Assembly (NCBI RefSeq): GCF_003967355.1
Contig: NZ_BIFH01000014.1
Location: 434,001 to 498,000, forward strand
Length of the DNA stretch: 64,000 bases
Direction: 5' to 3'
From: Embleya hyalina
GTDB lineage: Bacteria > Actinomycetota > Actinomycetes > Streptomycetales > Streptomycetaceae
Positions 1 to 64,000 of the stretch are shown piece by piece. Under the pieces are notes generated by a model that made no database searches, had not been told where the DNA came from, and was given only the letters and a program-made list of their open reading frames with translations. The position numbers were made by a program, and so were the translations under genes. The stretch's first letter is position 1, and each line of letters opens with the position of its first letter.

Positions 1-192
1 AAGGTGTTCACCCTGCCCGGCGTCGGCTCGATGCTGGTCGCCGACGTGGGCAACCGGGACCTGGTCAAGGTGCAGGGCGAGGTGATGCTCCTGGTGGCGA
101 TCGTGCTGTTCGTCGGCTTCCTGGTGGACATCGCCCAGCGGTTGATCGACCCGCGCCTGGCGGACGTTCGGGTCCGGGAGGTGACCGGATGA
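1..192 (+). CDS. Peptide/nickel-type ABC transporter permease (DppB-like), 3' end only
   Basis: Only the last 63 codons lie in the window; the reading frame is open at base 1, so the gene starts upstream. The visible part has a Leu-Pro-Gly-Val-Gly-Ser turn followed by one strongly hydrophobic segment (about residues 28-45) and a short tail containing Asp-Pro-Arg. That is how DppB/OppB-type permeases (BPD_transp_1 family) end. The stop codon overlaps the start of the next gene as ATGA at 189-192, so the two are translationally coupled. The partner genes downstream (permease-ATPase fusion and second ATPase) support the call. Confidence 0.8.
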   Translation, partial: KVFTLPGVGSMLVADVGNRDLVKVQGEVMLLVAIVLFVGFLVDIAQRLIDPRLADVRVREVTG

Positions 193-1940
193 GGGCGCGA
201 ATCGCCGTCATCGGTGTGCTGCGCGCGCTGTCGCGCGACCGCAACGGCCTGATCGGCGGCACCCTGGTCGCGATCCTGGTCGGCGCGGTGCTGCTGTCGC
301 TGGCGTGGACCCCGTACGACCCCACCGCCGTCGATCCGAACTCGCCCTGGCTGCTCCCGTTTTCGGACGGGCACGTGCTCGGGACGGACATGCTCGGGCG
401 GGACCAGTTCAGCCTGATCCTGGTCGGCTCCCGGGAGACACTGGTGATCGCGCTCGTCTCGGCGGGAATCGCCGCCGCGCTCGGCGTGCCGCTGGCGTTG
501 GCGGCGGCGCTCGGACCGCGCCGGTTCGCCGCCGGAGTGGTGCAACTGGTCGACGTGGCCATCGCGTTCCCGGCGCTGCTCACCGCGATGATCCTGGCCG
601 CCGTGTTCGGCGGATCGGTGTGGACCACGGCGAGCGCGATCGGCGTCGCGTTCGGGGTACACCTGGCCCGGATCGCCCGGGCCGAGATCGAGCGGGTGGC
701 CGGCACCGACTACGTCCTGGCCGCCGCCGCGAGCGGATCGAGCACGGGGCGCACCATCCGGCGGCACATCCTGCCCAACATCGCGCCGACCCTGCTGGTC
801 CAGCTCTCGCTGGTGATGGCGGTGGCCTCGCTGACCGAGGCGGCGCTGTCCTACCTCGGCTACGGCAGCCCCGCGCCCGCCGTGTCCTGGGGCCGGATCC
901 TGCACGACCAACAGCCCTACATCTCCGCCCGGCCGCTGCTCGTGGTCTGGCCCGGACTCGCCGTCGCGCTGACCGTGCTGGGCTTCAACCTGCTCGGCGA
1001 CGCGCTGCGGGACGCGACCGATCCGCGCCTGCGGCACGGGGGATCGGGGGCGGTCGCCAAGGCCGACGGCGAGCGCGCGGTGCGGGCGATTCGCCCGCCC
1101 GCCGCGGTCGCCGGCGCGCTCCTGGAGATCACCGACCTCACCATCCGGATCGCCGGCCGCACCGTGGTGGACGGCGTCGACCTGACCCTCGCGCCGGGCG
1201 AACGGCTCGGCCTGATCGGCGAGTCCGGCTCCGGCAAGTCGCTCACCGCGCTGGCCGTGCTCGGCCTGCTGCCCGAGGGCGCCGAGGCCACCGGCAGCAT
1301 CCGGCTCGACGGCGCCGAACTGCTCGGCCGCTCCGAGCGCGAACTCGCCCGAATCCGCGGCGATCGGGTCGCCATGGTCTTCCAGGAACCGCTCACCGCG
1401 CTCGACCCGACCATGCGCGTCGGCCGGCAGATCGCCGAACCGCTGCGCCTGCACCGGGGCATGACCCGCCGTCGGGCCGACGAGGCGGCGATCGAGCTGG
1501 CCGCGCGGGTGGGCCTGCCGGATCCGGCCGACCTGGTCCGGGCCCGGCCGCACCAGCTCTCCGGCGGGCAACGCCAGCGGGTGGGCATCGCGATCGCCCT
1601 GGCCTGTCGACCGGCGCTGCTGATCGCGGACGAGCCGACCACCGCGCTGGACGTGACCGTGCAGCGGGACATCCTCGCGCTGCTCGACGAGCAGGCCCGG
1701 GAGCAGGGCACCGCGCTGCTGTTCATCACGCACGACCTCGCGGTGGTGTCCTCGGTGAGCGATCGCGTCGCGGTGCTGCGCGGCGGGCGCACGGTCGAGC
1801 AGGGGCCGCTGGAGACGATCCTGCACGACCCGCGCGCGCCCTACACGCGCGCGCTCCTCGCCGCCGCGCGAGCGACGGCGTTCGCCCCGATCGAGGCGCC
1901 GGCCGAGATCCCCACCGACTCCGTGGAGGCCGCGTCGTGA
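189..1940 (+). CDS. Fused ABC permease/ATP-binding protein of a peptide/nickel-type importer (DppC-DppD fusion)
   Basis: A 583-residue protein joins two parts normally made separately. Residues 1 to about 285 are a DppC-like permease with an N-terminal membrane helix, the DMLGRD motif and an EAA-type coupling loop ending in RRHILPNIAPTLL. From about residue 310 follows a DppD-type ATPase: Walker A GESGSGKS near 344-351, LSGGQ signature near 457, Walker B LLIADEP near 478 and the switch histidine in FITHDLAVV near 513. The fusion fixes one permease and one ATPase half in a 1:1 ratio. This layout is known in actinobacteria. It overlaps both neighbours by 4 bases (ATGA, GTGA). The substrate (peptide, nickel or other) cannot be read from sequence; no binding-protein gene is in view. 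Confidence 0.93.
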   Translation: MRARIAVIGVLRALSRDRNGLIGGTLVAILVGAVLLSLAWTPYDPTAVDPNSPWLLPFSDGHVLGTDMLGRDQFSLILVGSRETLVIALVSAGIAAALGVPLALAAALGPRRFAAGVVQLVDVAIAFPALLTAMILAAVFGGSVWTTASAIGVAFGVHLARIARAEIERVAGTDYVLAAAASGSSTGRTIRRHILPNIAPTLLVQLSLVMAVASLTEAALSYLGYGSPAPAVSWGRILHDQQPYISARPLLVVWPGLAVALTVLGFNLLGDALRDATDPRLRHGGSGAVAKADGERAVRAIRPPAAVAGALLEITDLTIRIAGRTVVDGVDLTLAPGERLGLIGESGSGKSLTALAVLGLLPEGAEATGSIRLDGAELLGRSERELARIRGDRVAMVFQEPLTALDPTMRVGRQIAEPLRLHRGMTRRRADEAAIELAARVGLPDPADLVRARPHQLSGGQRQRVGIAIALACRPALLIADEPTTALDVTVQRDILALLDEQAREQGTALLFITHDLAVVSSVSDRVAVLRGGRTVEQGPLETILHDPRAPYTRALLAAARATAFAPIEAPAEIPTDSVEAAS

Positions 1941-2749
1941 CCGCGCCCGCCGTACTGCTGCGTGCCGAGGGCCTGACCCGGACCCATCGGCTGCCGCGTC
2001 GTTCGTTGTGGGCCCCACCCGGGCGGCGGTACGCGCTGCGCGGGGTGGATCTGACGCTGGCCGAGGGCGGCGCGCTCGGCGTGGTCGGCGAGTCCGGCGC
2101 GGGCAAATCCACCCTGATCCGGCTGCTGCTCGCCCTGGACCGGGCCGACGGCGGCACGATCCGCTACCGCGACCGCGAGGTCCGTCCCGGGCCGGCCCGC
2201 ACCCTGGCCTGGTTCCGGCGCGAGGTGCAGATCGTGCTCCAGGACCCGATGAGCTCGCTCGACCCCCGCGCGCGCGTGCGCGACATCGTGGCCGAACCGC
2301 TCGAATGCCTGGGCGTCGCCGGCGACCACGACGCGCGGGTGGACGAGGTACTGGCCGCGGTCGGTCTGGACCCCGACACCCGCGACCGGTACCCGCACGA
2401 GTTCTCCGGCGGCCAGCGGCAACGCGTCGCCATCGCCCGAGCCCTCGCCCCCGATCCGCGCGTGCTGGTCGCCGACGAGCCGGTCAGCGCGCTCGACGTG
2501 TCCGTCCGGGCGCAGATCCTCGACCTGCTCGGCGACCTCAGGACCCGGCTCGGCCTGTCCCTCGTGCTGGTCTCGCACGACCTCGGCGTGGTGCAGCACC
2601 TGTGCGACGAGGTCCTGGTCCTGAAGGCGGGCGAGGCCGTGGAGTCCGGCCCGACGGCGCGGGTCCTGGGCGACCCGAGCCACGCGTACACCCGGGACCT
2701 GCTCGCGGCGATCCCCACGCTGCCCGCGCCGAGGGCGTCGGTCGTGTAG
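1937..2749 (+). CDS. Peptide/nickel-type ABC transporter ATP-binding protein (DppF-like)
   Basis: This 270-residue second ATPase of the importer starts at GTG 1937, inside the stop of the fusion gene (GTGA). It has Walker A GESGAGKS near residue 52, the Q-loop VLQDPMSSLDPR, the signature FSGGQRQRVAIARAL, Walker B VLVADEP and the switch histidine in VLVSHDLGVV. The C-terminal HAYTRDLLAAIP stretch is the oligopeptide ABC C-terminal (oligo_HPY) region, so this is the DppF-type half that pairs with the DppD half. Open frame extends far upstream, but that part is out-of-frame shadow of the fusion gene. The XDH genes begin 72 bases later on the same strand. Confidence 0.93.
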   Translation: MTAPAVLLRAEGLTRTHRLPRRSLWAPPGRRYALRGVDLTLAEGGALGVVGESGAGKSTLIRLLLALDRADGGTIRYRDREVRPGPARTLAWFRREVQIVLQDPMSSLDPRARVRDIVAEPLECLGVAGDHDARVDEVLAAVGLDPDTRDRYPHEFSGGQRQRVAIARALAPDPRVLVADEPVSALDVSVRAQILDLLGDLRTRLGLSLVLVSHDLGVVQHLCDEVLVLKAGEAVESGPTARVLGDPSHAYTRDLLAAIPTLPAPRASVV

Positions 2750-2821
2750 CGCGCGCGGCGGGCGGGTAGCAGCGCTGATCCCGGGTCGGCACGGCTCGGG
2801 TGCGCCCACCCCGGAGGGACC

Positions 2822-3304
2822 ATGTCGATCGAGCCCGCCGCCGACGAAGTCGAACTGCGGGTCAACGGCGACCCGCGCCGGATCCGCGTCGACCCGCGCG
2901 TCACCCTGCTGGACGCGCTGCGCGACGAGTTCGGGCTGACCGGCCCGAAGAAGGGCTGCGACCTCGGCCAGTGCGGCAGTTGTACCGTGCTGCTCGACGG
3001 TCGCCGGATCACCTCGTGCCTGACCTTCGCGGTGATGCACGACGGACGCGAGGTGACCACGATCGAGGGCCTGGGCGGGGATCCCGAGGGTGAGTTGCAC
3101 CCCGTACAGCGGGCGTTCGTGGACCACGACGCGTTCCAGTGCGGCTTTTGCACCCCCGGGCAGATCATGGCCGCGGTCGCGCTGCTCGACGAGGGCCACG
3201 CCGGGGACGACGACGAGATCCGCGAGTGGATGAGCGGCAACCTGTGCCGGTGCGCCGCGTACCCGAACATCGTCACGGCGATCGCCGCCGCGGCCGGGCG
3301 GTGA
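2822..3304 (+). CDS. Xanthine dehydrogenase family, 2Fe-2S small subunit
   Basis: This 160-residue iron-sulfur subunit belongs to a molybdenum hydroxylase. It carries an N-terminal plant-ferredoxin-type cluster site (GCDLGQCGSCTVLLDG, about residues 45-60) and a C-terminal helical domain with the second cluster (CGFCTPGQIM near 107 and GNLCRC near 140). All eight cysteines expected for two [2Fe-2S] clusters are present. The length is normal for the separate small subunit (CoxS/XdhC/NdhA type). ATG 2822 follows a GGAGGG ribosome site. It is first of three overlapping genes. The electrons it receives from the Mo subunit pass on to FAD in the next protein. Confidence 0.95.
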   Translation: MSIEPAADEVELRVNGDPRRIRVDPRVTLLDALRDEFGLTGPKKGCDLGQCGSCTVLLDGRRITSCLTFAVMHDGREVTTIEGLGGDPEGELHPVQRAFVDHDAFQCGFCTPGQIMAAVALLDEGHAGDDDEIREWMSGNLCRCAAYPNIVTAIAAAAGR

Positions 3305-4299
3305 CCGCGATGCGCCCCTTCACCTACACCCGTCCGGACGAACCCGCGCACGCCTGGGCCGAGCTGGGCCCGGACGCGATGTACATCGCCGGCGGCACCA
3401 ACCTCGTCGACCTGATGAAGTGCGGCGTGGCCGGCCCCGCCCGGTTGGTCGACATCGGCGGGCTGCCGCTGGGCGGGATCGGGTCGGACGGCGACACGCT
3501 CCGGATCGGCGCCCTGGTCCGCAACAGCGACCTGGCCGCGCACCCGGTGGTGTCCGAGCGCCTGCCCGTGCTCGCCCAGGCCCTGCTCGCCGGCGCCTCG
3601 CCGCAACTGCGCAACCTCGCCACACTCGGCGGCAACCTGATGCAGCGCACCCGGTGCGGCTACTTCCGCGACCCGTCGATGCCGTGCAACAAGCGGCTGC
3701 CGGAGAGCGGCTGCGCGGCGCTGGACGGCGACCACCGGGGCCACGCGGTGCTCGGGACGAGCGAGCGGTGCATCGCCACCCACCCGTCCGACCTCGCGGT
3801 GGCGCTGCTCGCGCTGGGCGCCCGGGTACGGATCGACGGACCCGGCGGCCCGCGCGTGGAGCCGATCGACGCCTTCCATCTGCCCCCGGGGGACACCCCC
3901 GAGCGGGAGACCACGCTCGCGCACGGCGAGTTGATCACCGGGGTCGAGGTGCCGCTGACGGCACTGGGTGCCCGTTCGCACTACCTCAAGGTGCGTGAGC
4001 GGGCCTCGTTCGCGTTCGCGATGTGCTCGGTGGCGGTCGCCCTGGACGTCCGCGAGGGCACCGTTCGTGACGCCCGGATTGTGCTCGGCGGTGTGGCGAC
4101 CACGCCGTGGCGGGCGGGCGCGGCCGAGACCGCGCTGATCGGCGCACCGCCGGGCACCGCCGCGTTCGCCCGGGCGGGGGAGGCGGCCACCGAGGGCGCC
4201 CGGCCGCTGCGGGACAACGGGTACAAGGTCGAACTCATCCGTCGCGTCGTCGCCCGCGCGCTGACCACGCTGACCACCGTGGAAGGGGACCGCGGATGA
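3301..4299 (+). CDS. Xanthine dehydrogenase family, FAD-binding medium subunit
   Basis: This 332-residue flavoprotein subunit starts at GTG 3301 in a GTGA overlap with the small subunit; ATG 3310 is an alternative. The FAD_binding_5 domain is recognisable from IAGGTNLVDLM near residue 30 and LATLGGNLMQRTRCGYF near residue 106, followed by the CO-dehydrogenase flavoprotein C-terminal domain. In the three-subunit enzyme it takes electrons from the 2Fe-2S clusters and reduces NAD+ or another acceptor. A Cys-rich stretch (RTRCGYFRDPSMPC) follows the Gly-Gly loop, a feature of the CoxM/4-hydroxybenzoyl-CoA reductase branch. The gene ends in an ATGA overlap with the large subunit. Confidence 0.93.
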   Translation: MTAMRPFTYTRPDEPAHAWAELGPDAMYIAGGTNLVDLMKCGVAGPARLVDIGGLPLGGIGSDGDTLRIGALVRNSDLAAHPVVSERLPVLAQALLAGASPQLRNLATLGGNLMQRTRCGYFRDPSMPCNKRLPESGCAALDGDHRGHAVLGTSERCIATHPSDLAVALLALGARVRIDGPGGPRVEPIDAFHLPPGDTPERETTLAHGELITGVEVPLTALGARSHYLKVRERASFAFAMCSVAVALDVREGTVRDARIVLGGVATTPWRAGAAETALIGAPPGTAAFARAGEAATEGARPLRDNGYKVELIRRVVARALTTLTTVEGDRG

Positions 4300-6503
4300 G
4301 CCCGGAGGATCCGTGGATCGGCCGCCCCCAGGCGCGGGTGGACGGTCCGGTCAAGGTCACCGGTACCGCGATGTACACCGGCGACGTGGCCCTGCCCCAT
4401 CTCGCCCACGCCGTGCTGCTGCAGAGCACCGTCGCCAAGGGCCGGATCCTCGGGACGGACGTCGCCGCCGCCGAGCGCGCACCGGGCGTGCTGGCGGTGT
4501 GCGCATCCGACGGCTCGCTGGGCATCGGCCCGGTGGCGTCCTACTACTCGGCGGACAACGGGCCGATGGGCGACGGCCGTACACCGCTGTCCGACGCGGT
4601 GATCCACCACCACGGGCAACATGTCGCGATGGTGGTCGCGGAGTCCCGGGAGCAGGCGTGCGCCGGCGCCGAGCTGATCCGGGTGCGCTATCGCGAACAG
4701 GCGCCGCTGGCGCGGATCGAGGACGCGATCCCGCAGACCCCGCCGGGCCGCGAGGACGTGGTCCGGGGCGACCTGACCACGGGCCTGGCGGTGGCCGACG
4801 CGACGGTCGAGGCGTACTACGAGACCCCGCCGCAGCACATGAACCCGATGGAGCCGTGCGCCACCACCGCGCGCTGGACGGGCAATCGGCTCACCGTCCA
4901 CGACTCGACGCAGCACGTCTTCGGGGTACGGGCGGCGCTGGCCGAGGCATTCGGGCTGCGGCCCGAGGACGTTCGGGTGTTGTCCGGCTTCGTCGGCGGC
5001 GGCTTCGGCAGCAAGGGCACGGTGTGGCCGCACGTGTTGCTGGCCGCGGCGGCGGCGCGGCTGGTCGGCCGACCGGTGCGCCTCGCGCTCACCCGGCCGC
5101 AGATGTTCACCTCGTGCGGCGTGCGCCCGCCCACCCGGCAGCGGGTGGTGCTCGGCGCGCGGCGGGACGGCCGGTTGACCGCGATCGCCCACGACGGCAC
5201 CACGGCGACGTCCTTCGGGGAGAACGTGGTGGAGAACACCGGCGGGACGACCGCGATGTTGTACGCCTGCCCGAACGTGACGATCCGTCAGCGCATCGTG
5301 CGGCTCGACATGCAGGCGCCGACCTTCCAGCGTGCGCCGGGCCGGGCCCCGGGATCGTTCGCGCTGGAGTCGGCCCTGGACGAGTTGGCGCACGAACTGG
5401 GGGTCGATCCGCTCGAGTTGCGGCTGCGCAATCACGCCGACACCGATCCCTCGTCGGGTCGACCGTGGTCGAGCAAACACCTGCGCGAGTGTTACCGCCT
5501 GGGCGCCGAGCGGTTCGGCTGGGACCCGGACGACCGTACGCCGGGCACCCGTCGCGACGGCGACGTGCTGATCGGCAGCGGGATGGCGAGCGCGACGCAC
5601 GAGATGGACCCGGGACCGGCCGCGGCCTACGCCGAACTGCGGGTCGACGGCACCGCCGTGGTGGGCGTCGCCTCGCACGAGATCGGCACCGGCACGTACA
5701 CCGTCTTCGCCCAGATCGCCGCCGACGTGCTGGGCGTCGGGCCGGACCGCGTCTTCGTGCGGCTCGGCGACACCGAACTGCCGGAGGCGCCGCCATCGAT
5801 CGGCTCACAGACCGTGGCCTACGTCGGCCCCGCGATCCGGCGGGCCTGCGAGGCGGTGCGCGACGACCTGCTGGCGGGCGCCCTGGCCGACCCCGAATCG
5901 CCGCTGTACGGGCGGGAGATCGGCACGATCGAGTTCGGCGGGGACACGTTCGTGGGTGAGCTGTCCCGGATCGGCTCGCCGTCGATCTCGGCGATCGGCC
6001 ATGCCCATCCGGACGCCGGATCGCCCTACGCCGTGCACTCGTTCGGCGCCCAGTTCGCCGAGGTCGCGGTGGACGCGCGGACGGGGACCGTGCGGGTGCG
6101 GCGGATGGTCGGCGCGTTCGACATCGGCCGGGTGATCAATCCGCGCACGGCGCGCGGCCAACTCGTCGGCGGGATGACCTTCGGTCTGGCCCAGGCGTTG
6201 ATGGAGGCGACCACGATCGACCCGCGCCGGGGGCACGTGGTCGAACCCCACCTGGCGGGCTACCACCTGCCGACGAACGCCGATGTCGGCGCGCTCGACG
6301 TGCTGTTCGTGGACGTCCCGGACCCGCACATCGGCGACGTCGGCGCGCGGGGCGCGGGCGAGATCGGCGTGGTCGGCGCGGCGGCGGCGATCGCCAACGC
6401 GGTCTTCCACGCGACGGGGGTGCGGGTGCGGACGTTGCCGATCACGCCGGACCGGGTGGTGACGGCCGGATCAGGGCTGGGGTGGGGGGACTTCGGCGGG
6501 TGA
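4296..6503 (+). CDS. Xanthine dehydrogenase family, molybdopterin-binding large subunit
   Basis: This 735-residue catalytic subunit starts at ATG 4296 (ATGA overlap). It shows the N-terminal a/b hammerhead (RVDGPVKVTGTAMYTGDV), the cofactor loop GFVGGGFGSKG near residue 232, RAPGRAPGS near 346 and the C-terminal GARGAGEIG near 682, whose Glu is the usual catalytic base. The substrate is not deducible: aldehyde or purine oxidases of this family share these motifs. Xanthine oxidases have an Arg and Glu pair that cannot be assigned safely here. The position behind an ABC importer suggests, without proving, that transporter and enzyme serve one substrate. Its last 33 bases overlap the 3' end of the opposing kinase gene. 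Confidence 0.93.
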   Translation: MSPEDPWIGRPQARVDGPVKVTGTAMYTGDVALPHLAHAVLLQSTVAKGRILGTDVAAAERAPGVLAVCASDGSLGIGPVASYYSADNGPMGDGRTPLSDAVIHHHGQHVAMVVAESREQACAGAELIRVRYREQAPLARIEDAIPQTPPGREDVVRGDLTTGLAVADATVEAYYETPPQHMNPMEPCATTARWTGNRLTVHDSTQHVFGVRAALAEAFGLRPEDVRVLSGFVGGGFGSKGTVWPHVLLAAAAARLVGRPVRLALTRPQMFTSCGVRPPTRQRVVLGARRDGRLTAIAHDGTTATSFGENVVENTGGTTAMLYACPNVTIRQRIVRLDMQAPTFQRAPGRAPGSFALESALDELAHELGVDPLELRLRNHADTDPSSGRPWSSKHLRECYRLGAERFGWDPDDRTPGTRRDGDVLIGSGMASATHEMDPGPAAAYAELRVDGTAVVGVASHEIGTGTYTVFAQIAADVLGVGPDRVFVRLGDTELPEAPPSIGSQTVAYVGPAIRRACEAVRDDLLAGALADPESPLYGREIGTIEFGGDTFVGELSRIGSPSISAIGHAHPDAGSPYAVHSFGAQFAEVAVDARTGTVRVRRMVGAFDIGRVINPRTARGQLVGGMTFGLAQALMEATTIDPRRGHVVEPHLAGYHLPTNADVGALDVLFVDVPDPHIGDVGARGAGEIGVVGAAAAIANAVFHATGVRVRTLPITPDRVVTAGSGLGWGDFGG

Positions 6504-8171
6504 CCGGGGTTTCCCGCCGCGGCCCGCCGACCGGCGCTCGGACGCGCTCTCGAGCCCGGGTCGTTCGGCTTCGGGTCGTTCGGCTTCGGTGTCGGGCCGC
6601 TCGGCCGCCGGGAGGGTGAGAACGATACGGGTGCCGGCGGTGTACTCGGGGTCCAACCCGATCGTGCCGCCGTGGAATTCGACGATCTTCTTGCACATCG
6701 CCAGGCCCATGCCGTTGCCCGGATATGCCTCGCGGGTGTGCAGGCGCTGGAATATCACGAAGATGCGATCCGCCTGGGACGGATCTATGCCGATGCCGTC
6801 GTCGGTCACCGAGATCCGCCACATCCCGTCCGCGGCCTCGGTCTCGGCCTCGACCGAGACCCGGACCGGCCGATCCGGCTTGCGGAACTTCACCGCGTTG
6901 GCGATCAGGTTCTGCACGACCAGGGAGAGCTGGGTGCGGTCGCCGCGCACGGTGGGCAGCGGCGTGCGCCGGACCTCGGCGTGCGCGTCCCGGATGGCCA
7001 GGTCCAGATCGCCGATCACCGTCTCGTACACGGCGTTCAGGTCCACCGATGCCTCGGTGGCCGGACCGCGGCCCATCCGGGAGAACGCGAGCAGGTCGTC
7101 GATCAGGGTCTGCATCCGCACCGCGCCGTCCACCGCGAAGTCGAGGTAGCGGTCGGCCCGTTCGTCCAACTGCCCGTGGTACCGCCGGTCCAGCAGGCGG
7201 CAGAAGCTCGCGATCTTGCGCAGCGGCTCCTGGAGGTCGTGCGAGGCGACGTAGGCGAACTGCTCCAGGTCGGCGTTGGACCGGCGCAGTTCGGTGGCCT
7301 GCTCGTCCAGGCGATGCCGGGCGTCGTCGGAGAACGCCAACTCGTCGGCCAGTCGGCGGCGCATCGCCTCCATCGCGTGGGCCAACGCGCGCAGGTCGGC
7401 GGGGCCGGTGGGGATGATCTCGTGCCGGAAGTCGCCCCGGGCCACCGCGTTGGCGTCCGCCACCAGTCGGCTCATCGGCCGGGTCACGCCGTGCCGCAAT
7501 CCGGCGAACACCATGATCGCGCCGCCGGCGACCACCAGCGCTATCCCGCTGAACACCCAGGTGCGCAGGTCGCGGACGTCCTGGAGGTCGGCCCTGGCGC
7601 TGTCGCGCTGCCGCTGGAGGCGGTGCTGCTGCGCGAGGGTGGCGATGCGCAGCGCCGGGTAGGCGGAGGTGTCGGCGACGGCCGCGCGCACCTCCGCCGG
7701 CGGCTCGCTCCCGGGCGGGACGGCGAGCGCGGGCCGGACCACCCGGTCCTGCCACGCCCGCGCCCGCTCCTGCACCACCCGCAGTTCGTCGCGCGCGGTC
7801 GGGTCGTCGCGAAACAACTCGCGCAGTACGGCGGCCTGCTCCTGCTCGGTGGCGCGGCCCGTGGCGTAGCCGTCCAGAAGCGAGGCGTCGCCGGTCCACA
7901 CATAGCCGCGCACCGCGGCGTCCTGGTCGGCGTACGCCGTCTCCAGGCGCACCGCGGCGATCAGTGCCGGCGAACTGTGGTCCACCAGCCGTCCGTTCAC
8001 CGAGGTGGAGTGCGAGAACACCCACGCGCCGAGCGCGGCGAGCAGGGCCGATACGACCAGTGTCGTGGCGACCCCGACGAGCAGCCAACGTCTGGTGTCC
8101 CAGCCGTGCCGCCGGGTTCCGATCCCCGGCGCCCCCGACCCGGCGCCGACCGCCTCGTGTCGCTCCACCAC
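6471..8171 (-). CDS. CHASE3-domain sensor histidine kinase
   Basis: This 566-residue membrane kinase has a TM helix (about residues 29-51), an extracytoplasmic CHASE3 sensor domain, a second TM helix (about 205-225), a HAMP linker and a phytochrome-type HisKA domain with YVASHDLQEPLRKI (phospho-acceptor His311). The HATPase domain has N box NLIANAVKF near 419, G1 DDGIGID near 453 and G2 GNGMGLAMCKKIV near 482. The C-terminal 45 residues are low-complexity (repeated AERP) and overlap the XDH gene by 33 bases convergently. The chosen start is GTG 8171, preceded by GGGGAC. No response-regulator gene is adjacent, so it is an orphan kinase in this window and its signal is unknown. Confidence 0.92.
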   Translation of the reverse strand: MVERHEAVGAGSGAPGIGTRRHGWDTRRWLLVGVATTLVVSALLAALGAWVFSHSTSVNGRLVDHSSPALIAAVRLETAYADQDAAVRGYVWTGDASLLDGYATGRATEQEQAAVLRELFRDDPTARDELRVVQERARAWQDRVVRPALAVPPGSEPPAEVRAAVADTSAYPALRIATLAQQHRLQRQRDSARADLQDVRDLRTWVFSGIALVVAGGAIMVFAGLRHGVTRPMSRLVADANAVARGDFRHEIIPTGPADLRALAHAMEAMRRRLADELAFSDDARHRLDEQATELRRSNADLEQFAYVASHDLQEPLRKIASFCRLLDRRYHGQLDERADRYLDFAVDGAVRMQTLIDDLLAFSRMGRGPATEASVDLNAVYETVIGDLDLAIRDAHAEVRRTPLPTVRGDRTQLSLVVQNLIANAVKFRKPDRPVRVSVEAETEAADGMWRISVTDDGIGIDPSQADRIFVIFQRLHTREAYPGNGMGLAMCKKIVEFHGGTIGLDPEYTAGTRIVLTLPAAERPDTEAERPEAERPGLESASERRSAGRGGKPRSPAEVPPPQP

Positions 8172-8283
8172 ACCGTCCCCATCGTGCCCATCGCGCCGAG
8201 CCCGCCGGCGGCGGGCCGGACATCGTGCGAGGACCGATACCTGCCCGAAACGGCGATCTTTGCACCTGCCGAGCGACGGCGGA

Positions 8284-8790
8284 TCAGGCGCCGGTGGAGG
8301 ACCCCGGCCGGGCGATCATCAAGACGGTCACGGTGGCCCACAGCAGGTTGAACACGCCGGTGAGCATGCCCAGCCGCACGGTGGCGCGGTGGAAGGGGGA
8401 CAGCGGATCGGGGGCCGCGGTCGTGGCCGCGGTCGTCCCGCCGTCCGGCGTCCCGACGTCGGCCAGCAGCGCGCTCTGTCGCGGCAGCACCGCCAACCCG
8501 AGGACCGCGGCGGCGATCGCGGTCAACACCATCGACACGATCAACCACGCGTCCCCCACCACGTCCATCTGCAGGGCGACCCCCAACCCGAAGACCGGCA
8601 CCACCACGCCGACGACCGCGTAGACCCGACAGGTGCGGTGCAGCCCGCGCACCACCGCCGCGGCCCGCCCGTCCGCCGGATCGGCCCGCGCCTGCCGGAC
8701 GGCGGGCGGGAACATACTCGCGGCAACGGTCACCGGCCCGACCGCCAAGATCGCGGCAAGCACATGTACGGCAAGCAGAAACTTCGTCAC
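8284..8790 (-). CDS. Small integral membrane protein, DUF2269-like
   Basis: A 168-residue protein with four hydrophobic segments (about residues 4-24, 55-78, 81-104 and 140-160) and few catalytic-looking residues. The opening helix with a His-x-Leu motif (KFLLAVHVLAAI) and the spacing of helices resemble DUF2269-type predicted membrane proteins of actinobacteria. A Thr/Ala-rich loop lies between helices 3 and 4. GTG 8790 is the first usable start. It is followed after 112 bases by the histidine kinase on the same strand, so the two could be co-transcribed, but no functional link is known. Confidence 0.75.
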   Translation of the reverse strand: MTKFLLAVHVLAAILAVGPVTVAASMFPPAVRQARADPADGRAAAVVRGLHRTCRVYAVVGVVVPVFGLGVALQMDVVGDAWLIVSMVLTAIAAAVLGLAVLPRQSALLADVGTPDGGTTAATTAAPDPLSPFHRATVRLGMLTGVFNLLWATVTVLMIARPGSSTGA

Positions 8791-9011
8791 CAGCCGAGGC
8801 TAAAACCCGCCCGAAGCCCGCACGAGTGGCAACGGTGCCGGCCACCAACGGATTATCGCCAAGGGCTGCCGCGCCGTCGTCGCGTGCGACGCGTCGACCG
8901 CCGCGGTCGAAATCCGGGGGTTCGCGGACGCGAGGGCGGGTGGCGGGTGACAGTGGAGGGACCGGGGCACCTCGGGTGCTCCGCGTGCCCGGGGAGAGGG
9001 GTCGGTGGGTC

Positions 9012-10733
9012 GTGGCGAGTGGTGATGGGGAGCGGGCGGCGGAGCCCTGGTGGAAGTCGGCGGTGGTCTATCAGATCTATCCGCGGAGTTTCGCGGACTC
9101 CGACGGGGACGGGATCGGGGATCTGGGCGGGATTCTGGCGCGGCTCGATCATCTGGTCGGGCTCGGGGTGGACGTGGTGTGGTTGTCGCCCGTGTATCCG
9201 TCGCCGCAGGACGACAACGGCTACGACATCAGCGACTACCGGGACATCGAGCCGATGTTCGGCACGTTGGCCGACTTCGATCGGCTGGCGGCCGCGATCC
9301 ACGAGCGTGGGATGCGGCTGGTGATGGACCTCGTGGTCAACCACACCTCGGATGAGCACGCGTGGTTTCGGGAGTCGCGCGAGGGGCCGGACAGCGTCAA
9401 GCGGGACTGGTACTGGTGGCGCCCGGGGCGGCCGGAGCGCGGGGCGGTGGGGGAGGAGTCGGCGGCGCCGAACAACTGGGGATCGTTCTTCTCCGGATCG
9501 GCGTGGCAATACGACGACGCGAGCGAGGAGTACTACCTGCATCTGTTCTCGCCGAAGCAGGCCGATCTGAACTGGGAGAACCCGGAGGTCCGCCGGGCGA
9601 TCCACGCGATGATGCGCTGGTGGCTCGACCGCGGGGTGGACGGGTTCCGGATGGACGTGATCAACCTGATCTCCAAGCATCCGGACCTGCCGGACGGCGA
9701 GCCGGCGGGCGACGGGCTGTACGGCGACGGGTCGCCGTACTACGTGAGCGGACCCCGCGTGCACGAATACCTCGCGGAGATGCATCGTGAGGTGTTCGCC
9801 GATCGGCCGGAACGGGTGCTCACCGTGGGCGAGATGCCGGAGGTGACGCTGGAGCACGCGCGGCTGTTCACCGACCCGGCGCGCGGCGAGGTGGACATGG
9901 TCTTCCAATTCGAGCACGTGGGGCTGGACTTCGGGCGGCACAAGTTCGACGTGCGGCCGCTGCGGCTGACCGCCCTCAAGGAGTCGTTGGGCCGCTGGCA
10001 GACGGGCCTGGCCGAGGTGGGCTGGAACAGCCTGTACTGGAACAACCACGACCAGCCCCGGGTGGTGTCCAGGTTCGGCGACGACGGGCCGCGATACCGG
10101 GTGCGTTCGGCGACGATGCTGGCCACCGTGCTGCACCTGCACCGGGGTACGCCCTACATCTACCAGGGCGAGGAACTGGGCATGACCAACGCGCCGTTCG
10201 CCTCGGTCGAGGACGTCCGGGACATCGAGGCGCTGGGCCACTACCGACAGGCGATCCGGGCCGGCGAGGACCCGGCGCGGGTGTTGGACGGGCTGCGTGC
10301 GCGCGGGCGGGACAACGCGCGTACGCCGATGCAGTGGGACACGTCCGAACACGCCGGATTCACCACCGGCACACCGTGGTTGCCGGTCAACCCGAACCAC
10401 GCCACGATCAACGCGGCGGCGGCGCTGGCCGACCCGGAGTCGGTGTACCACCACTACCGCCGGCTGATCGCCCTGAGACACGGCGAACCGACCGTCGTAC
10501 ACGGCGACTTCACCATGCTGCTGGCGGACGACGAACGGCTGTACGCGTTCACCAGGCACTACCGGGACACCACACTGCTGACGCTGGCCAACTTCACCGG
10601 CGAGCAGGTGCGGATCCCGGCGGACCTCGCGACCGAGTGGGCGACGGCCCCGCTCGTGCTCGGCAACGTGGGCACGGCGATCGACCCGATGACGCTGCGA
10701 CCGTGGGAGGCGCGCGTACAGCGCAAGGGGTAG
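9012..10733 (+). CDS. GH13 alpha-glucosidase (oligo-1,6-glucosidase/maltase type)
   Basis: A roughly 573-residue cytoplasmic glycosidase. The order of GH13 signatures is complete: WWKSAVVYQIYPRSFADSDGDGIGDL at the N-terminus (written in part), DLVVNHTS (region I), GFRMDVIN with nucleophile Asp215, VGEMPE with acid/base Glu274 and NNHDQPR with Asp347. QPDLNW is replaced by QADLNW, as in alpha-glucosidases rather than trehalose synthases. It would hydrolyse terminal alpha-glucosidic bonds of maltose or isomaltose-type sugars. The start is uncertain: GTG 9012 gives the usual N-terminus directly before AEPWWK, while the frame stays open to 8826. No maltose transporter lies next to it. A GC hairpin follows at 10773-10790. 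Confidence 0.92.
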   Translation: MASGDGERAAEPWWKSAVVYQIYPRSFADSDGDGIGDLGGILARLDHLVGLGVDVVWLSPVYPSPQDDNGYDISDYRDIEPMFGTLADFDRLAAAIHERGMRLVMDLVVNHTSDEHAWFRESREGPDSVKRDWYWWRPGRPERGAVGEESAAPNNWGSFFSGSAWQYDDASEEYYLHLFSPKQADLNWENPEVRRAIHAMMRWWLDRGVDGFRMDVINLISKHPDLPDGEPAGDGLYGDGSPYYVSGPRVHEYLAEMHREVFADRPERVLTVGEMPEVTLEHARLFTDPARGEVDMVFQFEHVGLDFGRHKFDVRPLRLTALKESLGRWQTGLAEVGWNSLYWNNHDQPRVVSRFGDDGPRYRVRSATMLATVLHLHRGTPYIYQGEELGMTNAPFASVEDVRDIEALGHYRQAIRAGEDPARVLDGLRARGRDNARTPMQWDTSEHAGFTTGTPWLPVNPNHATINAAAALADPESVYHHYRRLIALRHGEPTVVHGDFTMLLADDERLYAFTRHYRDTTLLTLANFTGEQVRIPADLATEWATAPLVLGNVGTAIDPMTLRPWEARVQRKG

Positions 10734-10772
10734 CCGGCCGTGTGGGTGTCGCCGGGTCGAGGCGTGGCCGCA

Positions 10773-10790
10773 CCCGCCGTGACGGGCGGG
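10773..10790. terminator. GC hairpin after the alpha-glucosidase gene
   Basis: CCCGCC and GGCGGG arms enclose a 6-base loop 40 bases after the alpha-glucosidase stop codon. There is no T-run, as is common in streptomycetes. It sits in the 156-base gap before the next gene on the same strand. Confidence 0.4.
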
Positions 10791-10889
10791 GGCGCCGACG
10801 GGCCCGGGCCGGTGGCGGCGCGGGGGCGGCGTCGGGTGGGTCGTAGGGTCGGGTCGCCTTGATCGTTGCCTGGAAGGGATGTTTGGGTC

Positions 10890-11798
10890 GTGCGTCTTGC
10901 GTTTGCCGGGTTCGCCCATAGTCACCCGTTCACCGATGCCGGAGTGGCTCGGGATCTGGGGGTGGACGGGATCGACGGATGGGACGGTGGCGAGCCCGCG
11001 CGGTTCGCGGCGTTTCGGGAGCTGTACCCGTGCGAGCCGGCCGCCTCGCTCGCCGAACTGATCGCTCGGCGGCCGGATGCGGTGGTGGTCACGGTGCGGC
11101 CGGCCCTGATCGCGGCGACCGTGGCGCGGGTGTTGCGGGCCGGGCTGCCCTGCTTCGTGAACAAGCCGGCGGCGGCCTCGGCGGGTGCCCTTGCCGAGTT
11201 GGACCGGGCCGTGACGGGGCACGAGGAGCGCTTCCTGACCTCGTCCGTGCTGCGCTTCGCGCCCGCCGCGGTGGACCTGGCCGAGCGCCTGGCGGGGCGA
11301 CGGGTGCTCGGGGCGCGGGCGTTGGTCCGGCACGACATCGCGGGCTTCCTGACGCCGGAGCGGGCCTGGCAGGACGATCCGGCCGAGGGCGGCGGCACGC
11401 TGGTCTCGCTCGGCCTGCACGGCGCCGAACTCCTCGACGCGGTGGCCGGTCCGGGCGCGCGGGCGGTGGCGGCGAGCCGGTCGGTGCTGGTGCGTCCGGC
11501 CACCCGCTCCGAGGACACGGGCACGATCCTGGTCGGCTGGCCGGACGGGCGGCCCGGCACGATCGAGGTGTCCGGGGCGGGCGGCGAGGAGGTGTACGAG
11601 GTGGCGGCGCAGACCGAGGACGGGGTACACACCACCCGCCTCGGCGGCGCCCCCGACTGGCAGGAGGCCCTGGGCTACCGCGCCACGATGCGCACGATCC
11701 TGGCCATGGCGGGCGGCGCGGCGTCGCCGTTGCCGTGGTCGCGGAGCAGGGCGGTCCTGGAGTGCGTCGTCGACGCGGCGACGATGGCCCGGGCCTGA
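10890..11798 (+). CDS. Gfo/Idh/MocA-family oxidoreductase
   Basis: A 302-residue protein with an N-terminal Rossmann-like domain (VRLAFAGFAHSHP), the family's PDAVVVTVRPALIA strand-loop and the nearly invariant sugar-dehydrogenase-like FVNKPAA (EKP-type lysine, about residues 91-97). The C-terminal half carries the GGGTLVSLGLHGAELL helix that often holds the substrate-site His. The classic GxGxxG is weak (GFAHSH), so cofactor binding is less certain. The start is set at GTG 10890, which has GGAAGGG 12 bases upstream; TTG 10866 is the longer alternative. It ends 14 bases from the convergent MFS gene. A sugar or inositol-type substrate is likely for the family, but none is shown. Confidence 0.82.
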   Translation: MRLAFAGFAHSHPFTDAGVARDLGVDGIDGWDGGEPARFAAFRELYPCEPAASLAELIARRPDAVVVTVRPALIAATVARVLRAGLPCFVNKPAAASAGALAELDRAVTGHEERFLTSSVLRFAPAAVDLAERLAGRRVLGARALVRHDIAGFLTPERAWQDDPAEGGGTLVSLGLHGAELLDAVAGPGARAVAASRSVLVRPATRSEDTGTILVGWPDGRPGTIEVSGAGGEEVYEVAAQTEDGVHTTRLGGAPDWQEALGYRATMRTILAMAGGAASPLPWSRSRAVLECVVDAATMARA

Positions 11799-11812
11799 CC
11801 GGGCCCGCCGCG

Positions 11813-12991
11813 TCACGGGCGAGTGGTGGTGGCCAGGCGGAGGATGGGCAGCGAGGCCAGGAGCAGGATCGGCAGGAGCAGGAACGCGGTACGGACCGGC
11901 ATCAGGTCGGTGGCCACGCCGAGCAGGAAGGGCGCACCGCCGGCGGCCAGGGTGGTGGCCCCGGCGAGCCGGGAGACGGCCAGGTCGGTTCGGCCGTCCG
12001 CCGCGCGGATCGCCGTCGCGGTGGCGAGGGGGAACTGCACGGACAGGCCCAGGCCGGAGAGGAACAGGCCGGTATAGCCGAGCCACGGCACCGAGGCCGT
12101 CCAGAACACCACGAAGCCGACCAGGTTGACCGCGACGGCACCGCCGTACAGCCGATCCAGCGGCACCCACAACACCAGCCGCCCGCCCGCCAGTCGGCCC
12201 AGGCACAGGCCGGCCACCACGGCGGTCATCGCGGTGGCGGCGGCACCCTCCGACATCCCGGTACGGTCGCGCAGCAGCGTGGAGGCCCACAACGACAACG
12301 AGAACTCCACCGCCACCGAACACACCGTCAACAACCAGGCCCACCAGTAGGCGGGCGGCAGCCCCCGGGTCGGCGCCTCGGGACGGTCCGGTGTCGGTCG
12401 GGTCGGCGGGCCCGGATCCGGGATCGGGGTTCGGCCGTACACCAGGGCCAGGGCCGCGAAGAGCACGGGGACCACGACCATGGCCCAGCGCCAGCCGGGG
12501 CCGGAGGAGTCCATCACGCCGATCAGCAGCGGGGCGGCCGTACCCACGCCGGCGGCCAGGCCGTTGGCCTCGCTGAGGGCGCTCGGCCCGGCGATCGGAC
12601 CGTGGTGGTCGGCCAGCGCCGTACCGGCCACGTTCACCACCAGGAAAGCACCGAACCCGCACAGCAGCGCCGCGCCCAACGACACGGCCGGGGTATCCGC
12701 CGCGCAGTACGCGAGCACGCCCAGACTCAGCACCACGCACCCGGTCCACAACGTGCGCCCACGCCCGAAGCGGCGCATCGGCCGGTCGCCGAGCAGCGCG
12801 ATCAACACGCCCGCCGCCGCATAGGCCGTACTGTGCAGCGCGGCCACGGCGTTGCTCACACCCAGTTCGTCGCCGAGCAGCGTGACGGAGGGACCGAAGC
12901 AGTACAGGAAGTAGCCGAACGCGGCCATGTGCAGGTACAGCGACCAGGTCGCCCGGTCGCGGACCAGCCCCGGCGCCGAGCCGTCGCTCAC
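11813..12991 (-). CDS. MFS transporter
   Basis: A 392-residue membrane protein with about 12 hydrophobic segments in two sets of six, split by a charged, Pro-rich loop (GRTPIPDPGPPTRPTPDRPEA region, shortened here). Motif-A-like loops (GDRPMRRFGRGR after helix 2, and GRLAGGRLVLWV in the second half) identify the major facilitator superfamily. The substrate is unknown. The start is set at GTG 12991, since the residues before it in the open frame are Arg/Gly-rich shadow. A perfect palindrome (13060-13075) lies about 70 bases upstream. The gene converges on the Gfo/Idh gene with a 14-base gap. Confidence 0.85.
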   Translation of the reverse strand: MSDGSAPGLVRDRATWSLYLHMAAFGYFLYCFGPSVTLLGDELGVSNAVAALHSTAYAAAGVLIALLGDRPMRRFGRGRTLWTGCVVLSLGVLAYCAADTPAVSLGAALLCGFGAFLVVNVAGTALADHHGPIAGPSALSEANGLAAGVGTAAPLLIGVMDSSGPGWRWAMVVVPVLFAALALVYGRTPIPDPGPPTRPTPDRPEAPTRGLPPAYWWAWLLTVCSVAVEFSLSLWASTLLRDRTGMSEGAAATAMTAVVAGLCLGRLAGGRLVLWVPLDRLYGGAVAVNLVGFVVFWTASVPWLGYTGLFLSGLGLSVQFPLATATAIRAADGRTDLAVSRLAGATTLAAGGAPFLLGVATDLMPVRTAFLLLPILLLASLPILRLATTTRP

Positions 12992-13359
12992 GCGAGATCG
13001 TCCACAGTCGTCCCCATCCGCATCGTGTGGGCCCCGTCGCGGATGAACCGCCCCGCCCCGGATCGTATGCGATCCACGTGAACACACGGTGCCCGAACGA
13101 CCACGAAACCCGGACCCGGGGCCGCACGGCCCGGCCACCGCGTCCCGGCCACTCCGACCCCGGGTCGACAGCGGCCCCGCGCCGCCCCGTGGCCGCTCCC
13201 AAGGCGGTCACGCCCCGTCGCTCCGAAGCCGGCCGGCGCGACGCCCGCCCGACGCCCCGGCCACCGCCGGACGACCCGACCCGACCCGGGCCGCCCGCCC
13301 CCGTCCCCTCCGCCCCGTCTTCCCCCCGGCCCCGTCCCCCACCGACACCGACCGCCCGC
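12992..13359. other. 368-base intergenic region upstream of MFS gene, C-rich
   Basis: This gap separates the kinase gene's 3' end from the MFS start, both on the minus strand. The part next to the MFS gene holds the GGATCG/CGATCC palindrome. The rest (about 13090-13355) is extremely C-rich on the plus strand with no credible gene in any frame; open frames there encode only Pro/Arg-rich shadow. Confidence 0.6.
13060..13075. promoter_or_regulatory. Palindromic operator candidate upstream of MFS gene
   Basis: GGATCG-TATG-CGATCC is a perfect 6-base inverted repeat with a 4-base spacer, 69 bases upstream of the MFS start. Read on the minus strand it contains TACGAT, a fair -10 hexamer, so a bound repressor would block the promoter. 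No regulator gene is adjacent. Confidence 0.5.
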
Positions 13360-14385
13360 TCAGCCCGCCCCCGCCGACCACCCCTCGCGCAGCCGCCGCT
13401 CCGCCGCTCCGCCCTCGTCCGCCGGCGCCCGGCCCTCGCCGCGCAGGCGATCGAGCCCGAGCAGGGCCGCGCCCACCACCGGAGGGTCCGACGCGACCTT
13501 CAGCACCGCCCTCGGGGCCACCTCCAGCACCCGCCGGGCCACCGCCGCCATCAGCAGCGGCGGCTCCGCGGCCAGCACGCCGCCGCCGAGGACCACGTCG
13601 GCGGCCTCGCCCAGCAGGTCCAGCCGTCCCAGCGCCGTCACCGCCAGCACCGCGATCTCGGCCGCCTGCCGCTCGACCACCTCGCCCGCCACCGGGTCGC
13701 CCGCCTCGGCCACCCGGAACAACAACGGAACCAGTTCGTGCAGTCGCTCGGCCGGCAGCTCACCCAGGTGCACCGCCTCGGCCACCGCGGTCGCCGACGG
13801 CAGACCGAAGTGGTCGGACGTGGCCGCGGCCAGCGCCGTGGCCGGTCCCCGACCGTCCTCGGCCCGCACCGACGACCACATCACCTCCTCCATCAGACCG
13901 ATCCCGCCGCCCCAGTCGCCGGTCATCCGCCCGAGGGCCGGGAAGCGCGCGGTGCGCCCGTCCGGCAGCAGGCCCACGCAGTTGATCCCCGCGCCGCACA
14001 CCACCGCGACCCCGCGCGGCGCGTCCGTACCCGAACGCAGCACCGCGAAGGTGTCGTTCCCGACGGTGACCGTGCGGCTCCACCCCCGGTCCTCGAACTC
14101 CTTGCGCAGCCGCAACTCCTCCACCGGCAGGTCGATGTTGGCCAGGTAGGCCGCGACATGCTCCACCGGCCCGACCCCCGCCGCCGTGCGCAGCACCTCC
14201 TCGACCAGCTCGGCGATCGCCTCCGCCGCCGCCTCGTGGCCGAGCACGTACGGCTTGTAGCCCGGCCCGCGCGCCCGGCCCCGGACCCGACCGTCCGCGT
14301 CGACCACCGCGACATCGGTCTTCGAATTGCCCGCGTCGATCGCGAGCACGGCCGGGGCCGACCCGGGCGAGGCGTCCCCGGTCAC
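13360..14385 (-). CDS. csnK: BadF/BadG-type amino-sugar kinase, last gene of csn-type operon
   Basis: A 341-residue kinase of the ASKHA fold: phosphate-1 loop AIDAGNSKTDVAVVDADG near residue 14, GNDTFAVLRSG in the middle, VVCGAGINCVG (phosphate 2) and a GDWGGGIGL helix cap. This is the N-acetylglucosamine/glucosamine-kinase branch. It would phosphorylate glucosamine released by the upstream glycosidase. GTG 14385 overlaps the stop of the GH4 gene (GTGA). Position and family match csnK of the Streptomyces csnR-csnK operon. The exact sugar (GlcN or GlcNAc) is inferred, not seen. Confidence 0.75.
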   Translation of the reverse strand: MTGDASPGSAPAVLAIDAGNSKTDVAVVDADGRVRGRARGPGYKPYVLGHEAAAEAIAELVEEVLRTAAGVGPVEHVAAYLANIDLPVEELRLRKEFEDRGWSRTVTVGNDTFAVLRSGTDAPRGVAVVCGAGINCVGLLPDGRTARFPALGRMTGDWGGGIGLMEEVMWSSVRAEDGRGPATALAAATSDHFGLPSATAVAEAVHLGELPAERLHELVPLLFRVAEAGDPVAGEVVERQAAEIAVLAVTALGRLDLLGEAADVVLGGGVLAAEPPLLMAAVARRVLEVAPRAVLKVASDPPVVGAALLGLDRLRGEGRAPADEGGAAERRLREGWSAGAG

Positions 14386-15668
14386 CGCGCCCACGGAAGG
14401 TGCTCCTTGCCCGCGGCAAGGAGCCGATCGGTGAGCGACTCGGCGATGTCGTACTGCCCGACCAGCGGGTGCGCCAACAACGCGGTGAACACCCGGTCCC
14501 GCCCGCCGCGCAGCGCCGCGTCCAGGGCCAACTCCTCGTACGCCGCGACATGCGCGATCAACCCGGCCTGCAACGGCCCGACCGGCGCCACCGGCAGCGG
14601 CGTCGCCCCGTTCGCGTCGATCCGGGACTGCACCTCGATCACCGCGTCGTCCGGCAGGAACGGCAGGACACCGTTGTTGCGCACGTCGGCGACCTGGATC
14701 CGGGACGCCTCGTCGGTGCCCTTGCCCATCAGCGCGGCGACCAGCGCCACCGCCGCCTCCGAGTAGTACGCCCCGCCCCGGCGCTCGAGCAGCGCCGGCT
14801 TCGTGTCCAGGGTCGGATCCGCGTACAGTTCCAGCAGTTCGCGCTCGATCGCGGCCACCTCCTCGGCCCGCGAACCGGTGTGCCGCTGCGCCGAGACCAC
14901 CGCGTCGTGCGCGTAGAAGTAGCGCAAGTAGTAGGAGGGGACCGTGTTCTGCCGGTACATCAGATCCACCGGCAACTCGATGTCCGCCGCGATCGCGGCC
15001 CCGTGCTCGGCCAGCAGGCGCGGCAGCAGGTCCGGCCCGGGCGCGCCCAGGTCGTCCAGCACGTGGATGCCCCGCTCCCAGGTCAGGTGGTTCAGCCCGA
15101 CGTGGTCCAGACGCAGCCGATCCGGCGCGACGTCCAACAACGCGGCGAAGCGCCGCTGGAAGGTGATCGCGACATTGCACAACCCCACCGCACGATGGCC
15201 CGCGTCGAGCAGCGCCCGGGTGACGATGCCCACCGGGTTGGTGAAGTCCACGATCCACGCGTGCGGCGCGACCCGACGGACCCGCTCGGCCGCGTCCAGC
15301 ACCACCGGCACCGTGCGCAGCGCCTTGGCCAGGCCGCCCGCCCCGGTGGTCTCCTGTCCCACGCAGCCGCAGTCCAGCGGCCACGCCTCGTCCTGCGCCC
15401 GGGCCTGCTGACCGCCCACCCGGAGCTGGAAGAGCACCGCGTCGGCGCCCTCCGCGCCCGCGTCCAGGTCATCGGTCAGCACCACCCGCGCCGGGTGTCC
15501 ATAGCGGGCCAGGATTCGGCGGACCACCGCGCCGACCGACTCCAGGCGTTCCACCACCGGGTCCACGAGCACGAGTTCGTCGACCGGCAGGTTCTCGCGC
15601 AACCGGCCGAGGCCGTCCGCGAGTTCGGGAGTGTAGGTGGACCCACCGCCCACCACCGCAAGCTTCAA
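14382..15668 (-). CDS. csnH: GH4 family NAD-dependent glycosidase, csn-type operon
   Basis: A 428-residue glycoside hydrolase of family 4. It has the NAD-binding opening LKLAVVGGGSTYTPEL, NPVGIVTRAL, GLCNVAI with the metal-binding Cys164 and VGLNHLTW with metal-binding His194. GH4 enzymes use NAD+ and Mn2+ in an oxidation-elimination mechanism. Relatives are annotated as 6-phospho-beta-glucosidases, but here uptake is by ABC transport without phosphorylation and a kinase follows, so the real substrate is probably an unphosphorylated glucosamine oligosaccharide. The TTG start at 15668 overlaps the permease stop (TTGA) and has a GGGAG site upstream. Confidence 0.8.
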   Translation of the reverse strand: MKLAVVGGGSTYTPELADGLGRLRENLPVDELVLVDPVVERLESVGAVVRRILARYGHPARVVLTDDLDAGAEGADAVLFQLRVGGQQARAQDEAWPLDCGCVGQETTGAGGLAKALRTVPVVLDAAERVRRVAPHAWIVDFTNPVGIVTRALLDAGHRAVGLCNVAITFQRRFAALLDVAPDRLRLDHVGLNHLTWERGIHVLDDLGAPGPDLLPRLLAEHGAAIAADIELPVDLMYRQNTVPSYYLRYFYAHDAVVSAQRHTGSRAEEVAAIERELLELYADPTLDTKPALLERRGGAYYSEAAVALVAALMGKGTDEASRIQVADVRNNGVLPFLPDDAVIEVQSRIDANGATPLPVAPVGPLQAGLIAHVAAYEELALDAALRGGRDRVFTALLAHPLVGQYDIAESLTDRLLAAGKEHLPWAR

Positions 15669-16570
15669 CCCTTTACTCCCGTCAGTGTCACGCCCTCGAT
15701 GAACGCCTTCTGGGCGAAGAAGAACACGAGGATCACCGGCGCCATCACCAAGAGGGTGGCGGCCATCATGAGATTCCAATTGACCTGATGCGCGCCCTTG
15801 AACGACTCCAGGCCGTACGACAACGTCCACGCGCCCGGATTCTCCGAGGCGTACACCTGTGGACCGAAATAGTCGTTCCAGCAATAGAAGAACTGGAACA
15901 GCGCCACCGCCGCGATCGCCGGCCGGATCATCGGCAGCACGATCGAGATCAGGATGCGCAACTCGCCGCACCCGTCCACCCGGGCCGCGTCCAGGTATTC
16001 GGACGGGATGGTGAGCAGGAACTGGCGAAGCAGGAAGATGGTGAACGCGTCGCCGAAGGCCATCGGGATGATCAGCGGCCACAACGTTCCGCTCAGGTGC
16101 ATCTGCTTGGCCCAGAAGATGTACATCGGGATGACGATCACCTGGGGCGGCAACATCATCGACGAGATCACCAGCATCAGCGCCACGCCCCGGAAGCGGA
16201 ACCGGAACTTGGCCAGCGCGTAGGCCACCGGCAGGCTGGAGACCACGGTGAACAGGGTGCCGAGCCCGGCGTACATCAGCGTGTTGCGCCACCAGGTGCC
16301 GAAGCCGGGGGTCCTCATCACCTCGGTGTAGTTGCCCCACTCCCACGACGTGGGCCACAGATGGCTGGTCAGCGCCTGTTTGTCGGACATCACCGAGGTC
16401 AGGAACAGGAACACGAACGGAAGGATGAAGAACAGCAGGGCGGTGACGGCGAGCGTGTGCACGCCGATCCAGTTCAGTACGCGCTTGCGCCGATGCGGCT
16501 GCGCCGGTGTCCGGGCGGGCGCGGGCGGAGGCACGACGCCGGCCGCCTCGGCCGTGACGGTCTGGGCCAT
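15665..16570 (-). CDS. csnG: Sugar ABC transporter permease (MalG type), csn-type operon
   Basis: A 301-residue inner-membrane permease with six helices. The N-terminus is cytoplasmic and Pro/Arg-rich, helix 1 is at about residues 34-55, and the EAA coupling loop reads EYLDAARVDGCGELRILISIVLPMIRP (shortened). The C-terminal FIEGVTLTGVKG is typical of MalG-type partners in CUT1 oligosaccharide importers. ATG 16570 follows an AAGGGATCGG site. The gap to the first permease is 83 bases. Together with the MalF-like protein and the lipoprotein it forms the import channel; no ATPase is encoded here, so a shared MsiK-like ATPase elsewhere is expected. Confidence 0.88.
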   Translation of the reverse strand: MAQTVTAEAAGVVPPPAPARTPAQPHRRKRVLNWIGVHTLAVTALLFFILPFVFLFLTSVMSDKQALTSHLWPTSWEWGNYTEVMRTPGFGTWWRNTLMYAGLGTLFTVVSSLPVAYALAKFRFRFRGVALMLVISSMMLPPQVIVIPMYIFWAKQMHLSGTLWPLIIPMAFGDAFTIFLLRQFLLTIPSEYLDAARVDGCGELRILISIVLPMIRPAIAAVALFQFFYCWNDYFGPQVYASENPGAWTLSYGLESFKGAHQVNWNLMMAATLLVMAPVILVFFFAQKAFIEGVTLTGVKG

Positions 16571-16653
16571 GTAACCGATCCCTTCTGGGCACGGTGGATC
16601 GTCGAACTCGGGGTCTTGGCAGGGTGGTTGGCAACGGAGCGAGCGGGTCGCGC

Positions 16654-17619
16654 TCAGTCGTCGTCCAACAGCCCCGACCGCCGCCGAAGCAGCACGAACG
16701 TGAACGTCATCGCGATGGCGAACAGGATCAGCGAGATCACGCACGCGGCACCGGTGTTGAAGGTGGAGAACCCTTCCTGGTACACGAGTTGCGGCAGTGT
16801 CAGGGTGGTGCCCTGCGGATAGCCCGGCTCGAACGGCTGGCCGGAGTTGCCGATGACGCCGCTGGCGACCTTCCCGGCGACCATCGCCTGCGTGTAGTAC
16901 TGCATCGTCTGGATCACCCCGGTGACCACCGCGAACAGCACCACCGGCGTGATCGCCGGCCAGGTGACGTAGCGGAACTTCTGCCACGGCCCGACGCCGT
17001 CCAACTCGGCCGCCTCGTACTGCTCGCGCGGCACGTCCAGCAGCGACGCGGTGAAGATCACCAGCAGGTCGCCGATGCCCCACAGGGCGAGCAGGGTGAG
17101 TGCCGGCTTGGACCAGTCCGGATCGGTGAACCAGCCCGGCTGCGGCAGTCCGGCGTCGCCGAGCAGGTTGTTCACCGGCCCGGTACCGGGGTTGAGCAGG
17201 AACGCGAAGCCGATCGTGGCGGCCACCGGCGGCGCCAGATAGGGCAGGTAGGCCAGCGTGCGGAACAATCCGGACCCGCGCTTGAGCCGGATCGCCAGCA
17301 TGCCCAGACCGAGCCCGAAGATCACCCGCAGGGTGACCATCACCACGACCAGCCACAGCGTGTTGCGCAACGCCTGCCACAACGCCGGATAGTCGTTGAG
17401 GACGTAGTTCCAGTTGCGGGTGCCCACCCACACGGGCGGGTTGATCAGGTCGTAGCGCGTGAACGAGTAGTACACGGTCGCGCCGAGCGGATACGCGAAG
17501 AAGACCGAGAAGCCGATCAACCACGGGGACAGGAACGCGAGCGTGCGCAGGTTCCGCCGGCGGCGCTGCCTGCGCAGCGCCGCCGGGACCTTCGCCGCCG
17601 CGGGGGCGGTCGTGGTCAT
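16654..17619 (-). CDS. csnF: Sugar ABC transporter permease (MalF type), csn-type operon
   Basis: A 321-residue CUT1 permease with a basic N-terminus (RRQRRRRNLR), six hydrophobic segments beginning at FLSPWLIGFSVFFAYPL, and the EAA loop REQYEAAELDGVGPWQKFRYVTWPAI (shortened). It pairs with the MalG-type permease downstream to form the membrane channel for the oligosaccharide carried by the lipoprotein. ATG 17619 lies 4 bases after the lipoprotein stop, so translation is probably coupled. The protein ends in LLDDD. Confidence 0.9.
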   Translation of the reverse strand: MTTTAPAAAKVPAALRRQRRRRNLRTLAFLSPWLIGFSVFFAYPLGATVYYSFTRYDLINPPVWVGTRNWNYVLNDYPALWQALRNTLWLVVVMVTLRVIFGLGLGMLAIRLKRGSGLFRTLAYLPYLAPPVAATIGFAFLLNPGTGPVNNLLGDAGLPQPGWFTDPDWSKPALTLLALWGIGDLLVIFTASLLDVPREQYEAAELDGVGPWQKFRYVTWPAITPVVLFAVVTGVIQTMQYYTQAMVAGKVASGVIGNSGQPFEPGYPQGTTLTLPQLVYQEGFSTFNTGAACVISLILFAIAMTFTFVLLRRRSGLLDDD

Positions 17620-17623
17620 CGGA

Positions 17624-18979
17624 TCACTGGACCTGGGCCACGTCGGTGTCGATCTGCTTGTCCAGATCGGCCAGGCCCTTGCTCGGGTCGCCGCCCCCGC
17701 CGGCCTCCCACTTGTACGCGAACTCCTGGAAGGTCACCTGGTACTTGCCGCCGTTGGGGCTGGCGGGCGTGGTGTTGCTCGCCGGGTGCTTGAAGGCGTC
17801 GATGAACGGCTTGAAGTGCTCGTCGTTCGCCAGCGGCGACGCGGCCAGCGCGGCGTTGGTGGTGGGCACGTTGTGGATCGCCCCCGCGAGCTGGTTCAGC
17901 GCGTCGCTGTCGGTGGTGACGAACTTGACGAACTCCCAGGCGGCCCGCTGGTGGTGGCTGGACTTGGCGATGCCGATGGTGGTGCCGGTCAGGTAGCTGC
18001 GGCCGTACTTGTCCAGCTGGTCGTCCGGGACCGGGAACGGCGCGGTGCCGTAGTTCAGGTTCGGCGCGTCCTTCGCGATCATCGCGGTGCGCCACTCGCC
18101 GTCCATCGTCATCGCGAGCTTGCCGCTCATGAACGGGTTCTCCGCGGAGAACTCCTCACCGAAGGTGGTGCGGAACTTCTCCAGCTTGTCGAATCCGCCC
18201 TGGCTCTCGACGAATTTCTTCTGCCAGGCGAGGAACTGCGGGACCGTCGGGTCCTTGGACAGGGCCGACTTGCCGTCCGGCGTCTGGTAGGTCGGACCGT
18301 ACTGGGCGAGCACGTGCGCCGGGGTGAACTCGTAGGCGTGGAAGGTGGGCAGGAAGCCCGCGACCTTGAACGTGCCGTCACCGTTGAGCTGGTTGAGCTT
18401 CTTGGCGGTCTCGACGAGTTCGGACATCGTCTTCGGCGGCCCGGCGATGCCCGCCGCCGCGAACATGTCCTTGTTGTAGTAGAGCCCGTAGGAGTCCGCG
18501 AGCAGCGGCAGCGCGCAGCGCTTGCCCTGGAACTGGGTGTAGTCCATCACCGCCTTCGGGAAGGTGGTGGCGGGGTCGATGTTGGACTGGGCCAGCCACG
18601 GCGCGAGGTCGATCCACGAGCCCGACGAACAGAACTGCCCGACGTTGTCCGTGGTGAACGAGGAGACCACGTCCGGGCCCTTGCCCGAGCGGATGCCCTG
18701 GGTGATCTTGTCGTCGGTCACGTTGGAGACGATCTTGACCGTGATGTTCGGGTGCGACGCGTTGAACCTGGCGACCAGGTCCTTGACCGCCTTGGTCTCG
18801 CTCTCGGCGCTCCAGCCGTGCCAGAAGGTGATCGTGACCTTCTTGTCGGGCGCCTCCGAGGCGCCGGTGCCGGACCCCGAGCCGCCGTCGTCGCCGGCGC
18901 ACGCGGAGGCCATCAGGGCGAGCGTGGCGGCGCACGCGAGGGTCGTGAGGGAACGACGGAGCCGTGGGAGTCTGTGCAC
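17624..18979 (-). CDS. csnE: Sugar-binding lipoprotein of ABC importer, csn-type operon
   Basis: A 451-residue family-1 solute-binding protein. The signal peptide has a basic start (RLPRLRRS), a hydrophobic core and a lipobox LMASAC, giving a lipid-anchored mature protein that starts CAGDDGGSG. The mature domain has VTITFWHGWS, RFNASHPNITVKIV and the LPLLADSYGLYYNKDMF strand typical of CUT1 binding proteins such as CebE, NgcE and MalE. The start is GTG 18979 with a GGAGGAGGA site just upstream. By operon context it delivers glucosamine oligosaccharides to the two permeases. A 239-base gap separates it from the repressor gene. Confidence 0.88.
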   Translation of the reverse strand: MHRLPRLRRSLTTLACAATLALMASACAGDDGGSGSGTGASEAPDKKVTITFWHGWSAESETKAVKDLVARFNASHPNITVKIVSNVTDDKITQGIRSGKGPDVVSSFTTDNVGQFCSSGSWIDLAPWLAQSNIDPATTFPKAVMDYTQFQGKRCALPLLADSYGLYYNKDMFAAAGIAGPPKTMSELVETAKKLNQLNGDGTFKVAGFLPTFHAYEFTPAHVLAQYGPTYQTPDGKSALSKDPTVPQFLAWQKKFVESQGGFDKLEKFRTTFGEEFSAENPFMSGKLAMTMDGEWRTAMIAKDAPNLNYGTAPFPVPDDQLDKYGRSYLTGTTIGIAKSSHHQRAAWEFVKFVTTDSDALNQLAGAIHNVPTTNAALAASPLANDEHFKPFIDAFKHPASNTTPASPNGGKYQVTFQEFAYKWEAGGGGDPSKGLADLDKQIDTDVAQVQ

Positions 18980-19218
18980 TGGGTCCTCCTCCGGAGATGG
19001 CGGCGGCGCGGCCGGGACGAGCGGCGCCGTGGTCCTGGCGGTGGTACGGGGTGCTGCCGGTGGCGCTGGGATGTGCCCGGACAGGGGTGGGCCCGGGCGG
19101 GGGTGTGCCCGGGACGGGGTGCGCCCGGGCGCCGGCGGGTCGCGGCGGTGGTCGGCGTCGGATGGCGCGCGTACGGGGAAGGGCGTACCGGATGGGCCTA
19201 CGGGGTGTGTGTGGTGCG
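18980..19218. other. csnR-csnE intergenic region with GC hairpins
   Basis: This 239-base gap lies within the operon. It has an inverted repeat CCCGGGC (19092-19098) / GCCCGGG (19107-19113) followed by a GCGCCCGGGCGC palindrome. Such structure could lower or stabilise downstream mRNA after the repressor gene. No copy of the TTAGGAA operator occurs here, so the genes are most likely served by the promoter ahead of the repressor. Confidence 0.45.
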
Positions 19219-20430
19219 TCAGGTCGTGGTGAAGACGACGTCGCGGGCGACGTCGAGCGCCGCGTGCACGGCGCCGGTGAGCACGGGGTTGGCGGGCACG
19301 TCGCCGAGCACGACGCGTGGGCGCGGGATCGCGAGGCGGTGCAACTCGTCCACCACGCGTGAGCGCAACGCTTCGCCGCCGGCCATCGGGATGGCCCCCG
19401 ACAACACGACGAGTCCCGGATCCAGGACCGAGACGATCACCGCGATTCCCACCGCCAGCCGGTTCGCCAACTCGTCGAGGAAGGCGCCGCCGCGCGGTTC
19501 GGTCGCCCGCACCGCCCGGGCGACGGCCTGCGGCGCGGTACGACTGCCCACGCCGTAGGCGCGGGCCAGGGACAACACGGCGGGCGCGCCCGCGAGTTGC
19601 TGGAAGCCGCCGGTATTGCGCCGGCTGACGTCGTGCGGCAGCGGCGCGCCGGGCATCGGCATGTAGCCGACCTCGCCCGCGCCGCCGGTCGAACCTCGGT
19701 GCAGCCGGCCGCCGATCACGATCGCGCAGCCGATTCCCTCATCGACCCACAGCAGCACGAAGTCGCCCGCGTCGCGGGCCGATCCGTCCCGCTGCTCGGC
19801 GAGCGCGGCGAGGTTGACGTCGTTCTCCACGTCCACCGTCAGGCCCAGCGCCTCGCGGATCTGGTCCAGCACCCCGGGGGAGTGCCAGCCCGCGAGGTGG
19901 CGGCCGTAGCGGAACTGCTCGGTGGTCGGGTCGAACGCGCCCGGGATGCCGATCACCATGTGTGCGAGATCGGCGAGGTCGAGCCCGGCCGGCTTGGCGG
20001 CGGCCCGGACCGCCTCCCGGATCCGGCCCGGTGTATCGGCCGACTCCCGGCGCGGGGTGGCCAGTTCGTGCTCGCCCACCACCCGTCCGGTCAGATCGGC
20101 GATGGCCACCCGGATCCGGGCGGGCGTGACGTCCAGGCCCGCGACGTGCCCCGCCGCCGGGTTGATCTCGTACAGCTGGGCGCCGGGCCCCCGGCCGCCC
20201 TCGGTGGTACCGACCCCGACGACCAGGCCCGCCGCCTCCAGGCGGGAGAGCAGCTGAGAGGCGGTCGGCTTCGACAAACCGGTCATCGAGCCGATCTGGC
20301 CCCGGGACAGCCGCCCGTGCCGCAAGAGGAGTTCGAGCGCGGCCCGGTCGTTGATGGCCCGCAAAAGGCTCGGCCGCCCGGCCTGCTCCCGCCCGGACGC
20401 TGCCGCGCCGCGCTCGGTGCTCCCGGCCAT
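19219..20430 (-). CDS. csnR: ROK-family transcriptional repressor, csn-type operon
   Basis: A 403-residue regulator with an N-terminal winged helix (LSRGQIGSMTGLSKPTASQLLSRLEAAGLV, shortened; about residues 40-70) and a ROK sugar-kinase-like domain (GLDVTPARIRVAIADLTG, IGIPGAFD, WVDEGIGCAIVIGG). The usual CxCGxxGCxE zinc motif of ROK proteins is absent: the matching segment reads PMPGAPLPHDVSRRNTGG with no cysteines. ATG 20430 is chosen because AAGGGAG stands 8 bases upstream. The palindrome TTAGGAA-ACC-TTCCTAA just upstream is a CsnR-type operator, so it very likely represses its own operon until a glucosamine oligosaccharide binds. Confidence 0.82.
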   Translation of the reverse strand: MAGSTERGAAASGREQAGRPSLLRAINDRAALELLLRHGRLSRGQIGSMTGLSKPTASQLLSRLEAAGLVVGVGTTEGGRGPGAQLYEINPAAGHVAGLDVTPARIRVAIADLTGRVVGEHELATPRRESADTPGRIREAVRAAAKPAGLDLADLAHMVIGIPGAFDPTTEQFRYGRHLAGWHSPGVLDQIREALGLTVDVENDVNLAALAEQRDGSARDAGDFVLLWVDEGIGCAIVIGGRLHRGSTGGAGEVGYMPMPGAPLPHDVSRRNTGGFQQLAGAPAVLSLARAYGVGSRTAPQAVARAVRATEPRGGAFLDELANRLAVGIAVIVSVLDPGLVVLSGAIPMAGGEALRSRVVDELHRLAIPRPRVVLGDVPANPVLTGAVHAALDVARDVVFTTT

Positions 20431-20453
20431 GAGCGGTCTCCCTTTCGCCACTG

Positions 20454-20470
20454 TTAGGAAACCTTCCTAA
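20454..20470. promoter_or_regulatory. ROK operator (csnR box)
   Basis: TTAGGAA-ACC-TTCCTAA is a perfect 7-base inverted repeat 24 bases upstream of the ROK gene start. Operators of Streptomyces ROK repressors, including CsnR, are interrupted palindromes with AGGAA and TTCCT arms. On the minus strand a possible -10 (TACAAC, about 20473-20478) lies just ahead of it, so binding would cover the transcription start. Confidence 0.75.
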
Positions 20471-20520
20471 GAGTTGTAGAGGAAATTAGGCCCGCCCTCT
20501 CGGCACTGTCAAGGGTGTCC

Positions 20521-20541
20521 GGCAAGGTCGTTCACCTTGCC
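20521..20541. promoter_or_regulatory. Inverted repeat upstream of csnR
   Basis: GGCAAGGT-CGTTC-ACCTTGCC is a perfect 8-base inverted repeat about 50 bases beyond the ROK operator. It may be a second operator or a hairpin ending transcription of the M4 gene. Nothing in the window decides between the two. Confidence 0.4.
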
Positions 20542-20590
20542 CGACAAGGGAGTCCGTCCGCCGGGGCCGGCGAAGGGCCCCGACGTGCGG

Positions 20591-20626
20591 CTGCCCGGCG
20601 GGCCCACCTGCGGGCCTGCCGGGCAG
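20591..20626. terminator. Strong GC hairpin after the M4 protease gene
   Basis: Two 15-base arms (20591-20605 and 20612-20626) match at 14 of 15 positions around a 6-base loop. It lies about 155 bases past the M4 stop codon in the gap before the csn promoter, where a transcriptional barrier is expected. There is no T-run. Confidence 0.6.
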
Positions 20627-20780
20627 CACGATCGAAAAAGCCGGGAACCGGGAACCGGGAGTGGAACCACGGGTGGAGCTACGGGTGGAGCCGTGGACGA
20701 GTGCTACCGGTGGGTACTACCGACCCGAAATACCCGCAGGCAGACCCGACTTCACGCGGACTCCGCGCGGGCCGATGTGC

Positions 20781-23129
20781 TCAGCACGGTCCGAGGTCGA
20801 GCCACACCCCCCACTGTCCGGTGGTTCCGGGGGTTTCGCCCTGGGTCCACCACTTGGCGCGGTAGGTGTGCCCCTGGTACGAGACGGTGTTGCCGCCCAC
20901 GTAGACGGTGTTCGCGTCCCACGGGGGCGCGGAGCAGTTGCCCGGACCGGTGCCGACCGTCAGTCGGTAGTCCACGCTGTGCGTGGTACCGGTACCGGTG
21001 GCGGTGACCGTCACCGTGTACGTCCCCGCCGTCGCCGTGGAACTCGCGGACAACTTCAGCGACGACGAAGCGCCGGACTGGATGGTGCCGGGGGTGAACA
21101 CGGCGGTCACGCCGTTGGGCAGGGTCCCGGTGGACAGCGTGAGCTGCTGCGGGGTGCCGCTGGTGGTCGCCGTGGTCAGCGACGTGGTGACGTCCCCGCC
21201 GGGCGTCACGGTGCCCTGGGTCGGGTTGAGCGAGACGGAGAAGTCGGGGTTGCCCGGACCGGAGCCGACCGTCAGCTGGTACTGCGCGCTGTGCGTGGTG
21301 GCGGTGCCGGTGGCGGTGATCGTGATCGGGAACGACCCCTGGGCCGCGCCCGAACTCGCCGTGAACTTCAGCGACGAGCTGTTGCCCGACTGGACGGTGC
21401 CCGGGGTGAACACGGCGGTCACGCCGCTGGGCAGGGTCCCGGTGGTCAGGGTGAGCTGCTGTGCGTTGCCACCCGTGGTCGTGGTGCCGACGGAGGTGGT
21501 GACGTCACCGCCGGGCTGCACGCTGCCCGACGTCGGGTTGAGCGCGAGAGAGAAGTCGTCCGGGTTGCCGACGCAGGTCGGGTCGCCGGTCTGTGCGGGC
21601 AGGCTGACGGCGTCCCACGCGGCCTTGGTCTTGTTGAACAGCGCGCAGGTCGGGTCGAGGCTCTTCGCCGCGGTCAGCGTCGTGGTGCGGTACTTCTTGT
21701 AGGTCATGCCGCTGGTCTTGAGCAGCATGCCGCCGTAGAAGACCTTGCCCGCGTTCTGGATGCCGACGCCGGTCAGCGTGGTGCTGTTGCAGGTCGGGCT
21801 GCCGGGCTTGCCGTTGCCTGCCGGAGCGGTGCCCTCGGCGAGCAGGTAGAACCAGTGGTTCAGCGGACCGGCCGCCTTGTGCACCTCGGTGTTCGGGATC
21901 GAGGAGCTGTAGCAGTCGGGGTCGCCGTTGGTGGACGGCTTGTACATGTAGCGGATCGGGCCCTGGCCGACCAGGTTGACGGTCTCGCCCACCGTGTAGT
22001 CCGGCGAGTCGAAGGAGGTGGGCTCGTTCGTGTACGCCTCGGTCAGCGCGCCGAAGATGTCTCCGGTGCCCTCGCCGAGTCCGGCTTCACGGCTGGTGCC
22101 GCCGGGGGTGAACTGGTCGATGCCGTGGCCGAATTCGTGGCCCACGACGTCCATCGAGCCGATCCACTGGTTGGCCTGGTTGTGGCCGATGGAGACGGAG
22201 GAGCCGTCCCAGTAGGCGTTGACGTCGTTCAGGCCGACCTTGACCGGCCAGCTGCCGCCGGTGCCGTTGTGGCCGTTGCGACCGAGCCAGTCCTTGAGCA
22301 TGTTCCATTCGTTCTGCGCCGCCCACATGACGTCGACGCAGCCGGTCTCCTTGCTGGACGCCTGGCCGTTGCCCCACGAGTCGGTGGACTTCGTGAAGAC
22401 CTGGCCGGTGGCGTTGTCGGCGCAGCTCAGACCGGGACGGGTGGTGTCGCGGAGGGAGTACGAACCGGCCGAGCCGCTGGTCTGGATGGTCAGCGGATTC
22501 GGGCCGTTCCACTGGCTGTTGCCGGTACCGGCCTTGACGTCGTCGACCTTGTCCAGGACCTGGCCGGTGCTCGCGTCGACGAACACGTGCAGTCGGCTGG
22601 GGGCGGTGTCGGTACGGCCGGTGACCACCGTCTCCCACGCCAGGTTGCTGTTGCCGTCCAGGACGTGGACGACGAGGCGGTGCGATTCGACCTTGTCCAC
22701 GACCGGAAGCTGGGCCTTGGACGTGGCCTCGGCGGTGCCCGCGGCCACGGTCGCCCGGGTCGGGACGGATATCTGCGCGCTGGTCGCGGCCTGGGTCCCG
22801 CGGACCCGGCCCTGACCGTCGGCCATGACCACCGCGTCGCCGCCGACGACCGGCAGGCCGCGGTAGGTGCGCTGGTACGCGACCGAGTACAGGTCGTTGA
22901 TCCAGGGGGTGACGAGCTGACGTTCGAACTTCTCGTCCGGGCCCTTCGCGAGGGCGTCCAGACCGTTCGCGACTGCCCGGTCGGCGGCGGATACCGCCTT
23001 GTCCTGCGAGCTTGCGGGGGGAGGGGAGGACAGTTCGTCGGTACCGGCCGAGGACGAGCCGGCCGCGCCGATCGCCAGGCCGGCGATCAGGGCGAGGACG
23101 GTCCCGGCCGTGGTCGTTCTGCGATTCAT
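20781..23129 (-). CDS. Secreted M4 (thermolysin-like) metalloprotease with Ig-like repeats and chitin-binding tail
   Basis: A 782-residue exoenzyme: signal peptide (about 1-25), FTP/PepSY-type propeptide (about 40-200), then the peptidase M4 domain with HEFGH at 331-335, third zinc ligand Glu353 in GLGEGTGD and catalytic His in [10 protein letters not shown]. Two Ig-like repeats of about 95 residues follow, each opening FS(L/V)(A/S)LNPT and ending (Q/R)LTVG(S/T)GPGN. A CBM5/12-like tail ([18 protein letters not shown]...WVW-type core) ends in DLGPC. ATG 23129 follows AAGGAG; longer frames are shadow. It is a close paralogue of the protein at 47725-50922, including the promoter region. Likely role: digestion of protein bound to chitinous or cell-wall material. 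Confidence 0.93.
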
Positions 23130-23258
23130 CGAGGCTCCTTGGGAGGGGACATGCCTCGACCACGTCGCCGACGTGCACCGCGGCGCTGGGGAGCGACACG
23201 GGCGACCGTGCAGGCCGGGTACGTGCCCGAGCGAGCGAAACACTCACACGGGTGTGGG
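23130..23258 (-). repeat. Upstream region of M4 gene, shared with the second M4 locus (copy A)
   Basis: About 130 bases directly upstream of the start codon are nearly the same as 50923-51053. They include the AAGGAG ribosome site and the small palindrome CACAC-GG-GTGTG (23245-23256) at the far end. Identity stops soon after that palindrome, which suggests that one regulatory unit was copied together with the gene. Confidence 0.7.
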
Positions 23259-23539
23259 GCGGCGGAGAAGCGCTCGGCGGCGATCGGCTAGTTCTGGCAA
23301 ATGCTCGGGGGCCGACGGAATCCCGGATGGCGGATCCGGACGACGGATGACGCCTTCCGGCCGGTTGCCGATGATTAGCGGCGAAATATCGGGCAACTCT
23401 CAAGATCCGGCAACCGGGCCGGATCCGGAACACCGTGCGGACCGCCCCGGACCGGACGGGCGCACCGGACCGGGACGGGGCGTACCGAACCGTGCGGGGC
23501 GCACCGACCCGTACGGACGTACGGACCCAGGAGGCGACG
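23259..23539. other. Divergent intergenic region, M4 protease to sugar porter
   Basis: About 280 bases between the conserved M4 promoter block and the sugar porter start. It contains a less GC-rich stretch (about 23350-23410, GATTAGCGGCGAAATATCGGG) that may hold a promoter, then a repetitive GGACC/CGTACGG-rich leader. No gene could be supported. Confidence 0.4.
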
Positions 23540-25006
23540 TTGGCCGGCAGCACAGCGACGACCGGGCAGTCGAGCGGCGGCGGCGACGGGGCCTCGGGCG
23601 GAGGTTCCGGCGGCGGCTATTCGGAGAACCTCGGCCACGTCATCTTCATCACGGCCGCGGCCGCCATGGGTGGATTCCTTTTCGGCTACGACAGTTCGGT
23701 GATCAACGGCGCGGTCGAGGGCATCCGGGGCAAGTTCTCGCCGGGTTCGAGTCTGCTCGCCCAGGTGGTCGCCGCCGCCCTGATCGGTTGTGCGATCGGG
23801 GCCGCGATCGCCGGCCGGATCGCCGACCGGATCGGGCGCATCCGGGTGATGCAGATCGCCGCCGTGCTGTTCGCGGTCAGCGCGGTGGGATCCGCGCTGC
23901 CGTTCGCGCTGTGGGACCTGGCCCTGTGGCGCGTCCTGGGCGGTACGGCGATCGGGATGGCCTCGGTGATCGGTCCGGCGTACATCGCCGAGGTCGCCCC
24001 GCCGGCCTATCGCGGTCGGCTCGGCTCGTTCCAGCAGGCCGCCATCGTCACCGGCATCGCGGTCTCCCAGTTGGTCAACTGGGGCATCCTCAACCTGGCC
24101 GACGGCGACCAGCGCGGCGAGCTGATCTTCGGTCTGGAGGCGTGGCAGGTGATGCTCGGTGTGATGGTGCTGCCGGCCGTGCTGTACGGCCTGTTCACCT
24201 TCACCATCCCCGAGTCGCCGCGCTTCCTGCTCTCCGTCGGGCGGGAGGCGCAGGCGAGGAAGGTGCTCGCCGAGGTGGAGTCCGACCACGTCGACCTGGA
24301 CGCGCGGGTGGCGGAGATCCGCGACGCGATGCGGCGCGAGCACAAGTCCACGTTCAAGGACCTGTTGGGCGGCGGCGGGTTCGTGTTCCTGCCGATCGTG
24401 TGGATCGGCATCGGGCTGTCGGTGTTCCAGCAGCTCGTCGGGATCAACGTGATCTTCTACTACTCGGCGTCGCTGTGGCAGTCGGTGGGCATCGACCCGA
24501 ACAGCTCGTTCCTGTACTCGTTCACCACCTCGATCATCAACATCATCGGCACGATCATCGCCATCTCGCTGGTCGACCGGGTGGGCCGCAAGCCGCTCGC
24601 GCTGGTCGGTTCGACGGGTATGGCGATCTCGCTCGGCATGGTCGCGTGGGCCTTCTCGGCGCGCACGGGGCAGGGCAAGAGCATCAAACTCCCGGACACC
24701 GAGGGCACCGTCGCGCTGATCGCGGCCCACTCGTTCGTGTTGTTCTTCGCGCTGTCGTGGGGCGTGGTGGTGTGGGTCTTCCTGGGCGAGATGTTCCCGA
24801 ACCGGATCCGCGCGGCGGCGCTGGGGGTGGCGGCGTCGGCGCAGTGGATCGCGAACTGGGTGATCACGGTGTCGTTTCCGACGTTGTCGGACTGGAATCT
24901 GTCGGCGACGTATGTGATGTACGCGTGCTTCGCGGTGTTGTCGATTCCGTTCGTGGTGAAGTTCGTGCCGGAGACGAAAGGGAAGACGTTGGAGGAAATG
25001 GGGTAG
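23540..25006 (+). CDS. Sugar porter family MFS transporter
   Basis: A 488-residue, 12-helix proton-symport-type transporter. Sugar porter signatures are clear: GYDSSVINGAVEGI in helix 1, DRIGR (motif A), PESPRFLL after helix 6, FQQLVGINVIFYYS in helix 7, DRVGRKPL, and PETKGKTLEEM at the C-terminus. This is the XylE/AraE/GalP-type group, so a monosaccharide such as xylose, arabinose or glucose is likely. The TTG start at 23540 is preceded by CAGGAGG at 6-base spacing; upstream frame is Arg/Thr/Pro-rich and not protein-like. A Gly/Ser-rich N-terminus of about 25 residues precedes helix 1. Confidence 0.92.
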   Translation: MAGSTATTGQSSGGGDGASGGGSGGGYSENLGHVIFITAAAAMGGFLFGYDSSVINGAVEGIRGKFSPGSSLLAQVVAAALIGCAIGAAIAGRIADRIGRIRVMQIAAVLFAVSAVGSALPFALWDLALWRVLGGTAIGMASVIGPAYIAEVAPPAYRGRLGSFQQAAIVTGIAVSQLVNWGILNLADGDQRGELIFGLEAWQVMLGVMVLPAVLYGLFTFTIPESPRFLLSVGREAQARKVLAEVESDHVDLDARVAEIRDAMRREHKSTFKDLLGGGGFVFLPIVWIGIGLSVFQQLVGINVIFYYSASLWQSVGIDPNSSFLYSFTTSIINIIGTIIAISLVDRVGRKPLALVGSTGMAISLGMVAWAFSARTGQGKSIKLPDTEGTVALIAAHSFVLFFALSWGVVVWVFLGEMFPNRIRAAALGVAASAQWIANWVITVSFPTLSDWNLSATYVMYACFAVLSIPFVVKFVPETKGKTLEEMG

Positions 25007-25044
25007 TGGCGGGGCGGTCGGTGGGCTCGCCGGGGGTCGGTGGT

Positions 25045-25151
25045 CAGTGGCGGGTTCGGGTTTGGGGTTGGGGTTGGGCTTGGGCTTGGGCTTTGGCTCG
25101 GGTTTGGGCTTGGGCTTCGGCTCGGGTTTGGGCTCGGGCTTGGGTTCGGGC
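25045..25151. repeat. G-rich hexamer-like simple repeat (GGGCTT/GGGTTT/GGGTTC)
   Basis: About 100 bases of imperfect 6-base units, with GGG on the plus strand every six bases. It fills the convergent gap between the sugar porter and the ABC permease and touches the permease stop codon. Runs of GGG at regular spacing could form G-quadruplexes. All frames through it give low-complexity Gly/Leu or Pro-X peptides, so it is treated as non-coding. Confidence 0.8.
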
Positions 25152-26794
25152 TCAGCCGAGGTCGCGGCGGCGTAGGCCGGTCAGGCCCGCGATGGGCAGG
25201 ACGGCCGCGAGGGCGAGCAGGTAGGCGTACGGCGTGGCGGTGACGTCGGCGCCGGGCAGCTTCGGCAGGTGGGCGAACGGTGATACGTCCAGGAGCGCCT
25301 GCGGCAGCTTCAGGGCCGGGCCGAGCCAGCCGAGCGCGATCACCAGGCCGACCAGGCCCCAGACCGCCGGGGTGAGGCGGGGCAGCGCGCCGACGATCAG
25401 GACGGCCAGGCCGGTCATCACCCACACGGCGGGCGTCTGGGCCAGGGTGGCGAGCAGGACGCGGGGGAGTTGGCCGGAAACGTCCCCCACGGTGATCCCG
25501 TACGACAGACCCATCGCGAGGCCGCCGGCGGCCAGGACGGCGGCCGCGCCGAGGTAGGCGATCACCAGGTGCCCCCCGGCCCAGCGCAGTCGGCCGACCG
25601 CGTTGGCGAGCAGTGGTTCGGCCCGGGCGGCGGTCTCCTCGTCGCGCAGGCGCAGGATCGAACCGGCCGCGAACACCACGCAGATCAGGCCGAGCAGGCC
25701 GATCAGGGTGGACAGGAACGCGTCGGTCAGGTCGACGTGTCCGCCCATGCGGCGGACCAGGTCACGGGTGCCGTCGTTGTCGCCGACGATGTCCTTGGCG
25801 CCGTCGGCGATGCCGCCGAACACCGCGCCGCCGAAGGCGAGGCCGATCGCCCAGGCCGCGAGGGTGCCGCGTTGCAGGCGCCAGGCGAGGCCGTACGCGC
25901 CGGCCAACGACGCGGGGGCGTGGGCCGGTCCGGGGCGTGGGCGGATGAAGCCGGCGCCGATGTCGCGCCGACCGGCGAGGGCGTACGCGAGCACGGCGCA
26001 CCCGGCCGCGAGGGCGGCGGTGGGGAGCAGGGCCCACCAGCGGTCGCCGGCGAAGGGGCGGACGTTTTCGGCCCAGCCGAGCGGGGTCACCCACACGAGT
26101 GGATGGCTGCCCCCGTCGGCCGCGGGCCGCGCCGCGTCGCCCGCCGCGCGCAGGACGAAGGCGACGCCCAGGACGGCGACGGCGATGCCGCGGGCGAGGC
26201 GGGTGTTCTCGGTGAGTTGTGCGGACACCGCCGCGATGCCGGCGAAGGCCATCCCGGTCAGCGCCACGGACGTGCCGAACGCGAGGGAGCCGGCGGTGGA
26301 TTGGCCGGCGCCGCGCAGGACGGCGGTACACAGGACCAGGAGCGCGAGGTTGGCCAGGGCGGCGCCGGTCAGGGCCGCGGTGAGGGGCGCACGGCGGCCG
26401 ACCATCGCGGCGGACAGCGCCTCCTGGCGACCCGTCTCCTCCTCGTCGCGGGTGTGCCGGATCACCACGAGCAGGCTCATCAGGCCGGCGAGGAGGGCGA
26501 GGGTGGCGCCGACGCGCCAGACGGTGAGGGCGCCGTAGGAGTCGGCGTAGACCGCGCCGTAAAGGGCCCGGAACGAGCCGTTGGCGTTCATGTCGTGCGC
26601 GACGTCGGCGCGTTCGGCGGCGGTGTCGTACAGCTTCTCGAGGGAGCGTTCGGTGCTGGACAGGGTGCCGACCAGGGCCACCACCCAGACCGGGAGCAAC
26701 ACGCGGTCGCGGCGGAGGGCGAGGCGGACGAGGGTGGGGGTGCCGGCGAGGTGGCGGGCCGACGCGGTGGGGGTGGGGGCGACGGCGGTGGCGG

Positions 26795-26798
<4 letters not shown>
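25152..26798 (-). CDS. ABC exporter permease, large multi-span type
   Basis: A 548-residue membrane protein with about 12 hydrophobic segments in two similar halves. Each half begins with a (R)LALRRDR or [11 protein letters not shown] motif and a helix, and has an (R/T)RDEEE(T)/[11 protein letters not shown] element before a helix block. This is the bacterial exporter-type permease found in actinomycetes with a separate ATPase. ATG 26798 overlaps the ATPase stop (ATGA). It forms the membrane part of an exporter with the next protein. Substrate unknown; drug or polyketide export is common in the family. The stop codon abuts the G-rich repeat. Confidence 0.85.
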
Positions 26799-27718
<920 letters not shown>

Positions 27719-27725
27719 GTTTCAG

Positions 27726-27763
27726 AACATACGCTTCCTTCAGAAAGTTGTGAAGTTAAGGAA
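27726..27763 (-). promoter_or_regulatory. Promoter of the ABC exporter with overlapping inverted repeat
   Basis: On the minus strand TTCACA (-35, 27749-27754) and TATGTT (-10, 27726-27731) are exactly 17 bases apart. The ATG at 27718 follows the -10 by 7 bases. TTCCTT (27735-27740) and AAGGAA (27758-27763) form an inverted repeat around the -35, a good candidate operator for the divergent regulator. Confidence 0.65.
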
Positions 27764-27834
27764 AGTCAAGAATCATCAAGGGTGGAGCGGGGAGCGGCAG
27801 TGCGTTCCGTGGGTGCCCGGAGGGTGGTCGTAAG

Positions 27835-28329
27835 GTGAGCCGGATGCGAGAAGACGAGTCGGTGGCGAAGCGGGACGAGGCGGCCGTCGCGCGTTACGTC
27901 GAGCGCTTCGCGGGCGAGTTGACGGATGCCGGCATGCAGCGGATGGGCGCGCGCGTGTTCGCCGCGCTCCTGGCGGCCGACTCGGCGAGCATGACCTCGG
28001 CCGAACTCGCCGAGTCGTTGCGGATCAGTCCGGCGGCGGTGTCCTCGGCGATCGGCTATCTCACCCAGGTACGGATGGTCCACCGCGAACGCGAGCCGGG
28101 TTCGCGACGGGACCGATACCGCCTGCACGACGAACTCTGGTACGAGACCTACGGCGAACGGGACAAGCTCCTCGGCCGCTTCGAGGCGATCCTCCGCGAC
28201 GGCGCCCAAAGCCTGGGCCCGGACACCCCCGCAGGCGTCCGAGCCCTCGAATCCGCAGAGTTCTTCGCCTTCCTCCAGGAAGAATTCGTCGGAGTAATGC
28301 AACGCTGGCGAGCCCGAACCCCCAAGTAG
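27835..28329 (+). CDS. GbsR/MarR-family transcriptional regulator
   Basis: A 164-residue winged-helix protein. The helix-turn-helix is MTSAELAESLRISPAAVSSAIGYLTQ at about residues 52-78 (shortened), followed by the wing MVHREREPGSRRDRYRL. The GMQRMGARVFAALL helix before it is typical of the GbsR/MarR-like group often paired with ABC exporters. It starts at GTG 27835 or ATG 27844; GGAGGG stands about 10 bases before the former. It is divergent from the exporter across a 116-base gap containing an operator-like repeat, so local control of the exporter is likely. Confidence 0.85.
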   Translation: MSRMREDESVAKRDEAAVARYVERFAGELTDAGMQRMGARVFAALLAADSASMTSAELAESLRISPAAVSSAIGYLTQVRMVHREREPGSRRDRYRLHDELWYETYGERDKLLGRFEAILRDGAQSLGPDTPAGVRALESAEFFAFLQEEFVGVMQRWRARTPK

Positions 28330-28366
28330 CCCCATCGCACAAACAACAACCCGCTCGCCGAACCCT

Positions 28367-28740
28367 CAGCCCGTCCGGCGTCTGAGGACGCCCAAGTGGG
28401 CACTGGGGAACGGCAACCGGGTGGCCGACCTTTCAGCCCGTCCGGCGTTTGAGGACGCCCGAGTGGGCACTCGGGAACGGCGACCGGGTGGCGGATCCTT
28501 CAGCCTGTCCGGCGTTTGAGGATGCCCAGTGGGCATTTGCGGGCGGCGACCGGGTGGCCGATCTTTCAGCCCGTCCGGCGTTTGAGGACGCCTGAGTGGG
28601 CACTCGGGAACGGCGACCGGGTGGCGGATCCTTCAGCCTGTCCGGCGTTTGAGGACGCCCGGGTGGGCACTCGCGAACGGCAACCCGGTTCGCCGAACGC
28701 AGCCCACCTCAGCCCGCCCGGCGCTTGAGGGCCCTCAGGG
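28367..28740. repeat. Tandem array of 66-67 bp units, family core CCTCAAACGCCGGACGGGCTG-like
   Basis: Five units begin at 28367, 28434, 28501, 28567 and 28634, with a degenerate sixth at 28710. Each opens with CAGCC(C/T)GTCCGGCGT(T/C)TGAGGA. Several units then carry a perfect hairpin, best seen at 28458-28475 (CCCGAGTG-GG-CACTCGGG). The array fills the 405-base gap between the convergent GbsR/MarR and HNH genes and touches the HNH stop codon. The same core, inverted, recurs at 52844-53313 and 62413-62508. No gene is seen inside. Confidence 0.9.
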
Positions 28741-29451
28741 CGTGCCAGGCTCGATCGGCACGTTGGGACACTGCGCAGCCAGCCGCCGAAGCGTGTCGAG
28801 CTCGGTCGCGTCGACCGCCAAGTCGTACTTGGTCTTCACGGTCACCCAGTCCGTGAGGTACGTACAGCGCGCCCCCTCATACGGCGGCAGCCACGTGCTC
28901 GGGTCCTGATCGGCCTTGGAACGGTTGTACTTCGCCGTCACCGCGACCAGCGCCCGTGGCTGATCGAGGTCGTTGGCGTATGCCTCACGCTGCTTCGAGG
29001 TCCAGGCGGAGGCGCCGGAGTCCCACGCCTCGGCCAACGGCACCATGTGGTCGATGTCCAGGCCGGCCCCGCCGTCGACATAGGCGTCCTCGTAGTAGGA
29101 GTACCAACGGCCGCCGGCGAGCGCGCACTTGGCGCCGATCTCCGGCGGGAGTACGGCCTCGTCGATCAGCACCTCGGCGCGGGTCGTGCAACCGTTCTTG
29201 TCCGCGTCGATCCAGTGCCGGAACGCGGCGCGGTCGTAGCCGGAACGATCCTCCTCCGCGACCCGGAGACGGGCGATCGCGTCCTGCAGCGGGACGCGCG
29301 CGGCCGACGCCGTCGCGTTCCCGGTCGGCGCCGCCACGGCCGTGCCCGGCGTGAAGAGCAGTGCGCCGACGCTCGTTGCCGCGACCACGAGGGAAGCCAT
29401 ACGGCGCCCGGTGGTCCTCGTCCTCGTCACCGTCGTGGGAGTCATCGTCAT
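28735..29451 (-). CDS. Secreted HNH-family nuclease (DUF1524-like)
   Basis: A 238-residue protein with an export signal (twin Arg at GRRMASLVVAATSVGALLF, shortened, about residues 16-34; Ala-x-Ala cleavage near AVAAP). The mature domain has a Cys-containing front (NGCTTRAEVLIDEA), the central LDIDHMVPLAEAWDSGA motif with Asp-His catalytic residues, and the ANDLDQPRALVAV...YNRSKADQDPSTW segment of the HNH/DUF1524 family. Secreted relatives are extracellular DNases of streptomycetes. The start ATG 29451 has a second ATG 6 bases on. The last bases run into the 67-bp repeat array. Confidence 0.85.
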   Translation of the reverse strand: MTMTPTTVTRTRTTGRRMASLVVAATSVGALLFTPGTAVAAPTGNATASAARVPLQDAIARLRVAEEDRSGYDRAAFRHWIDADKNGCTTRAEVLIDEAVLPPEIGAKCALAGGRWYSYYEDAYVDGGAGLDIDHMVPLAEAWDSGASAWTSKQREAYANDLDQPRALVAVTAKYNRSKADQDPSTWLPPYEGARCTYLTDWVTVKTKYDLAVDATELDTLRRLAAQCPNVPIEPGTP

Positions 29452-29624
29452 CGTCTCGCCCCGGAGTCGTCGTGATCAGGTTCGGTCCTGTTGTAGCGAC
29501 TGGCGGGACGGGATCTACGACGACGCGGACCGGGCCACTCGAAAGAGTGGAACCGGCATGGGCGAATCGGCTGTTCGGTAGTGTCGCGCCGTCTCGTCGT
29601 CCGATGCGAACAAGGGATGAGCCG

Positions 29625-30248
29625 ATGAACGACGGTGCCGGATTCGCGGACATATCGCCGACCACCCTCGCCGACCTGCTCGGGCGCGCGCAGGTGATGG
29701 ACATCGGGATCCGGCCGCTGTGGGATTCGATGCCGCGCGTCGCAGGCCCCGCGTTCACCGTGCGGTGTCCGCCGGGGGACAACCTGATGCTGCACGCGGC
29801 CATCCATCGCGCCGGGCCCGGTTCGATCGTCGTGGTCGAATCCGGCGACGTGGACTACGCGTTGGCCGGCGGGAACGTGTGTGCCGTCGCGCGGCGGCGG
29901 GGGATCGCGGCGTTCGTGGCCGACGGGGTGATCCGGGATCTGGCGGAGGTGCGGGAGATGGGCTTCCCGGTATTCGCCCGTGGCGTGATCCCGATCCCGG
30001 GCACGAAGGCGGCCGTCACACCGCTCGATACCCGGGTGCGCTGCGGCGGCGTCGACGTGGACCCCGGCGACATCGTGGTCGCCGACGAGGAGGGCATCGT
30101 GGTCGTCCCGGGCGCGCGACGGAAGCGGGTACTCCTCGACGCCCGACGCCGATCGGCCGCGGAAGCCGCCGAGACCCTCACCGACTGGGAGACGGCCCAC
30201 CGCGCCCGCATCGACGCCCTGCTCACGGCGAACCAGCCGACCGACTGA
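29625..30248 (+). CDS. RraA-family protein
   Basis: A 207-residue protein of the RraA/HMG-aldolase fold: SPTTLADLLGRAQVMD at the N-terminus, GPAFTVRCPPGDNLMLHAA, the GNVCAVARRRGIAAFVADGVIRD core with Gly-x-x-x-Ala-x-x-x-Gly metal-site context (Asp in VADGVIRD), and GGVDVDPGDIVVADEEGIVVVP. Members are metal-dependent aldolases/decarboxylases such as 4-hydroxy-4-methyl-2-oxoglutarate aldolase; E. coli RraA inhibits RNase E. The R-D pair expected for aldolase activity is present (VIRD). ATG 29625 is chosen for AAGGGA 7 bases upstream over ATG 29604. Confidence 0.85.
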   Translation: MNDGAGFADISPTTLADLLGRAQVMDIGIRPLWDSMPRVAGPAFTVRCPPGDNLMLHAAIHRAGPGSIVVVESGDVDYALAGGNVCAVARRRGIAAFVADGVIRDLAEVREMGFPVFARGVIPIPGTKAAVTPLDTRVRCGGVDVDPGDIVVADEEGIVVVPGARRKRVLLDARRRSAAEAAETLTDWETAHRARIDALLTANQPTD

Positions 30249-30439
30249 CCACGTGGCGGCAGGCCGCCTTCATGTCGTGGCGGAGCCGGGACGAGCGAAC
30301 CGATCCCGTCGGAAAACACGCGGTCGACGCCCGGGGCGGGCCGGCCCCGTTCGACCCGGAGCGGATCCCCGACGCTCGGCGCTGCGTCGGGATCCACGGA
30401 ACGGCGCCGCGTCGAGTCCGCGGGCGACGACCGTCTCGC

Positions 30440-30880
30440 TCACCTCGGAGGGTGACCGGCAGGCTGTACGACACGGGGGACGGGCGGCCGGTGTTCGATC
30501 ACCCGGGGTGGTCCGCCGACCACCACTCCTGGGACGGACGCCGGCTCCACGGGTCCGAGTCACCGGGCCCCGGCCCCTCCGCGCCGACCGCCGCGCCGCA
30601 CGCACTCTCGGGTCACTACCGGAGCTACACCCCCTGGCATCCGGTGTCGGCATCGTGCACCGGGCGAAACGCCCGCACACGATCGCCGCGACCGGAGTGG
30701 AAGCGCCCTGCGACGAACCGGAGTTCGTCCCGCTCGACGATGAGACGTTCCGCATCGGAGCCGACCCCCGGTTGCCCAAGCGCCCGACGGCCGGACCCGC
30801 CCTGGACGGCGCGGTGCTCCGAATCGACTTGGACGGGTGCCGCTACCCGCTCTCCTTCCGGGATCCGCCGGAGCCGTGGG
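30440..30880 (+). pseudogene. Frameshifted remnant of a serine beta-lactamase-like hydrolase, C-terminal part
   Basis: In one frame a stretch reads ALSGHYRSYTPWHPV (about 30600-30645). In the next frame it continues VGIVHRAKRPHTIAATGVE...EPEFVPLDDETFRIGADPRLPKR...GAVLRIDLDGCRYPLSF up to about 30870. Together they resemble the C-terminal lipocalin-like part of streptomycete serine hydrolases (GxYRSYxPW, then FR.G.DP..P). A frameshift near 30644 breaks them. Upstream 30249-30440 contains nothing protein-like in any frame, so the catalytic half is missing. Its 3' end runs into the PucR gene. Homology is judged by eye only. Confidence 0.5.
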
Positions 30881-32480
30881 AAGTGCTCGTCCGCAGCTCG
30901 TTCACCCGGAGTTGGAGGTGCGCGAGCAGCATGGCGTCGGCGTCGGCGAAATCCAGCCCGGAGACCTCGCGGATACGGCGCAGCCGATATCGCATGGTGT
31001 TGGGGTGGATGTGCAGGGCCTCCGCCGCGGTGTCGGTGGCTCCCGCCGCGGCGAGATAGGCGGCCAGGGTCGCCGCCAACGGACCGTCCCGGCCCTCCTC
31101 CCGGCGCAGCCGGCGCAGCGCGCCGCCGGCCTCCGGCAGGCCGAGCGCCTCGGTCGCGTCGGCGAGGTGCAGCAACAGCACCGCCAGCGCCATGTCCTCC
31201 ACGGTGCGCACGGCCGGTCCGCGGACGGTCGGATGCCGCAGCGCCCGCAACGCGGCGTCCGCCTGCGCCCGTACGTCGGCGATCCGGCCCACCGATTCGG
31301 CCGGGCCGCCGACGGCGACCACGTAGTCACCGGCCAGTGGGGTCCGCGCGAGGAAGTCGCGGGCCAGGGCGACGGCCGACTCCAGGGCCGTGGCGTGTTC
31401 CGCGGGCCAGGCGGCCAGTACGTACACGACTCCGGTACCCGTCACCAGGGCTGAACGGGGGTGCACCGCCGCCAGAAAGTACTCCAGCGTGTCCGCGAAC
31501 CGGCGCAGCTCGGCGGCGTCCAGCGCGTCGGAGCCCGTGCTCCCGGCCGGCCGCGGGGCCGCGGCCAGGACACAGATCGGGCCGGAGCCCAGCTGGAGCC
31601 GGCTCGCCTCCACCGGGTCGGCCGCCCCGCCGAGTACGGCGGCGGCCAGCTCGCCGCGCTGGCGGCGGGCGTAGCTGGTCTCCGTGCGCAGACCCACCAG
31701 TTGCAGTGCGACCAAGGGCGCGAATTCGCGCAACCGGGCCGTGGCCTCCTCGTCGAGCGGTCCGGTGACGGCGGCCCAGATGTAGCCGAGGACGTCCGAG
31801 CCGGCCCGGACCGCGATGGCCACCCGTGCCAGTCGATCGGCCCCGGTCGCCTCCATGTACACCGGTTCGGTGCCGGCGTGGAGCCGCTCGAACTCCTGAC
31901 GCTCGCGCTGTTCCGCGAGCGTGCGCTGATGCACGGCCCGCCCCAGGATGGTCTCGATCCGCTCGGAGTCGGTCCGGTCCTGCCCGCGCGACCAGGCGAC
32001 CAGCGCGGAGAAGCGGTCCTCGATGGTGACCGGGGCGCCGACGGCCTCGTAGACGGCGTTCGCCAAGGCGAACAGCTCCGCGCCGCTGTCGGCCGAGCGC
32101 ACGCGTGTCCTCGCATCCGCGAGCAGTTGCTCGCGGACCGTCATCGCCACGTGCATCCAGGACGCGTCCCGGTTGACCTCGATGATCGCCGGCATGTCGT
32201 CGGCCGACGGCGGCACCGGAGCCTTCACCGCCAGCACCTCCGCGCCGGCCTGCCGCATCGCCGCGGTCAACTCGCGCAACTCGGCCTCCGTGGTCACGCC
32301 CACCCCCAACACCACGGACCCGGGTCCGAGCCGTGTCGGCGCCCCCGGGGCGTGAATGGCGACGTCGGTGAGCGGCCCGCCGCTGCCGGTCCCCTCCCGA
32401 ACCAGGCGTAGCAGCGCGGGGCCGATGTCGTCCACGAGCCGACGGACAGGCGGAATCCCCCGAGCGTCGGACTCCCGCAT
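30843..32480 (-). CDS. PucR-family transcriptional regulator
   Basis: A 545-residue regulator. An N-terminal purine-catabolism-like/GAF-type region (LTDVAIHAPGAPTRLGPGSVVLGVG, shortened) is followed by a middle GGDEF-like CdaR domain and a C-terminal PucR HTH_30 motif: AAGATDTAAEALHIHPNTMRYRLRRI (shortened; about residues 490-520), the strongest evidence. PucR/CdaR proteins control catabolic genes for purines, amino acids or diacids. ATG 32480 has CCGGGAG upstream. It is divergent from a PLP decarboxylase gene across 138 bases containing the TTGAC-GAT-GTCAA palindrome, so that gene is its likely target. Confidence 0.88.
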   Translation of the reverse strand: MRESDARGIPPVRRLVDDIGPALLRLVREGTGSGGPLTDVAIHAPGAPTRLGPGSVVLGVGVTTEAELRELTAAMRQAGAEVLAVKAPVPPSADDMPAIIEVNRDASWMHVAMTVREQLLADARTRVRSADSGAELFALANAVYEAVGAPVTIEDRFSALVAWSRGQDRTDSERIETILGRAVHQRTLAEQRERQEFERLHAGTEPVYMEATGADRLARVAIAVRAGSDVLGYIWAAVTGPLDEEATARLREFAPLVALQLVGLRTETSYARRQRGELAAAVLGGAADPVEASRLQLGSGPICVLAAAPRPAGSTGSDALDAAELRRFADTLEYFLAAVHPRSALVTGTGVVYVLAAWPAEHATALESAVALARDFLARTPLAGDYVVAVGGPAESVGRIADVRAQADAALRALRHPTVRGPAVRTVEDMALAVLLLHLADATEALGLPEAGGALRRLRREEGRDGPLAATLAAYLAAAGATDTAAEALHIHPNTMRYRLRRIREVSGLDFADADAMLLAHLQLRVNELRTSTSHGSGGSRKESG

Positions 32481-32534
32481 GGTGCACTCCCGGCTCGACG
32501 GACTGTGGTGGGCGTCAAGTTTGGGAGACCCATA

Positions 32535-32547
32535 TTGACGATGTCAA
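32535..32547. promoter_or_regulatory. Palindrome between PucR gene and decarboxylase gene
   Basis: TTGAC-GAT-GTCAA, a perfect 5-base inverted repeat with 3-base spacer, lies in the centre of the 138-base divergent region. It is a candidate PucR-family operator; TTGAC may also serve as a -35 on either strand. Confidence 0.45.
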
Positions 32548-32618
32548 CGATGATCCACGGTGTTCGGAGCGCGAGCATGACGGGAGAGCAGGACGGATCA
32601 CCGGCACGAGGAGCACGG

Positions 32619-33923
32619 ATGGCAGCGACGCAGACGCAGGCGGGCCGGGAACTGTTGGGGCTGTTCCCGCCGGGGACCACCCGGGACGGGAGCGGCGGAC
32701 TGGTGATCGGCGGCGTATCGGCGGCCGAACTCGCCGAGTGCCACGGCACCCCCGCGCTGATCCTCGACGAGGCGTCGATCCGCGCCCGCGCCCGCCGATA
32801 CGCCGACGGCCTGGCCGCCCGGTGGCCGAACTCCCGCGTCGTCTTCGCCTCCAAGGCATTCCCCTGCACCGCCGTCATACGGCTGCTCGCGGAGGAGGGC
32901 ATCGGCATCGACGTGGCGGGCGGCGGCGAGCTGACCATCGCCCTCGCCGCGGGCGCGGACCCGGCCGGCCTGGTCGTACACGGCAACGCCAAGACCGAGG
33001 AGGAACTGCGCCTCGCCGTCGAGGCCGGTGCCGGGACGGTCGTCGTCGACAACTTCGACGACATCGACCGGCTGGAGAAGATCCTCGCCGGCACCGCGGC
33101 GGAACAGGGAGTACTGGTCCGGCTCACCCCCGGCATCCGCCCCGACACCCACGAGGCCGTGTCCACCGGACAGAACGGCTCCAAGTTCGGTCTGCCCCTG
33201 CCACAGGCCCGGGCGGCGATCGCGCGACTGCGCGGCAGCGACCGGCTGCGGCTGGACGGTGTCCACGTGCACGTCGGGTCGCAGATCCTGGACCTCGCAC
33301 CCTTCGCGCAGGCCGTCGAAGCGGTCGCCGAACTCGGCGAGTTCGCCGTCTACGACCTGGGCGGCGGTCTCGGCTCCCGCTACACCTACGCCGACCGACC
33401 GCCCACGGTGGAGGCGTACCTCGACGCCGTCACCGACGTCGCCCGACGGCTGCTGCCCGCCGACGCCCGTATCGTCGTCGAGCCGGGCCGCTCGATGGTC
33501 GCCGAGTCCGGCGTCTCGCTGTATCGGGTCGTCTCCGTCAAGCGCGGCGACGGCCACACCTTCGTCGCCGTCGACGGCGGCATGGGCGACAACCTCGAAG
33601 TCTCCCTCTACCAGCAGCGCTTCGAGGCCGCCGTCGCCGACCGCCCGACGGGCGGGGGCGAGCTGTGCCGCCTGGTGGGCCGGCACTGCGAGTCCGGCGA
33701 CACCCTCAGCGCGGGCGTCCCGCTGGCGGATCCGCGTGTGGGGGACCTGATCGCCGTGCCGGTCACCGGCGCCTACACCTACGCGCTGAGCAACAACTAC
33801 AACGGCGCGCGCCGCCCGCCGGTGGTCTTCGTCCGCGACGGCGCGCACCGCGCCGTGGTGCGCCGCGAAACCTACGCCGACCTGATGCGCCGGGATCTGC
33901 CCTCGCGCGCTCCGCACCCGTGA
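32619..33923 (+). CDS. PLP-dependent decarboxylase, diaminopimelate decarboxylase-like (fold type III)
   Basis: A 434-residue alanine-racemase-fold decarboxylase. The PLP lysine lies in VVFASKAFPC (Lys about 81) and the glycine loop is DLGGGLGSRYTY. The substrate-loop helix is VHVHVGSQILDLAPF. EPGRSMVAESGVSLYRVV and the catalytic-Cys motif GRHCESGDTL (HxCESxD) complete the LysA signature set. The length is normal for LysA (about 420-460). ATG 32619 follows GAGGAG; ATG 32577 is a longer choice. A second LysA copy under a PucR regulator suggests a catabolic or secondary-metabolite role rather than lysine synthesis. That is inference; the true substrate could be another D- or L-amino acid. Confidence 0.88.
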   Translation: MAATQTQAGRELLGLFPPGTTRDGSGGLVIGGVSAAELAECHGTPALILDEASIRARARRYADGLAARWPNSRVVFASKAFPCTAVIRLLAEEGIGIDVAGGGELTIALAAGADPAGLVVHGNAKTEEELRLAVEAGAGTVVVDNFDDIDRLEKILAGTAAEQGVLVRLTPGIRPDTHEAVSTGQNGSKFGLPLPQARAAIARLRGSDRLRLDGVHVHVGSQILDLAPFAQAVEAVAELGEFAVYDLGGGLGSRYTYADRPPTVEAYLDAVTDVARRLLPADARIVVEPGRSMVAESGVSLYRVVSVKRGDGHTFVAVDGGMGDNLEVSLYQQRFEAAVADRPTGGGELCRLVGRHCESGDTLSAGVPLADPRVGDLIAVPVTGAYTYALSNNYNGARRPPVVFVRDGAHRAVVRRETYADLMRRDLPSRAPHP

Positions 33924-33958
33924 CGGTCGAACGCGCGGGTCGGGCATCGTGTGTGCCC

Positions 33959-34531
33959 ATGGAAGAAGTCGAGAGCCCCCTTGGGCCCGAACCCCGGTCG
34001 AGGGCCGCCTACATGGTGTTGTCGGAGGTGGCGTGGAGCTACCGGGTGGACGGGGTCGAGCCGGCTGATCTACCGATGATCGCCGCCGAGGCAGTGGCGG
34101 TCGGGCTGGAGTCGCCGGCGTTGTGCGAGTTGGCGGGGCTGGGCCGGGGTGACGATGTTCGTGATCTGCGGGATCTGTTCGAGTAGGCGCTCGCGGAGGT
34201 GGGGATCGAACTGCCGACTCCCGGTCCGGCCTGGCGTTACGCGCTGCGGCGTCTGGCGGCCGGGATCGTCGACGAAGGTGTCTCCCTCGCCGAGGTGGCT
34301 CGGGGCGGTTGGTGGGATGTGGCGGCGGAGACCGAGGAGGAGCGGGTGTTCGTCTCGTTGATGCCGCAGTGTGCGTGTTGCGTGGAGTACACCCTGGGCT
34401 TCGACGAAGCGCGTTGGGCGAGCGAGGTGCGGGCGGCGGCGATCGTGCTGAACTCGTCGCCTGTTCGGGTCGGCCCGCTGCCCGGGTGTGATCAGGGCCG
34501 GGCTTCGCGGAGGTCTTCCCAGGACGGGTGA
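33959..34531 (+). pseudogene. Conserved streptomycete hypothetical protein broken by an in-frame TAG
   Basis: The frame from ATG 33959 (MEEVESPLG) to DLFE ends at TAG 34184-34186, and the same frame resumes at once as ALAEVGIELPTP and runs to 34531. Both halves are protein-like. The second half contains VFVSLMPQCACCVEYTLGFD, with a Cys-x-Cys-Cys cluster. A single base change in one codon explains the split. If the TAG is genuine, the product is a 75-residue stub. The intact family is recalled as a hypothetical protein of Streptomyces without known function. The true 3' end before 34531 is uncertain. Confidence 0.7.
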
Positions 34532-35184
34532 TGGTGCATGGTGTCCCGGCCGCACGGGCAATGGAGGGCGGCTCGTCGGTCGAGGACGAAGACGATGCCG
34601 ATCCAGTAGTGGCTGGAGGGCGCGCAGGCACCACCGGTAGGGGAGGGCTTCGTCGCCCGGGACCAGGCCGGCCAGGTAGGTGCCGAGGTTGGCGCCGAGC
34701 GGTACGAGGTTTATCGGTTGCGGAAGCAGGGTGTGCCGGACGCCCCGGTCGGTGAGGGTGAGGCCGGAGTCGTCGTCGGTGACCACGCCGATCGTCATGG
34801 GGCGGTCGAGTGCGGAAGGGTGTTCGTGCGGGCGCCGGAAGGTCGCGGACGTGCCGTTGGCCGCGACCACCTCCAGGTCCCCGTCGCGGTGGGCGCCGAC
34901 GGGTGAGACGTGCATGATCGCGTCGATCCGGCCCAGGTACTCCGGGACTTCCTCGAACCAGCCGACCAGGTTGCGCTCGTCGTCGAACGCGCGGGGACGG
35001 GCGTGCCGGGCGCGCTCCAGGCCAGGGTCGTGTGGCCGCCCGGGACGCTCGGGAGGAGGTGGACGTCGGCCAGGGAGAGGCATTTCAGGAAGGAACGAGC
35101 GGTCTCGAAGGTCTGAAGCAGCCCGACCACTCTTTCGGGTGACATCAAGTGGGCACCGGTGGCGCAGGGTTGATTCTCGGACAC
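34492..35184 (-). pseudogene. Decayed gene of unknown function with two frameshifts
   Basis: Read from GTG 35184 (CGGAG ribosome site, VSENQPCATGAHL), frame one continues MSPERVVGLLQTFETARSFL to about 35030. The sequence then jumps to a second frame (AFDDERNLVGWFEEVPEYLG...VAANGTSATFRRPHEH...LPQPINLVPLGANLGTYLAGLVP) until about 34610. It jumps again to a third frame that reads YWIGIVFVLDRRAALHCPC and ends SWEDLREARP at TGA 34492. All three pieces are protein-like, and no single frame spans the gene. Function is not recognised. It converges on the TAG-broken gene and overlaps its tail. Confidence 0.65.
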
Positions 35185-35221
35185 GACAACTCCGTTTCGC
35201 TGGAATCGAATCGATCGGTGA

Positions 35222-35683
35222 CTAGCGGCCGGCTCGGTCCGGCGGACCCGGTTGGACGAACTGCGTTTCATCTAGGACGAGTTCGCCCGAGATCACAGCT
35301 CGAACCCACTTGCCGCCACCACGTACGGGCCCCGACCCGAGCCCACATCCCATGGCCCAGACCAAAAACAACCCGCGCCCGCAGCAGTCCCGGTCGTCGG
35401 CGGGAGGCTCCACCCCGAGCGCGAACGGCGCACCGCCGTCAACCACTTCGACGACGACACCCTGATCGCCCACCACGCACGAGATGGACCGAGCCCCACC
35501 GGCATGCCGCACGGCATTCCCCACCAACTCGGACGCCACGAGCCGCAACACGTCAACGACGTTGCCCTGGCCGCATCCGGTACTCCACGCCGCCACGAAC
35601 TCCCTTGCCGCAGAGGCAGCTTCCGGGCCAGGGGGCAGATCGATCCGGTGCACTCCCGTGCACAGGTTTGCGGATTGGGTCAT
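35222..35683 (-). CDS. Anti-sigma-factor-like HATPase (RsbW/SpoIIAB type)
   Basis: A 153-residue single-domain GHKL ATP-binding protein. The N box is ASELVGNAVRHAGG (about residues 52-65), the G1 region EVVDGGAPF, and the G2 lid GRGLFLVWAMG. There is no histidine phospho-acceptor. This is the RsbW-like regulatory kinase class that streptomycetes hold in many copies near XRE-DUF397 pairs. ATG 35683 is chosen with GGGGAG about 10 bases upstream. It is divergent from the XRE gene. Its likely role is controlling a sigma factor or acting with the neighbouring pair. Confidence 0.85.
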   Translation of the reverse strand: MTQSANLCTGVHRIDLPPGPEAASAAREFVAAWSTGCGQGNVVDVLRLVASELVGNAVRHAGGARSISCVVGDQGVVVEVVDGGAPFALGVEPPADDRDCCGRGLFLVWAMGCGLGSGPVRGGGKWVRAVISGELVLDETQFVQPGPPDRAGR

Positions 35684-35924
35684 AGCGCGCCGACTCCCCA
35701 CTGTCAGTGGTGCCCAGGGCATCGCGATCTTGCTGCGCTTGGTGATGCTTCAAGCACAGGCGGTGACTTGAAAGAGACTGCACGCGCTCCGTCGCATGAG
35801 TCAAGCCACATGCTTGAATTATTCAGAAGTCATGCGAACGGGTGTCGACGCCGCTAGGCTCGCGCCGTCAGCGATGCTGCGCGGTTGCACAATGGGGTGG
35901 AAATCCTCGGATGGAAGGCGCTCG

Positions 35925-36782
35925 ATGGCAGGCACGGGACCGGGCAATCTGAAGGCTCGACGAGAACTCGGGGCGCGACTTCGCAAGATCCGCGTGCGAA
36001 TGGGACGCTCATCGGAGAGCGTGGGCAAGGCCATTGGCATCAGCCAGTCCACGCTCACGCGAACCGAAACCGGCGATCGGACCTGCACAGAACGAGAGTT
36101 CTATGCTCTGGTCGACTTCTTCGGGCTGGCCGGCGATGAACGCGAGGCGCTTGAGCTGACGGCAATGTCCGTCTGGAACGCGGATCCACCGTGGTGGTCA
36201 CGCTTTGGCGACGTCATCTCAGCCAACTACGCCACGGTTCTCGAGTACGAGGACTGGGCCACCTTGCGCCAAGACTACCAACTTGCCGTCATGCCCCCGC
36301 TTTTGCAGACCGAGGCGTACGCGCGAGAGGTCACCGCCGTTGGGTTCAACGATCTGAACCCCGACCAGGTAGACGACTTGGTCGAGGTGCGTACGTGCCG
36401 TCAGCGCCGTGTCTATGAAGACCCATGCTTGGCTATAGAAGCCGTAATCACCCAAGCCGTGCTTGAGTTCGAAGTCGGCGGTAGCACCGAGCACGACGCG
36501 CAACTTCGACACCTGTTGGAGATGACTGCGTTGCCCCACGTGGAGGTGCGGGTGATTCCTTTCGCGGCAGGAGCTGGAGGGACCCAGTCGAACCCCTTCC
36601 AGATTCTCTCCTACGGTGAAGGTGAGCCCTCCGTGGCATTCGGACAGGGCGTCGGCGGGAGCACGTTCATGGACGATCCTCGTGACGTGCGACGGATCAC
36701 TCGGCTCTTCAAGAACCTGGCCAGACACGCGCTGAGCCCGGAGGATAGCCGTGAACTGATTGCCACGATCAGAAAGAACTGA
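35925..36782 (+). CDS. XRE-family regulator with DUF5753 (WhiJ-like)
   Basis: A 285-residue protein with an N-terminal Cro/CI helix-turn-helix (LGARLRKIRVRMGRSSESVGKAIGISQSTLTRTETG, shortened; about residues 14-48) and a C-terminal DUF5753 domain (PPLLQTEAYAREV, VRTCRQRRVYEDP, EVRVIPFAAGA). This is the WhiJ-like class of Streptomyces, which acts together with a DUF397 partner in control of development and antibiotic production. ATG 35925 is chosen for GGAAGG 6 bases upstream. The gene is visibly richer in A/T than its neighbours, including codons such as CTA, ATA and TTA-type leader sequence. The next gene begins 1 base after its stop. Confidence 0.9.
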   Translation: MAGTGPGNLKARRELGARLRKIRVRMGRSSESVGKAIGISQSTLTRTETGDRTCTEREFYALVDFFGLAGDEREALELTAMSVWNADPPWWSRFGDVISANYATVLEYEDWATLRQDYQLAVMPPLLQTEAYAREVTAVGFNDLNPDQVDDLVEVRTCRQRRVYEDPCLAIEAVITQAVLEFEVGGSTEHDAQLRHLLEMTALPHVEVRVIPFAAGAGGTQSNPFQILSYGEGEPSVAFGQGVGGSTFMDDPRDVRRITRLFKNLARHALSPEDSRELIATIRKN

Positions 36783-36783
36783 C

Positions 36784-36981
36784 ATGACCCTGCGTCACAC
36801 TCGTCCTGAGGCCCGTCCCGCCTGGCGGAAGAGCTCGTACAGCCACAACGACGGCGACTGCGTCGAGACTGCCCCGGTTCGCGCTTCCGTTGCGATTCGC
36901 GACAGTAAGGACCTGAGTGTCGGTACTCTCGCCGTCCCCCATGACGCGTGGACGTACATGGTGGACGCTCTCAAGGGCTGA
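36784..36981 (+). CDS. DUF397 small protein, partner of the XRE regulator
   Basis: A 65-residue protein with the DUF397 signature WRKSSYSHNDGDCVETAP, VAIRDSKD, and a C-terminal segment ending YMVDALKG. Such proteins are encoded directly after WhiJ-like XRE genes, as here (gap of 1 base), and act as antagonists or modulators in the WhiJ/BldB-type paralogue sets. ATG 36784 is the start; the upstream frame is the tail of the XRE gene. A strong hairpin follows at 37001-37038. Confidence 0.92.
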   Translation: MTLRHTRPEARPAWRKSSYSHNDGDCVETAPVRASVAIRDSKDLSVGTLAVPHDAWTYMVDALKG

Positions 36982-37000
36982 CAGGTGGTTGGGTGCTTAT

Positions 37001-37038
37001 GCCCCTTGTCTCCCGGTGCGCATCGGGGGACAAGGGGC
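37001..37038. terminator. Bidirectional terminator hairpin between DUF397 and methyltransferase genes
   Basis: Arms 37001-37015 and 37024-37038 match at 14 of 15 positions (GCCCCTTGTC core) around an 8-base loop. It lies in the 79-base gap between two convergent genes, so it can end transcription from both sides. Confidence 0.8.
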
Positions 37039-37060
37039 GGTCGGGGGTGGGGCGTTGTGA

Positions 37061-38185
37061 TCACGTGACCGTCAGGCGCCACAGGGATGTGGTTTCTGCG
37101 GTGCGGGCTGTGTGTAGGGGGGTTTTGGGGTTGGTTGCTCTTGGGTGTTGGGGCTTCGTTGTGATCCTGTCCCGCACCTTGAGGCCGGCTGCTTCGATGG
37201 TGGTGGGGACCTCGTCGGGTGTTCTGAGGCCGAGGTGTTCGGCGAGGTCGGAGAGGATCAGCCAGGCCTCGCCGCCCGGTTCGAGGTGGGAGGGCAGGTT
37301 GTTCAGGAAGGCTCGGAGCATGGTGCTGTTCGGGTCGTAGACGCCCTGCTCCAGTGCGGATGTCGGGTGGGCGGGGATCCAGGGTGGGTTGCAGACGACC
37401 AAGTCGGCGCGGCCTTCCGGGAAGAGGCAGGGGCCGACCACGTCGATGCGGTCCGTGAGGTCGAGTCGGCGGATGTTGTCCCGGGCGCAGGAGAGCGCGC
37501 GTGGATTGATGTCGGTGGCCAGCACACGGTCGATTCCTCGACGGGCCAGGACCGCGGCGAGTACGCCCGTTCCCGTGCCGAGGTCGAAGGCGGTGCGGCC
37601 GGGGCCGCCGCCGGGGAGCGGCGCTCGGGCGACCAGGTCGACGTACTCGCCCCTGATCGGGGAGAAGACGCCGTAGTGCGGGTGGATGCGGGCGGCGAGC
37701 GCCGGAACCTCCACGCCCTTCTCGCGCCACTGCCGTGCTCCGATCACGCCCAGCAGTTCGGCGAGCGAGACCACCGACGGCCCGTGCGGTGGGCCGTACG
37801 CCTCGGTGCACGCGCGACGGACGTCGGGGGCTCTGCGCAGCGCCAGGGAGTGGTCGTCCTCCAGCAGTACGAGGAGTTTGCCCAGTACCCGAGCCCGGTG
37901 ACCTCGGGCGCGGCGGTGGAGACGGAAGGACTCGGCCGGGCTGTCACCCGAGCGGGGAGGCTTCCGGTCGAGACGGTGGTTCATCGCGCGCAGCAGTCCA
38001 CGTGCGTTGTGGTAGTCGCCGCGCCACAACATCGCCGTGCCTTCGCAGGCCAGACGGTATGCGGTATCGGCTTTCATCCCGTCGTCCGCGACGACGACGC
38101 GTCGGGGAAGCGGTGCGGCGCTCTCGGAATGCCAACGGGCGGATCGGACCGTGTGGGCTTCGGTCCAGTGGATCGTGGACACCAC
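37061..38185 (-). CDS. SAM-dependent methyltransferase, HemK/PrmC-like N5-glutamine type
   Basis: A 374-residue protein. The Rossmann motif I is AFDLGTGTGVLAAVLARRG (about residues 195-213), motif II is VLATDINPRALSCARDNI, and the catalytic motif is DLVVCNPPWIPA (N-P-P-W). N-P-P-(Y/W) marks methyltransferases that modify glutamine amides or exocyclic amines, such as HemK, PrmB and RsmC. The N-terminal 150 residues are an extra domain of unknown role. GTG 38185 is preceded by GAGGAG. The target cannot be read from sequence. It converges on the DUF397 gene with a hairpin between. Confidence 0.85.
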   Translation of the reverse strand: MVSTIHWTEAHTVRSARWHSESAAPLPRRVVVADDGMKADTAYRLACEGTAMLWRGDYHNARGLLRAMNHRLDRKPPRSGDSPAESFRLHRRARGHRARVLGKLLVLLEDDHSLALRRAPDVRRACTEAYGPPHGPSVVSLAELLGVIGARQWREKGVEVPALAARIHPHYGVFSPIRGEYVDLVARAPLPGGGPGRTAFDLGTGTGVLAAVLARRGIDRVLATDINPRALSCARDNIRRLDLTDRIDVVGPCLFPEGRADLVVCNPPWIPAHPTSALEQGVYDPNSTMLRAFLNNLPSHLEPGGEAWLILSDLAEHLGLRTPDEVPTTIEAAGLKVRDRITTKPQHPRATNPKTPLHTARTAETTSLWRLTVT

Positions 38186-38484
38186 GTACTCCTCGTGATC
38201 GAACGTGCGGGGGCACGAAGAGCACTTCGACGAGGAGCAGGGGAGAACGACGCGCGTGCCACGACGGCACAGGCGCGTGTATCGGGGCAGGCCGGCCTAC
38301 CGCTTCCGCGTCGAAGCGCGAGAGGAGAAGTCGCCGAGAACCATGCCGAGCGTCACGACCGGCCCTTCCGGGGAGGTGGAGAGATGACAGGTGAGGCTCG
38401 CACGGTTCCCGACGCAGGGCAACCGGATTCGGGCCCGGGGCAGGGCGTCATCCGCTGCGCGGCCCCGGATGACGCCCCGTTCCG

Positions 38485-38934
38485 CTACCAGGTCTTGCCG
38501 GCCTGCTCGTTCGTGGTGCGGTTGATGCGGTTGAAGAGGTTGGTCAGGGCGATTTCCAGGGTGATCGCGCCCAGTTGCTCCTGGGTGAAGTGGCCGGCGG
38601 CGGCCTCCCAGACCTCGTCGGTGACGCCCGGGGCGCCGTCCTGGATCCGGGTGGCGGCCTCGGTCAACGCGAACGCCGCCCGCTCCTCGTCGGTGAAGAA
38701 GGGCGTCTCGCGCCAGGCGACCACGTGGTGCAGCCGCTCGTCCGACTCGCCGGCCTTCTTCGCCGCGTCGATCGAGGCGTACACGCACGGGCTACAGCCG
38801 TTGATCTGGCTGACCCGCAGATGGATCAGCGACAGCAGGCGCGGCTCGACACCCCCGGCGTGGATCGCCTTGAAAAGGTGTTGGAAAGCGGTGGTCAGGT
38901 CGGGGCTGGGCGCGCTCTTCAGCCGTGCTTCCAT
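38485..38934 (-). CDS. Carboxymuconolactone decarboxylase/AhpD-like protein
   Basis: A 149-residue AhpD-fold protein. The redox motif NGCSPCVYASIDAAKKAGES (Cys-x-x-Cys then helix) and the preceding LIHLRVSQI identify the CMD family. ATG 38934 has AAGGAG upstream. It is divergent from an ECF41 sigma factor gene across 83 bases. CMD-family genes are the standard companions, and regulatory targets, of ECF41 sigma factors, so the pair forms a recognisable unit. Likely activity: peroxidase or thiol-dependent reduction. Confidence 0.92.
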   Translation of the reverse strand: MEARLKSAPSPDLTTAFQHLFKAIHAGGVEPRLLSLIHLRVSQINGCSPCVYASIDAAKKAGESDERLHHVVAWRETPFFTDEERAAFALTEAATRIQDGAPGVTDEVWEAAAGHFTQEQLGAITLEIALTNLFNRINRTTNEQAGKTW

Positions 38935-39017
38935 GGGTCCTGCTCCTTCATCGGTTACCTGCGCCCCCTCGGGCCCGTCATCACCCATGACGGAGCGGTT
39001 CCGAGGAAGGTAACGAC
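38935..39017. promoter_or_regulatory. Divergent ECF41/CMD promoter region with inverted repeat
   Basis: This 83-base region should contain the promoter recognised by the ECF41 sigma factor. GTTACCT (38954-38960) and AGGTAAC (39008-39014) form a perfect 7-base inverted repeat with a wide 47-base spacer. A clear ECF41 -35/-10 pair was not identified by eye. Confidence 0.35.
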
Positions 39018-39926
39018 ATGTCAGGCACCAACCCCGACCACGATTCCGACCCCGGGCCCGGCACCACGGATGCGATGGTCGAGGCGTTCGAATCCCAGCG
39101 CGACCGGCTGCGCGCGGTCGCCTTTCGCATGCTCGGGTCGCACTCCGACGCGGAGGACGTGGTCCAGGAGACCTGGCTGCGGTTGTCCCGCCAGGACACG
39201 GCGAGCATCCACAACCTCGGCGGCTGGCTGACCACGGTGGTCGGCCGGATCAGCCTGGACTGGCTGCGTTCGCGGCAGGCCCGCCCCGAGGCGTCCTACG
39301 ACGAGCGTTTGCCGGAGTTCGTCGTGACGATCGACGACGGTCCCGCGCCGGAGGAGGAGGCGGTGCTCGCCGACTCCGTCGGGCTCGCGCTCCTGGTCGT
39401 GCTCGAATCGTTGCGGCCGAGCGAACGGCTCGCGTTCGTGCTGCACGACCTGTTCGCGGTGCCGTTCGACGAGATCGGCAGGATCCTCGGCAAGTCCGCC
39501 GACGCCACGAAGATGATGGCCAGCCGGGCGCGCCGGAAGGTACAGGCGACCGAGCGGCCGGTGGACGGCGCGCGGGGGCAGCGCGAGGTGGTCCACGCGT
39601 TCCTCGCGGCGGCTCGTCACGGCGCCTTCGAGGAGTTGTTGCGCGTGCTCGATCCCGAGGTGCGGTTGGTCGTCGACACCCCCGGCGGTACGGTCGTCAC
39701 CCTCGGCGCCACCAAGGTCGCGGCAGGCGCGCGACTGGCCGGGGGCGGGGTCACGCTGGGGCGGGCGGCGTTCGTCAACGGCCTCCCCGGGGTCGTTTCC
39801 TGGCACGAGGACGGCTCTCCGCTCTCGGTCCTCGCGTTCACCGTCGTCGACGACCGGATCACCGAGATCAGGGCCGTGGTCGACCCGGCCAAGCTGGCCC
39901 TGATGAACCTGCCCGATCCCAGGTGA
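39018..39926 (+). CDS. ECF41-group RNA polymerase sigma factor
   Basis: A 302-residue sigma-70 family protein. Region 2 is AFRMLGSHSDAEDVVQETWLRL (about residues 36-58, shortened) and region 4 is LFAVPFDEIGRILGKSADATKMMASRARRKV (shortened, about 142-172). A C-terminal SnoaL-like domain follows (VVHAFLAAARHGAFEELLRVLDPEVRLVVD). This fused C-terminal domain regulates ECF41 activity without a separate anti-sigma factor. The DGGGK signature appears as DTPGG and the end as NLPDPR, variants of the group motifs. GAGGAAGG precedes ATG 39018. It is divergent from its usual CMD partner. Confidence 0.92.
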   Translation: MSGTNPDHDSDPGPGTTDAMVEAFESQRDRLRAVAFRMLGSHSDAEDVVQETWLRLSRQDTASIHNLGGWLTTVVGRISLDWLRSRQARPEASYDERLPEFVVTIDDGPAPEEEAVLADSVGLALLVVLESLRPSERLAFVLHDLFAVPFDEIGRILGKSADATKMMASRARRKVQATERPVDGARGQREVVHAFLAAARHGAFEELLRVLDPEVRLVVDTPGGTVVTLGATKVAAGARLAGGGVTLGRAAFVNGLPGVVSWHEDGSPLSVLAFTVVDDRITEIRAVVDPAKLALMNLPDPR

Positions 39927-40121
39927 GCCAGGGCGTTCCGACAACCGGGCAGGGGTCGGGTGGACGGACGGATGCACCGACCGAGCCCGTCCGCGACCGC
40001 GGACGGCGCCCACATCGGGACGCGGCGACGCGACGGAGGCCGGAATGGCCGCGACGTACACTCGCGGTGCGGGCGAGGCACCAGGCCGGGATTCCGGCAC
40101 CGGTGCGAGGGAGGGGTCGGG

Positions 40122-40568
40122 ATGTTCGGTTCGAAGAAGAGGAAGACGAAGCCCAACGACCTGATGGCGCGGCTCAGGCCCGACCTGAGTCGGGAATCGC
40201 TCGGCGTCGGGCCCGACTTCCCGGGCGTCGCCCCGAACCCGCTCCTGAGCGGTGAGGCACGAAAGCGCGATGCGGAACTGCGTGCGGGGGCGCTTGCGCT
40301 CGGCGTTCTCGTCGACTGGCGGGAGGTCAACAGCAATCCACGCGTGGTCCTGATGTTCGACGTGGAGACCGCCGACGGCATCTCGTTCCGAGGTATCGCG
40401 GACGAAGGTCTCACGATCACCGAGCTCACCCGACTCGCCCCGGGACAGACGTTGCCCGTGCGCTACCGGCCGGCCGTCATGGACCACTACGTCTCCCTCG
40501 CCCGGGACGCGGACCCCGCCCACGTGCGGCAGCTCTCCGACCGGATCGCCGGCCGCAAGCGGACCTGA
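40122..40568 (+). CDS. Hypothetical protein, soluble
   Basis: A 148-residue protein that I do not recognise. It starts at ATG 40122 with GAGGGAGGGG upstream. The N-terminus is strongly basic (MFGSKKRKTKPND), and no membrane segment is present. The second half looks like a small beta-barrel: LVDWREVNSNPRVVLMFDVETADG, then FRGIADEGLTITELTRLAPGQTLPVRYRPAVMDHYVSLA (both shortened from longer context). This pattern resembles short secreted-or-cytoplasmic proteins of actinomycetes with an unknown role in binding. It stands alone, 195 bases after the sigma gene and 55 bases before the convergent hydrolase. Confidence 0.7.
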   Translation: MFGSKKRKTKPNDLMARLRPDLSRESLGVGPDFPGVAPNPLLSGEARKRDAELRAGALALGVLVDWREVNSNPRVVLMFDVETADGISFRGIADEGLTITELTRLAPGQTLPVRYRPAVMDHYVSLARDADPAHVRQLSDRIAGRKRT

Positions 40569-40623
40569 CCCGAAGCCATCGGCCGGCCGTTTGCGTCGGT
40601 CGGCGGTCCGTAAGGGTCGCCCG

Positions 40624-41817
40624 TCAGTTCGGGTTCGGGTCCGCCGTGCGGAACGGGCGAAAGAACGTGCGCAGTTCCTCGGCGTACAGCTCGGGCTCCT
40701 CGAACGCCGCGAAGTGGCCGCCGCGTTCGGCCTCGGTCACGCGCACGAGGTTCGTGGTGCGCTCCATCCAGGCGCGTGGCGGGCGGACCAGGTCGCCGGG
40801 GAAGAGCGTGAAGCCGGACGGGACTTCGACCCGACGGGCGAGTTGCGCGGGCGGGATCGAGTTGTTGGCGCGATACATCCGCATCGACGAGCCGATCGTT
40901 TCGGTGAGCCAGTAGATGGTGACGTTGGTCAGGATCTCGTCCCTGGTGAAGCCGCGCTCGATGTCGCCGTCGCAGTCGCTCCACGCGCGCAATTTCTCGA
41001 CGATCCAGGCGGCGAGGCCGGCGGGCGAGTCGGTGAGGCCGACGGCGGCGGTCTGCGGCTTGGTCCGGTGCATCGCGGCGTAGGCGCCCTCGGCCGCGCC
41101 CCAGGCGGCGACCTCCCGGAACCACTCGCGCTCCTCGGGTGTGAACTCGGCGAGGTCGCCGGAGACGACGGGTACACCGGCGTCGGTGCGGTGTACGGCC
41201 ACCACCCGGTCGGGGTGGTCGAGGGCGAGGTAGCGGGCGACGTGGCTGCCGATGTCCCCACCCGCCGCGCCGAATCGGGCGTAGCCGAGCCCGTCCATCA
41301 ACTCGGCCCACAGACCGGCGACGGCGATGGAGTCGAGGGGCGGGCCGGTCGGGCGATCCGAATACCCGTAGCCCGGCATGTCCGGTACGACGACGTCGAA
41401 CGCGTCGGCCGGATCGCCCCCGTGCGCGCCGGGATCGGTCAGCAGCGAAATCACCTTGGTGTAGCGCCAGAACGAATCGGGCCACCCGTGCCCGAGCACC
41501 AACGGCAACACGGGTCCGGTCGGCGCGACGGCCCGGGCATGCACGTAGTGGATCCCGAGTCCACCGACGGTTGCCCGATAGCGGGGCAGCCGGTTGAGCG
41601 CGGCCTCCTGCGCGTCCCAGTCGAACCCGTCCGCCCAGTAGTCCACCAACTCGCGGAGGTATCCGAGATCGACCCCGAGCCCCCAGCCGACCTCCTCCGG
41701 CGCATCCGGCCACCGCGTGCCCCGCAACCGCGCCCGAAGATCGGCGAGCACGGCGGGATCGGTGCGCCCGATGAATCGTTGCGGCTGGAACACCTCTTCA
41801 TCCGACATGGCACGCAT
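40624..41817 (-). CDS. Epoxide hydrolase (EHN-domain alpha/beta hydrolase)
   Basis: A 397-residue enzyme. The EHN domain (about residues 10-115, RLRGTRWPDAPEEVGWGLG) is followed by an alpha/beta hydrolase core with oxyanion motif LGHGWPDSFWRY (HGxP), nucleophile Asp in AAGGDIGSHVAR, and catalytic His near RGGHFAAFEEPE. This is the juvenile-hormone/microsomal epoxide-hydrolase type that adds water to epoxides. Cys or Ser is not used as nucleophile. ATG 41817 is chosen for GGAG 5 bases upstream; MSDEEV at 41808 is the other choice. Cytoplasmic, no signal peptide. Confidence 0.9.
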   Translation of the reverse strand: MRAMSDEEVFQPQRFIGRTDPAVLADLRARLRGTRWPDAPEEVGWGLGVDLGYLRELVDYWADGFDWDAQEAALNRLPRYRATVGGLGIHYVHARAVAPTGPVLPLVLGHGWPDSFWRYTKVISLLTDPGAHGGDPADAFDVVVPDMPGYGYSDRPTGPPLDSIAVAGLWAELMDGLGYARFGAAGGDIGSHVARYLALDHPDRVVAVHRTDAGVPVVSGDLAEFTPEEREWFREVAAWGAAEGAYAAMHRTKPQTAAVGLTDSPAGLAAWIVEKLRAWSDCDGDIERGFTRDEILTNVTIYWLTETIGSSMRMYRANNSIPPAQLARRVEVPSGFTLFPGDLVRPPRAWMERTTNLVRVTEAERGGHFAAFEEPELYAEELRTFFRPFRTADPNPN

Positions 41818-41892
41818 GCTAACTCCGCGACGATCATGCCCCGAAGCGGACACGCGCCCGCGCGCTCACGGGCCCGGCCGGTCGCGCTCACG

Positions 41893-44649
41893 TCAGCCGG
41901 TCGGCAAGGCACGCACCCTCTCCAGATTCGTTCGCACCAGCGCAATCGTCGGATGGCCTGGGCTCAGCACCCGTTCGCAGTCTCGCAGGGTGCGCTCGAA
42001 CAGCGTGATCGCTCGGCCCGGGTCCCCCGCCTCCGCGTACGTACTCGCGAGGTTGTTGCGAGCCATGAGGGTGTCGGGGCCGTCGTTGCCCAGAACCCGT
42101 TCCCGGTCGGCGAGGGTGCGCTCGAACAGTCGGATCGCACGGCCGAGGTCACCCGACGTCCGGTACGCGTACGCGAGGTTGTTGCGGGACGAGAGTGTGA
42201 GCGGGTGGTCGTTCCCGAGCACCCGTTCACAGCCTTGTAAGGTGCGTTCCAAGAGCGGAATCGCATGGTGCGGATCGTTCGCGTCCTGGTACGAGTCGGC
42301 AAGATTGTTGCGGGCGGTCAGTGTGTCGGGGTGGTCGTCGCCGAGTATCCGTTCGCAATCCTGCAGGACACGTTCGCACAGCGGAATCGCGCGTCCAGGG
42401 TCGTGTGCTTCGCGGTATGCGTTCGCGAGGTTGTTGCGGGCGGCCAGTGTGTCGTGGTGGTGGTCGCCCAGTACCCGTTCCCGGTCGGCGAGAGCGTGCT
42501 CGAACAGTGTGATCGCTCGTGCCGGATCGCCTGCCTCCCGGTATGCGCCCGCGAGGTCGTTGCGGCAGGCCATCGTGTTGGGATGGTCGTTGCCCAGCGC
42601 TCGTTCGTGGTCGGCGAGGGTGCGCTCGAAGAGCCGGATCGCACGGTGGAGGTTGCCCGAATTCCGATACGCGTGAGCGAGGTTGTTGCAGGCGATCAAG
42701 GTGTGTGGGTGGTCGTTGCCCAGCAGTTGTCCGCTGTCTTTCACGGTGCGTTTCAGGAGTGGGATGGCACGCCGCGGGTCGTTCGCCGCTCGGTACGCGT
42801 TCGCGAGGTTGTTGCGGGCGGAAAGTGTGCTCGGGTGGTCGTTGCCCAGTACCCACTCATAGGCCTCCAGAATGCTTTCGTAGAGTGGGATTACCCGGCT
42901 CGGATTCCCCGTTGCCTGATATGCGCCCGCCAGGTTGCCGCGGGCAGCCAGGGTCTGGGGGTCCTCGTTGCCCAGCACTCGTTCACAGTCTTCCAGAACG
43001 CGTTCGTAGAGTGGGATCAACTCGCTCAGAGGGTTCCCGGCCGCTCGATATGCGTCCGCGAGGTTGCCCCGGGTGGCCATGGTGTCGGGGTGGTCGTTGC
43101 CCTGTAGTCGTTCCATCGCGGCGAGAGTGTGTTCATAGAGCGGAATCGCCTGCCCCGGGTTCGCCGCCGCCTGGTATGCGTCGGCGAGGTTGGTGCGGGA
43201 AGCCAGGGTGTAGCGATGGTCGTCGCCCAGCGCCCGCTGCCGGGCGGTGACGGCACGCCGGAAGGTGTGGATGGCGCTGTCCGTCGCGCCTTGTTCCAGG
43301 CGGTAGGCGGCGACGCGGTCGAGGATGCGGGCGGTGTGGGCGGTGTCCTGGTCGGGGGAGTGATGGTGGGTGAGGGTGTCGACGTGCGGCAGGAGGGCTC
43401 GATAGCAGGGCCAGTGCGCCGGATTCTTGGTGTCGTAGGGAAGGGCGAGGGCGAGGAGGACGGTGGCCCCGTCGCGGGCCCGGTCGATGGCCTCCGGCCG
43501 GCGGTGGGGGTCTTCCGGGTCCTGGGTGCGGGCCAGGGATTGGACCAGGCGGTGGATGGTCAGGGTGCCGTCGTGGTTGTCGGTGATCATGCCGTGGGCG
43601 ACGAGTCGGCCGATGGCGGTGGTGAGTTCGGGTGGTTCGGCCAACGGGGCGAGGAGGTCCCTCGGGATGTGGTCGGGGGCGTACCAGGCCAGGATGCGCA
43701 GGATTTCGCCGGCGAGTGGGGTTTCGGCGAGGCGGTCCAGGGTGACGCGCCAGATTCGGGCGATGGTGCGGGTCGAGTCGCCGCCTTCGGCGGTGGCCGC
43801 GAACATCGTGGCGGGCCACCGCGCGAGCATGTCGAGGTAGGCGGTCGGGGTGGTGCCCGTTTCGGCGCAGTAGGCGGCGGCCTGTTCGACGGCCAGGGCG
43901 AGGTGGCCGAGTTCTTCGCACAGGGCGTCGGTGCCGTGCGTGCCTCGCGGCCCGTGGTGGGTGAGGATGCGGGTGAACAGGGCCGTCGCGTCGATGGGTT
44001 CGAGGACTTCGAGGCGGATGGTCCTCGCGTGGTGGTGCCAACCCGTGGCGCGACGGGTGGTGATCAGGACGCGACCGCCGGGGGTGCGGTCGACGAGTGG
44101 ATGGATGTGGGACGGGTTCTCCACGTTGTCGAGGACGAGCAGCCACTCGTGGTTGTCGGTGAGCCAGCGGATGGCACGTTCCGTTTGCGACTCGGCGGGC
44201 AGCTGGGTCACACCGGGTTGTAGGGCTCGGGCGAGGGCGGCCAGGTCCGCGTCGACCCCCGCGGGGGTGTCGGCGGTGATCCACCATCGGACCGGTTCGC
44301 GGCGGCGGGCGGCCCAGTGTGCGGCGAGGGCGGACTTGCCGACGCCGCCGAGGCCGTGTACCGCGTGCACCACCACCTCGCCCGCCTTGCCGAACGCGGC
44401 CTCCAGCGCCGCGAGTTCGTGCTCACGACCGACGAACAGATCGGATCGGGGGATGTTCGAGACGCCGCTTCCGGGCGCGTCGTGCGGGATCGGCGCGTAT
44501 GCCTCCGGGGGTAGCGCGTGTTCGGCGTGGATCGCGATCGAGTCGATGACGTTGCCGCCGGCTGCGATCGCGCCCCGGGTGGCGGACGTGCTCGGGGCCG
44601 GGACGGGTGCGTTGGGGGTGCGCCGTCGCCTTCGGCGTTCGGGCTTCAC
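41893..44649 (-). CDS. STAND NTPase: NB-ARC domain with 11 tetratricopeptide repeats
   Basis: A 918-residue protein. A basic start (VKPERRRRRR) and a GAIAAGGNV segment are followed by SDLFVGREHELAALEAAF and an NB-ARC P-loop, GLGGVGKSALAAHWA (about residues 97-110), a Walker B-like WLLVLDNVEN and sensor VLITTR. A helical arm follows. Residues about 465-915 contain 11 repeats of 42 residues, each close to AI.L.ERTL.D.ERVLGNDHP.TL.ARNNLA.AYR. No effector domain is seen at either end. GTG 44649 overlaps the stop of the upstream membrane protein (GTGA). STAND proteins act as ligand-triggered switches in signalling or anti-phage defence; the role here is not known. Confidence 0.88.
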   Translation of the reverse strand: MKPERRRRRRTPNAPVPAPSTSATRGAIAAGGNVIDSIAIHAEHALPPEAYAPIPHDAPGSGVSNIPRSDLFVGREHELAALEAAFGKAGEVVVHAVHGLGGVGKSALAAHWAARRREPVRWWITADTPAGVDADLAALARALQPGVTQLPAESQTERAIRWLTDNHEWLLVLDNVENPSHIHPLVDRTPGGRVLITTRRATGWHHHARTIRLEVLEPIDATALFTRILTHHGPRGTHGTDALCEELGHLALAVEQAAAYCAETGTTPTAYLDMLARWPATMFAATAEGGDSTRTIARIWRVTLDRLAETPLAGEILRILAWYAPDHIPRDLLAPLAEPPELTTAIGRLVAHGMITDNHDGTLTIHRLVQSLARTQDPEDPHRRPEAIDRARDGATVLLALALPYDTKNPAHWPCYRALLPHVDTLTHHHSPDQDTAHTARILDRVAAYRLEQGATDSAIHTFRRAVTARQRALGDDHRYTLASRTNLADAYQAAANPGQAIPLYEHTLAAMERLQGNDHPDTMATRGNLADAYRAAGNPLSELIPLYERVLEDCERVLGNEDPQTLAARGNLAGAYQATGNPSRVIPLYESILEAYEWVLGNDHPSTLSARNNLANAYRAANDPRRAIPLLKRTVKDSGQLLGNDHPHTLIACNNLAHAYRNSGNLHRAIRLFERTLADHERALGNDHPNTMACRNDLAGAYREAGDPARAITLFEHALADRERVLGDHHHDTLAARNNLANAYREAHDPGRAIPLCERVLQDCERILGDDHPDTLTARNNLADSYQDANDPHHAIPLLERTLQGCERVLGNDHPLTLSSRNNLAYAYRTSGDLGRAIRLFERTLADRERVLGNDGPDTLMARNNLASTYAEAGDPGRAITLFERTLRDCERVLSPGHPTIALVRTNLERVRALPTG
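41900..43285 (-). repeat. 126-bp coding tandem repeat (TPR units) in STAND gene
   Basis: Eleven consecutive 126-base units encode the 42-residue tetratricopeptide repeats. Neighbouring units share runs of identical codons (for example GGCAACGACCACCC-type stretches), pointing to recent unequal recombination. Copy number may vary between strains. Confidence 0.8.
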
Positions 44650-45041
44650 GGGCCGTGGTGCGCGGTCGAGCCTTCGACGTCTCCGCCGGCGGCGATCGAG
44701 CCGTCGCTTGCGGAGATTCCCGGGCCGGTGGGGGGAGTCGGTGATCCCGCGCCGGTGGCTGTGCCGCGTGCGGAGGCGTTGCGGATGTTTCCGCGTGCCG
44801 CGATCGAGCCGGTTTCCGCGTGAACCGGCTCCGAGGGGGACGGCCCCGGGCCGGGCGGTGTCGTTCGGACCTGCCACAGGGCGACGCCCAGCGCGGAGAG
44901 TGCGATCAGCGTGCCGATCACCCCGGCCCACTGGCTCGAACGCTCCAGGTCCGCGGCCGACATCCAGACCACCAGTGCGACCGCCGCGAGGCCGCCGACG
45001 ACGGCCAACCCCCACCAACACACCTTCACCCACACCGTCAT
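44646..45041 (-). CDS. Small two-helix membrane protein coupled to the STAND protein
   Basis: A 131-residue protein: two transmembrane helices (VCWWGLAVVGGLAAVALVVW and WAGVIGTLIALSALGVALW), then a 70-residue Gly/Thr/Pro-rich cytoplasmic tail. The tail contains GSIAARGNIRNAS and GSIAAGGDVEGST. The same motif occurs again at the start of the STAND protein (GAIAAGGNVIDS), so both pieces look like parts of one ancestral polypeptide. The stop overlaps the STAND start (GTGA). Start choice: ATG 45041 or GTG 45056. It probably anchors the STAND protein at the membrane. Confidence 0.72.
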   Translation of the reverse strand: MTVWVKVCWWGLAVVGGLAAVALVVWMSAADLERSSQWAGVIGTLIALSALGVALWQVRTTPPGPGPSPSEPVHAETGSIAARGNIRNASARGTATGAGSPTPPTGPGISASDGSIAAGGDVEGSTAHHGP

Positions 45042-45107
45042 CGGGCCATCGTCCACCCCGGGCCGAGATCACGTCAGCCGAATCGGGCGTCGACCCGACT
45101 CGGCCGG

Positions 45108-45626
45108 CTATGTGCGGAAGCGGGTCCACAGGTTGGGGTAGCGGGTGGCCAGGGCGTCGTCGAATTCCAGGTTGACCGCGGTGCCGGCCGGGTCCACCGG
45201 TTGCGGCGGGAGGCCCACCGGCGGCATCCGGGCGCCGGTCATCTGTTCGTAGGCCTCGTCGGCGGCGTAGCCCAGGTCCTCGCCGTCGCCGTCGATGTCC
45301 GGGTCGAAGGTGTCGAGGAGGTCGGCCAGATCGTCGGGGTCGCGAAGGGCGCCCTCGAAGACGTCCCGGCCCTGGCCGATCAGCCAGCAGCGGAACGCGT
45401 CGAAGACGTCGTCGCTCGCGCCTTCGAGCAGGACCGCCGCCGCGCCCCACAGGTCCCAGCGATAGGCGCGGGTGTAGCGCGCCTCGAAGTGTTTGGCGAA
45501 GTCGCAGACGGAGTCGGGATCGAGCTGTGTCAGGCGCTCCACCAGCAGGTCGGCCTGCTCCTCGGGGTCGCCCTCGGCCGCCTCGCGCGTGGCGTCAATG
45601 AGTTCCCAGAACTCGCTCTCGTCCAT
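45108..45626 (-). CDS. DUF4240 domain protein
   Basis: A 172-residue acidic protein with the DUF4240 N-terminal region: DESEFWELIDATREAAEGDPEEQADLLVERL (shortened), FAKHFEARYTRAYRWDLWGAA, and FRCWLIGQGRDVFEGALRDPDDLADL. The rest is Asp-rich (DTFDPDIDGDGEDLGYAADEAYEQ), ending in RYPNLWTRFRT. Its function is unknown in the family; a link to WGR or toxin-immunity-like proteins has been noted only by family resemblance. It lies 51 bases upstream of the membrane-STAND pair on the same strand, so co-transcription is possible. Start at ATG 45626, or GTG 45629 adjacent. Confidence 0.85.
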   Translation of the reverse strand: MDESEFWELIDATREAAEGDPEEQADLLVERLTQLDPDSVCDFAKHFEARYTRAYRWDLWGAAAVLLEGASDDVFDAFRCWLIGQGRDVFEGALRDPDDLADLLDTFDPDIDGDGEDLGYAADEAYEQMTGARMPPVGLPPQPVDPAGTAVNLEFDDALATRYPNLWTRFRT

Positions 45627-45714
45627 CACGGTCGGATCATCGCACGCGCGAGGCCGATCGCCCGGGAGGACATGAAGGGCAATTCGGTCCGCCCGCCCGG
45701 GCCCGACCTCGGGC

Positions 45715-46356
45715 TCAACCGTCGGCGCGCGAGGCCGCTCCGGCCAGGATCACCGCCACGGTACGTCGGGCGAAATCCGGCTCGACCGGAACCTGGCGGA
45801 AGACCACCCGGAGCCAGGCGGCGCCGGCCAGCAGGTCCATCAGCAACATCGGGTCCGCGTCGGCGGCGAGTTCGCCCCGGGCGACGGCGCGCTCGAAGAC
45901 GGGACGTTCGCGGGCCAGGCGGCCGGCGAAGAAGGCGCCGGCGTGTTCGGCGAGTTCGGCGCTGTGGGTGACCGCGCCCAGGGCGGCGACGGCGATGTCG
46001 GCCGTCGGCGGGGTGGTGAGCAGGGACACCATGCCGTCCAGCAGCGCCTCGAGGTCGCCCCGGAGGCTGCCGGTGTCGGGCATGGGGAACTCCAGGCGTC
46101 GGGCGCCGGCGAGCGCGGCGCCGAGGAGCGCCCCCTTCGACGGCCACCAGCGGTAGATCGTGGTCTTGTTCACCCCGGACCGCTCGGCGACTCCCTCGAT
46201 GGTCAGGCCCTCGTAGCCCTTGTCGGCGAGGAGGTCGAGGGTGGCGTCGAAGATCGCCTGGGCCTTGCGCGGGCCGCCGCCGGACCCCGAGCCCGTGGCG
46301 GCGCCGGTGCCGCCGCCGGCGTCGGTGGGTTCCGCCGGGTGTCGTTCGTCGTTCAT
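45715..46356 (-). CDS. TetR-family transcriptional repressor
   Basis: A 213-residue regulator with a Gly-rich N-terminal tail (about 28 residues) and the TetR HTH: AIFDATLDLLADKGYEGLTIEGVAERSGVNKTTIYRWWPSKGALL (shortened; about residues 33-78). The C-terminal ligand domain is of the TetR_C_11/AcrR type (LLTTPPTADIAVAALGAVTHS). It is divergent from an SRPBCC gene. A perfect palindrome in the promoter of that gene (46380-46399) is its likely operator. One repressor bound there would also cover its own promoter. Confidence 0.9.
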   Translation of the reverse strand: MNDERHPAEPTDAGGGTGAATGSGSGGGPRKAQAIFDATLDLLADKGYEGLTIEGVAERSGVNKTTIYRWWPSKGALLGAALAGARRLEFPMPDTGSLRGDLEALLDGMVSLLTTPPTADIAVAALGAVTHSAELAEHAGAFFAGRLARERPVFERAVARGELAADADPMLLMDLLAGAAWLRVVFRQVPVEPDFARRTVAVILAGAASRADG

Positions 46357-46373
46357 ACCGGGAGACTAACAGC

Positions 46374-46402
46374 TTGAACACAACGCTACGTTGCGTTGTA
46401 TT
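46374..46402 (+). promoter_or_regulatory. Promoter of SRPBCC gene with TetR operator in the spacer
   Basis: TTGAAC (-35, 46374-46379) and TGTATT (-10, 46397-46402) are 17 bases apart. ACAACGC (46380-46386) and GCGTTGT (46393-46399) form a perfect 7-base inverted repeat that fills the spacer. Binding of the divergent TetR protein there would block polymerase. The ATG at 46423 leaves a leader of only about 14 bases without a clear ribosome site. Confidence 0.75.
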
Positions 46403-46422
46403 CTGCTGCTAGCGTGACGCCC

Positions 46423-46947
46423 ATGAAGCCTGGGAATCACCACCCCGAACCCGCTCCCGAACCGGCGACGTCCACCACGCGCGTCTGGGAGATCGAGGAA
46501 TCGCTGACCGTGCCGCTCGCGCCGGAGGCCGTGTACCCGATCGTCGCCGACGTCCGGCGGATGAAGGACTGGAGCCCGGAGGTCTTCGCCATCCGGCCCC
46601 GCGGGCGCGGCTTCGTCGGCTTCAACCGGCGGGGCCCGTGGGTCTGGTTCACCGTCTGCCGGATCGTGACCGCCGACCCGGGCCGGGAGTTCGCGTTCGA
46701 CGTCACCTCCTTCGGCCTGCCCATCGCCCGCTGGGGCTATCGGCTCGCACCGGCGGAGGGGGGAGCGGCGACGCTGGTCACCGAGTACTGGATCGACCAC
46801 CGCCGCGACGGATGGCGCCGCCGGGTCGCCGAGATACTCGGACTGGTCTTCACCGGAACCCCGGCCGCGAGGCGTGCCGAGCGCAACCGCCAGGGCATGC
46901 GCACGACGCTGCGCCGTCTCCGGGCCGCGTGCGGCGGCGCCCCCTGA
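46423..46947 (+). CDS. SRPBCC-family protein (polyketide cyclase/dehydrase-like)
   Basis: A 174-residue START/Bet v1-like protein: WEIEESLTVPLAPEAVYPIVADVRRMKDWSPE at about residues 20-50 (shortened), then FNRRGPWVWFTVCRIVTADPGREFAF and TEYWIDHRRDG. The family binds hydrophobic ligands in a deep pocket; some members are cyclases or aromatases. It is the only apparent target of the divergent TetR regulator, so a lipophilic inducer is likely. GTG 46414 could also be a start. Confidence 0.85.
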   Translation: MKPGNHHPEPAPEPATSTTRVWEIEESLTVPLAPEAVYPIVADVRRMKDWSPEVFAIRPRGRGFVGFNRRGPWVWFTVCRIVTADPGREFAFDVTSFGLPIARWGYRLAPAEGGAATLVTEYWIDHRRDGWRRRVAEILGLVFTGTPAARRAERNRQGMRTTLRRLRAACGGAP

Positions 46948-46967
46948 CCTCGTCGCCGGGGCGTGCC

Positions 46968-47552
46968 CTACCGCGCCCCGCCCGCCCCGTACAACCGCCG
47001 GATCCGTGCCGAGTCCGCCGGCACCTCCCCCGACAGCGTGAGAAAGTGCTCGATCTGCCAGGCGCGCGTCCGCTCCGCCTGTCGCACGGTCGGCGTCACC
47101 CACGGCGGGTAGACCCGAAAACCCCGCTTGCCCCCGACGCCGCCCACGGAGAGGATGCCGCGCTCCGCCAGGACCGCCGGCGGAAACACGAACTGCCCGA
47201 CGTGTTCGCCCTGCCGGCAACCGATCACGACCAGGTCGATCGTGTCCTCGGCCGCCGACGGCTCGATCGGCCCGGCGGCCGAGCGCCGCCACAGGGTGAC
47301 GAACAGCCCGACCTTGGTCGGCGTGGTCCTCGCGCTCCGAAAGCGGACTCGGGCACCGGCCACGGTGAGCGTGTACGCCCCGTATTCGGCGCTCTCCGGC
47401 TCGGCGACCGGCCGGCCGCACCCGAACCCGATCGGGTCGTAGACCATCTCCTTGGCGGCCGTCAGATCGGCGGGCAGGGACGACGACCCGTCGGTCGGCC
47501 AGGGCTCGCCTCTCGGGTCGGATCCGGCCGAAAGATCAGGGTTCGCAACCAT
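46968..47552 (-). CDS. MepB-family protein
   Basis: A 194-residue soluble protein that matches the MepB pattern: YGAYTLTVAGARVRFRSARTTPTKVGLFVTLWRR, IDLVVIGCRQGEHVGQFVFPPAVLAERGILS, and GGKRGFRVYPPWVTP (each shortened from one continuous domain). In Staphylococcus mepB lies beside a MATE exporter gene; here no exporter is adjacent. The molecular role is unknown, although an endonuclease-like fold has been proposed for this group. GGTGGGA-type sequence precedes ATG 47552. It is separated from the large protease gene by a strong hairpin. Confidence 0.85.
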   Translation of the reverse strand: MVANPDLSAGSDPRGEPWPTDGSSSLPADLTAAKEMVYDPIGFGCGRPVAEPESAEYGAYTLTVAGARVRFRSARTTPTKVGLFVTLWRRSAAGPIEPSAAEDTIDLVVIGCRQGEHVGQFVFPPAVLAERGILSVGGVGGKRGFRVYPPWVTPTVRQAERTRAWQIEHFLTLSGEVPADSARIRRLYGAGGAR

Positions 47553-47617
47553 TCGGGCATCCTGCCGGCATGCCCCGACACCCCGGGCGCCGACCTCCGG
47601 AGGCCGACCCCGGACGG

Positions 47618-47660
47618 TGTGATGCCCGGTGACCCAGACCTCGGGCCACCGGGCATCACA
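47618..47660. terminator. Perfect 14-base hairpin between M4/M28 protease gene and MepB gene
   Basis: Arms 47618-47631 (TGTGATGCCCGGTG) and 47647-47660 (CACCGGGCATCACA) are perfectly complementary around a 15-base loop. It lies 65 bases after the protease stop and before the MepB start, so it should end the protease transcript. No T-run. Confidence 0.8.
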
Positions 47661-47724
47661 ATCGGGGAAAGCGGTTGTACCGACTACCTATGTGCTACGT
47701 GCTACGTGCCGTCGGAGTCCGGCC

Positions 47725-50700
47725 TCAGCACGGTCCGAGGTCGACCCACACTCCCCACTGCCCGGTGGTTCCGGGGGTCTCGCCCTGGGTCCACCACTTG
47801 GCGCGGTAGGTGTGGCCCTGGTACGAGACCACGTTGCCGCCCACGTAGACGGTGCCGGCGTCCCAGGCGGGCGCGGAGCAGTTGCCCGGACCGCCGTCGC
47901 CGACCGTCAGCGTGTACGTGGTCGAGTGCACGACCGATCCCGTGCCCGTGATGGTGATCGGGTACGTGCCGGCCGCGGTGTTCCCCGAGACGGTGATCGT
48001 CGCGGTCGAGGAGGTGCCGCTCTGGACCGACGGCGGGCTGAAGCTCACGCTGATGCCCGACGGCGCGTTCGAGCTGAGCGTGACGTTCTGCGCCGTACCG
48101 CTGGAGGTGGTGGTGTTCACCGTCGTGGAGGCGGTGGCACCGGGCTGCGCGTTGCCGGAGGACGGCACGGCCGAGATGGTGAAGTCGTTGGTGGGCGTGG
48201 TGCCGCCGACCGCGGTCTTCCAGATCGTGTACGCGACACCGTCCGCGCTGCGGTTGAGCACCGTGGCGCTGATGTTGGAGGTGGTGTCACACGAGGAGTG
48301 GTAGCAGGAGTCGTAGGACTGGTTGGCCTGTCCGCCCCACTTCGTCGCCTGCGCCGAGGTCTTGCGCGCGTCGGCACCGGCCGCGTAGCCGGAGGTCGGG
48401 ATGCCGGCCTGCTGGAAGGAGTAGTCGTCGGAGCGGCCCTGGCCCTCGACGTTCTCCTCCGGGCGCAGGTTCAGCGAGTCCCAGTACGCCTTCATCGGCG
48501 CGGCGGTGGCGGAGTTGATGTTGTTGATGAAGTAGCCGCCGTTGGGCGAGCCGACCATGTCGAAGTTGTAGTAGCCCTTGATCGCGGCGCGCTGCGTGGA
48601 GCCGAGCTGGCTGACGTAGAACTGCGAGCCCTGGAGGCCCTGTTCCTCGCCGGCCCACCAGCCGAAGCGCACGTGCTTGGTCAGGCTGGGGTTGGCCTGG
48701 GCGAGCGCGAGCGCGTTCTCCAGGAGGGTGGCGGAACCCGAACCGTTGTCGTTGATGCCGGGACCGGCACTGACGCTGTCCAGGTGGGCGCCGAACATGA
48801 CGACCGAATCGGCGGGGCCGCCGGGCCAGTCGGCGATCAGGTTGTTGGAGCGGTACGTGCAGGAGGTGCAGGTCTGCTCGCTGACCTGGAAGCCGGCCGC
48901 CTGGAGCTTACCCTTCACGTACGCCACCGACGCGGTGTAACCGGCGCTGCCCGCACGGCGGTTGCCGCCGTTCTGGTTCGCGATCTGGTTGAGCTGCGTC
49001 AGGTGCGACTGCACGTTCGCGACGTTGATGTCCGGCGGGTCGCTCGGGTTGCCCGGCCCGCTGCCGACGGTCAACGCGTACTGCGCGGTGTGCGAGGTGG
49101 ACGAACCCGTGCCCGTGACGGTGATCGAGCTGGTGCCCGCGCTCGCCGACGCGCTCGCCGACAGGGTCAGCACGGAGGACTGGCCCGTGCCGATGGTCGC
49201 CGGGTTGAACGATCCGGTGACGCCGGCCGGGAGGGGGCCGGTGGTCAGGGTGACGTTCTGCGCCGGACCCGAGACCAGGGTGGCGGTCACGGTGGTGGTC
49301 GTGGTGCCGCCGGGCGTCACGCTGCCGCTGGTCGGGCTGACCGCGAGGCTGAAGTCCGGAACCGGGTCGCCGGTGCAGGTCGGGTCACCGGTCTGGGCCG
49401 GCACGCTGATCGCGTCCCACGCCGCCTTGGTCTTCTTGAAGAGGTCACACGTGGGGTCGAGGGTCTTGGCCGCGGTGAGCGTCGCGGTCCGGTAGCGCTT
49501 GTAGGTCATGCCGCTGGTCTTGAGCAGCATGCCGCCGTAGAAGACCTTGCCGGCCTTCTGGATGCCGACCCCGGTCAGCGTGGTGTTGTTGCAGGTGGGG
49601 CTGCCGGGCTTGCCCGGGCCGTTGGCCGCGGTGCCCTCGGCGAGCAGGTAGAACCAGTGGTTCATCGGTCCGGCCGCCGCGTGCTCCTCGGTGTTGGGAA
49701 TCGAGGCGCTGTAGCAGTCCGGGTCGCCGTTGGTGGACGGCTTGTACATGTAGCGGATCGGGCCCTGGCCCACGAGGTTGACGGTCTCGCCGACGGTGTA
49801 GTCGGGCGCGTCGTAGGGGGAGGGCTCGTTCGTGTACGCCTCGGTCAGCGCGCCCATGATGTCGCCGGTGGCCTCGCCGAGTCCGGCCTCGCCGCTGGTG
49901 CTGCCCGGGGTGAACTGGTCGATGCCGTGCCCGAATTCGTGGCCGACCACGTCCATCGAGCCGATCCACTGGTTGCTCTGGTTGTGCCCGATCGAGATGG
50001 ACGAGCCGTCCCAGTAGGCGTTGACGTCGTTCAGGCCGACCTTGACCGGCCAACTGCCGCCGTTGCCGTTGTGGCCGTTGCGACCCAGCCAGTCCTTGAG
50101 CATGTTCCATTCCTTCTGCGCCGCCCACATGACGTCGACGCAGCCGGTTTCCTTGCTCGATGCCTGACCGTTGCCCCACGAGTCGGTGGACTTCGAGAAG
50201 ACCTGGCCGGAACTGTAGTCGGCGCAGGTCAGACCGGGGCGGTTGGGGTCGCGCAGGGAGTACGAACCACCGGAGTTGGTGGTGTCGATGGCGAGCGGGT
50301 TGGGACCGTTCCACTGGCTGTTGCCGGTGCCCGCCTTGACCTCGTCGGTCGTGTCCAGCACCTTGCCGGTGGTCGCGTCGACGAACACGTGCAGCCGGCT
50401 GGGCGCGGTCGCGGTACGACCCGCCACCACCGTTTCCCAGGCCAGCGCGCTCTTGTCGTCCTTGACCCGGACGACGAGGCGGTGCGATTCGACCTTGTCC
50501 ACGACGGGGAGTTGGGCCCGGGACGTGGCCTCGGCGGCACTGGCCGCCACCGTCGGTTGGGTGGTCACGGAAATGCGCGCGTCGGTCGACGCCTGGGTCG
50601 CGTGCACGCGGCCCTTGCCGTCGGCCATGACCACCGCGTCGCCGCCGACGACCGGCAGGCCGCGGTAGGTGCGCTGGTACGCGACCGAGTACAGGTCGTT

Positions 50701-50922
50701 GATCCACGGGGTGACGACCTGGCGTTCGTACTGCTCGTCGGGACCCTTGGCGAGGGCGTCCAGGCCGCTTGCGGCCGCCCGGTCGGCGGCGGACACCGCG
50801 AGTGCCTGCGGGTTGGCGGGGGGAGGGGACGGGTCGGCGACGGCCGGTGTTCCGGCCGCGCCGATCGCCAAGCCGGCGAGCATGGCCAGGACGGTCCCGG
50901 CCGTGGTCGTTCTGCGATTCAT
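47725..50922 (-). CDS. Secreted M4-M28 double metalloprotease with Ig-like repeats and chitin-binding tail
   Basis: A 1065-residue exoenzyme that combines two peptidases. Signal and propeptide are followed by an M4 domain (HEFGH at 328-332, third ligand in GLGEATGD, His in [10 protein letters not shown]). An Ig-like repeat comes next, then an M28 aminopeptidase domain (about 690-960: zinc residues in [16 protein letters not shown] and [11 protein letters not shown]). A second Ig-like repeat and the same CBM5/12-like tail ending in WVDLGPC finish the protein. ATG 50922 follows AAGGAG. It is a close paralogue of 20781-23129. A free aminopeptidase domain beside an endoprotease would let one protein cut and then trim peptides. 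Confidence 0.93.
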
Positions 50923-51053
50923 CGAGGCTCCTTGGGAGGGGACATGCCTCGACCACGTCGCCGGCTTGCGCCGCGTACGCCTCGTGAGCGACGCGGGCGA
51001 CCGTGCAGGCCGGGTTCGTGCCCGAGCGAGCGAAACACTCACACGGGTGTGGG
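50923..51053 (-). repeat. Upstream region of M4-M28 gene, shared with the first M4 locus (copy B)
   Basis: About 130 bases upstream of the start codon match 23130-23258 almost base for base, apart from a diverged middle segment. They contain the AAGGAG site, and at the distal end CACAC-GG-GTGTG (51040-51051). Conservation beyond coding sequence suggests joint regulation. Confidence 0.7.
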
Positions 51054-51183
51054 GACTTGGTGAAGTGATCGGCAACGGCCGGCAAATTCCGGCAAACGCC
51101 AAGCAGACCCCGGGAGTCGCGGGAGTGCCTGGTCGCCCGGTCGGGCGGCGGTGCGATGCCCCGACGAGTGCGCCGACGACCGT

Positions 51184-52611
51184 TCAGTGACCCGGCATCT
51201 GCTCCAAGAGGTCGCGCACCTCCGGCAGATCGCTCCAATGCTGGGTCAGACGACGGCGCAGGCCCAGTAGTTCCCGATTTGTGGTCGCGGTGCCCAGACC
51301 GGCGGCCTCGTGGATGACCGGGGCCGCGGTGATCACCGCCGCGTCGGGTCGGCCGGCGCACGCGAGCGCGTCGGCCAGCCGTACGGTCAGCAACACCCGG
51401 GCGGGGCGCAGCGGAACGGGCAGCAGGTCCAACGCGGCCTCCACCGACTGGACCGCAGAGCGGGCCGAGGCGAGATCGCCGGTACGCGCGGCCAGATCGC
51501 GCAGCGCGCCGCCGATGGTGGCCTCCATGCGCAGTCGGCCGGCCAGTCCGGTCAACCACGGTGCCTCGGCGCGGTCGCGTTCGTCGAACCGGTTGATCTG
51601 CCGATGCGCGGTGGCGATCTCCTGGCGACACTCGCCGATGTCGCCGCCGAGTGCGTGGCCGCGGGCCTGGTAGAGCTTGGCGAGTGTGGTGATCCAGGCC
51701 CGGCCGGTGTCCACCGCCTCCAGCGCGCGGGCGTAGGCCAGTGCGGCCGTCGCGTCGCCGTCGAGGCGGGCCAGCGAGCACACGTCGCCGAGCAGCGAGG
51801 CGCGGGCACCCGGACTCTCGCAGACGTCCGCCCAGTTGAGGCCGCGGTCGTACCAGGCCATGCCGATCACGCTCTGGCCCTGCTGCATCCGGAAACGCCC
51901 GGCGAGTTGGGCGTAGTCGGCGGCCAGACGCAGCTGCGCGTGCGGCGAACGGCCCTGCGCGTTCAGGGATTCGGCCCAGCTGACGATGCGGCGCAGCACG
52001 TACTCGACGGAGCCGACCAGGCCGGTGGTGGTGCCGCCGTGCAGGCCGGCCTGGGTGTAGCCGCCGAGCAGGGCGGTGAGTACGTGGACCACGTCGGGGT
52101 CGACGCCGGTCGGGTTGTTGCCGTCGATGCCGGCGAGGATGGTGAGCGCGTCGGCGTACGGCGGGACCTCGCACTCGTGGCAGCCGTCCTTGCCGTGCAG
52201 GGGGCAGGGCAGGCCGTGGTAGGGCAGCCGATCGGGCCAGAACCGGTCGGCCAGGGGGGCGAGTCCGGCCGGCGCCTCGCCGCCGGGTATCACCGAGAAG
52301 TGCGTGCGGTGCAGCGCGGGCGGCGGGATGGCTCGGCTGGTCAGGAGGGCGGACAGGTCGCCGCCGGTGTCGAGGAGATCGTCGAGCCGGCGCGGCAGAC
52401 CGGCCGGCGGCTCGCGCAGGCCCGCCTCCAGCTTGCTGATCAGGCTGTGGTGATAGCCGACGCGCAGCCCGAGCTGCTGCTGGGTCATCCCGGCGAGGCG
52501 GCGCCGGGTCCGCAGCGTGCGGCCGAACTCCGCCCACAACGGTGTGGACGCGACCTTTAGAGGTGTGGACGCGACCTGTGTGGTGACGGGTGCGTTCGGG
52601 AGCCTGTTCAC
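51184..52611 (-). CDS. Helix-turn-helix regulator with TPR-like C-terminal region
   Basis: A 475-residue protein. The XRE helix-turn-helix is FGRTLRTRRRLAGMTQQQLGLRVGYHHSLISKLEAG (shortened; about residues 31-66). A central Cys/His segment (CPLHGKDGCHECEVPPY) may bind metal. The remaining 300 residues are alpha-helical with TPR-like periodicity (LAYARALEAVDTG, RLADALACAG). Streptomycetes have many such XRE-plus-helical-repeat regulators; ligand and targets are unknown. GTG 52611 is chosen because GGGGAGG lies 6-12 bases upstream. A 16-base perfect direct repeat sits just after the start codon (52541-52577). Confidence 0.82.
   Translation of the reverse strand: MNRLPNAPVTTQVASTPLKVASTPLWAEFGRTLRTRRRLAGMTQQQLGLRVGYHHSLISKLEAGLREPPAGLPRRLDDLLDTGGDLSALLTSRAIPPPALHRTHFSVIPGGEAPAGLAPLADRFWPDRLPYHGLPCPLHGKDGCHECEVPPYADALTILAGIDGNNPTGVDPDVVHVLTALLGGYTQAGLHGGTTTGLVGSVEYVLRRIVSWAESLNAQGRSPHAQLRLAADYAQLAGRFRMQQGQSVIGMAWYDRGLNWADVCESPGARASLLGDVCSLARLDGDATAALAYARALEAVDTGRAWITTLAKLYQARGHALGGDIGECRQEIATAHRQINRFDERDRAEAPWLTGLAGRLRMEATIGGALRDLAARTGDLASARSAVQSVEAALDLLPVPLRPARVLLTVRLADALACAGRPDAAVITAAPVIHEAAGLGTATTNRELLGLRRRLTQHWSDLPEVRDLLEQMPGH
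52541..52577. repeat. 16-base direct repeat with 21-base period inside regulator 5' coding region
   Basis: GGTGTGGACGCGACCT occurs at 52541-52556 and again at 52562-52577. On the coding strand each copy encodes Val-Ala-Ser-Thr-Pro. The 21-base period equals two helical turns, so the copies could also act as operator half-sites for autoregulation. Confidence 0.7.
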
Positions 52612-53468
52612 GTTCGTCCTCCCCGAGGTAACTCCGGATGGTCGACGGTTGGTCACTGCCCGGAGCAGGGTGACAGACGCGAGTGCGAGTTGTCTGCGAT
52701 GGAACGAGGCATTCCGCTTTTGGCGTGTGGTGGGGGTGGGGTCGGGTGGGGGGTGGGTGGCACGGGACGCGGTGTGACATATCACCCCGGGTTGTCGGGG
52801 GCGGGGTCGGTGGGGGCGTGTGACCGGGGCGGGTGGCGAGGTTGGCCTCGAACGCCGGCCGGGCTGATTTGGCCTCGTGCGGATTTGGCGTTGCGCGCGG
52901 GTTGGGCTGTTGGCCTCAAGTGCCGGCCGGGCTGATTTGGCCTCGTGCGCCGGTTGGGCTGGTGTGGCCTCACGTGCCGGTTGGGCCGGGTGGCCTCGAA
53001 CGCCGGCCGGGCTGATTGGGGCTCATGCGCCGGCCGGGTTGGTCCGGCCTCCTGTGTCGGTTGGGCCGGGTGGCCTCGAACGCCGGCCGGGCTGATTCGG
53101 CCTCGTGCCGATTTGGCCTCAAACGCTGGCCGGGCTGATGTGGCCTCACGTGCCGGTTGGGCCCGGTGGCCTCGAACGCCGGCCGGGCTGTTTGGGGCTC
53201 ATGCGCCGGCCGGGTTGGTCCGGCCTCGTGTGTCGGTTGGGCCGGGTGGCCTCAAACGCCGGCCGGGCTGATTTGGTCTCGCGCCGATTTGGCCTCGAAC
53301 GCCGGCCGGGCTGTTTGGGTTGGTTGGGTCGAGTGGGCCAGCGGCTTTTGGATTCGGTTGGGTCGGGTGGGCTCGCGGGTTGGTTGGGTTCGATTGGGGT
53401 GGGTGGTTCGCGGGTTGGTTGGGGTTGGTGGGGGTGGGCTGGAATGGGGCTTGTGGTTGGTGGGGTGG
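52612..53468. other. 857-base intergenic region dominated by GC-rich tandem repeats
   Basis: The region between the HxlR gene's 3' end and the regulator's start. The first 230 bases hold the regulator's upstream sequence (GC-poor patch near 52700-52800 with CATTCCGCTTTTGG). The rest is the repeat array described separately and a G/T-rich tail (GGTTGGTTGGG) to 53468. Open frames through it on the plus strand translate only the repeat. No gene supported. Confidence 0.75.
52844..53313. repeat. Tandem repeat array, GGCCTC(G/A)AACGCCGGCCGGGCTG family
   Basis: At least eight copies of the core are visible: 52844, 52912, 52992, 53071, 53115, 53167, 53250 and 53290. Related but shifted variants (GCCGGTTGGGC, CATGCGCCGGCCGGGTTG) stand between them. 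A longer unit of about 177 bases repeats twice (start near 52974 and 53151). The core differs by one base from that of the other two arrays. Confidence 0.88.
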
Positions 53469-53963
53469 TTAGGCCGTGGGGGTGGCTTTTGGGGGGAGGT
53501 TTGTCAGGAGGCCGTCCCTCGCGCCCGGGCCCGGGGTTGCCTTCAGGGTTTCGGGGGTCAGGGGTTCCCGGCAGGCGGAGCAGATGTGGATCGCGGTCGT
53601 GGGGTGGCCGCAGGGGGTGTGGGTGACGATCACCGGGGGGCCGTCGGGGGCGGCCCACTCGTCGCCCCATTGGCGCATGGCGTTGAGTACCGGCCACAGG
53701 GCGCGGCCCTTGTCGGTCAGGCGGTAGTCGTAGCGGACCGGCTTGTCCTGGTAGGCCGCGCGTTCGAGGATGCCGTGCTCGATCAGGTGCTCCAGGCGCT
53801 GGGTGAGCACGTTGCGCGAGATGCCGAGCCGGTCGTGGAAGTCGTCGAAGCGGCTCACGCCGAAGAAGGCGTCCCGCACGATCAGCATCGTCCACCACTC
53901 GCCGCCCACCTCGAGGAACTGGGCGACGGAGCAGTGCATCTCCTGGAAGCTCTTGCGGCGCAT
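53469..53963 (-). CDS. HxlR-family transcriptional regulator
   Basis: A 164-residue winged-helix protein. The HxlR pattern is complete: SVAQFLEVGGEWWTMLIVRDAFFGVSRFDDF (shortened), LGISRNVLTQRLEHLIEHGILER and YRLTDKGRALWPVLNAMRQWGDEW. The last 40 residues have a CxxC pair (HICSACREPL), a possible zinc site. ATG 53963 is preferred: the longer start (53990) would overlap the putative -10. It is divergent from an MFS exporter across a palindrome, so it is probably its repressor, responding to a small molecule or redox signal. Confidence 0.9.
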   Translation of the reverse strand: MRRKSFQEMHCSVAQFLEVGGEWWTMLIVRDAFFGVSRFDDFHDRLGISRNVLTQRLEHLIEHGILERAAYQDKPVRYDYRLTDKGRALWPVLNAMRQWGDEWAAPDGPPVIVTHTPCGHPTTAIHICSACREPLTPETLKATPGPGARDGLLTNLPPKATPTA

Positions 53964-54014
53964 GGCGTCAGTGTAATGGGTGGGTTGCATGATTGTACTT
54001 AGTTAGTTGCTTTA

Positions 54015-54032
54015 TAGAACTTACTCGTTCTA
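54015..54032. promoter_or_regulatory. Operator palindrome between HxlR and MFS genes
   Basis: TAGAAC-TTACTC-GTTCTA is a perfect 6-base inverted repeat with a 6-base spacer in the A/T-rich divergent region. On the minus strand TACAAT (53992-53997) is a possible -10 for the HxlR gene. One bound dimer could control both promoters. Confidence 0.65.
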
Positions 54033-54091
54033 GGTTGGCCGAGTTGCTTCATGGGACTTGGTCGTCCGGTGACCTGGAAGGGGCTCTCGTC

Positions 54092-55552
54092 ATGGCCGGT
54101 AGTGCTTCGGATCGACCGCCGCGCGCGTTTGCGGCGGTGTTGGTGTGTGCGGGCGTGGTGCTCGTCAACCTGGACCTGTTCATCGTCAACGTCGCGATGC
54201 CCTCGCTGGCCGAGACCTGGTCGGGCTCCTCGCTCGCCGACCTGTCCTGGGTGCTGAACGCCTACACGGTCGTCTTCGCCGCCCTCCTCGTGCCGGCCGG
54301 GCGGTTGTCCGATCGGATCGGGCACCGTCGTGCGTTCCTGGCCGGCGTCGCGGTCTTCACCCTGGCCTCGGCGCTGTGCGCCGCCGCGCCGGAGTTGGCG
54401 GTCCTGGTGGTCGCCCGACTCGGCCAAGCGGTCGGCGCCGCGCTGTTGATGCCCGCGTCGCTGGGGTTGTTGCTCACGTCGTACCCGCCCGAACGTCGCG
54501 GTACGGTGATCCGGGCCTGGGCCGCGATCGGCGGAATCGCCGCCGCGGTGGGCCCGGTTCTGGGTGGCCTGTTGCTCGAACCCGGTTGGCGCTGGGTCTT
54601 CGTGGTCAACCTGCCGATCGGCGTGCTGACGCTGGTATTCGGTGCGCGCCGACTGCCCGACCCCGCGCCGACCGATCGTGGGCCGCTGCCCGACCTGGTG
54701 GGGGCCACGCTGCTGACCGCCGCGATCGGCGCGTTGTCGCTGGGCGTGGTGCGGGCGCCGGACTGGGGCTGGTGGTCCGGCCGTACGGTCGGCGTGTGGG
54801 TGGCCACCCTGGTGCTGGTGGCCGGTTTTCTGGTGCGCAACGGGCGGCACCCGCGTCCGGTGGTCGAGGGCGCGCTGGTGCGGAATCGGGTCTACGCGGT
54901 CTCCGGGGTGGCCAACATCCTGTTCGGCGTCGCGTTCGCCGGGATGCTGATCTCCGCCACGATGTGGATGCAGACCGTGTGGGGTTGGAGCGCGCTGCGG
55001 ACCGGCCTCGGGACCGTTCCCGGGCCGCTGTGCGTGCCGTTCGTGACGATTCTGGCCGGGCGCTACGTGGCCCGGGTCGGACCGGGGCCGCTGGTCGTGC
55101 TCGGCGGAATCTCGTTCAGCGCGGGTTTGGGTTGGTGGATCCTCCGACTCGAACCGCACGCGCACTACGCGAGCGACTTCCTGCCCGGCTCGATCCTCGG
55201 CGGCATCGGCGTCGGGCTGGTCCTGCCGACCCTGATCGCCACCGCGACCGGTGCGCTGACCCCGGATCGGTTCGCCACCGGCTCGGGAGTGATCACCATG
55301 CTGCGGCAGGTCGGTGCGGCGCTGGGGGTCGCGGTGTTCGTCGCGGCGGTCGGCGCGCCGGCCACGCTCGACGGCTACGACCGGGCCTGGTACATCCTCG
55401 GCGGCGCGACGCTGCTCACCGCGCTCGCCGCCCTGTTCCTGCCCCGCGCGGGTCGCGGCGCGGGCGCGGGCGCGGGGGCCGGGCGGGCCTCGGGAGCGGC
55501 GGAGGTTTCGGCCGGATCGGCGGCTTCGGCGGCTTCGGCGACGGTGAACTGA
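54092..55552 (+). CDS. DHA2-type MFS drug exporter (14 helices)
   Basis: A 486-residue transporter with about 14 hydrophobic helices. DHA2 motifs: VLVNLDLFIVNVAMPSLA (motif D-like in helix 1), GRLSDRIGHRRAF (motif A), ARLGQAVGAALLMPASLGLL (motif B/C) and WRWVFVVNLPIG. Homologues confer resistance by proton-coupled export. ATG 54092 has GGAAGGGG 10 bases upstream. The C-terminus is Gly/Ala-rich. The divergent HxlR regulator and palindrome suggest induction by the exported compound. Confidence 0.92.
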   Translation: MAGSASDRPPRAFAAVLVCAGVVLVNLDLFIVNVAMPSLAETWSGSSLADLSWVLNAYTVVFAALLVPAGRLSDRIGHRRAFLAGVAVFTLASALCAAAPELAVLVVARLGQAVGAALLMPASLGLLLTSYPPERRGTVIRAWAAIGGIAAAVGPVLGGLLLEPGWRWVFVVNLPIGVLTLVFGARRLPDPAPTDRGPLPDLVGATLLTAAIGALSLGVVRAPDWGWWSGRTVGVWVATLVLVAGFLVRNGRHPRPVVEGALVRNRVYAVSGVANILFGVAFAGMLISATMWMQTVWGWSALRTGLGTVPGPLCVPFVTILAGRYVARVGPGPLVVLGGISFSAGLGWWILRLEPHAHYASDFLPGSILGGIGVGLVLPTLIATATGALTPDRFATGSGVITMLRQVGAALGVAVFVAAVGAPATLDGYDRAWYILGGATLLTALAALFLPRAGRGAGAGAGAGRASGAAEVSAGSAASAASATVN

Positions 55553-55670
55553 CGAGAGCGGGTGCGGGAGCGCGGGGTGCGTGGGCGGTATAGCGGAGTC
55601 GGGCGGGTCCGCTCGGTCCGGGCTCCCGCCCCGGTCGGGCCTCGCGCTCGGGTCGGGGCCGGCGCCTCGG

Positions 55671-56267
55671 TCAGGTTTCCTTTGTTGTCTTGGCGGCCTT
55701 GGCGGCTCGTTTCGCCTCCTGCTTGTGGGCGCGGACCTTGGCCAGGGAGTCGGGGCCCGTGATGTCGGCCACCGAGCGGTAGGAGCCGACCTCTCCGTAG
55801 GCGCCGGCCGCCTCGCGCCAGCCCTTGGGGGTGACGCCGTATTGCTTGCCGAGCAGGGCCAGGAAGATCTGTGCCTTCTGCTTTCCGAAACCGGGCAGTT
55901 CCTGGAGCCGCTTCAGCAGGTCGGCGCCGGTCTTCGCGTCGGCCCAGACCGCGCTCGCGTCGCCGTCGTAGTGTTCGACCAGGTACCGGCACAACTGCTG
56001 GACGCGGTGGGCCATCGAGCCGGGATAGCGGTGTACGGCGGGCTTTTCGACGAAGAGCGCGGTGAAGGCGTCCGGGTCGTAGGCGGCGATCTCGTGCGCG
56101 TCCAGGTCGGTGCCGCCCAGGCGGCGGGAGATGGTGTACGGGCCGGTGAAGGCCCACTCCATCGGGATCTGCTGGTCCAGCAACATGCCGGTCAGCGCCG
56201 CCAACGCACTGCGTCCCAACAACTCGTCGGCCTCGTCCTGCTGGGCGAGGTGCACTGTCGTGTTCAT
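55671..56267 (-). CDS. HhH-GPD-type base-excision DNA repair protein
   Basis: A 198-residue protein of the HhH-GPD fold: LTGMLLDQQIPMEWAF at the N-terminus, the helix-hairpin-helix LKRLQELPGFGKQKAQIFLALLG (about residues 112-134, shortened), then a Lys/Ala-rich tail. The catalytic Asp expected after the hairpin is not obvious in VTPKGWREAAG, where a Lys/Trp context takes its place, so true glycosylase activity is uncertain. This group is annotated in actinobacteria as a putative base-excision repair protein. ATG 56267 follows GGGGG. Confidence 0.88.
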   Translation of the reverse strand: MNTTVHLAQQDEADELLGRSALAALTGMLLDQQIPMEWAFTGPYTISRRLGGTDLDAHEIAAYDPDAFTALFVEKPAVHRYPGSMAHRVQQLCRYLVEHYDGDASAVWADAKTGADLLKRLQELPGFGKQKAQIFLALLGKQYGVTPKGWREAAGAYGEVGSYRSVADITGPDSLAKVRAHKQEAKRAAKAAKTTKET

Positions 56268-56332
56268 CCCCCGATGATCCCCCGGCCGGCCCCGGACCCG
56301 CACCCGGACTCGCCGCCGACCGGGGTTCTCGG

Positions 56333-57340
56333 TCAGCTCAGGGTCGTTGTCACCGCCGGGACGGCGGCTCGGGTGACGGCCTCGATCTGGGACACACCTT
56401 CGTCCATGGTCGGTTGGTCGTCGGAGAGGACGGCGATCAGCAGCGGCCGGCCGGCGTGGGTGATCTGGCCGATGCTGTTGATCACCCACAGGCCGGTGGC
56501 ATCGCGGGGGAGCCAGCCGTTCTTGAGCGCCGGGGTGGTGGCGGGGTCGGCGGCGACGGACACACCCCAGGTCTGGTCGTCCTCGACGGAGGTCATCAGG
56601 TCGGCGATGTAGGCCCGGGAGTCGGCGTCGAGGGGTGAGTCGGCGGTGGTGATCGCGGCCAGGAGGCGGACCTGGTCGGCGGCGGTCGTCGTGGTCAACC
56701 CCCAGGAGGCTCCGGCCGGTTCGGTCTCGGTCAGGCCCAGGACGGCGTTGGCGGCGCGCAGTCCGGCGGCACCGCCGACGGCGGACCACAGGGTGTCGGC
56801 GGCGTCGTTGTCGCTGTTCTCGATCATGGCCTCGGCCGTGGCCCGTTCGGCGGCGGTCAGCGTGCGGTCGTCGTGCCCGGCCCGGAGCAGCAGCGCGGCC
56901 AGGATGTCGACCTTGACGATGCTCGCGGTGACGTAGGCGCGGTCCTCCCGATAGCCGGCGATCGTGCCGTCGGCCGGGTCGAGGATGGCGACCGACAGGT
57001 TTCCCGTGGTCGCGGGCAGCGCGGCGGCGAGCACGTCGGCGGCGGCCGGCCCGGCGGGCGGTCGCGGGTCGGCGGCGCGGGCCACGTCGGTGGGTGCGGC
57101 GGTGGGGCTGTCCGACGGTGGCAAGGCGGGCTCCGTGTGCTCGGGCGGTGTCGCCGATGTCGCCGGGGCCGCCCCGGCGTTCGCGGTCGGCTCGGCGGCG
57201 AACGAGGCCGGCTCCGCGCGGCCGGGCGAGACGACCGGCCACAGCAGGGTCGCACAGACCAGGACGATCGTGACGGGTGCGACGACGGCTCGGCCGCGGC
57301 CGATCGGGCGGCGGCGGGTGCGCTCGTGAGCGGGGCTCAT
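56333..57340 (-). CDS. Class A beta-lactamase-like serine hydrolase, exported
   Basis: A 335-residue protein with an N-terminal membrane segment (VVAPVTIVLVCATLLWPVV, about residues 19-37) and a Pro/Ala/Thr-rich linker to about residue 105. A class A-type domain follows: nucleophile SIVK (S-x-x-K) in YVTASIVKVDIL, SDN in MIENSDNDAAD, and KNGW where KTG is usual. The Thr-to-Asn change in the third motif may reduce classical beta-lactamase activity. It is likely a cell-wall serine hydrolase. ATG 57340 is chosen over the longer, Trp/Ser-rich frame. Confidence 0.88.
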   Translation of the reverse strand: MSPAHERTRRRPIGRGRAVVAPVTIVLVCATLLWPVVSPGRAEPASFAAEPTANAGAAPATSATPPEHTEPALPPSDSPTAAPTDVARAADPRPPAGPAAADVLAAALPATTGNLSVAILDPADGTIAGYREDRAYVTASIVKVDILAALLLRAGHDDRTLTAAERATAEAMIENSDNDAADTLWSAVGGAAGLRAANAVLGLTETEPAGASWGLTTTTAADQVRLLAAITTADSPLDADSRAYIADLMTSVEDDQTWGVSVAADPATTPALKNGWLPRDATGLWVINSIGQITHAGRPLLIAVLSDDQPTMDEGVSQIEAVTRAAVPAVTTTLS

Positions 57341-57431
57341 GCTCCACACGCTGACGGGCGGGCCTGTGCGGTGGCTGAGACGCGGATGAAGACTGGATGA
57401 GAGTGACGGCGATCGCCACCATGATGTTCCG

Positions 57432-57560
57432 ATGGACCACACGACGTATCACGGCACGGTGGGCGGTCGCGATCGCCCGCTCCACCTCGACCTGTTCGAC
57501 CCCGGGCGGCCCCGGAGCCTGTCGCCGACGGCGGACGCTTCGCACGAGTCAGCGGCATGA
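57432..57560 (+). CDS. Possible 42-residue peptide coupled to DUF5984 gene
   Basis: ATG 57432 opens MDHTTYHGTVGGRDRPLHL and ends ...DASHESAA at TGA 57558, sharing ATGA with the DUF5984 start at 57557. The composition is mixed and protein-like, and the overlap mirrors real operons in this window. No clear ribosome site precedes it, and the family is unknown, so it may not be translated. Confidence 0.35.
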   Translation: MDHTTYHGTVGGRDRPLHLDLFDPGRPRSLSPTADASHESAA

Positions 57561-58351
57561 CGGTGCGGTTTCGGTTCGTGTTGCGGCCCGTGGCGGCGGT
57601 GCGGCCATGGGGGGACGAGGCGCCCCGGTTGGGCTGGTTCATCCTGACGGACGGCTGGTACTGGATCGAGGCGGGCGGCCACGAACTGCTGCGCTACGCG
57701 GACTCGGCGGGGGCCGGGGCGTTCGCCGATCCGGACGCGGTGCGCGAACCACCGTACGTCGACTATCACGTGGTCCGGCTCTGGGAGGACCTGGTCGACC
57801 TGATGCCCCGGATCATGGAGCCCGTACCGCCGGACCTGGCCGACTTCGTGCCGGATCGGCGGCTCCGGGCCGAGGGGCCGGCCGCGCCCGGTGTCGAGGC
57901 GGCGATCTCCTGGGCCGAGGGGCACGTGTTGGACATGGGCCACCTGCGGGCGGCACCGGACATCCGGTTCCGACGCGCGGTGTCGGGCGGGGGCGACACG
58001 ATGACGATCACCTGGGCCCACGCGCCCGACCCGGACGACGACGACCCGATCCGGTTCACCGCGCCGGCCACCGGTCGGGTCACCGTGCCCACGGAGGACT
58101 TCACCGCCGCCGTGACGGCCTTCGACCGCGAGCTGTTCACCACGATGGAGGAACGGGTCGCGGCCCTGGAGGCATCCGGCCCACCCCCGGGCGTCGAACT
58201 CGACACGATCCACCTCCGCCGCGAACAACACGACCGCGCCACCTGGTTGCCCCGAGCCCTGAACCGCACCCCCGACACCGACTGGCCCGCGGTCCGCTCC
58301 GGCGCCGAACTCCTCGGCCGATCGACCAGGAGGCCGGCGAACCGGACCTGA
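57557..58351 (+). CDS. DUF5984 family protein
   Basis: A 264-residue protein recognised by RFRFVLRPVAAVRPWGDEAPRLGWFILTDGWYWIEAGG (shortened; residues 3-40), YVDYHVVRLWEDLVDLMP and the C-terminal part ITWAHAPDPDDDDPIRFTAPATGRVTVPTEDFTAAVTAFDREL (shortened). The family is common in actinomycetes and has no known function. It is usually cytoplasmic; here there are no membrane segments or signal peptide. It starts at ATG 57557. The gene downstream, encoding an AbiEii-like nucleotidyltransferase, follows after 78 bases in the same direction. Confidence 0.85.
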   Translation: MTVRFRFVLRPVAAVRPWGDEAPRLGWFILTDGWYWIEAGGHELLRYADSAGAGAFADPDAVREPPYVDYHVVRLWEDLVDLMPRIMEPVPPDLADFVPDRRLRAEGPAAPGVEAAISWAEGHVLDMGHLRAAPDIRFRRAVSGGGDTMTITWAHAPDPDDDDPIRFTAPATGRVTVPTEDFTAAVTAFDRELFTTMEERVAALEASGPPPGVELDTIHLRREQHDRATWLPRALNRTPDTDWPAVRSGAELLGRSTRRPANRT

Positions 58352-58429
58352 GACCGACCGCGCCCGAGGCCGGTCGCTCGACGCACGCCGGCGGTTGCCC
58401 CGCTGCCCGCCGACAAGGAGGATCGTGCG

Positions 58430-59530
58430 ATGCCCGTTCCGCCACCCCACCTCGACCCCGACTCGGCGACACGATGGCGGCACGCCCGCGCCCGGGCCGT
58501 GGACCACCTCCTGACGGCCGTGGCCGGCTCCAGCCGGGTCGACGAACTCGTACTGCGCGGGAGCGTGTTGCTCAAGGCGTGGTACGGCCCGGCGGCCCGC
58601 GAGCCGGGCGACCTCGACTTCGTGGTGACGACGAAGGGGTGGGGACCGGAGGACGGCCGCACCGACCGGATGTTCGCCGAGATCGCGCGTCGCGCCGAGG
58701 AGTCGTCCGGGATGGATGAGTCCGGCGTACGGGTGGTCGCGACCCGGGCGCTGGACGAAACGCTCCGGGCCTACGACCGCGCGCCCGGCCGCCGACTCGG
58801 ACTCCCGTGGCGGGCCGAAGGGTTGCCGGGCGGCACGGTGTACCTCGACTTCGTCTTCGGCGAACGGTTGCCGAGTGAGCCGGAATTGGTCGAGATCCCG
58901 CGCTCCGACGGGACCGGTGCACATCTGCTGGTCGGCGCCACCCCCGAACAGTCGTTGGCCTGGAAGCTGTTGTGGTTGGTCGAGGACGACCCCCCGCGCC
59001 CGCGGGATCTCTACGACGCGGTATTGCTCGCGGAGCACGTGCCGTTGCCCGTCCGGCTGCTGCGGGACACGTTCATGGTGTTCGATCCCGGTTACGGCGG
59101 ACACCCGTTCACCGTGGATCTGCTCCGCCCGGATCGGGTGAAGCCGTTCGAACCGGACCACGGTCACCCCGAGTCGATCGGCGGAGAGCTGTCGGTTCGG
59201 TTGGTGCGGGCGTTGGCGCCGACCTTCGCAGCGCGAGGCGGGGCCGGCGCGAGTGGGTACACCCGGGCCGTGCGGCGGATGGGTTCCTGGATCGAGAAGT
59301 GTCGGGCGCTGCGCGGGGACCCGCGGGCGCTGCTGGATGTGATCACGGCCGACTCGTGGCACCTGGACTCGGCCCTGGTGGTGTACCGCGAGGTGATGGG
59401 GTCGAGAACCTGCGACCTGGTCGAGGCCGCGCGGGTGGTGACCGGCCACTGGGACGGGCGGCCGGCGCAGGTCGGACACGAGCGGTGGCATCCGTATGTG
59501 GTCGAGGAGGCCTTCGAGCGGTTGGGCTAG
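58430..59530 (+). CDS. AbiEii/AbiGii-type nucleotidyltransferase, orphan
   Basis: A 366-residue protein of the AbiEii toxin superfamily. It shows [13 protein letters not shown] (G-S motif), PGDLDFVVT (catalytic Asp-x-Asp type: D-L-D), and the distal [16 protein letters not shown]...[11 protein letters not shown] block with Lys and Arg-Asp-Leu-Tyr-Asp. Type IV toxin-antitoxin AbiE systems use AbiEi as antitoxin, but no AbiEi-like gene is adjacent. A clear AGGAGG precedes ATG 58430. The stop overlaps the stop of the convergent acyl-CoA synthetase gene (CTAG at 59527-59530). It could be a stand-alone tRNA-modifying or defence toxin. Confidence 0.82.
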
Positions 59531-61200
59531 GCGTGGGGTGGGGGTTGGGTGAGGAGTTCGAGGGAGCGTTCGCGCATTTCGATTTTGCGGATCTTGCCGG
59601 TCACCGTCATGGGGAACGCGTCGACCAGGTGGACGTAGCGCGGGATCTTGTAGTGGGCCAGCCGGCCGGCGCAGAACTCGCGGAGGGCGTCGGCGGTCAA
59701 CTCCGGGGCGCCCGGGCGGAGTTTGATCCAGGCCATCAGTTCCTCGCCGTAGCGGGCGTCCGGGACGCCGACGACCTGGACGTCCTCGACGTCCGGGTGC
59801 CCGTACAGGAACTCCTCGATCTCGCGCGGGTATACGTTCTCGCCGCCGCGGATCACCATGTCCTTGATCCGGCCGACGATGGAGACGTAGCCGTCCGCGT
59901 CCATGGTCGCCAGGTCGCCGGTGTGCATCCAGCCGTCGGCGTCGATCACCTCGGCGGTGCGCTCGGGGTCGCGCCAGTAGCCCAGCATCACCGAGTAGCC
60001 GCGCGTACAGAACTCGCCGGGGGAGCCCTCGGGGACGGTCGCGCCCGTGGTCGGGTCGACCACCTTGATCTCCAGGTGCGGGTGGACCCGGCCGACCGTA
60101 CCGACCCGGCGCTCCAGCGAGTCGTCGCGACGGGTCTGGGTGGACACCGGCGAGGTCTCGGTCATCCCGTAGCAGATGGTCACCTCGGTCATGCCCATCC
60201 GGTCGATCACCCGCTTCATCACCTCCACCGGACACGGTGAACCGGCCATCACGCCGGTGCGCAGCGAGGAGAGGTCGTACTTGCCCGCCTCGAAGTCGGG
60301 CAGGGCGAGTTCGGCGATGAACATCGTCGGCACGCCGTACAGGACCGTGCAGCGCTCCTCGTGCACGGCGCGCAGCGTGGCGGCCGGGTCGAACAGCGCG
60401 GCCGGGATCACCATGCACGCGCCGTGGCTGGTCGCGCCGAGATTGCCCATCACCATGCCGAAGCAGTGGTAGAAGGGCACCGGCAGGCACACCCGGTCGG
60501 CGGCGGTCCAGCCCTGGATCTCGGCGACCAGGAAGCCGTTGCCGAGGATGTTGCGGTGGGAGAGGGTGGCGCCCTTCGGGAAGCCGGTGGTGCCGGAGGT
60601 GTACTGGATGTTGATCGGATCCTCGGGACGCAGCGTGGCCTCGCGGGCGCGCAACCGGTCGAGCGAGACGTCGGCGCCCTCGGCGAGCAGGGCCGGCCAG
60701 TCCGGGGTGTCGATGTGGACGACACGTTCCAGGTCGGGGCAGGTGGGGCGGACCTCGGCGACCATCGCGGGGTAGTCGCTGGTCTTCACGCGCGAGGCGG
60801 CGATCAGGAGCCTGGTGCCGGATTGGGCGAGCGCGTATTCGATCTCGTGCACCCGGTAGGCCGGGTTGAGGTTGACCAGGATCGCGCCGACGCGGGCGGT
60901 GGCGTACTGGACGAGGGTCCATTCGGCGCAGTTGGGCGACCAGATGCCGACGCGGTCGCCCGCCTCGATGCCGACGCCGATCAGGGCGCGGGCGAGGTTG
61001 TCGACGGCGGTGTCGAACTCCGCGTAGGTCCAGCGCCGGTCGCTCGCGCATTCGACGAGGGCGTCGTGGTCCGGGTACGCGGCGGCGATCCGGGCCAGGT
61101 TGGCGCCGATGGTCTCGTGGGGCAGCTGCGGCGTGCGCTCTCCCTGGCGGAAGGACGGGGGGATTTCGGCCTGTGGCGGGGCGGGCACGGGGGTGGTCAT
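59527..61200 (-). CDS. Fatty-acyl-CoA synthetase/AMP-binding ligase
   Basis: A 557-residue ANL-superfamily ligase. Motif A3 is [11 protein letters not shown] (about residues 195-205), the adenine motif [10 protein letters not shown]7-like [15 protein letters not shown], the hinge [20 protein letters not shown] and the A10 lysine in [12 protein letters not shown] (Lys near 540). Full-length with complete motifs, it activates medium or long fatty acids with ATP and CoA. Streptomycetes annotate this type as FadD35-like. ATG 61200. It is divergent from a GAF-LuxR regulator across 261 bases that are G-rich. Confidence 0.93.
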
Positions 61201-61461
61201 CGCGGGTCACCTGCCTGGACGGGGTGGGTGGGGACTCGTGGTGCGGGGGTGCCGTGGGCGCGTGTGGTGGGTGGCGGGGCCGGGTTTTCGGGGTGGGGCG
61301 CCTGTGTGTGGTCGCGAGGGTAGGCGGGGGTGGGCGGGGGCGGCGAGCGGAGTACCCCCGAATGGGGGTGATGCCGGGCCGGGCTCGGCAGTACGGTGCC
61401 CGGGCGCGGTGTGGGTGTGCCCCGGATGGGTACGACGCGAGCCTGAGTGTGGGGAGGGGCC
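61201..61461. other. Divergent intergenic region between acyl-CoA synthetase and LuxR genes
   Basis: 261 bases, unusually G-rich on the plus strand with runs of GGGG and GTGGGTGG. The G-rich strand is coding for neither gene, and no clear -35/-10 pair or palindrome stands out. It should contain the promoters of both genes. Confidence 0.5.
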
Positions 61462-62334
61462 ATGGGCGGACCGGCGGGCTCGGTCGAGGATCCGTTGGCG
61501 CGGGCCGTCGAGCGGTTTCGGGCGCGGACCGGGGTGGACGTGGCGTTCGCCGGGCCGTGTCCGAATACGGCGGACCGGCTGGTGATCTCGTACCTGAGCG
61601 GCACCTCGACGCGCGTGCTGGCCGGGTTGACGGTGGTCGCCGGGAGCGGGGTCGGCGGCAAGGCGATCGCCACGCGGCGGCCGGTGCGGGTGGTGGACTA
61701 TGTCGCGGCGTCGGCGATCAGCCACGAGTACGACCGGGCGGTCACGACGGAGGGGGTGCGGGCGGTCTTCGCGGTGCCGGTGCCTGCCGGCGGGCGGGGT
61801 GTGGTGGCGGCGGTGCTGTATGGGGCGTTGCGGCGGCCGTCGGACTTCGGGGACGGCATTTTGACCACGGCCTGTGACGCCGCGCGGGATGTGGGGCACG
61901 AGATCGCGGTGGCGCGTGAGGTCGAGCAACGGATGGCGCGGGCGGCGGAGTTGCCGGGGTGGGCGGCGCTGGAGATCCGGCTGGCCCATGCGGACCTGCT
62001 GGCGCTGGCGGGGGCGGCCGCGGTCGACGATCCGGTGCTGGGGGAGCGGCTGCGGGCGGTGTGTGGGCGGTTGGCGCGGACGGCTGCCGCCGCCGCTGTC
62101 GCCGGTGGGGAGGGCGGGGGCGCGGTGCGGGCGGCGGGGCCGCGGTTGACGGTGCGGGAGATGGATGTGTTGGCCCTGGTGGGGGTGGGGCGGACCAACG
62201 CGGAGGTGGCGCAGGCGCTGGGGGTGGGGGCGGAGACGGTGAAGAGCTACCTGCGGTCCGCGATGCGCAAGCTCGGGGCGCACAACCGGGTGGAGGCGGT
62301 CGTCGCCGCGCGTGCGGCGGGCCTGTTGCCGTAG
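61462..62334 (+). CDS. GAF-domain LuxR-family transcriptional regulator
   Basis: A 290-residue regulator. Residues about 25-160 form a GAF-type sensor (RVLAGLTVVAGSGVGGKAIATRRPVRVVDYV, shortened; AVFAVPVPAGGRGVVAAVLYGALRR). A C-terminal LuxR helix-turn-helix (about 225-285) reads LTVREMDVLALVGVGRTNAEVAQALGVGAETVKSYLRSAMRKL (shortened). GGGGAGGGG precedes ATG 61462. It is divergent from the acyl-CoA synthetase gene, a common arrangement in streptomycetes, so it probably controls it in response to a small ligand. Confidence 0.9.
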   Translation: MGGPAGSVEDPLARAVERFRARTGVDVAFAGPCPNTADRLVISYLSGTSTRVLAGLTVVAGSGVGGKAIATRRPVRVVDYVAASAISHEYDRAVTTEGVRAVFAVPVPAGGRGVVAAVLYGALRRPSDFGDGILTTACDAARDVGHEIAVAREVEQRMARAAELPGWAALEIRLAHADLLALAGAAAVDDPVLGERLRAVCGRLARTAAAAAVAGGEGGGAVRAAGPRLTVREMDVLALVGVGRTNAEVAQALGVGAETVKSYLRSAMRKLGAHNRVEAVVAARAAGLLP

Positions 62335-62412
62335 CTCGTGCGGGTGGCCGGGGGTGGCCGGGGGTGGTCGCGGGCCCTCACCCGACGGAGGCCGGCCTCT
62401 CGCCCCGACCGT

Positions 62413-62508
62413 CCTCAAACGCCGGACGGGCTGGATTTGCCCGGTCCTGTGTGTGGGTTGCGGTCGTGCTTTGGTCGGGTTTTTTGTCCTCAAACGCCGG
62501 ACGGGCTG
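62413..62508. repeat. Two copies of the CCTCAAACGCCGGACGGGCTG element
   Basis: The 21-base core is exact at 62413-62433 and 62488-62508, 75 bases apart and in the same orientation. It is the reverse complement of the core at 28.4 kb. TTTTTTGT precedes the second copy. The second copy supplies the stop codon of the toxin remnant on the minus strand. Confidence 0.92.
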
Positions 62509-62694
62509 GGTTTGCTTGGCTCGGGCGGGCCGGGTGCGGCTATGCGGACCACGGTTACGGTGAGCACTGATGCCGATACCTGGTAGACGGTGATTACGTT
62601 GCCGCACGTGACCTCGCGATGGTCCTTGTGATACGTCCCGGGCGACGCGGGCCATGCCGTCGTCAAGGTCCCGGCGTTGGCTCGGGGCGAGGTT
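62490..62694 (-). pseudogene. Frameshifted RelE/ParE-like toxin remnant
   Basis: In one frame [13 protein letters not shown] is followed, in the next frame, by PGTYHKDHREVTCGNVITVY and QVSASVLTVTVVRI. The latter resembles the C-terminal half of RelE toxins (GxYH...REV.CGN...VYxV...VTVVRI). A frameshift near 62640 breaks the reading. The start and first strands are absent or overlap the antitoxin gene. The stop (SPSGV*) is provided by a repeat-family core. It follows the DUF6247 gene in the usual order. Confidence 0.6.
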
Positions 62695-62977
62695 GGCCCG
62701 GTCCCTTTTGGAGGTCGGACTGTAGTTCGTGTGCGGCTTCGTCCTCCGCTTCGATCTCGGGGGTGCGAGCCCACCTGTACAGCGTCGGATGCATGTCTCG
62801 CGCCGGCGTGTTCTCGATCTCCTCGGTGAAGGCGTCGCGCCGGTCCTCGGGCAAGGCCGCGCGAATGCCGGCGGTGGTGGCCGGCAGCACGACGAGCCGG
62901 TCCCCGACCGTGGTCCGGAAGTGCCGGCCGTCCGGCTCCGGTCCGTCGTCCCGAGGCTGGGGTGTGCCGTCGTTCAT
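62663..62977 (-). CDS. DUF6247-family antitoxin-like protein
   Basis: A 104-residue acidic protein. The DUF6247 pattern is in residues 28-70: [30 protein letters not shown] (shortened), then [19 protein letters not shown]. Short DUF6247 proteins pair with RelE-like toxins in streptomycetes, and the remnant of one lies just downstream. GGAGAGGA precedes ATG 62977. Gene and partner are on the minus strand. With the toxin broken, it may be an orphan antitoxin. Confidence 0.72.
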
Positions 62978-63192
62978 GTGGTCCTCTCCATGACCGGGGT
63001 CGAATGCTCTCGGTGTGCTTGCGTATGCAGTGTGTGAGAGAGAGTGCGGGTTGCGTGAGTCCCGAAGCGATGGTGGGGGGAATTGGGGGAGACGGTAGTT
63101 TTGGGGATGGTCCGGGGGGCCTTTGGTGTTTGGTGTGTAGCGGATTGGTGCTCGGGGAGTTTGCCCCGATCGAGTACTCGTGGAGGGACGCC
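62978..63192. other. Divergent intergenic region before mtnD
   Basis: 215 bases between the antitoxin start and the acireductone dioxygenase start. Contains GTGTGAGAGAGAGTG and a G-run (GGGGGGAATTGGGGGAG) but no recognisable SAM riboswitch core. GGAGGG precedes ATG 63193. Confidence 0.4.
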
Positions 63193-63774
63193 ATGTCCTT
63201 GTTGACCGTGTGGCCTGAGGACGATGCCGCCGAGGTGGTCGTGCGGACCTCGGAGCCGGGGGAGATCGCTCGGGCCCTGGAGCCGATCGGGGTTCGGTTC
63301 GAGCGGTGGACGGCCGATGTGGCCCTGCCCGACGGGGCTACGCAGGATCAGGTGATCGCTGCCTACAAGACCGAGGTGGATCGCATCACCGCGGCCGAGG
63401 GGTACATCCTCGTGGATGTGATTCGGCTCCAGCCGTCCGACGATCCGGAGTGGCCGGCCAAGGCCGCCGGCGCGCGGGCGAAGTTTTTGACCGAGCACAC
63501 GCATGAGGACGACGAGGTGCGCTTCTTCGTCGAAGGGGCCGGCATCTTCTACCTCCACATCGCCGGCCGGGTGCACGCGGTGTTGTGCGAGGCGGGCGAT
63601 CTGCTCTCGGTGCCCAAGGGCATCACGCACTGGTTCGACATGGGCGTGGAGCCGTCGGTCGCCGCGATCCGGTTCTTCCACGACGAGGACGGCTGGGTCG
63701 GCGACTTCACCGGTGACCCGATCGCCTCGCGCTTCCCGGACTTCGACGAGATCCGGGCCGGGTACGCCGCGTGA
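63193..63774 (+). CDS. mtnD: Acireductone dioxygenase (1,2-dihydroxy-3-keto-5-methylthiopentene dioxygenase)
   Basis: A 193-residue cupin enzyme of the methionine salvage pathway. The metal motif is [16 protein letters not shown] (H-x-H...E), followed by the second cupin motif with [17 protein letters not shown] giving the last His. Fe(II)/Ni(II) in this site decides whether the product is the keto-acid for methionine or an off-pathway cleavage. The length is normal. ATG 63193 follows GGAGGG. GTGA overlap with the next gene at 63771 shows translational coupling with mtnC. Confidence 0.96.
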
Positions 63775-64000
63775 GTTCAGGCACGAACCCGGTCGACGCT
63801 CCGCTGACGGTGGTCGTCGACATCGAGGGCACCACCAGCGCCACCGGCTTCATCACCGAGCAGCTGTATCCGTACTCCCGCGTGCACTTCGGCCGTTGGC
63901 TGGACGAGCACGGCGACCACCCCGACGTGGTGCGTGCCGTCGAGGCCGTGCGCGAGTCGATCGGCGAGCCGGACGCGGACGACCGGCGGATCGTCGAGGC
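63771..64000 (+). CDS. mtnC: Acireductone synthase (enolase-phosphatase E1), 5' part only
   Basis: The first 76 codons are visible; the gene runs past the window end. [27 protein letters not shown] (shortened) contains the HAD-type phosphatase motif DxEGT with the nucleophile Asp, typical of MtnC. It converts 2,3-diketomethylthiopentyl-1-phosphate to the acireductone used by MtnD. GTG 63771 overlaps the mtnD stop (GTGA). Confidence 0.95.

What the first reader, a model, noticed from the sequence alone, without database searches (positions are those of the whole stretch)
28367..62508. One 21-base core unites three separate intergenic repeat arrays
CCTCAAACGCCGG(A/C)CGGGCTG occurs in five to six copies at 28.4 kb (inverted), at least eight at 52.8-53.3 kb and two at 62.4 kb. 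Two arrays lie between convergent genes; the 53 kb array lies downstream of the HxlR gene and upstream of the next regulator. The unit length differs (67, about 177 and 75 bases), so the core has been amplified separately with different flanks. I recall similar GC-rich cores as common intergenic repeats in streptomycetes, but a function (terminator, REP-like element or small mobile element) is not known to me.
Basis: partly seen in the sequence, partly recalled or inferred. Interest (0 to 1): 0.72.

Follow-up and report, generated by a model that had tools for sequence, protein, structure and literature searches.

The report
Streptomycete REP-like hairpin repeat arrays
The three repeat clusters belong to one family of short DNA hairpins, found only in streptomycete relatives among the genomes searched, that sits just behind genes, resembles the REP repeats of other bacteria, and is strung here into tandem arrays which, in the one sister genome tested, mostly point the way the chromosome is copied.

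Summary
Confirmed: 16 cores with at most 3 mismatches in the window, 0.03 expected; 98 exact copies in the genome, 0 for the reversed control. The core is a small hairpin: a 4-5 bp stem changes on both sides yet stays paired (GTCC/GGAC, GGCC/GGCC, CGCC/GGCG, CTCC/GGAG) round a conserved 9-base loop, TCAAACGCC, with a GGGCTG tail. Of 54 own intergenic arrays 31 are convergent, 23 tandem, 0 divergent. In Streptomyces the hairpin often ends a three-hairpin element or forms inverted pairs. A 19-base form occurs in 11 of 16 family genomes and 0 of 181 others. In 27 arrays shared with a sister species cores differ by 7%, flanks by 40%. There, orientation flips at dnaA: 36 of 44 arrays co-directed with replication. 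The genus shows no Y1/RAYT match. Best reading: an untagged REP-like family, amplified head-to-tail, probably through the single-stranded lagging-strand template (inferred). Folding gives little support for terminators in the window arrays; inverted pairs elsewhere could be strong ones.

The parts
28357..28730 (-). array 1: six core copies (28367, 28434, 28501, 28567, 28634, 28710), 67-bp unit, between convergent MarR (+) and GmrSD_C (-) genes
   Evidence: same place in G002 with six copies at 71-76 bp spacing
52846..53313 (+). array 2: eight core copies with at most 3 mismatches (52846, 52914, 52994, 53074, 53117, 53170, 53250, 53293) plus two with 4 (53021, 53197); mosaic spacing
53314..53480 (+). 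G/T-rich tract continuing beyond array 2, without cores
   Evidence: sequence; array spacers in general about 72% G+T on the core strand
62413..62508 (+). array 3: two exact core copies, 75 bp apart, 78 bp behind the stop codon of a LuxR-type gene
62410..62433 (+). example of the hairpin: CGTCC-TCAAACGCC-GGACG, then GGCTG (the tail GGGCTG, whose first G makes the fifth pair)
   Evidence: sequence; pairing deduced
27835..28329 (+). MarR-type regulator whose stop codon precedes array 1
   Evidence: MarR_2, 3.3e-09
28735..29451 (-). gene with a GmrSD_C domain, convergent to it
   Evidence: 1.8e-11
51184..52785 (-). HTH_31 (XRE-type) regulator; the true start is probably further in than that of this longest ORF
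53469..53990 (-). HxlR-type regulator; array 2 lies downstream of it
   Evidence: 1.2e-24
61447..62334 (+). LuxR/GerE-type regulator before array 3
   Evidence: 1e-15

Best explanation
The arrays are members of an untagged REP-like family (repetitive extragenic palindromes) of the Streptomycetaceae. The unit is a small hairpin: a 4-5 bp stem whose sequence can change if both sides change, a conserved 9-base loop TCAAACGCC, and a GGGCTG tail. Shown: the hairpin by covariation; the 3'-side, non-promoter placement; core conservation against fast flanks; array positions shared between two species; orientation that switches at dnaA in the one assembly that could be tested. Inferred: the strand that carries the core forms the hairpin when it is exposed as the single-stranded lagging-strand template, and copies spread and tandem arrays grow there by hairpin-provoked slippage, template switching, or a single-strand nuclease acting in trans. 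Selection removes copies from genes and promoters, leaving them in 3' intergenic regions. There some copies, above all inverted pairs, may serve as transcript-end hairpins.
For: Enrichment: 98 exact copies against 0 in the reversed control. Stem covariation with the stem left free: perfect 4-bp stems in 187 of 292 (own), 180 of 244 (G002) and 163 of 264 (Streptomyces) loop matches, against means of 63, 71 and 90 after re-dealing partners. Loop conservation with the loop left free. The base opposite G15 is T or C in 93% (own) and 95% (G002) of copies with a perfect stem, although spacers hold about 48% T+C. Placement: own 31 convergent, 23 tandem, 0 divergent of 54 arrays; G002 30, 13, 1 of 44 arrays; Streptomyces 48, 43, 6 of 97 cores placed between called genes (p values). 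Orientation in G002: 36 of 44 co-directed with replication, 25 of 30 among convergent sites (p = 0.0003), Fisher p = 5e-5 for the two sides of dnaA. Co-directed arrays are longer (one-sided p = 0.011). Core 7% against flank 40% mismatch, core lower in 27 of 27 shared arrays; 26 of 27 keep orientation, 20 of 27 differ in copy number.
Against: No PF01797 (Y1) match in the four genomes of the genus, so no known REP mobiliser was found there. The replication bias rests on one assembly (G002); it was not tested in the window's own genome, whose contigs are unplaced. Single copies in five Streptomyces-like genomes show only 47 against 31 (p = 0.09). Array orientation also leans to the sense strand of the neighbouring gene (tandem 16 against 8 and 7 against 3; convergent, nearer the sense stop in 17 of 23 and 20 of 27), so transcription is a partial confounder. 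The 4-5 bp stem is weak and does not stand out in the predicted folds of the window arrays. RNAalifold found almost no covariation in the Streptomyces alignment (-0.02, 2 of 9 pairs with a change on both sides); those sequences had been chosen by the exact core. In Streptomyces, one-mismatch stems do not favour the core strand (G-T 4, A-C 9).
Confidence: 0.55

Rival explanations
1. Transcript-end elements kept by selection: RNA hairpins in 3' UTRs that end transcription or block 3' exonucleases; arrays are back-up copies.
For: Single-orientation arrays in convergent gaps start a median 48 (own) and 50 (G002) bases behind the stop codon of the sense gene, and nearer to it than to the opposing gene in 17 of 23 and 20 of 27 cases. 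The two inverted pairs folded, both between convergent genes (L155, L233), are very stable (z -9.4 and -10.0). One terminator-like site (62461-62477) lies between the two cores of array 3 (1 found, 0.4 expected). One-mismatch stems are G-T on the core strand more often than A-C in the own genome and G002 (12:4 and 9:2, other 20 and 12). Short palindromic transcripts in 3' UTRs are reported for S. coelicolor (PMC4681348, passages).
Against: The five window stretches folded are no more stable than shuffled sequence or only slightly so (z -0.48, 0.04, -1.66, 0.43, -0.87), and no terminator-like site falls on a core. Streptomyces tandem sites are 18 sense against 25 antisense, and there A-C exceeds G-T (9:4). 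Array 2 is antisense to both neighbours. 75 of 101 family genomes searched lack the exact core.
Confidence: 0.3
2. Double-stranded binding sites for a chromosome protein (gyrase, a nucleoid protein or a regulator), the stem being two half-sites.
For: Palindromic arms at fixed spacing; arrays; conservation of core over flanks.
Against: The arms change sequence together while the asymmetric loop stays fixed, which suits a hairpin better than a dimer's half-sites; no such site is known to me.
Confidence: 0.1
3. A miniature element moved by an IS200/IS605-type Y1 transposase now or recently present.
For: Hairpin with a conserved loop; dispersed matches of about 50-95 bases to one Streptomyces element at 80-96% identity in relatives (capped list); orientation towards the lagging-strand template in G002.
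Against: No PF01797 match in the four genomes of the genus, three of which hold 52-98 exact copies. Of the 19 genomes (three of the genus among them), 4 of 13 with exact cores and 2 of 6 without have a match (core counts). No core with up to 4 mismatches lies in the four 3.4-kb loci fetched around such genes.
Confidence: 0.05

Closest known systems
REP / BIME elements of enterobacteria and pseudomonads (GTAG-tagged REPs, thought to be moved by RAYTs)
   Same: Short covarying hairpin, many copies, convergent and tandem sites but hardly divergent ones, inverted pairs, uneven numbers between related species (Di Nocera et al. 2013, PMC3733652; abstract, outline and passages seen)
   Different: No GTAG tag in the flank consensus, no Y1 match in the genus, a 9-base conserved loop on a 4-5 bp stem; [quoted passage not shown]
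CGTC-tagged REPs
   Same: No associated transposase; downstream of genes; inverted dimers occur
   Different: CGTC REPs have 8-9 bp stems, 4-5 base loops and an unpaired CGTC tag (PMC3733652); here CGTC, where present, is part of the stem, and same-orientation neighbours outnumber inverted ones even in the Streptomyces loci (45 against 31). The words Streptomyces and Actinobacteria do not occur in that paper's main text
Untagged REP-like families of M. tuberculosis, D. radiodurans, Bordetella, Brucella, Cyanobacteria (mentioned in PMC3733652)
   Same: REP-like repeats without a conserved terminal motif
   Different: Not compared by sequence here; no Streptomycetaceae family is named in the passages read
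Bidirectional transcript 3'-end positions of Streptomyces clavuligerus (PMC8269248, passages)
   Same: Facing transcripts that end within less than 60 bp of each other on opposite strands
   Different: No link to this repeat could be tested; supplementary tables not available
Mobile/repeat sequence candidates (MRSC) of a 50-genome ncRNA survey (PMC11109978, passages)
   Same: Covarying stems in many copies per genome
   Different: The passages seen describe only MRSC-65-2 (a single long stem with UYCCGG repeats, diverse phyla); whether a Streptomyces candidate equals this element is unknown because supplements could not be read

Membership tests
REP-like repeats (broad sense) | short imperfect palindrome in many intergenic copies | tested here: met
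   98 exact copies against 0 control; paired stems
REP-like repeats (broad sense) | placed between convergent or tandem genes, hardly divergent ones | tested here: met
   0 of 54, 1 of 44 and 6 of 97 divergent (own gene caller)
REP-like repeats (broad sense) | inverted dimers | tested here: met
   Streptomyces: 31 opposite neighbours within 150 bp, 28 of them with tails facing, against 45 same-orientation ones; own genome 6 opposite against 191 same
GTAG REP / REPtron | GTAG unpaired tag at one end | tested here: not met
   flank consensus shows none
GTAG REP / REPtron | RAYT (Y1_Tnp) gene flanked by the repeat | tested here: not met
   no PF01797 match in G000-G003; no core in four Y1 loci of other genomes
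CGTC REP | unpaired CGTC tag, 8-9 bp stem, 4-5 base loop | tested here: not met
   4-5 bp stem and 9-base loop
Intrinsic terminator | stable stem followed by a run of U | tested here: not met
   window arrays: no site on a core; fold z from -1.66 to +0.43; one T-run hairpin lies between the two cores of array 3
Intrinsic terminator | RNA 3' ends at the site | not testable with these tools
   no RNA data
Rfam family | match above the gathering score | tested here: not met
   0 in the window; in 6 Streptomyces loci only matches below the gathering score or to a group II intron away from the core

The most novel reading that the evidence does not exclude
A replication-polar hairpin repeat: without any Y1 transposase, an unknown activity recognises the fixed loop on the lagging-strand template and amplifies the unit head-to-tail, so that array orientation reads out replication direction along the chromosome.
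Probability: 0.2. Interest if true: 0.72.

Novelty: new variant of a known kind. Interest (0 to 1): 0.5.

Why it matters
REP elements are described mainly from Proteobacteria, and the best known ones are linked to a Y1 transposase. A family of the same habit in Streptomycetaceae, with no Y1 match in a genus where three of four genomes hold 52-98 exact copies, makes the question 'what spreads REPs that have no RAYT' directly testable. The switch of orientation at dnaA, if it holds in further genomes, ties array growth to replication. The arrays are also fast copy-number markers: 20 of 27 shared arrays differ in copy number between two species with 95% identical flanking genes. If the inverted pairs end transcripts, they would give a simple two-way terminator for Streptomyces engineering.

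Tried and rejected
Chance or base composition: rejected. Phage origin: no exact match in viral contigs. RAYT/Y1 as current mobiliser: no match in the genus, no cores in four Y1 loci. Known RNA family: none in Rfam (a microRNA model overlapped an inverted pair in L155 at 33.9 bits against a cut-off of 90, taken as chance). Pseudoknot between loop CAAAC and a downstream GTTTG: loop variants do not go with matching partners. Intrinsic terminators in the window arrays: little support. Annotated gene context from Embleya plasmid records: no features on the stretches. RNAalifold on 60 of 68 composite Streptomyces elements (68 of 114 loci passed my filter) gave 9 pairs and a covariation term of -0.02; it missed the middle hairpin, whose loop length varies, so that hairpin was tested without alignment (127 of 156 flanks with a perfect stem of at least 4, against a mean of 46.7 in 20 shuffles, 47 distinct stems).

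Clean empty site: of 30 loci, one search placed 10 orthologous intergenic regions (the query's own L239 among them); L239, L241 and L250 hold a core, L242, L245, L246, L248, L251, L252 and L262 do not, but the sequences differ too much for an exact insertion point. Six loci were skipped for orientation and 14 lacked one flank. In G001 and G003 the homologues of the genes beside array 1 are not adjacent (5.9 kb and about 44 kb apart), so absence there is not a clean empty site.

Limits. Gene calls come from my own codon-usage caller, not from annotation; it called array 3 tandem although a minus-strand ORF may make it convergent; of 257 copies with at most 3 mismatches 254 were placed and 1 lay in a called gene; of 128 cores 25 lay at locus edges and 6 inside called genes and were left out; the G002 arrays are those listed (first 100 of 242 places); three listed sites at 6.42-6.49 Mb (all plus strand) and five on contigs 2 and 3 were not used; an array with five copies each way was counted as co-directed; each own copy was compared without gaps with its most similar G002 copy, so the flank figure includes shifts of register, and only cores with at most 4 mismatches could enter; both widen the contrast; the spacer figure includes run-out behind the last copy. 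Copies within an array, and arrays shared by two species, are not independent.
Full report
What is there. In the whole genome the exact core occurs 98 times and the reversed control 0 times. In the window plus 40 stretches of up to 20 kb around the other exact copies there are 280 copies with at most 4 mismatches. The other three genomes of the genus hold 10, 79 and 52 exact copies. Two Embleya records are among the plasmid-collection matches to the repeat and are 84-86% identical to parts of the window, so the genome is probably an Embleya (inference).

The core is a hairpin. The base before the core and base 14 of the core change together: T with A, or G with C. To leave the stem free I searched for the loop TC[AG]A[AG]CGCC alone. 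A perfect 4-bp stem flanks it in 187 of 292 places in the own loci, 180 of 244 in G002 and 163 of 264 in Streptomyces loci; re-dealing the 3' arms among places gives means of 63, 71 and 90. All three sets had been fetched around exact cores, which favours the two commonest stems, and copies within an array are related. Stem forms seen: GTCC/GGAC, GGCC/GGCC, CGCC/GGCG, CTCC/GGAG, GCCC/GGGC. Searching by stem and tail instead, with the loop left free, TCAAACGCC and TCAAGCGCC dominate; in the own set each loop position is 77-90% identical except the fifth, where A and G alternate. A fifth pair is kept as C-G or T-G: the outer base is T or C in 93% (own) and 95% (G002) of copies with a perfect stem, whereas spacers hold about 48% T+C. 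Stems with one mismatch are G-T on the core strand 12 times, A-C 4, other 20 (own); 9, 2, 12 (G002); but 4, 9, 27 in Streptomyces.

In Streptomyces the core is often part of a larger unit. Many show a three-hairpin element: CTGGGGGC-TGC-GCCCCCAG, a linker ACCCCC, a second hairpin of changing sequence, then the core hairpin (68 of 114 loci passed my filter for the first hairpin). The second hairpin has a perfect stem of at least 4 bp in 127 of 156 distinct flanks, 46.7 in shuffles, with 47 distinct stems. BLAST of one such locus against 61 genomes returned dispersed matches of about 50-95 bases, at 80-96% identity, on a capped list. In the Streptomyces loci neighbours within 150 bp are same-oriented 45 times and opposite 31 times; of the 31, 28 are '+ then -' (tails facing), most often 27-28 bp from start to start. 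Among the 55 listed of 167 places of S. olivoreticuli there are 10 close opposite pairs, all '+ then -'. The two such pairs that I folded form long stems (z -9.4 and -10.0). In the own genome the arrays are mostly head-to-tail: 191 same-orientation neighbours against 6 opposite (all '+ then -'), down to a 26-bp unit.

Where it lies. My gene calls place the own arrays in 31 convergent, 23 tandem and 0 divergent gaps of 54; all gaps in the same DNA: 121, 345 and 129 (p = 2.6e-9 for convergent, 3e-6 for divergent). G002: 30, 13 and 1 of 44 against 62, 135 and 69. Streptomyces cores: 48, 43 and 6 of 97 against 99, 280 and 132. In convergent gaps the arrays of one orientation start a median 48 (own) and 50 (G002) bases behind the stop codon of the gene read in the same direction, and that stop is the nearer one in 17 of 23 and 20 of 27 cases (p = 0.035 and 0.019); tandem gaps are 16 sense against 8 antisense and 7 against 3. 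Streptomyces tandem gaps show no such lean (18 sense, 25 antisense).

Orientation and replication. dnaA of G002 lies at 3.333 Mb of a 7.0 Mb contig. Left of it 22 of 26 arrays carry the core mainly on the minus strand (one tie counted here), right of it 14 of 18 on the plus strand: 36 of 44 co-directed with replication (p = 2.5e-5; 0.0007 against the 57% leading-strand coding share of the same DNA; Fisher 5e-5). Among convergent gaps, where gene direction cancels out, 25 of 30 are co-directed (p = 0.0003). In this orientation the core strand is the lagging-strand template (established replication geometry). Co-directed arrays are longer (one-sided p = 0.011). Single copies in five Streptomyces-like genomes give 47 co-directed and 31 not (p = 0.09); for two of them only the listed places could be used (20 of 27 and 55 of 167), and a sixth, G101 with 61 copies, printed no places. 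The bias therefore rests on one assembly. It was not tested in the window's own genome, but 26 of 27 shared arrays keep their orientation. Array spacers on the core strand average 72% G+T with 4% A in 25 co-directed G002 arrays and 59% in four opposite ones; other intergenic DNA has 52-54% on the leading strand.

Conservation. Of 59 own array regions (up to 4 mismatches), 27 could be paired with a fetched G002 array through both flanking genes (mean identity 95.5%); the other 32 were not tested further, because only part of the G002 sites had been fetched. In all 27 the core differs less than its flanks: means 7% and 40%, the flank figure being inflated by shifts of register. 20 of 27 differ in copy number. 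Array 1 has six copies in both species, at 66-76 and 71-76 bp spacing. Inside 34 periodic runs the core also varies less than the spacer in all 34. So the core is either under selection or repeatedly copied, while spacers and copy numbers turn over.

Spread. The exact core was found in 26 of 101 genomes of the family, in 4 of 17 genera, patchily within genera. Over the class, 11 of 16 family genomes and 0 of 181 others match a 19-base form. No PF01797 match is found in the four genomes of the genus. Of the 19 genomes, three of the genus among them, 6 have one: 4 of 13 with exact cores and 2 of 6 without. No match in viral contigs or, above the gathering score, in Rfam for the element.

Reading. 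The anatomy and placement are those of REP elements as described by Di Nocera et al. 2013 (PMC3733652; abstract, outline and passages seen): covarying stems, uneven numbers between species, convergent and tandem sites, inverted dimers. The GTAG and CGTC tags, the CGTC-type long stems and the transposase link are not met, so it is REP-like and untagged, not a member of those superfamilies. Transposases of the IS200/IS605 group act on the lagging-strand template (PMC6006769, passages seen); the orientation found here would fit a single-strand process of that kind, but the enzyme was not found. I therefore infer hairpin-driven amplification on the lagging-strand template, with selection shaping placement, at moderate confidence. 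Transcript-end function remains a serious rival for inverted pairs and less so for the window arrays, whose folds are not clearly better than shuffled sequence (z -0.48, 0.04, -1.66, 0.43, -0.87).

Literature. Full-text searches for the core and its 11-19 base parts found 1 paper and 19 papers, none of which concerns Streptomyces by title or the abstract start shown. Searches for Streptomyces or actinobacterial REP, stem-loop, terminator or intergenic repeats listed no title that names this family; some searches listed only 20 of 511, 20 of 225 and 15 of 61 papers. The library holds open-licence papers only and supplements could not be read, so a description elsewhere is possible.

Noticed in passing
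window 53314-53480: An unusually G/T-rich stretch continues behind array 2 without cores; G/T richness of the core strand is general in these arrays and unexplained (possible G-quadruplexes or strand-specific mutation).
   Followed up: partly
window 41965-43230: About ten 126-bp repeats at about 70% matches inside what looks like coding sequence, perhaps tetratricopeptide-like repeats.
   Followed up: no
window 20937-21558: A 312-bp unit repeated twice at 80% matches.
   Followed up: no
L167 498-2331: Group II intron matches in Rfam in a Streptomyces locus that also holds an inverted core pair some 4.6 kb away.
   Followed up: no
L271, L273 (G001 contig 110): The homologues of the two genes beside array 1 lie 5.9 kb apart in G001, with no core in the two fetched loci, which cover about half of that gap; array sites may be rearrangement points.
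   Followed up: partly
L093, L105, L107, L169: A related repeat with stem CTCC/GGAG and the same loop follows the element in inverted orientation in these Streptomyces loci.
   Followed up: partly
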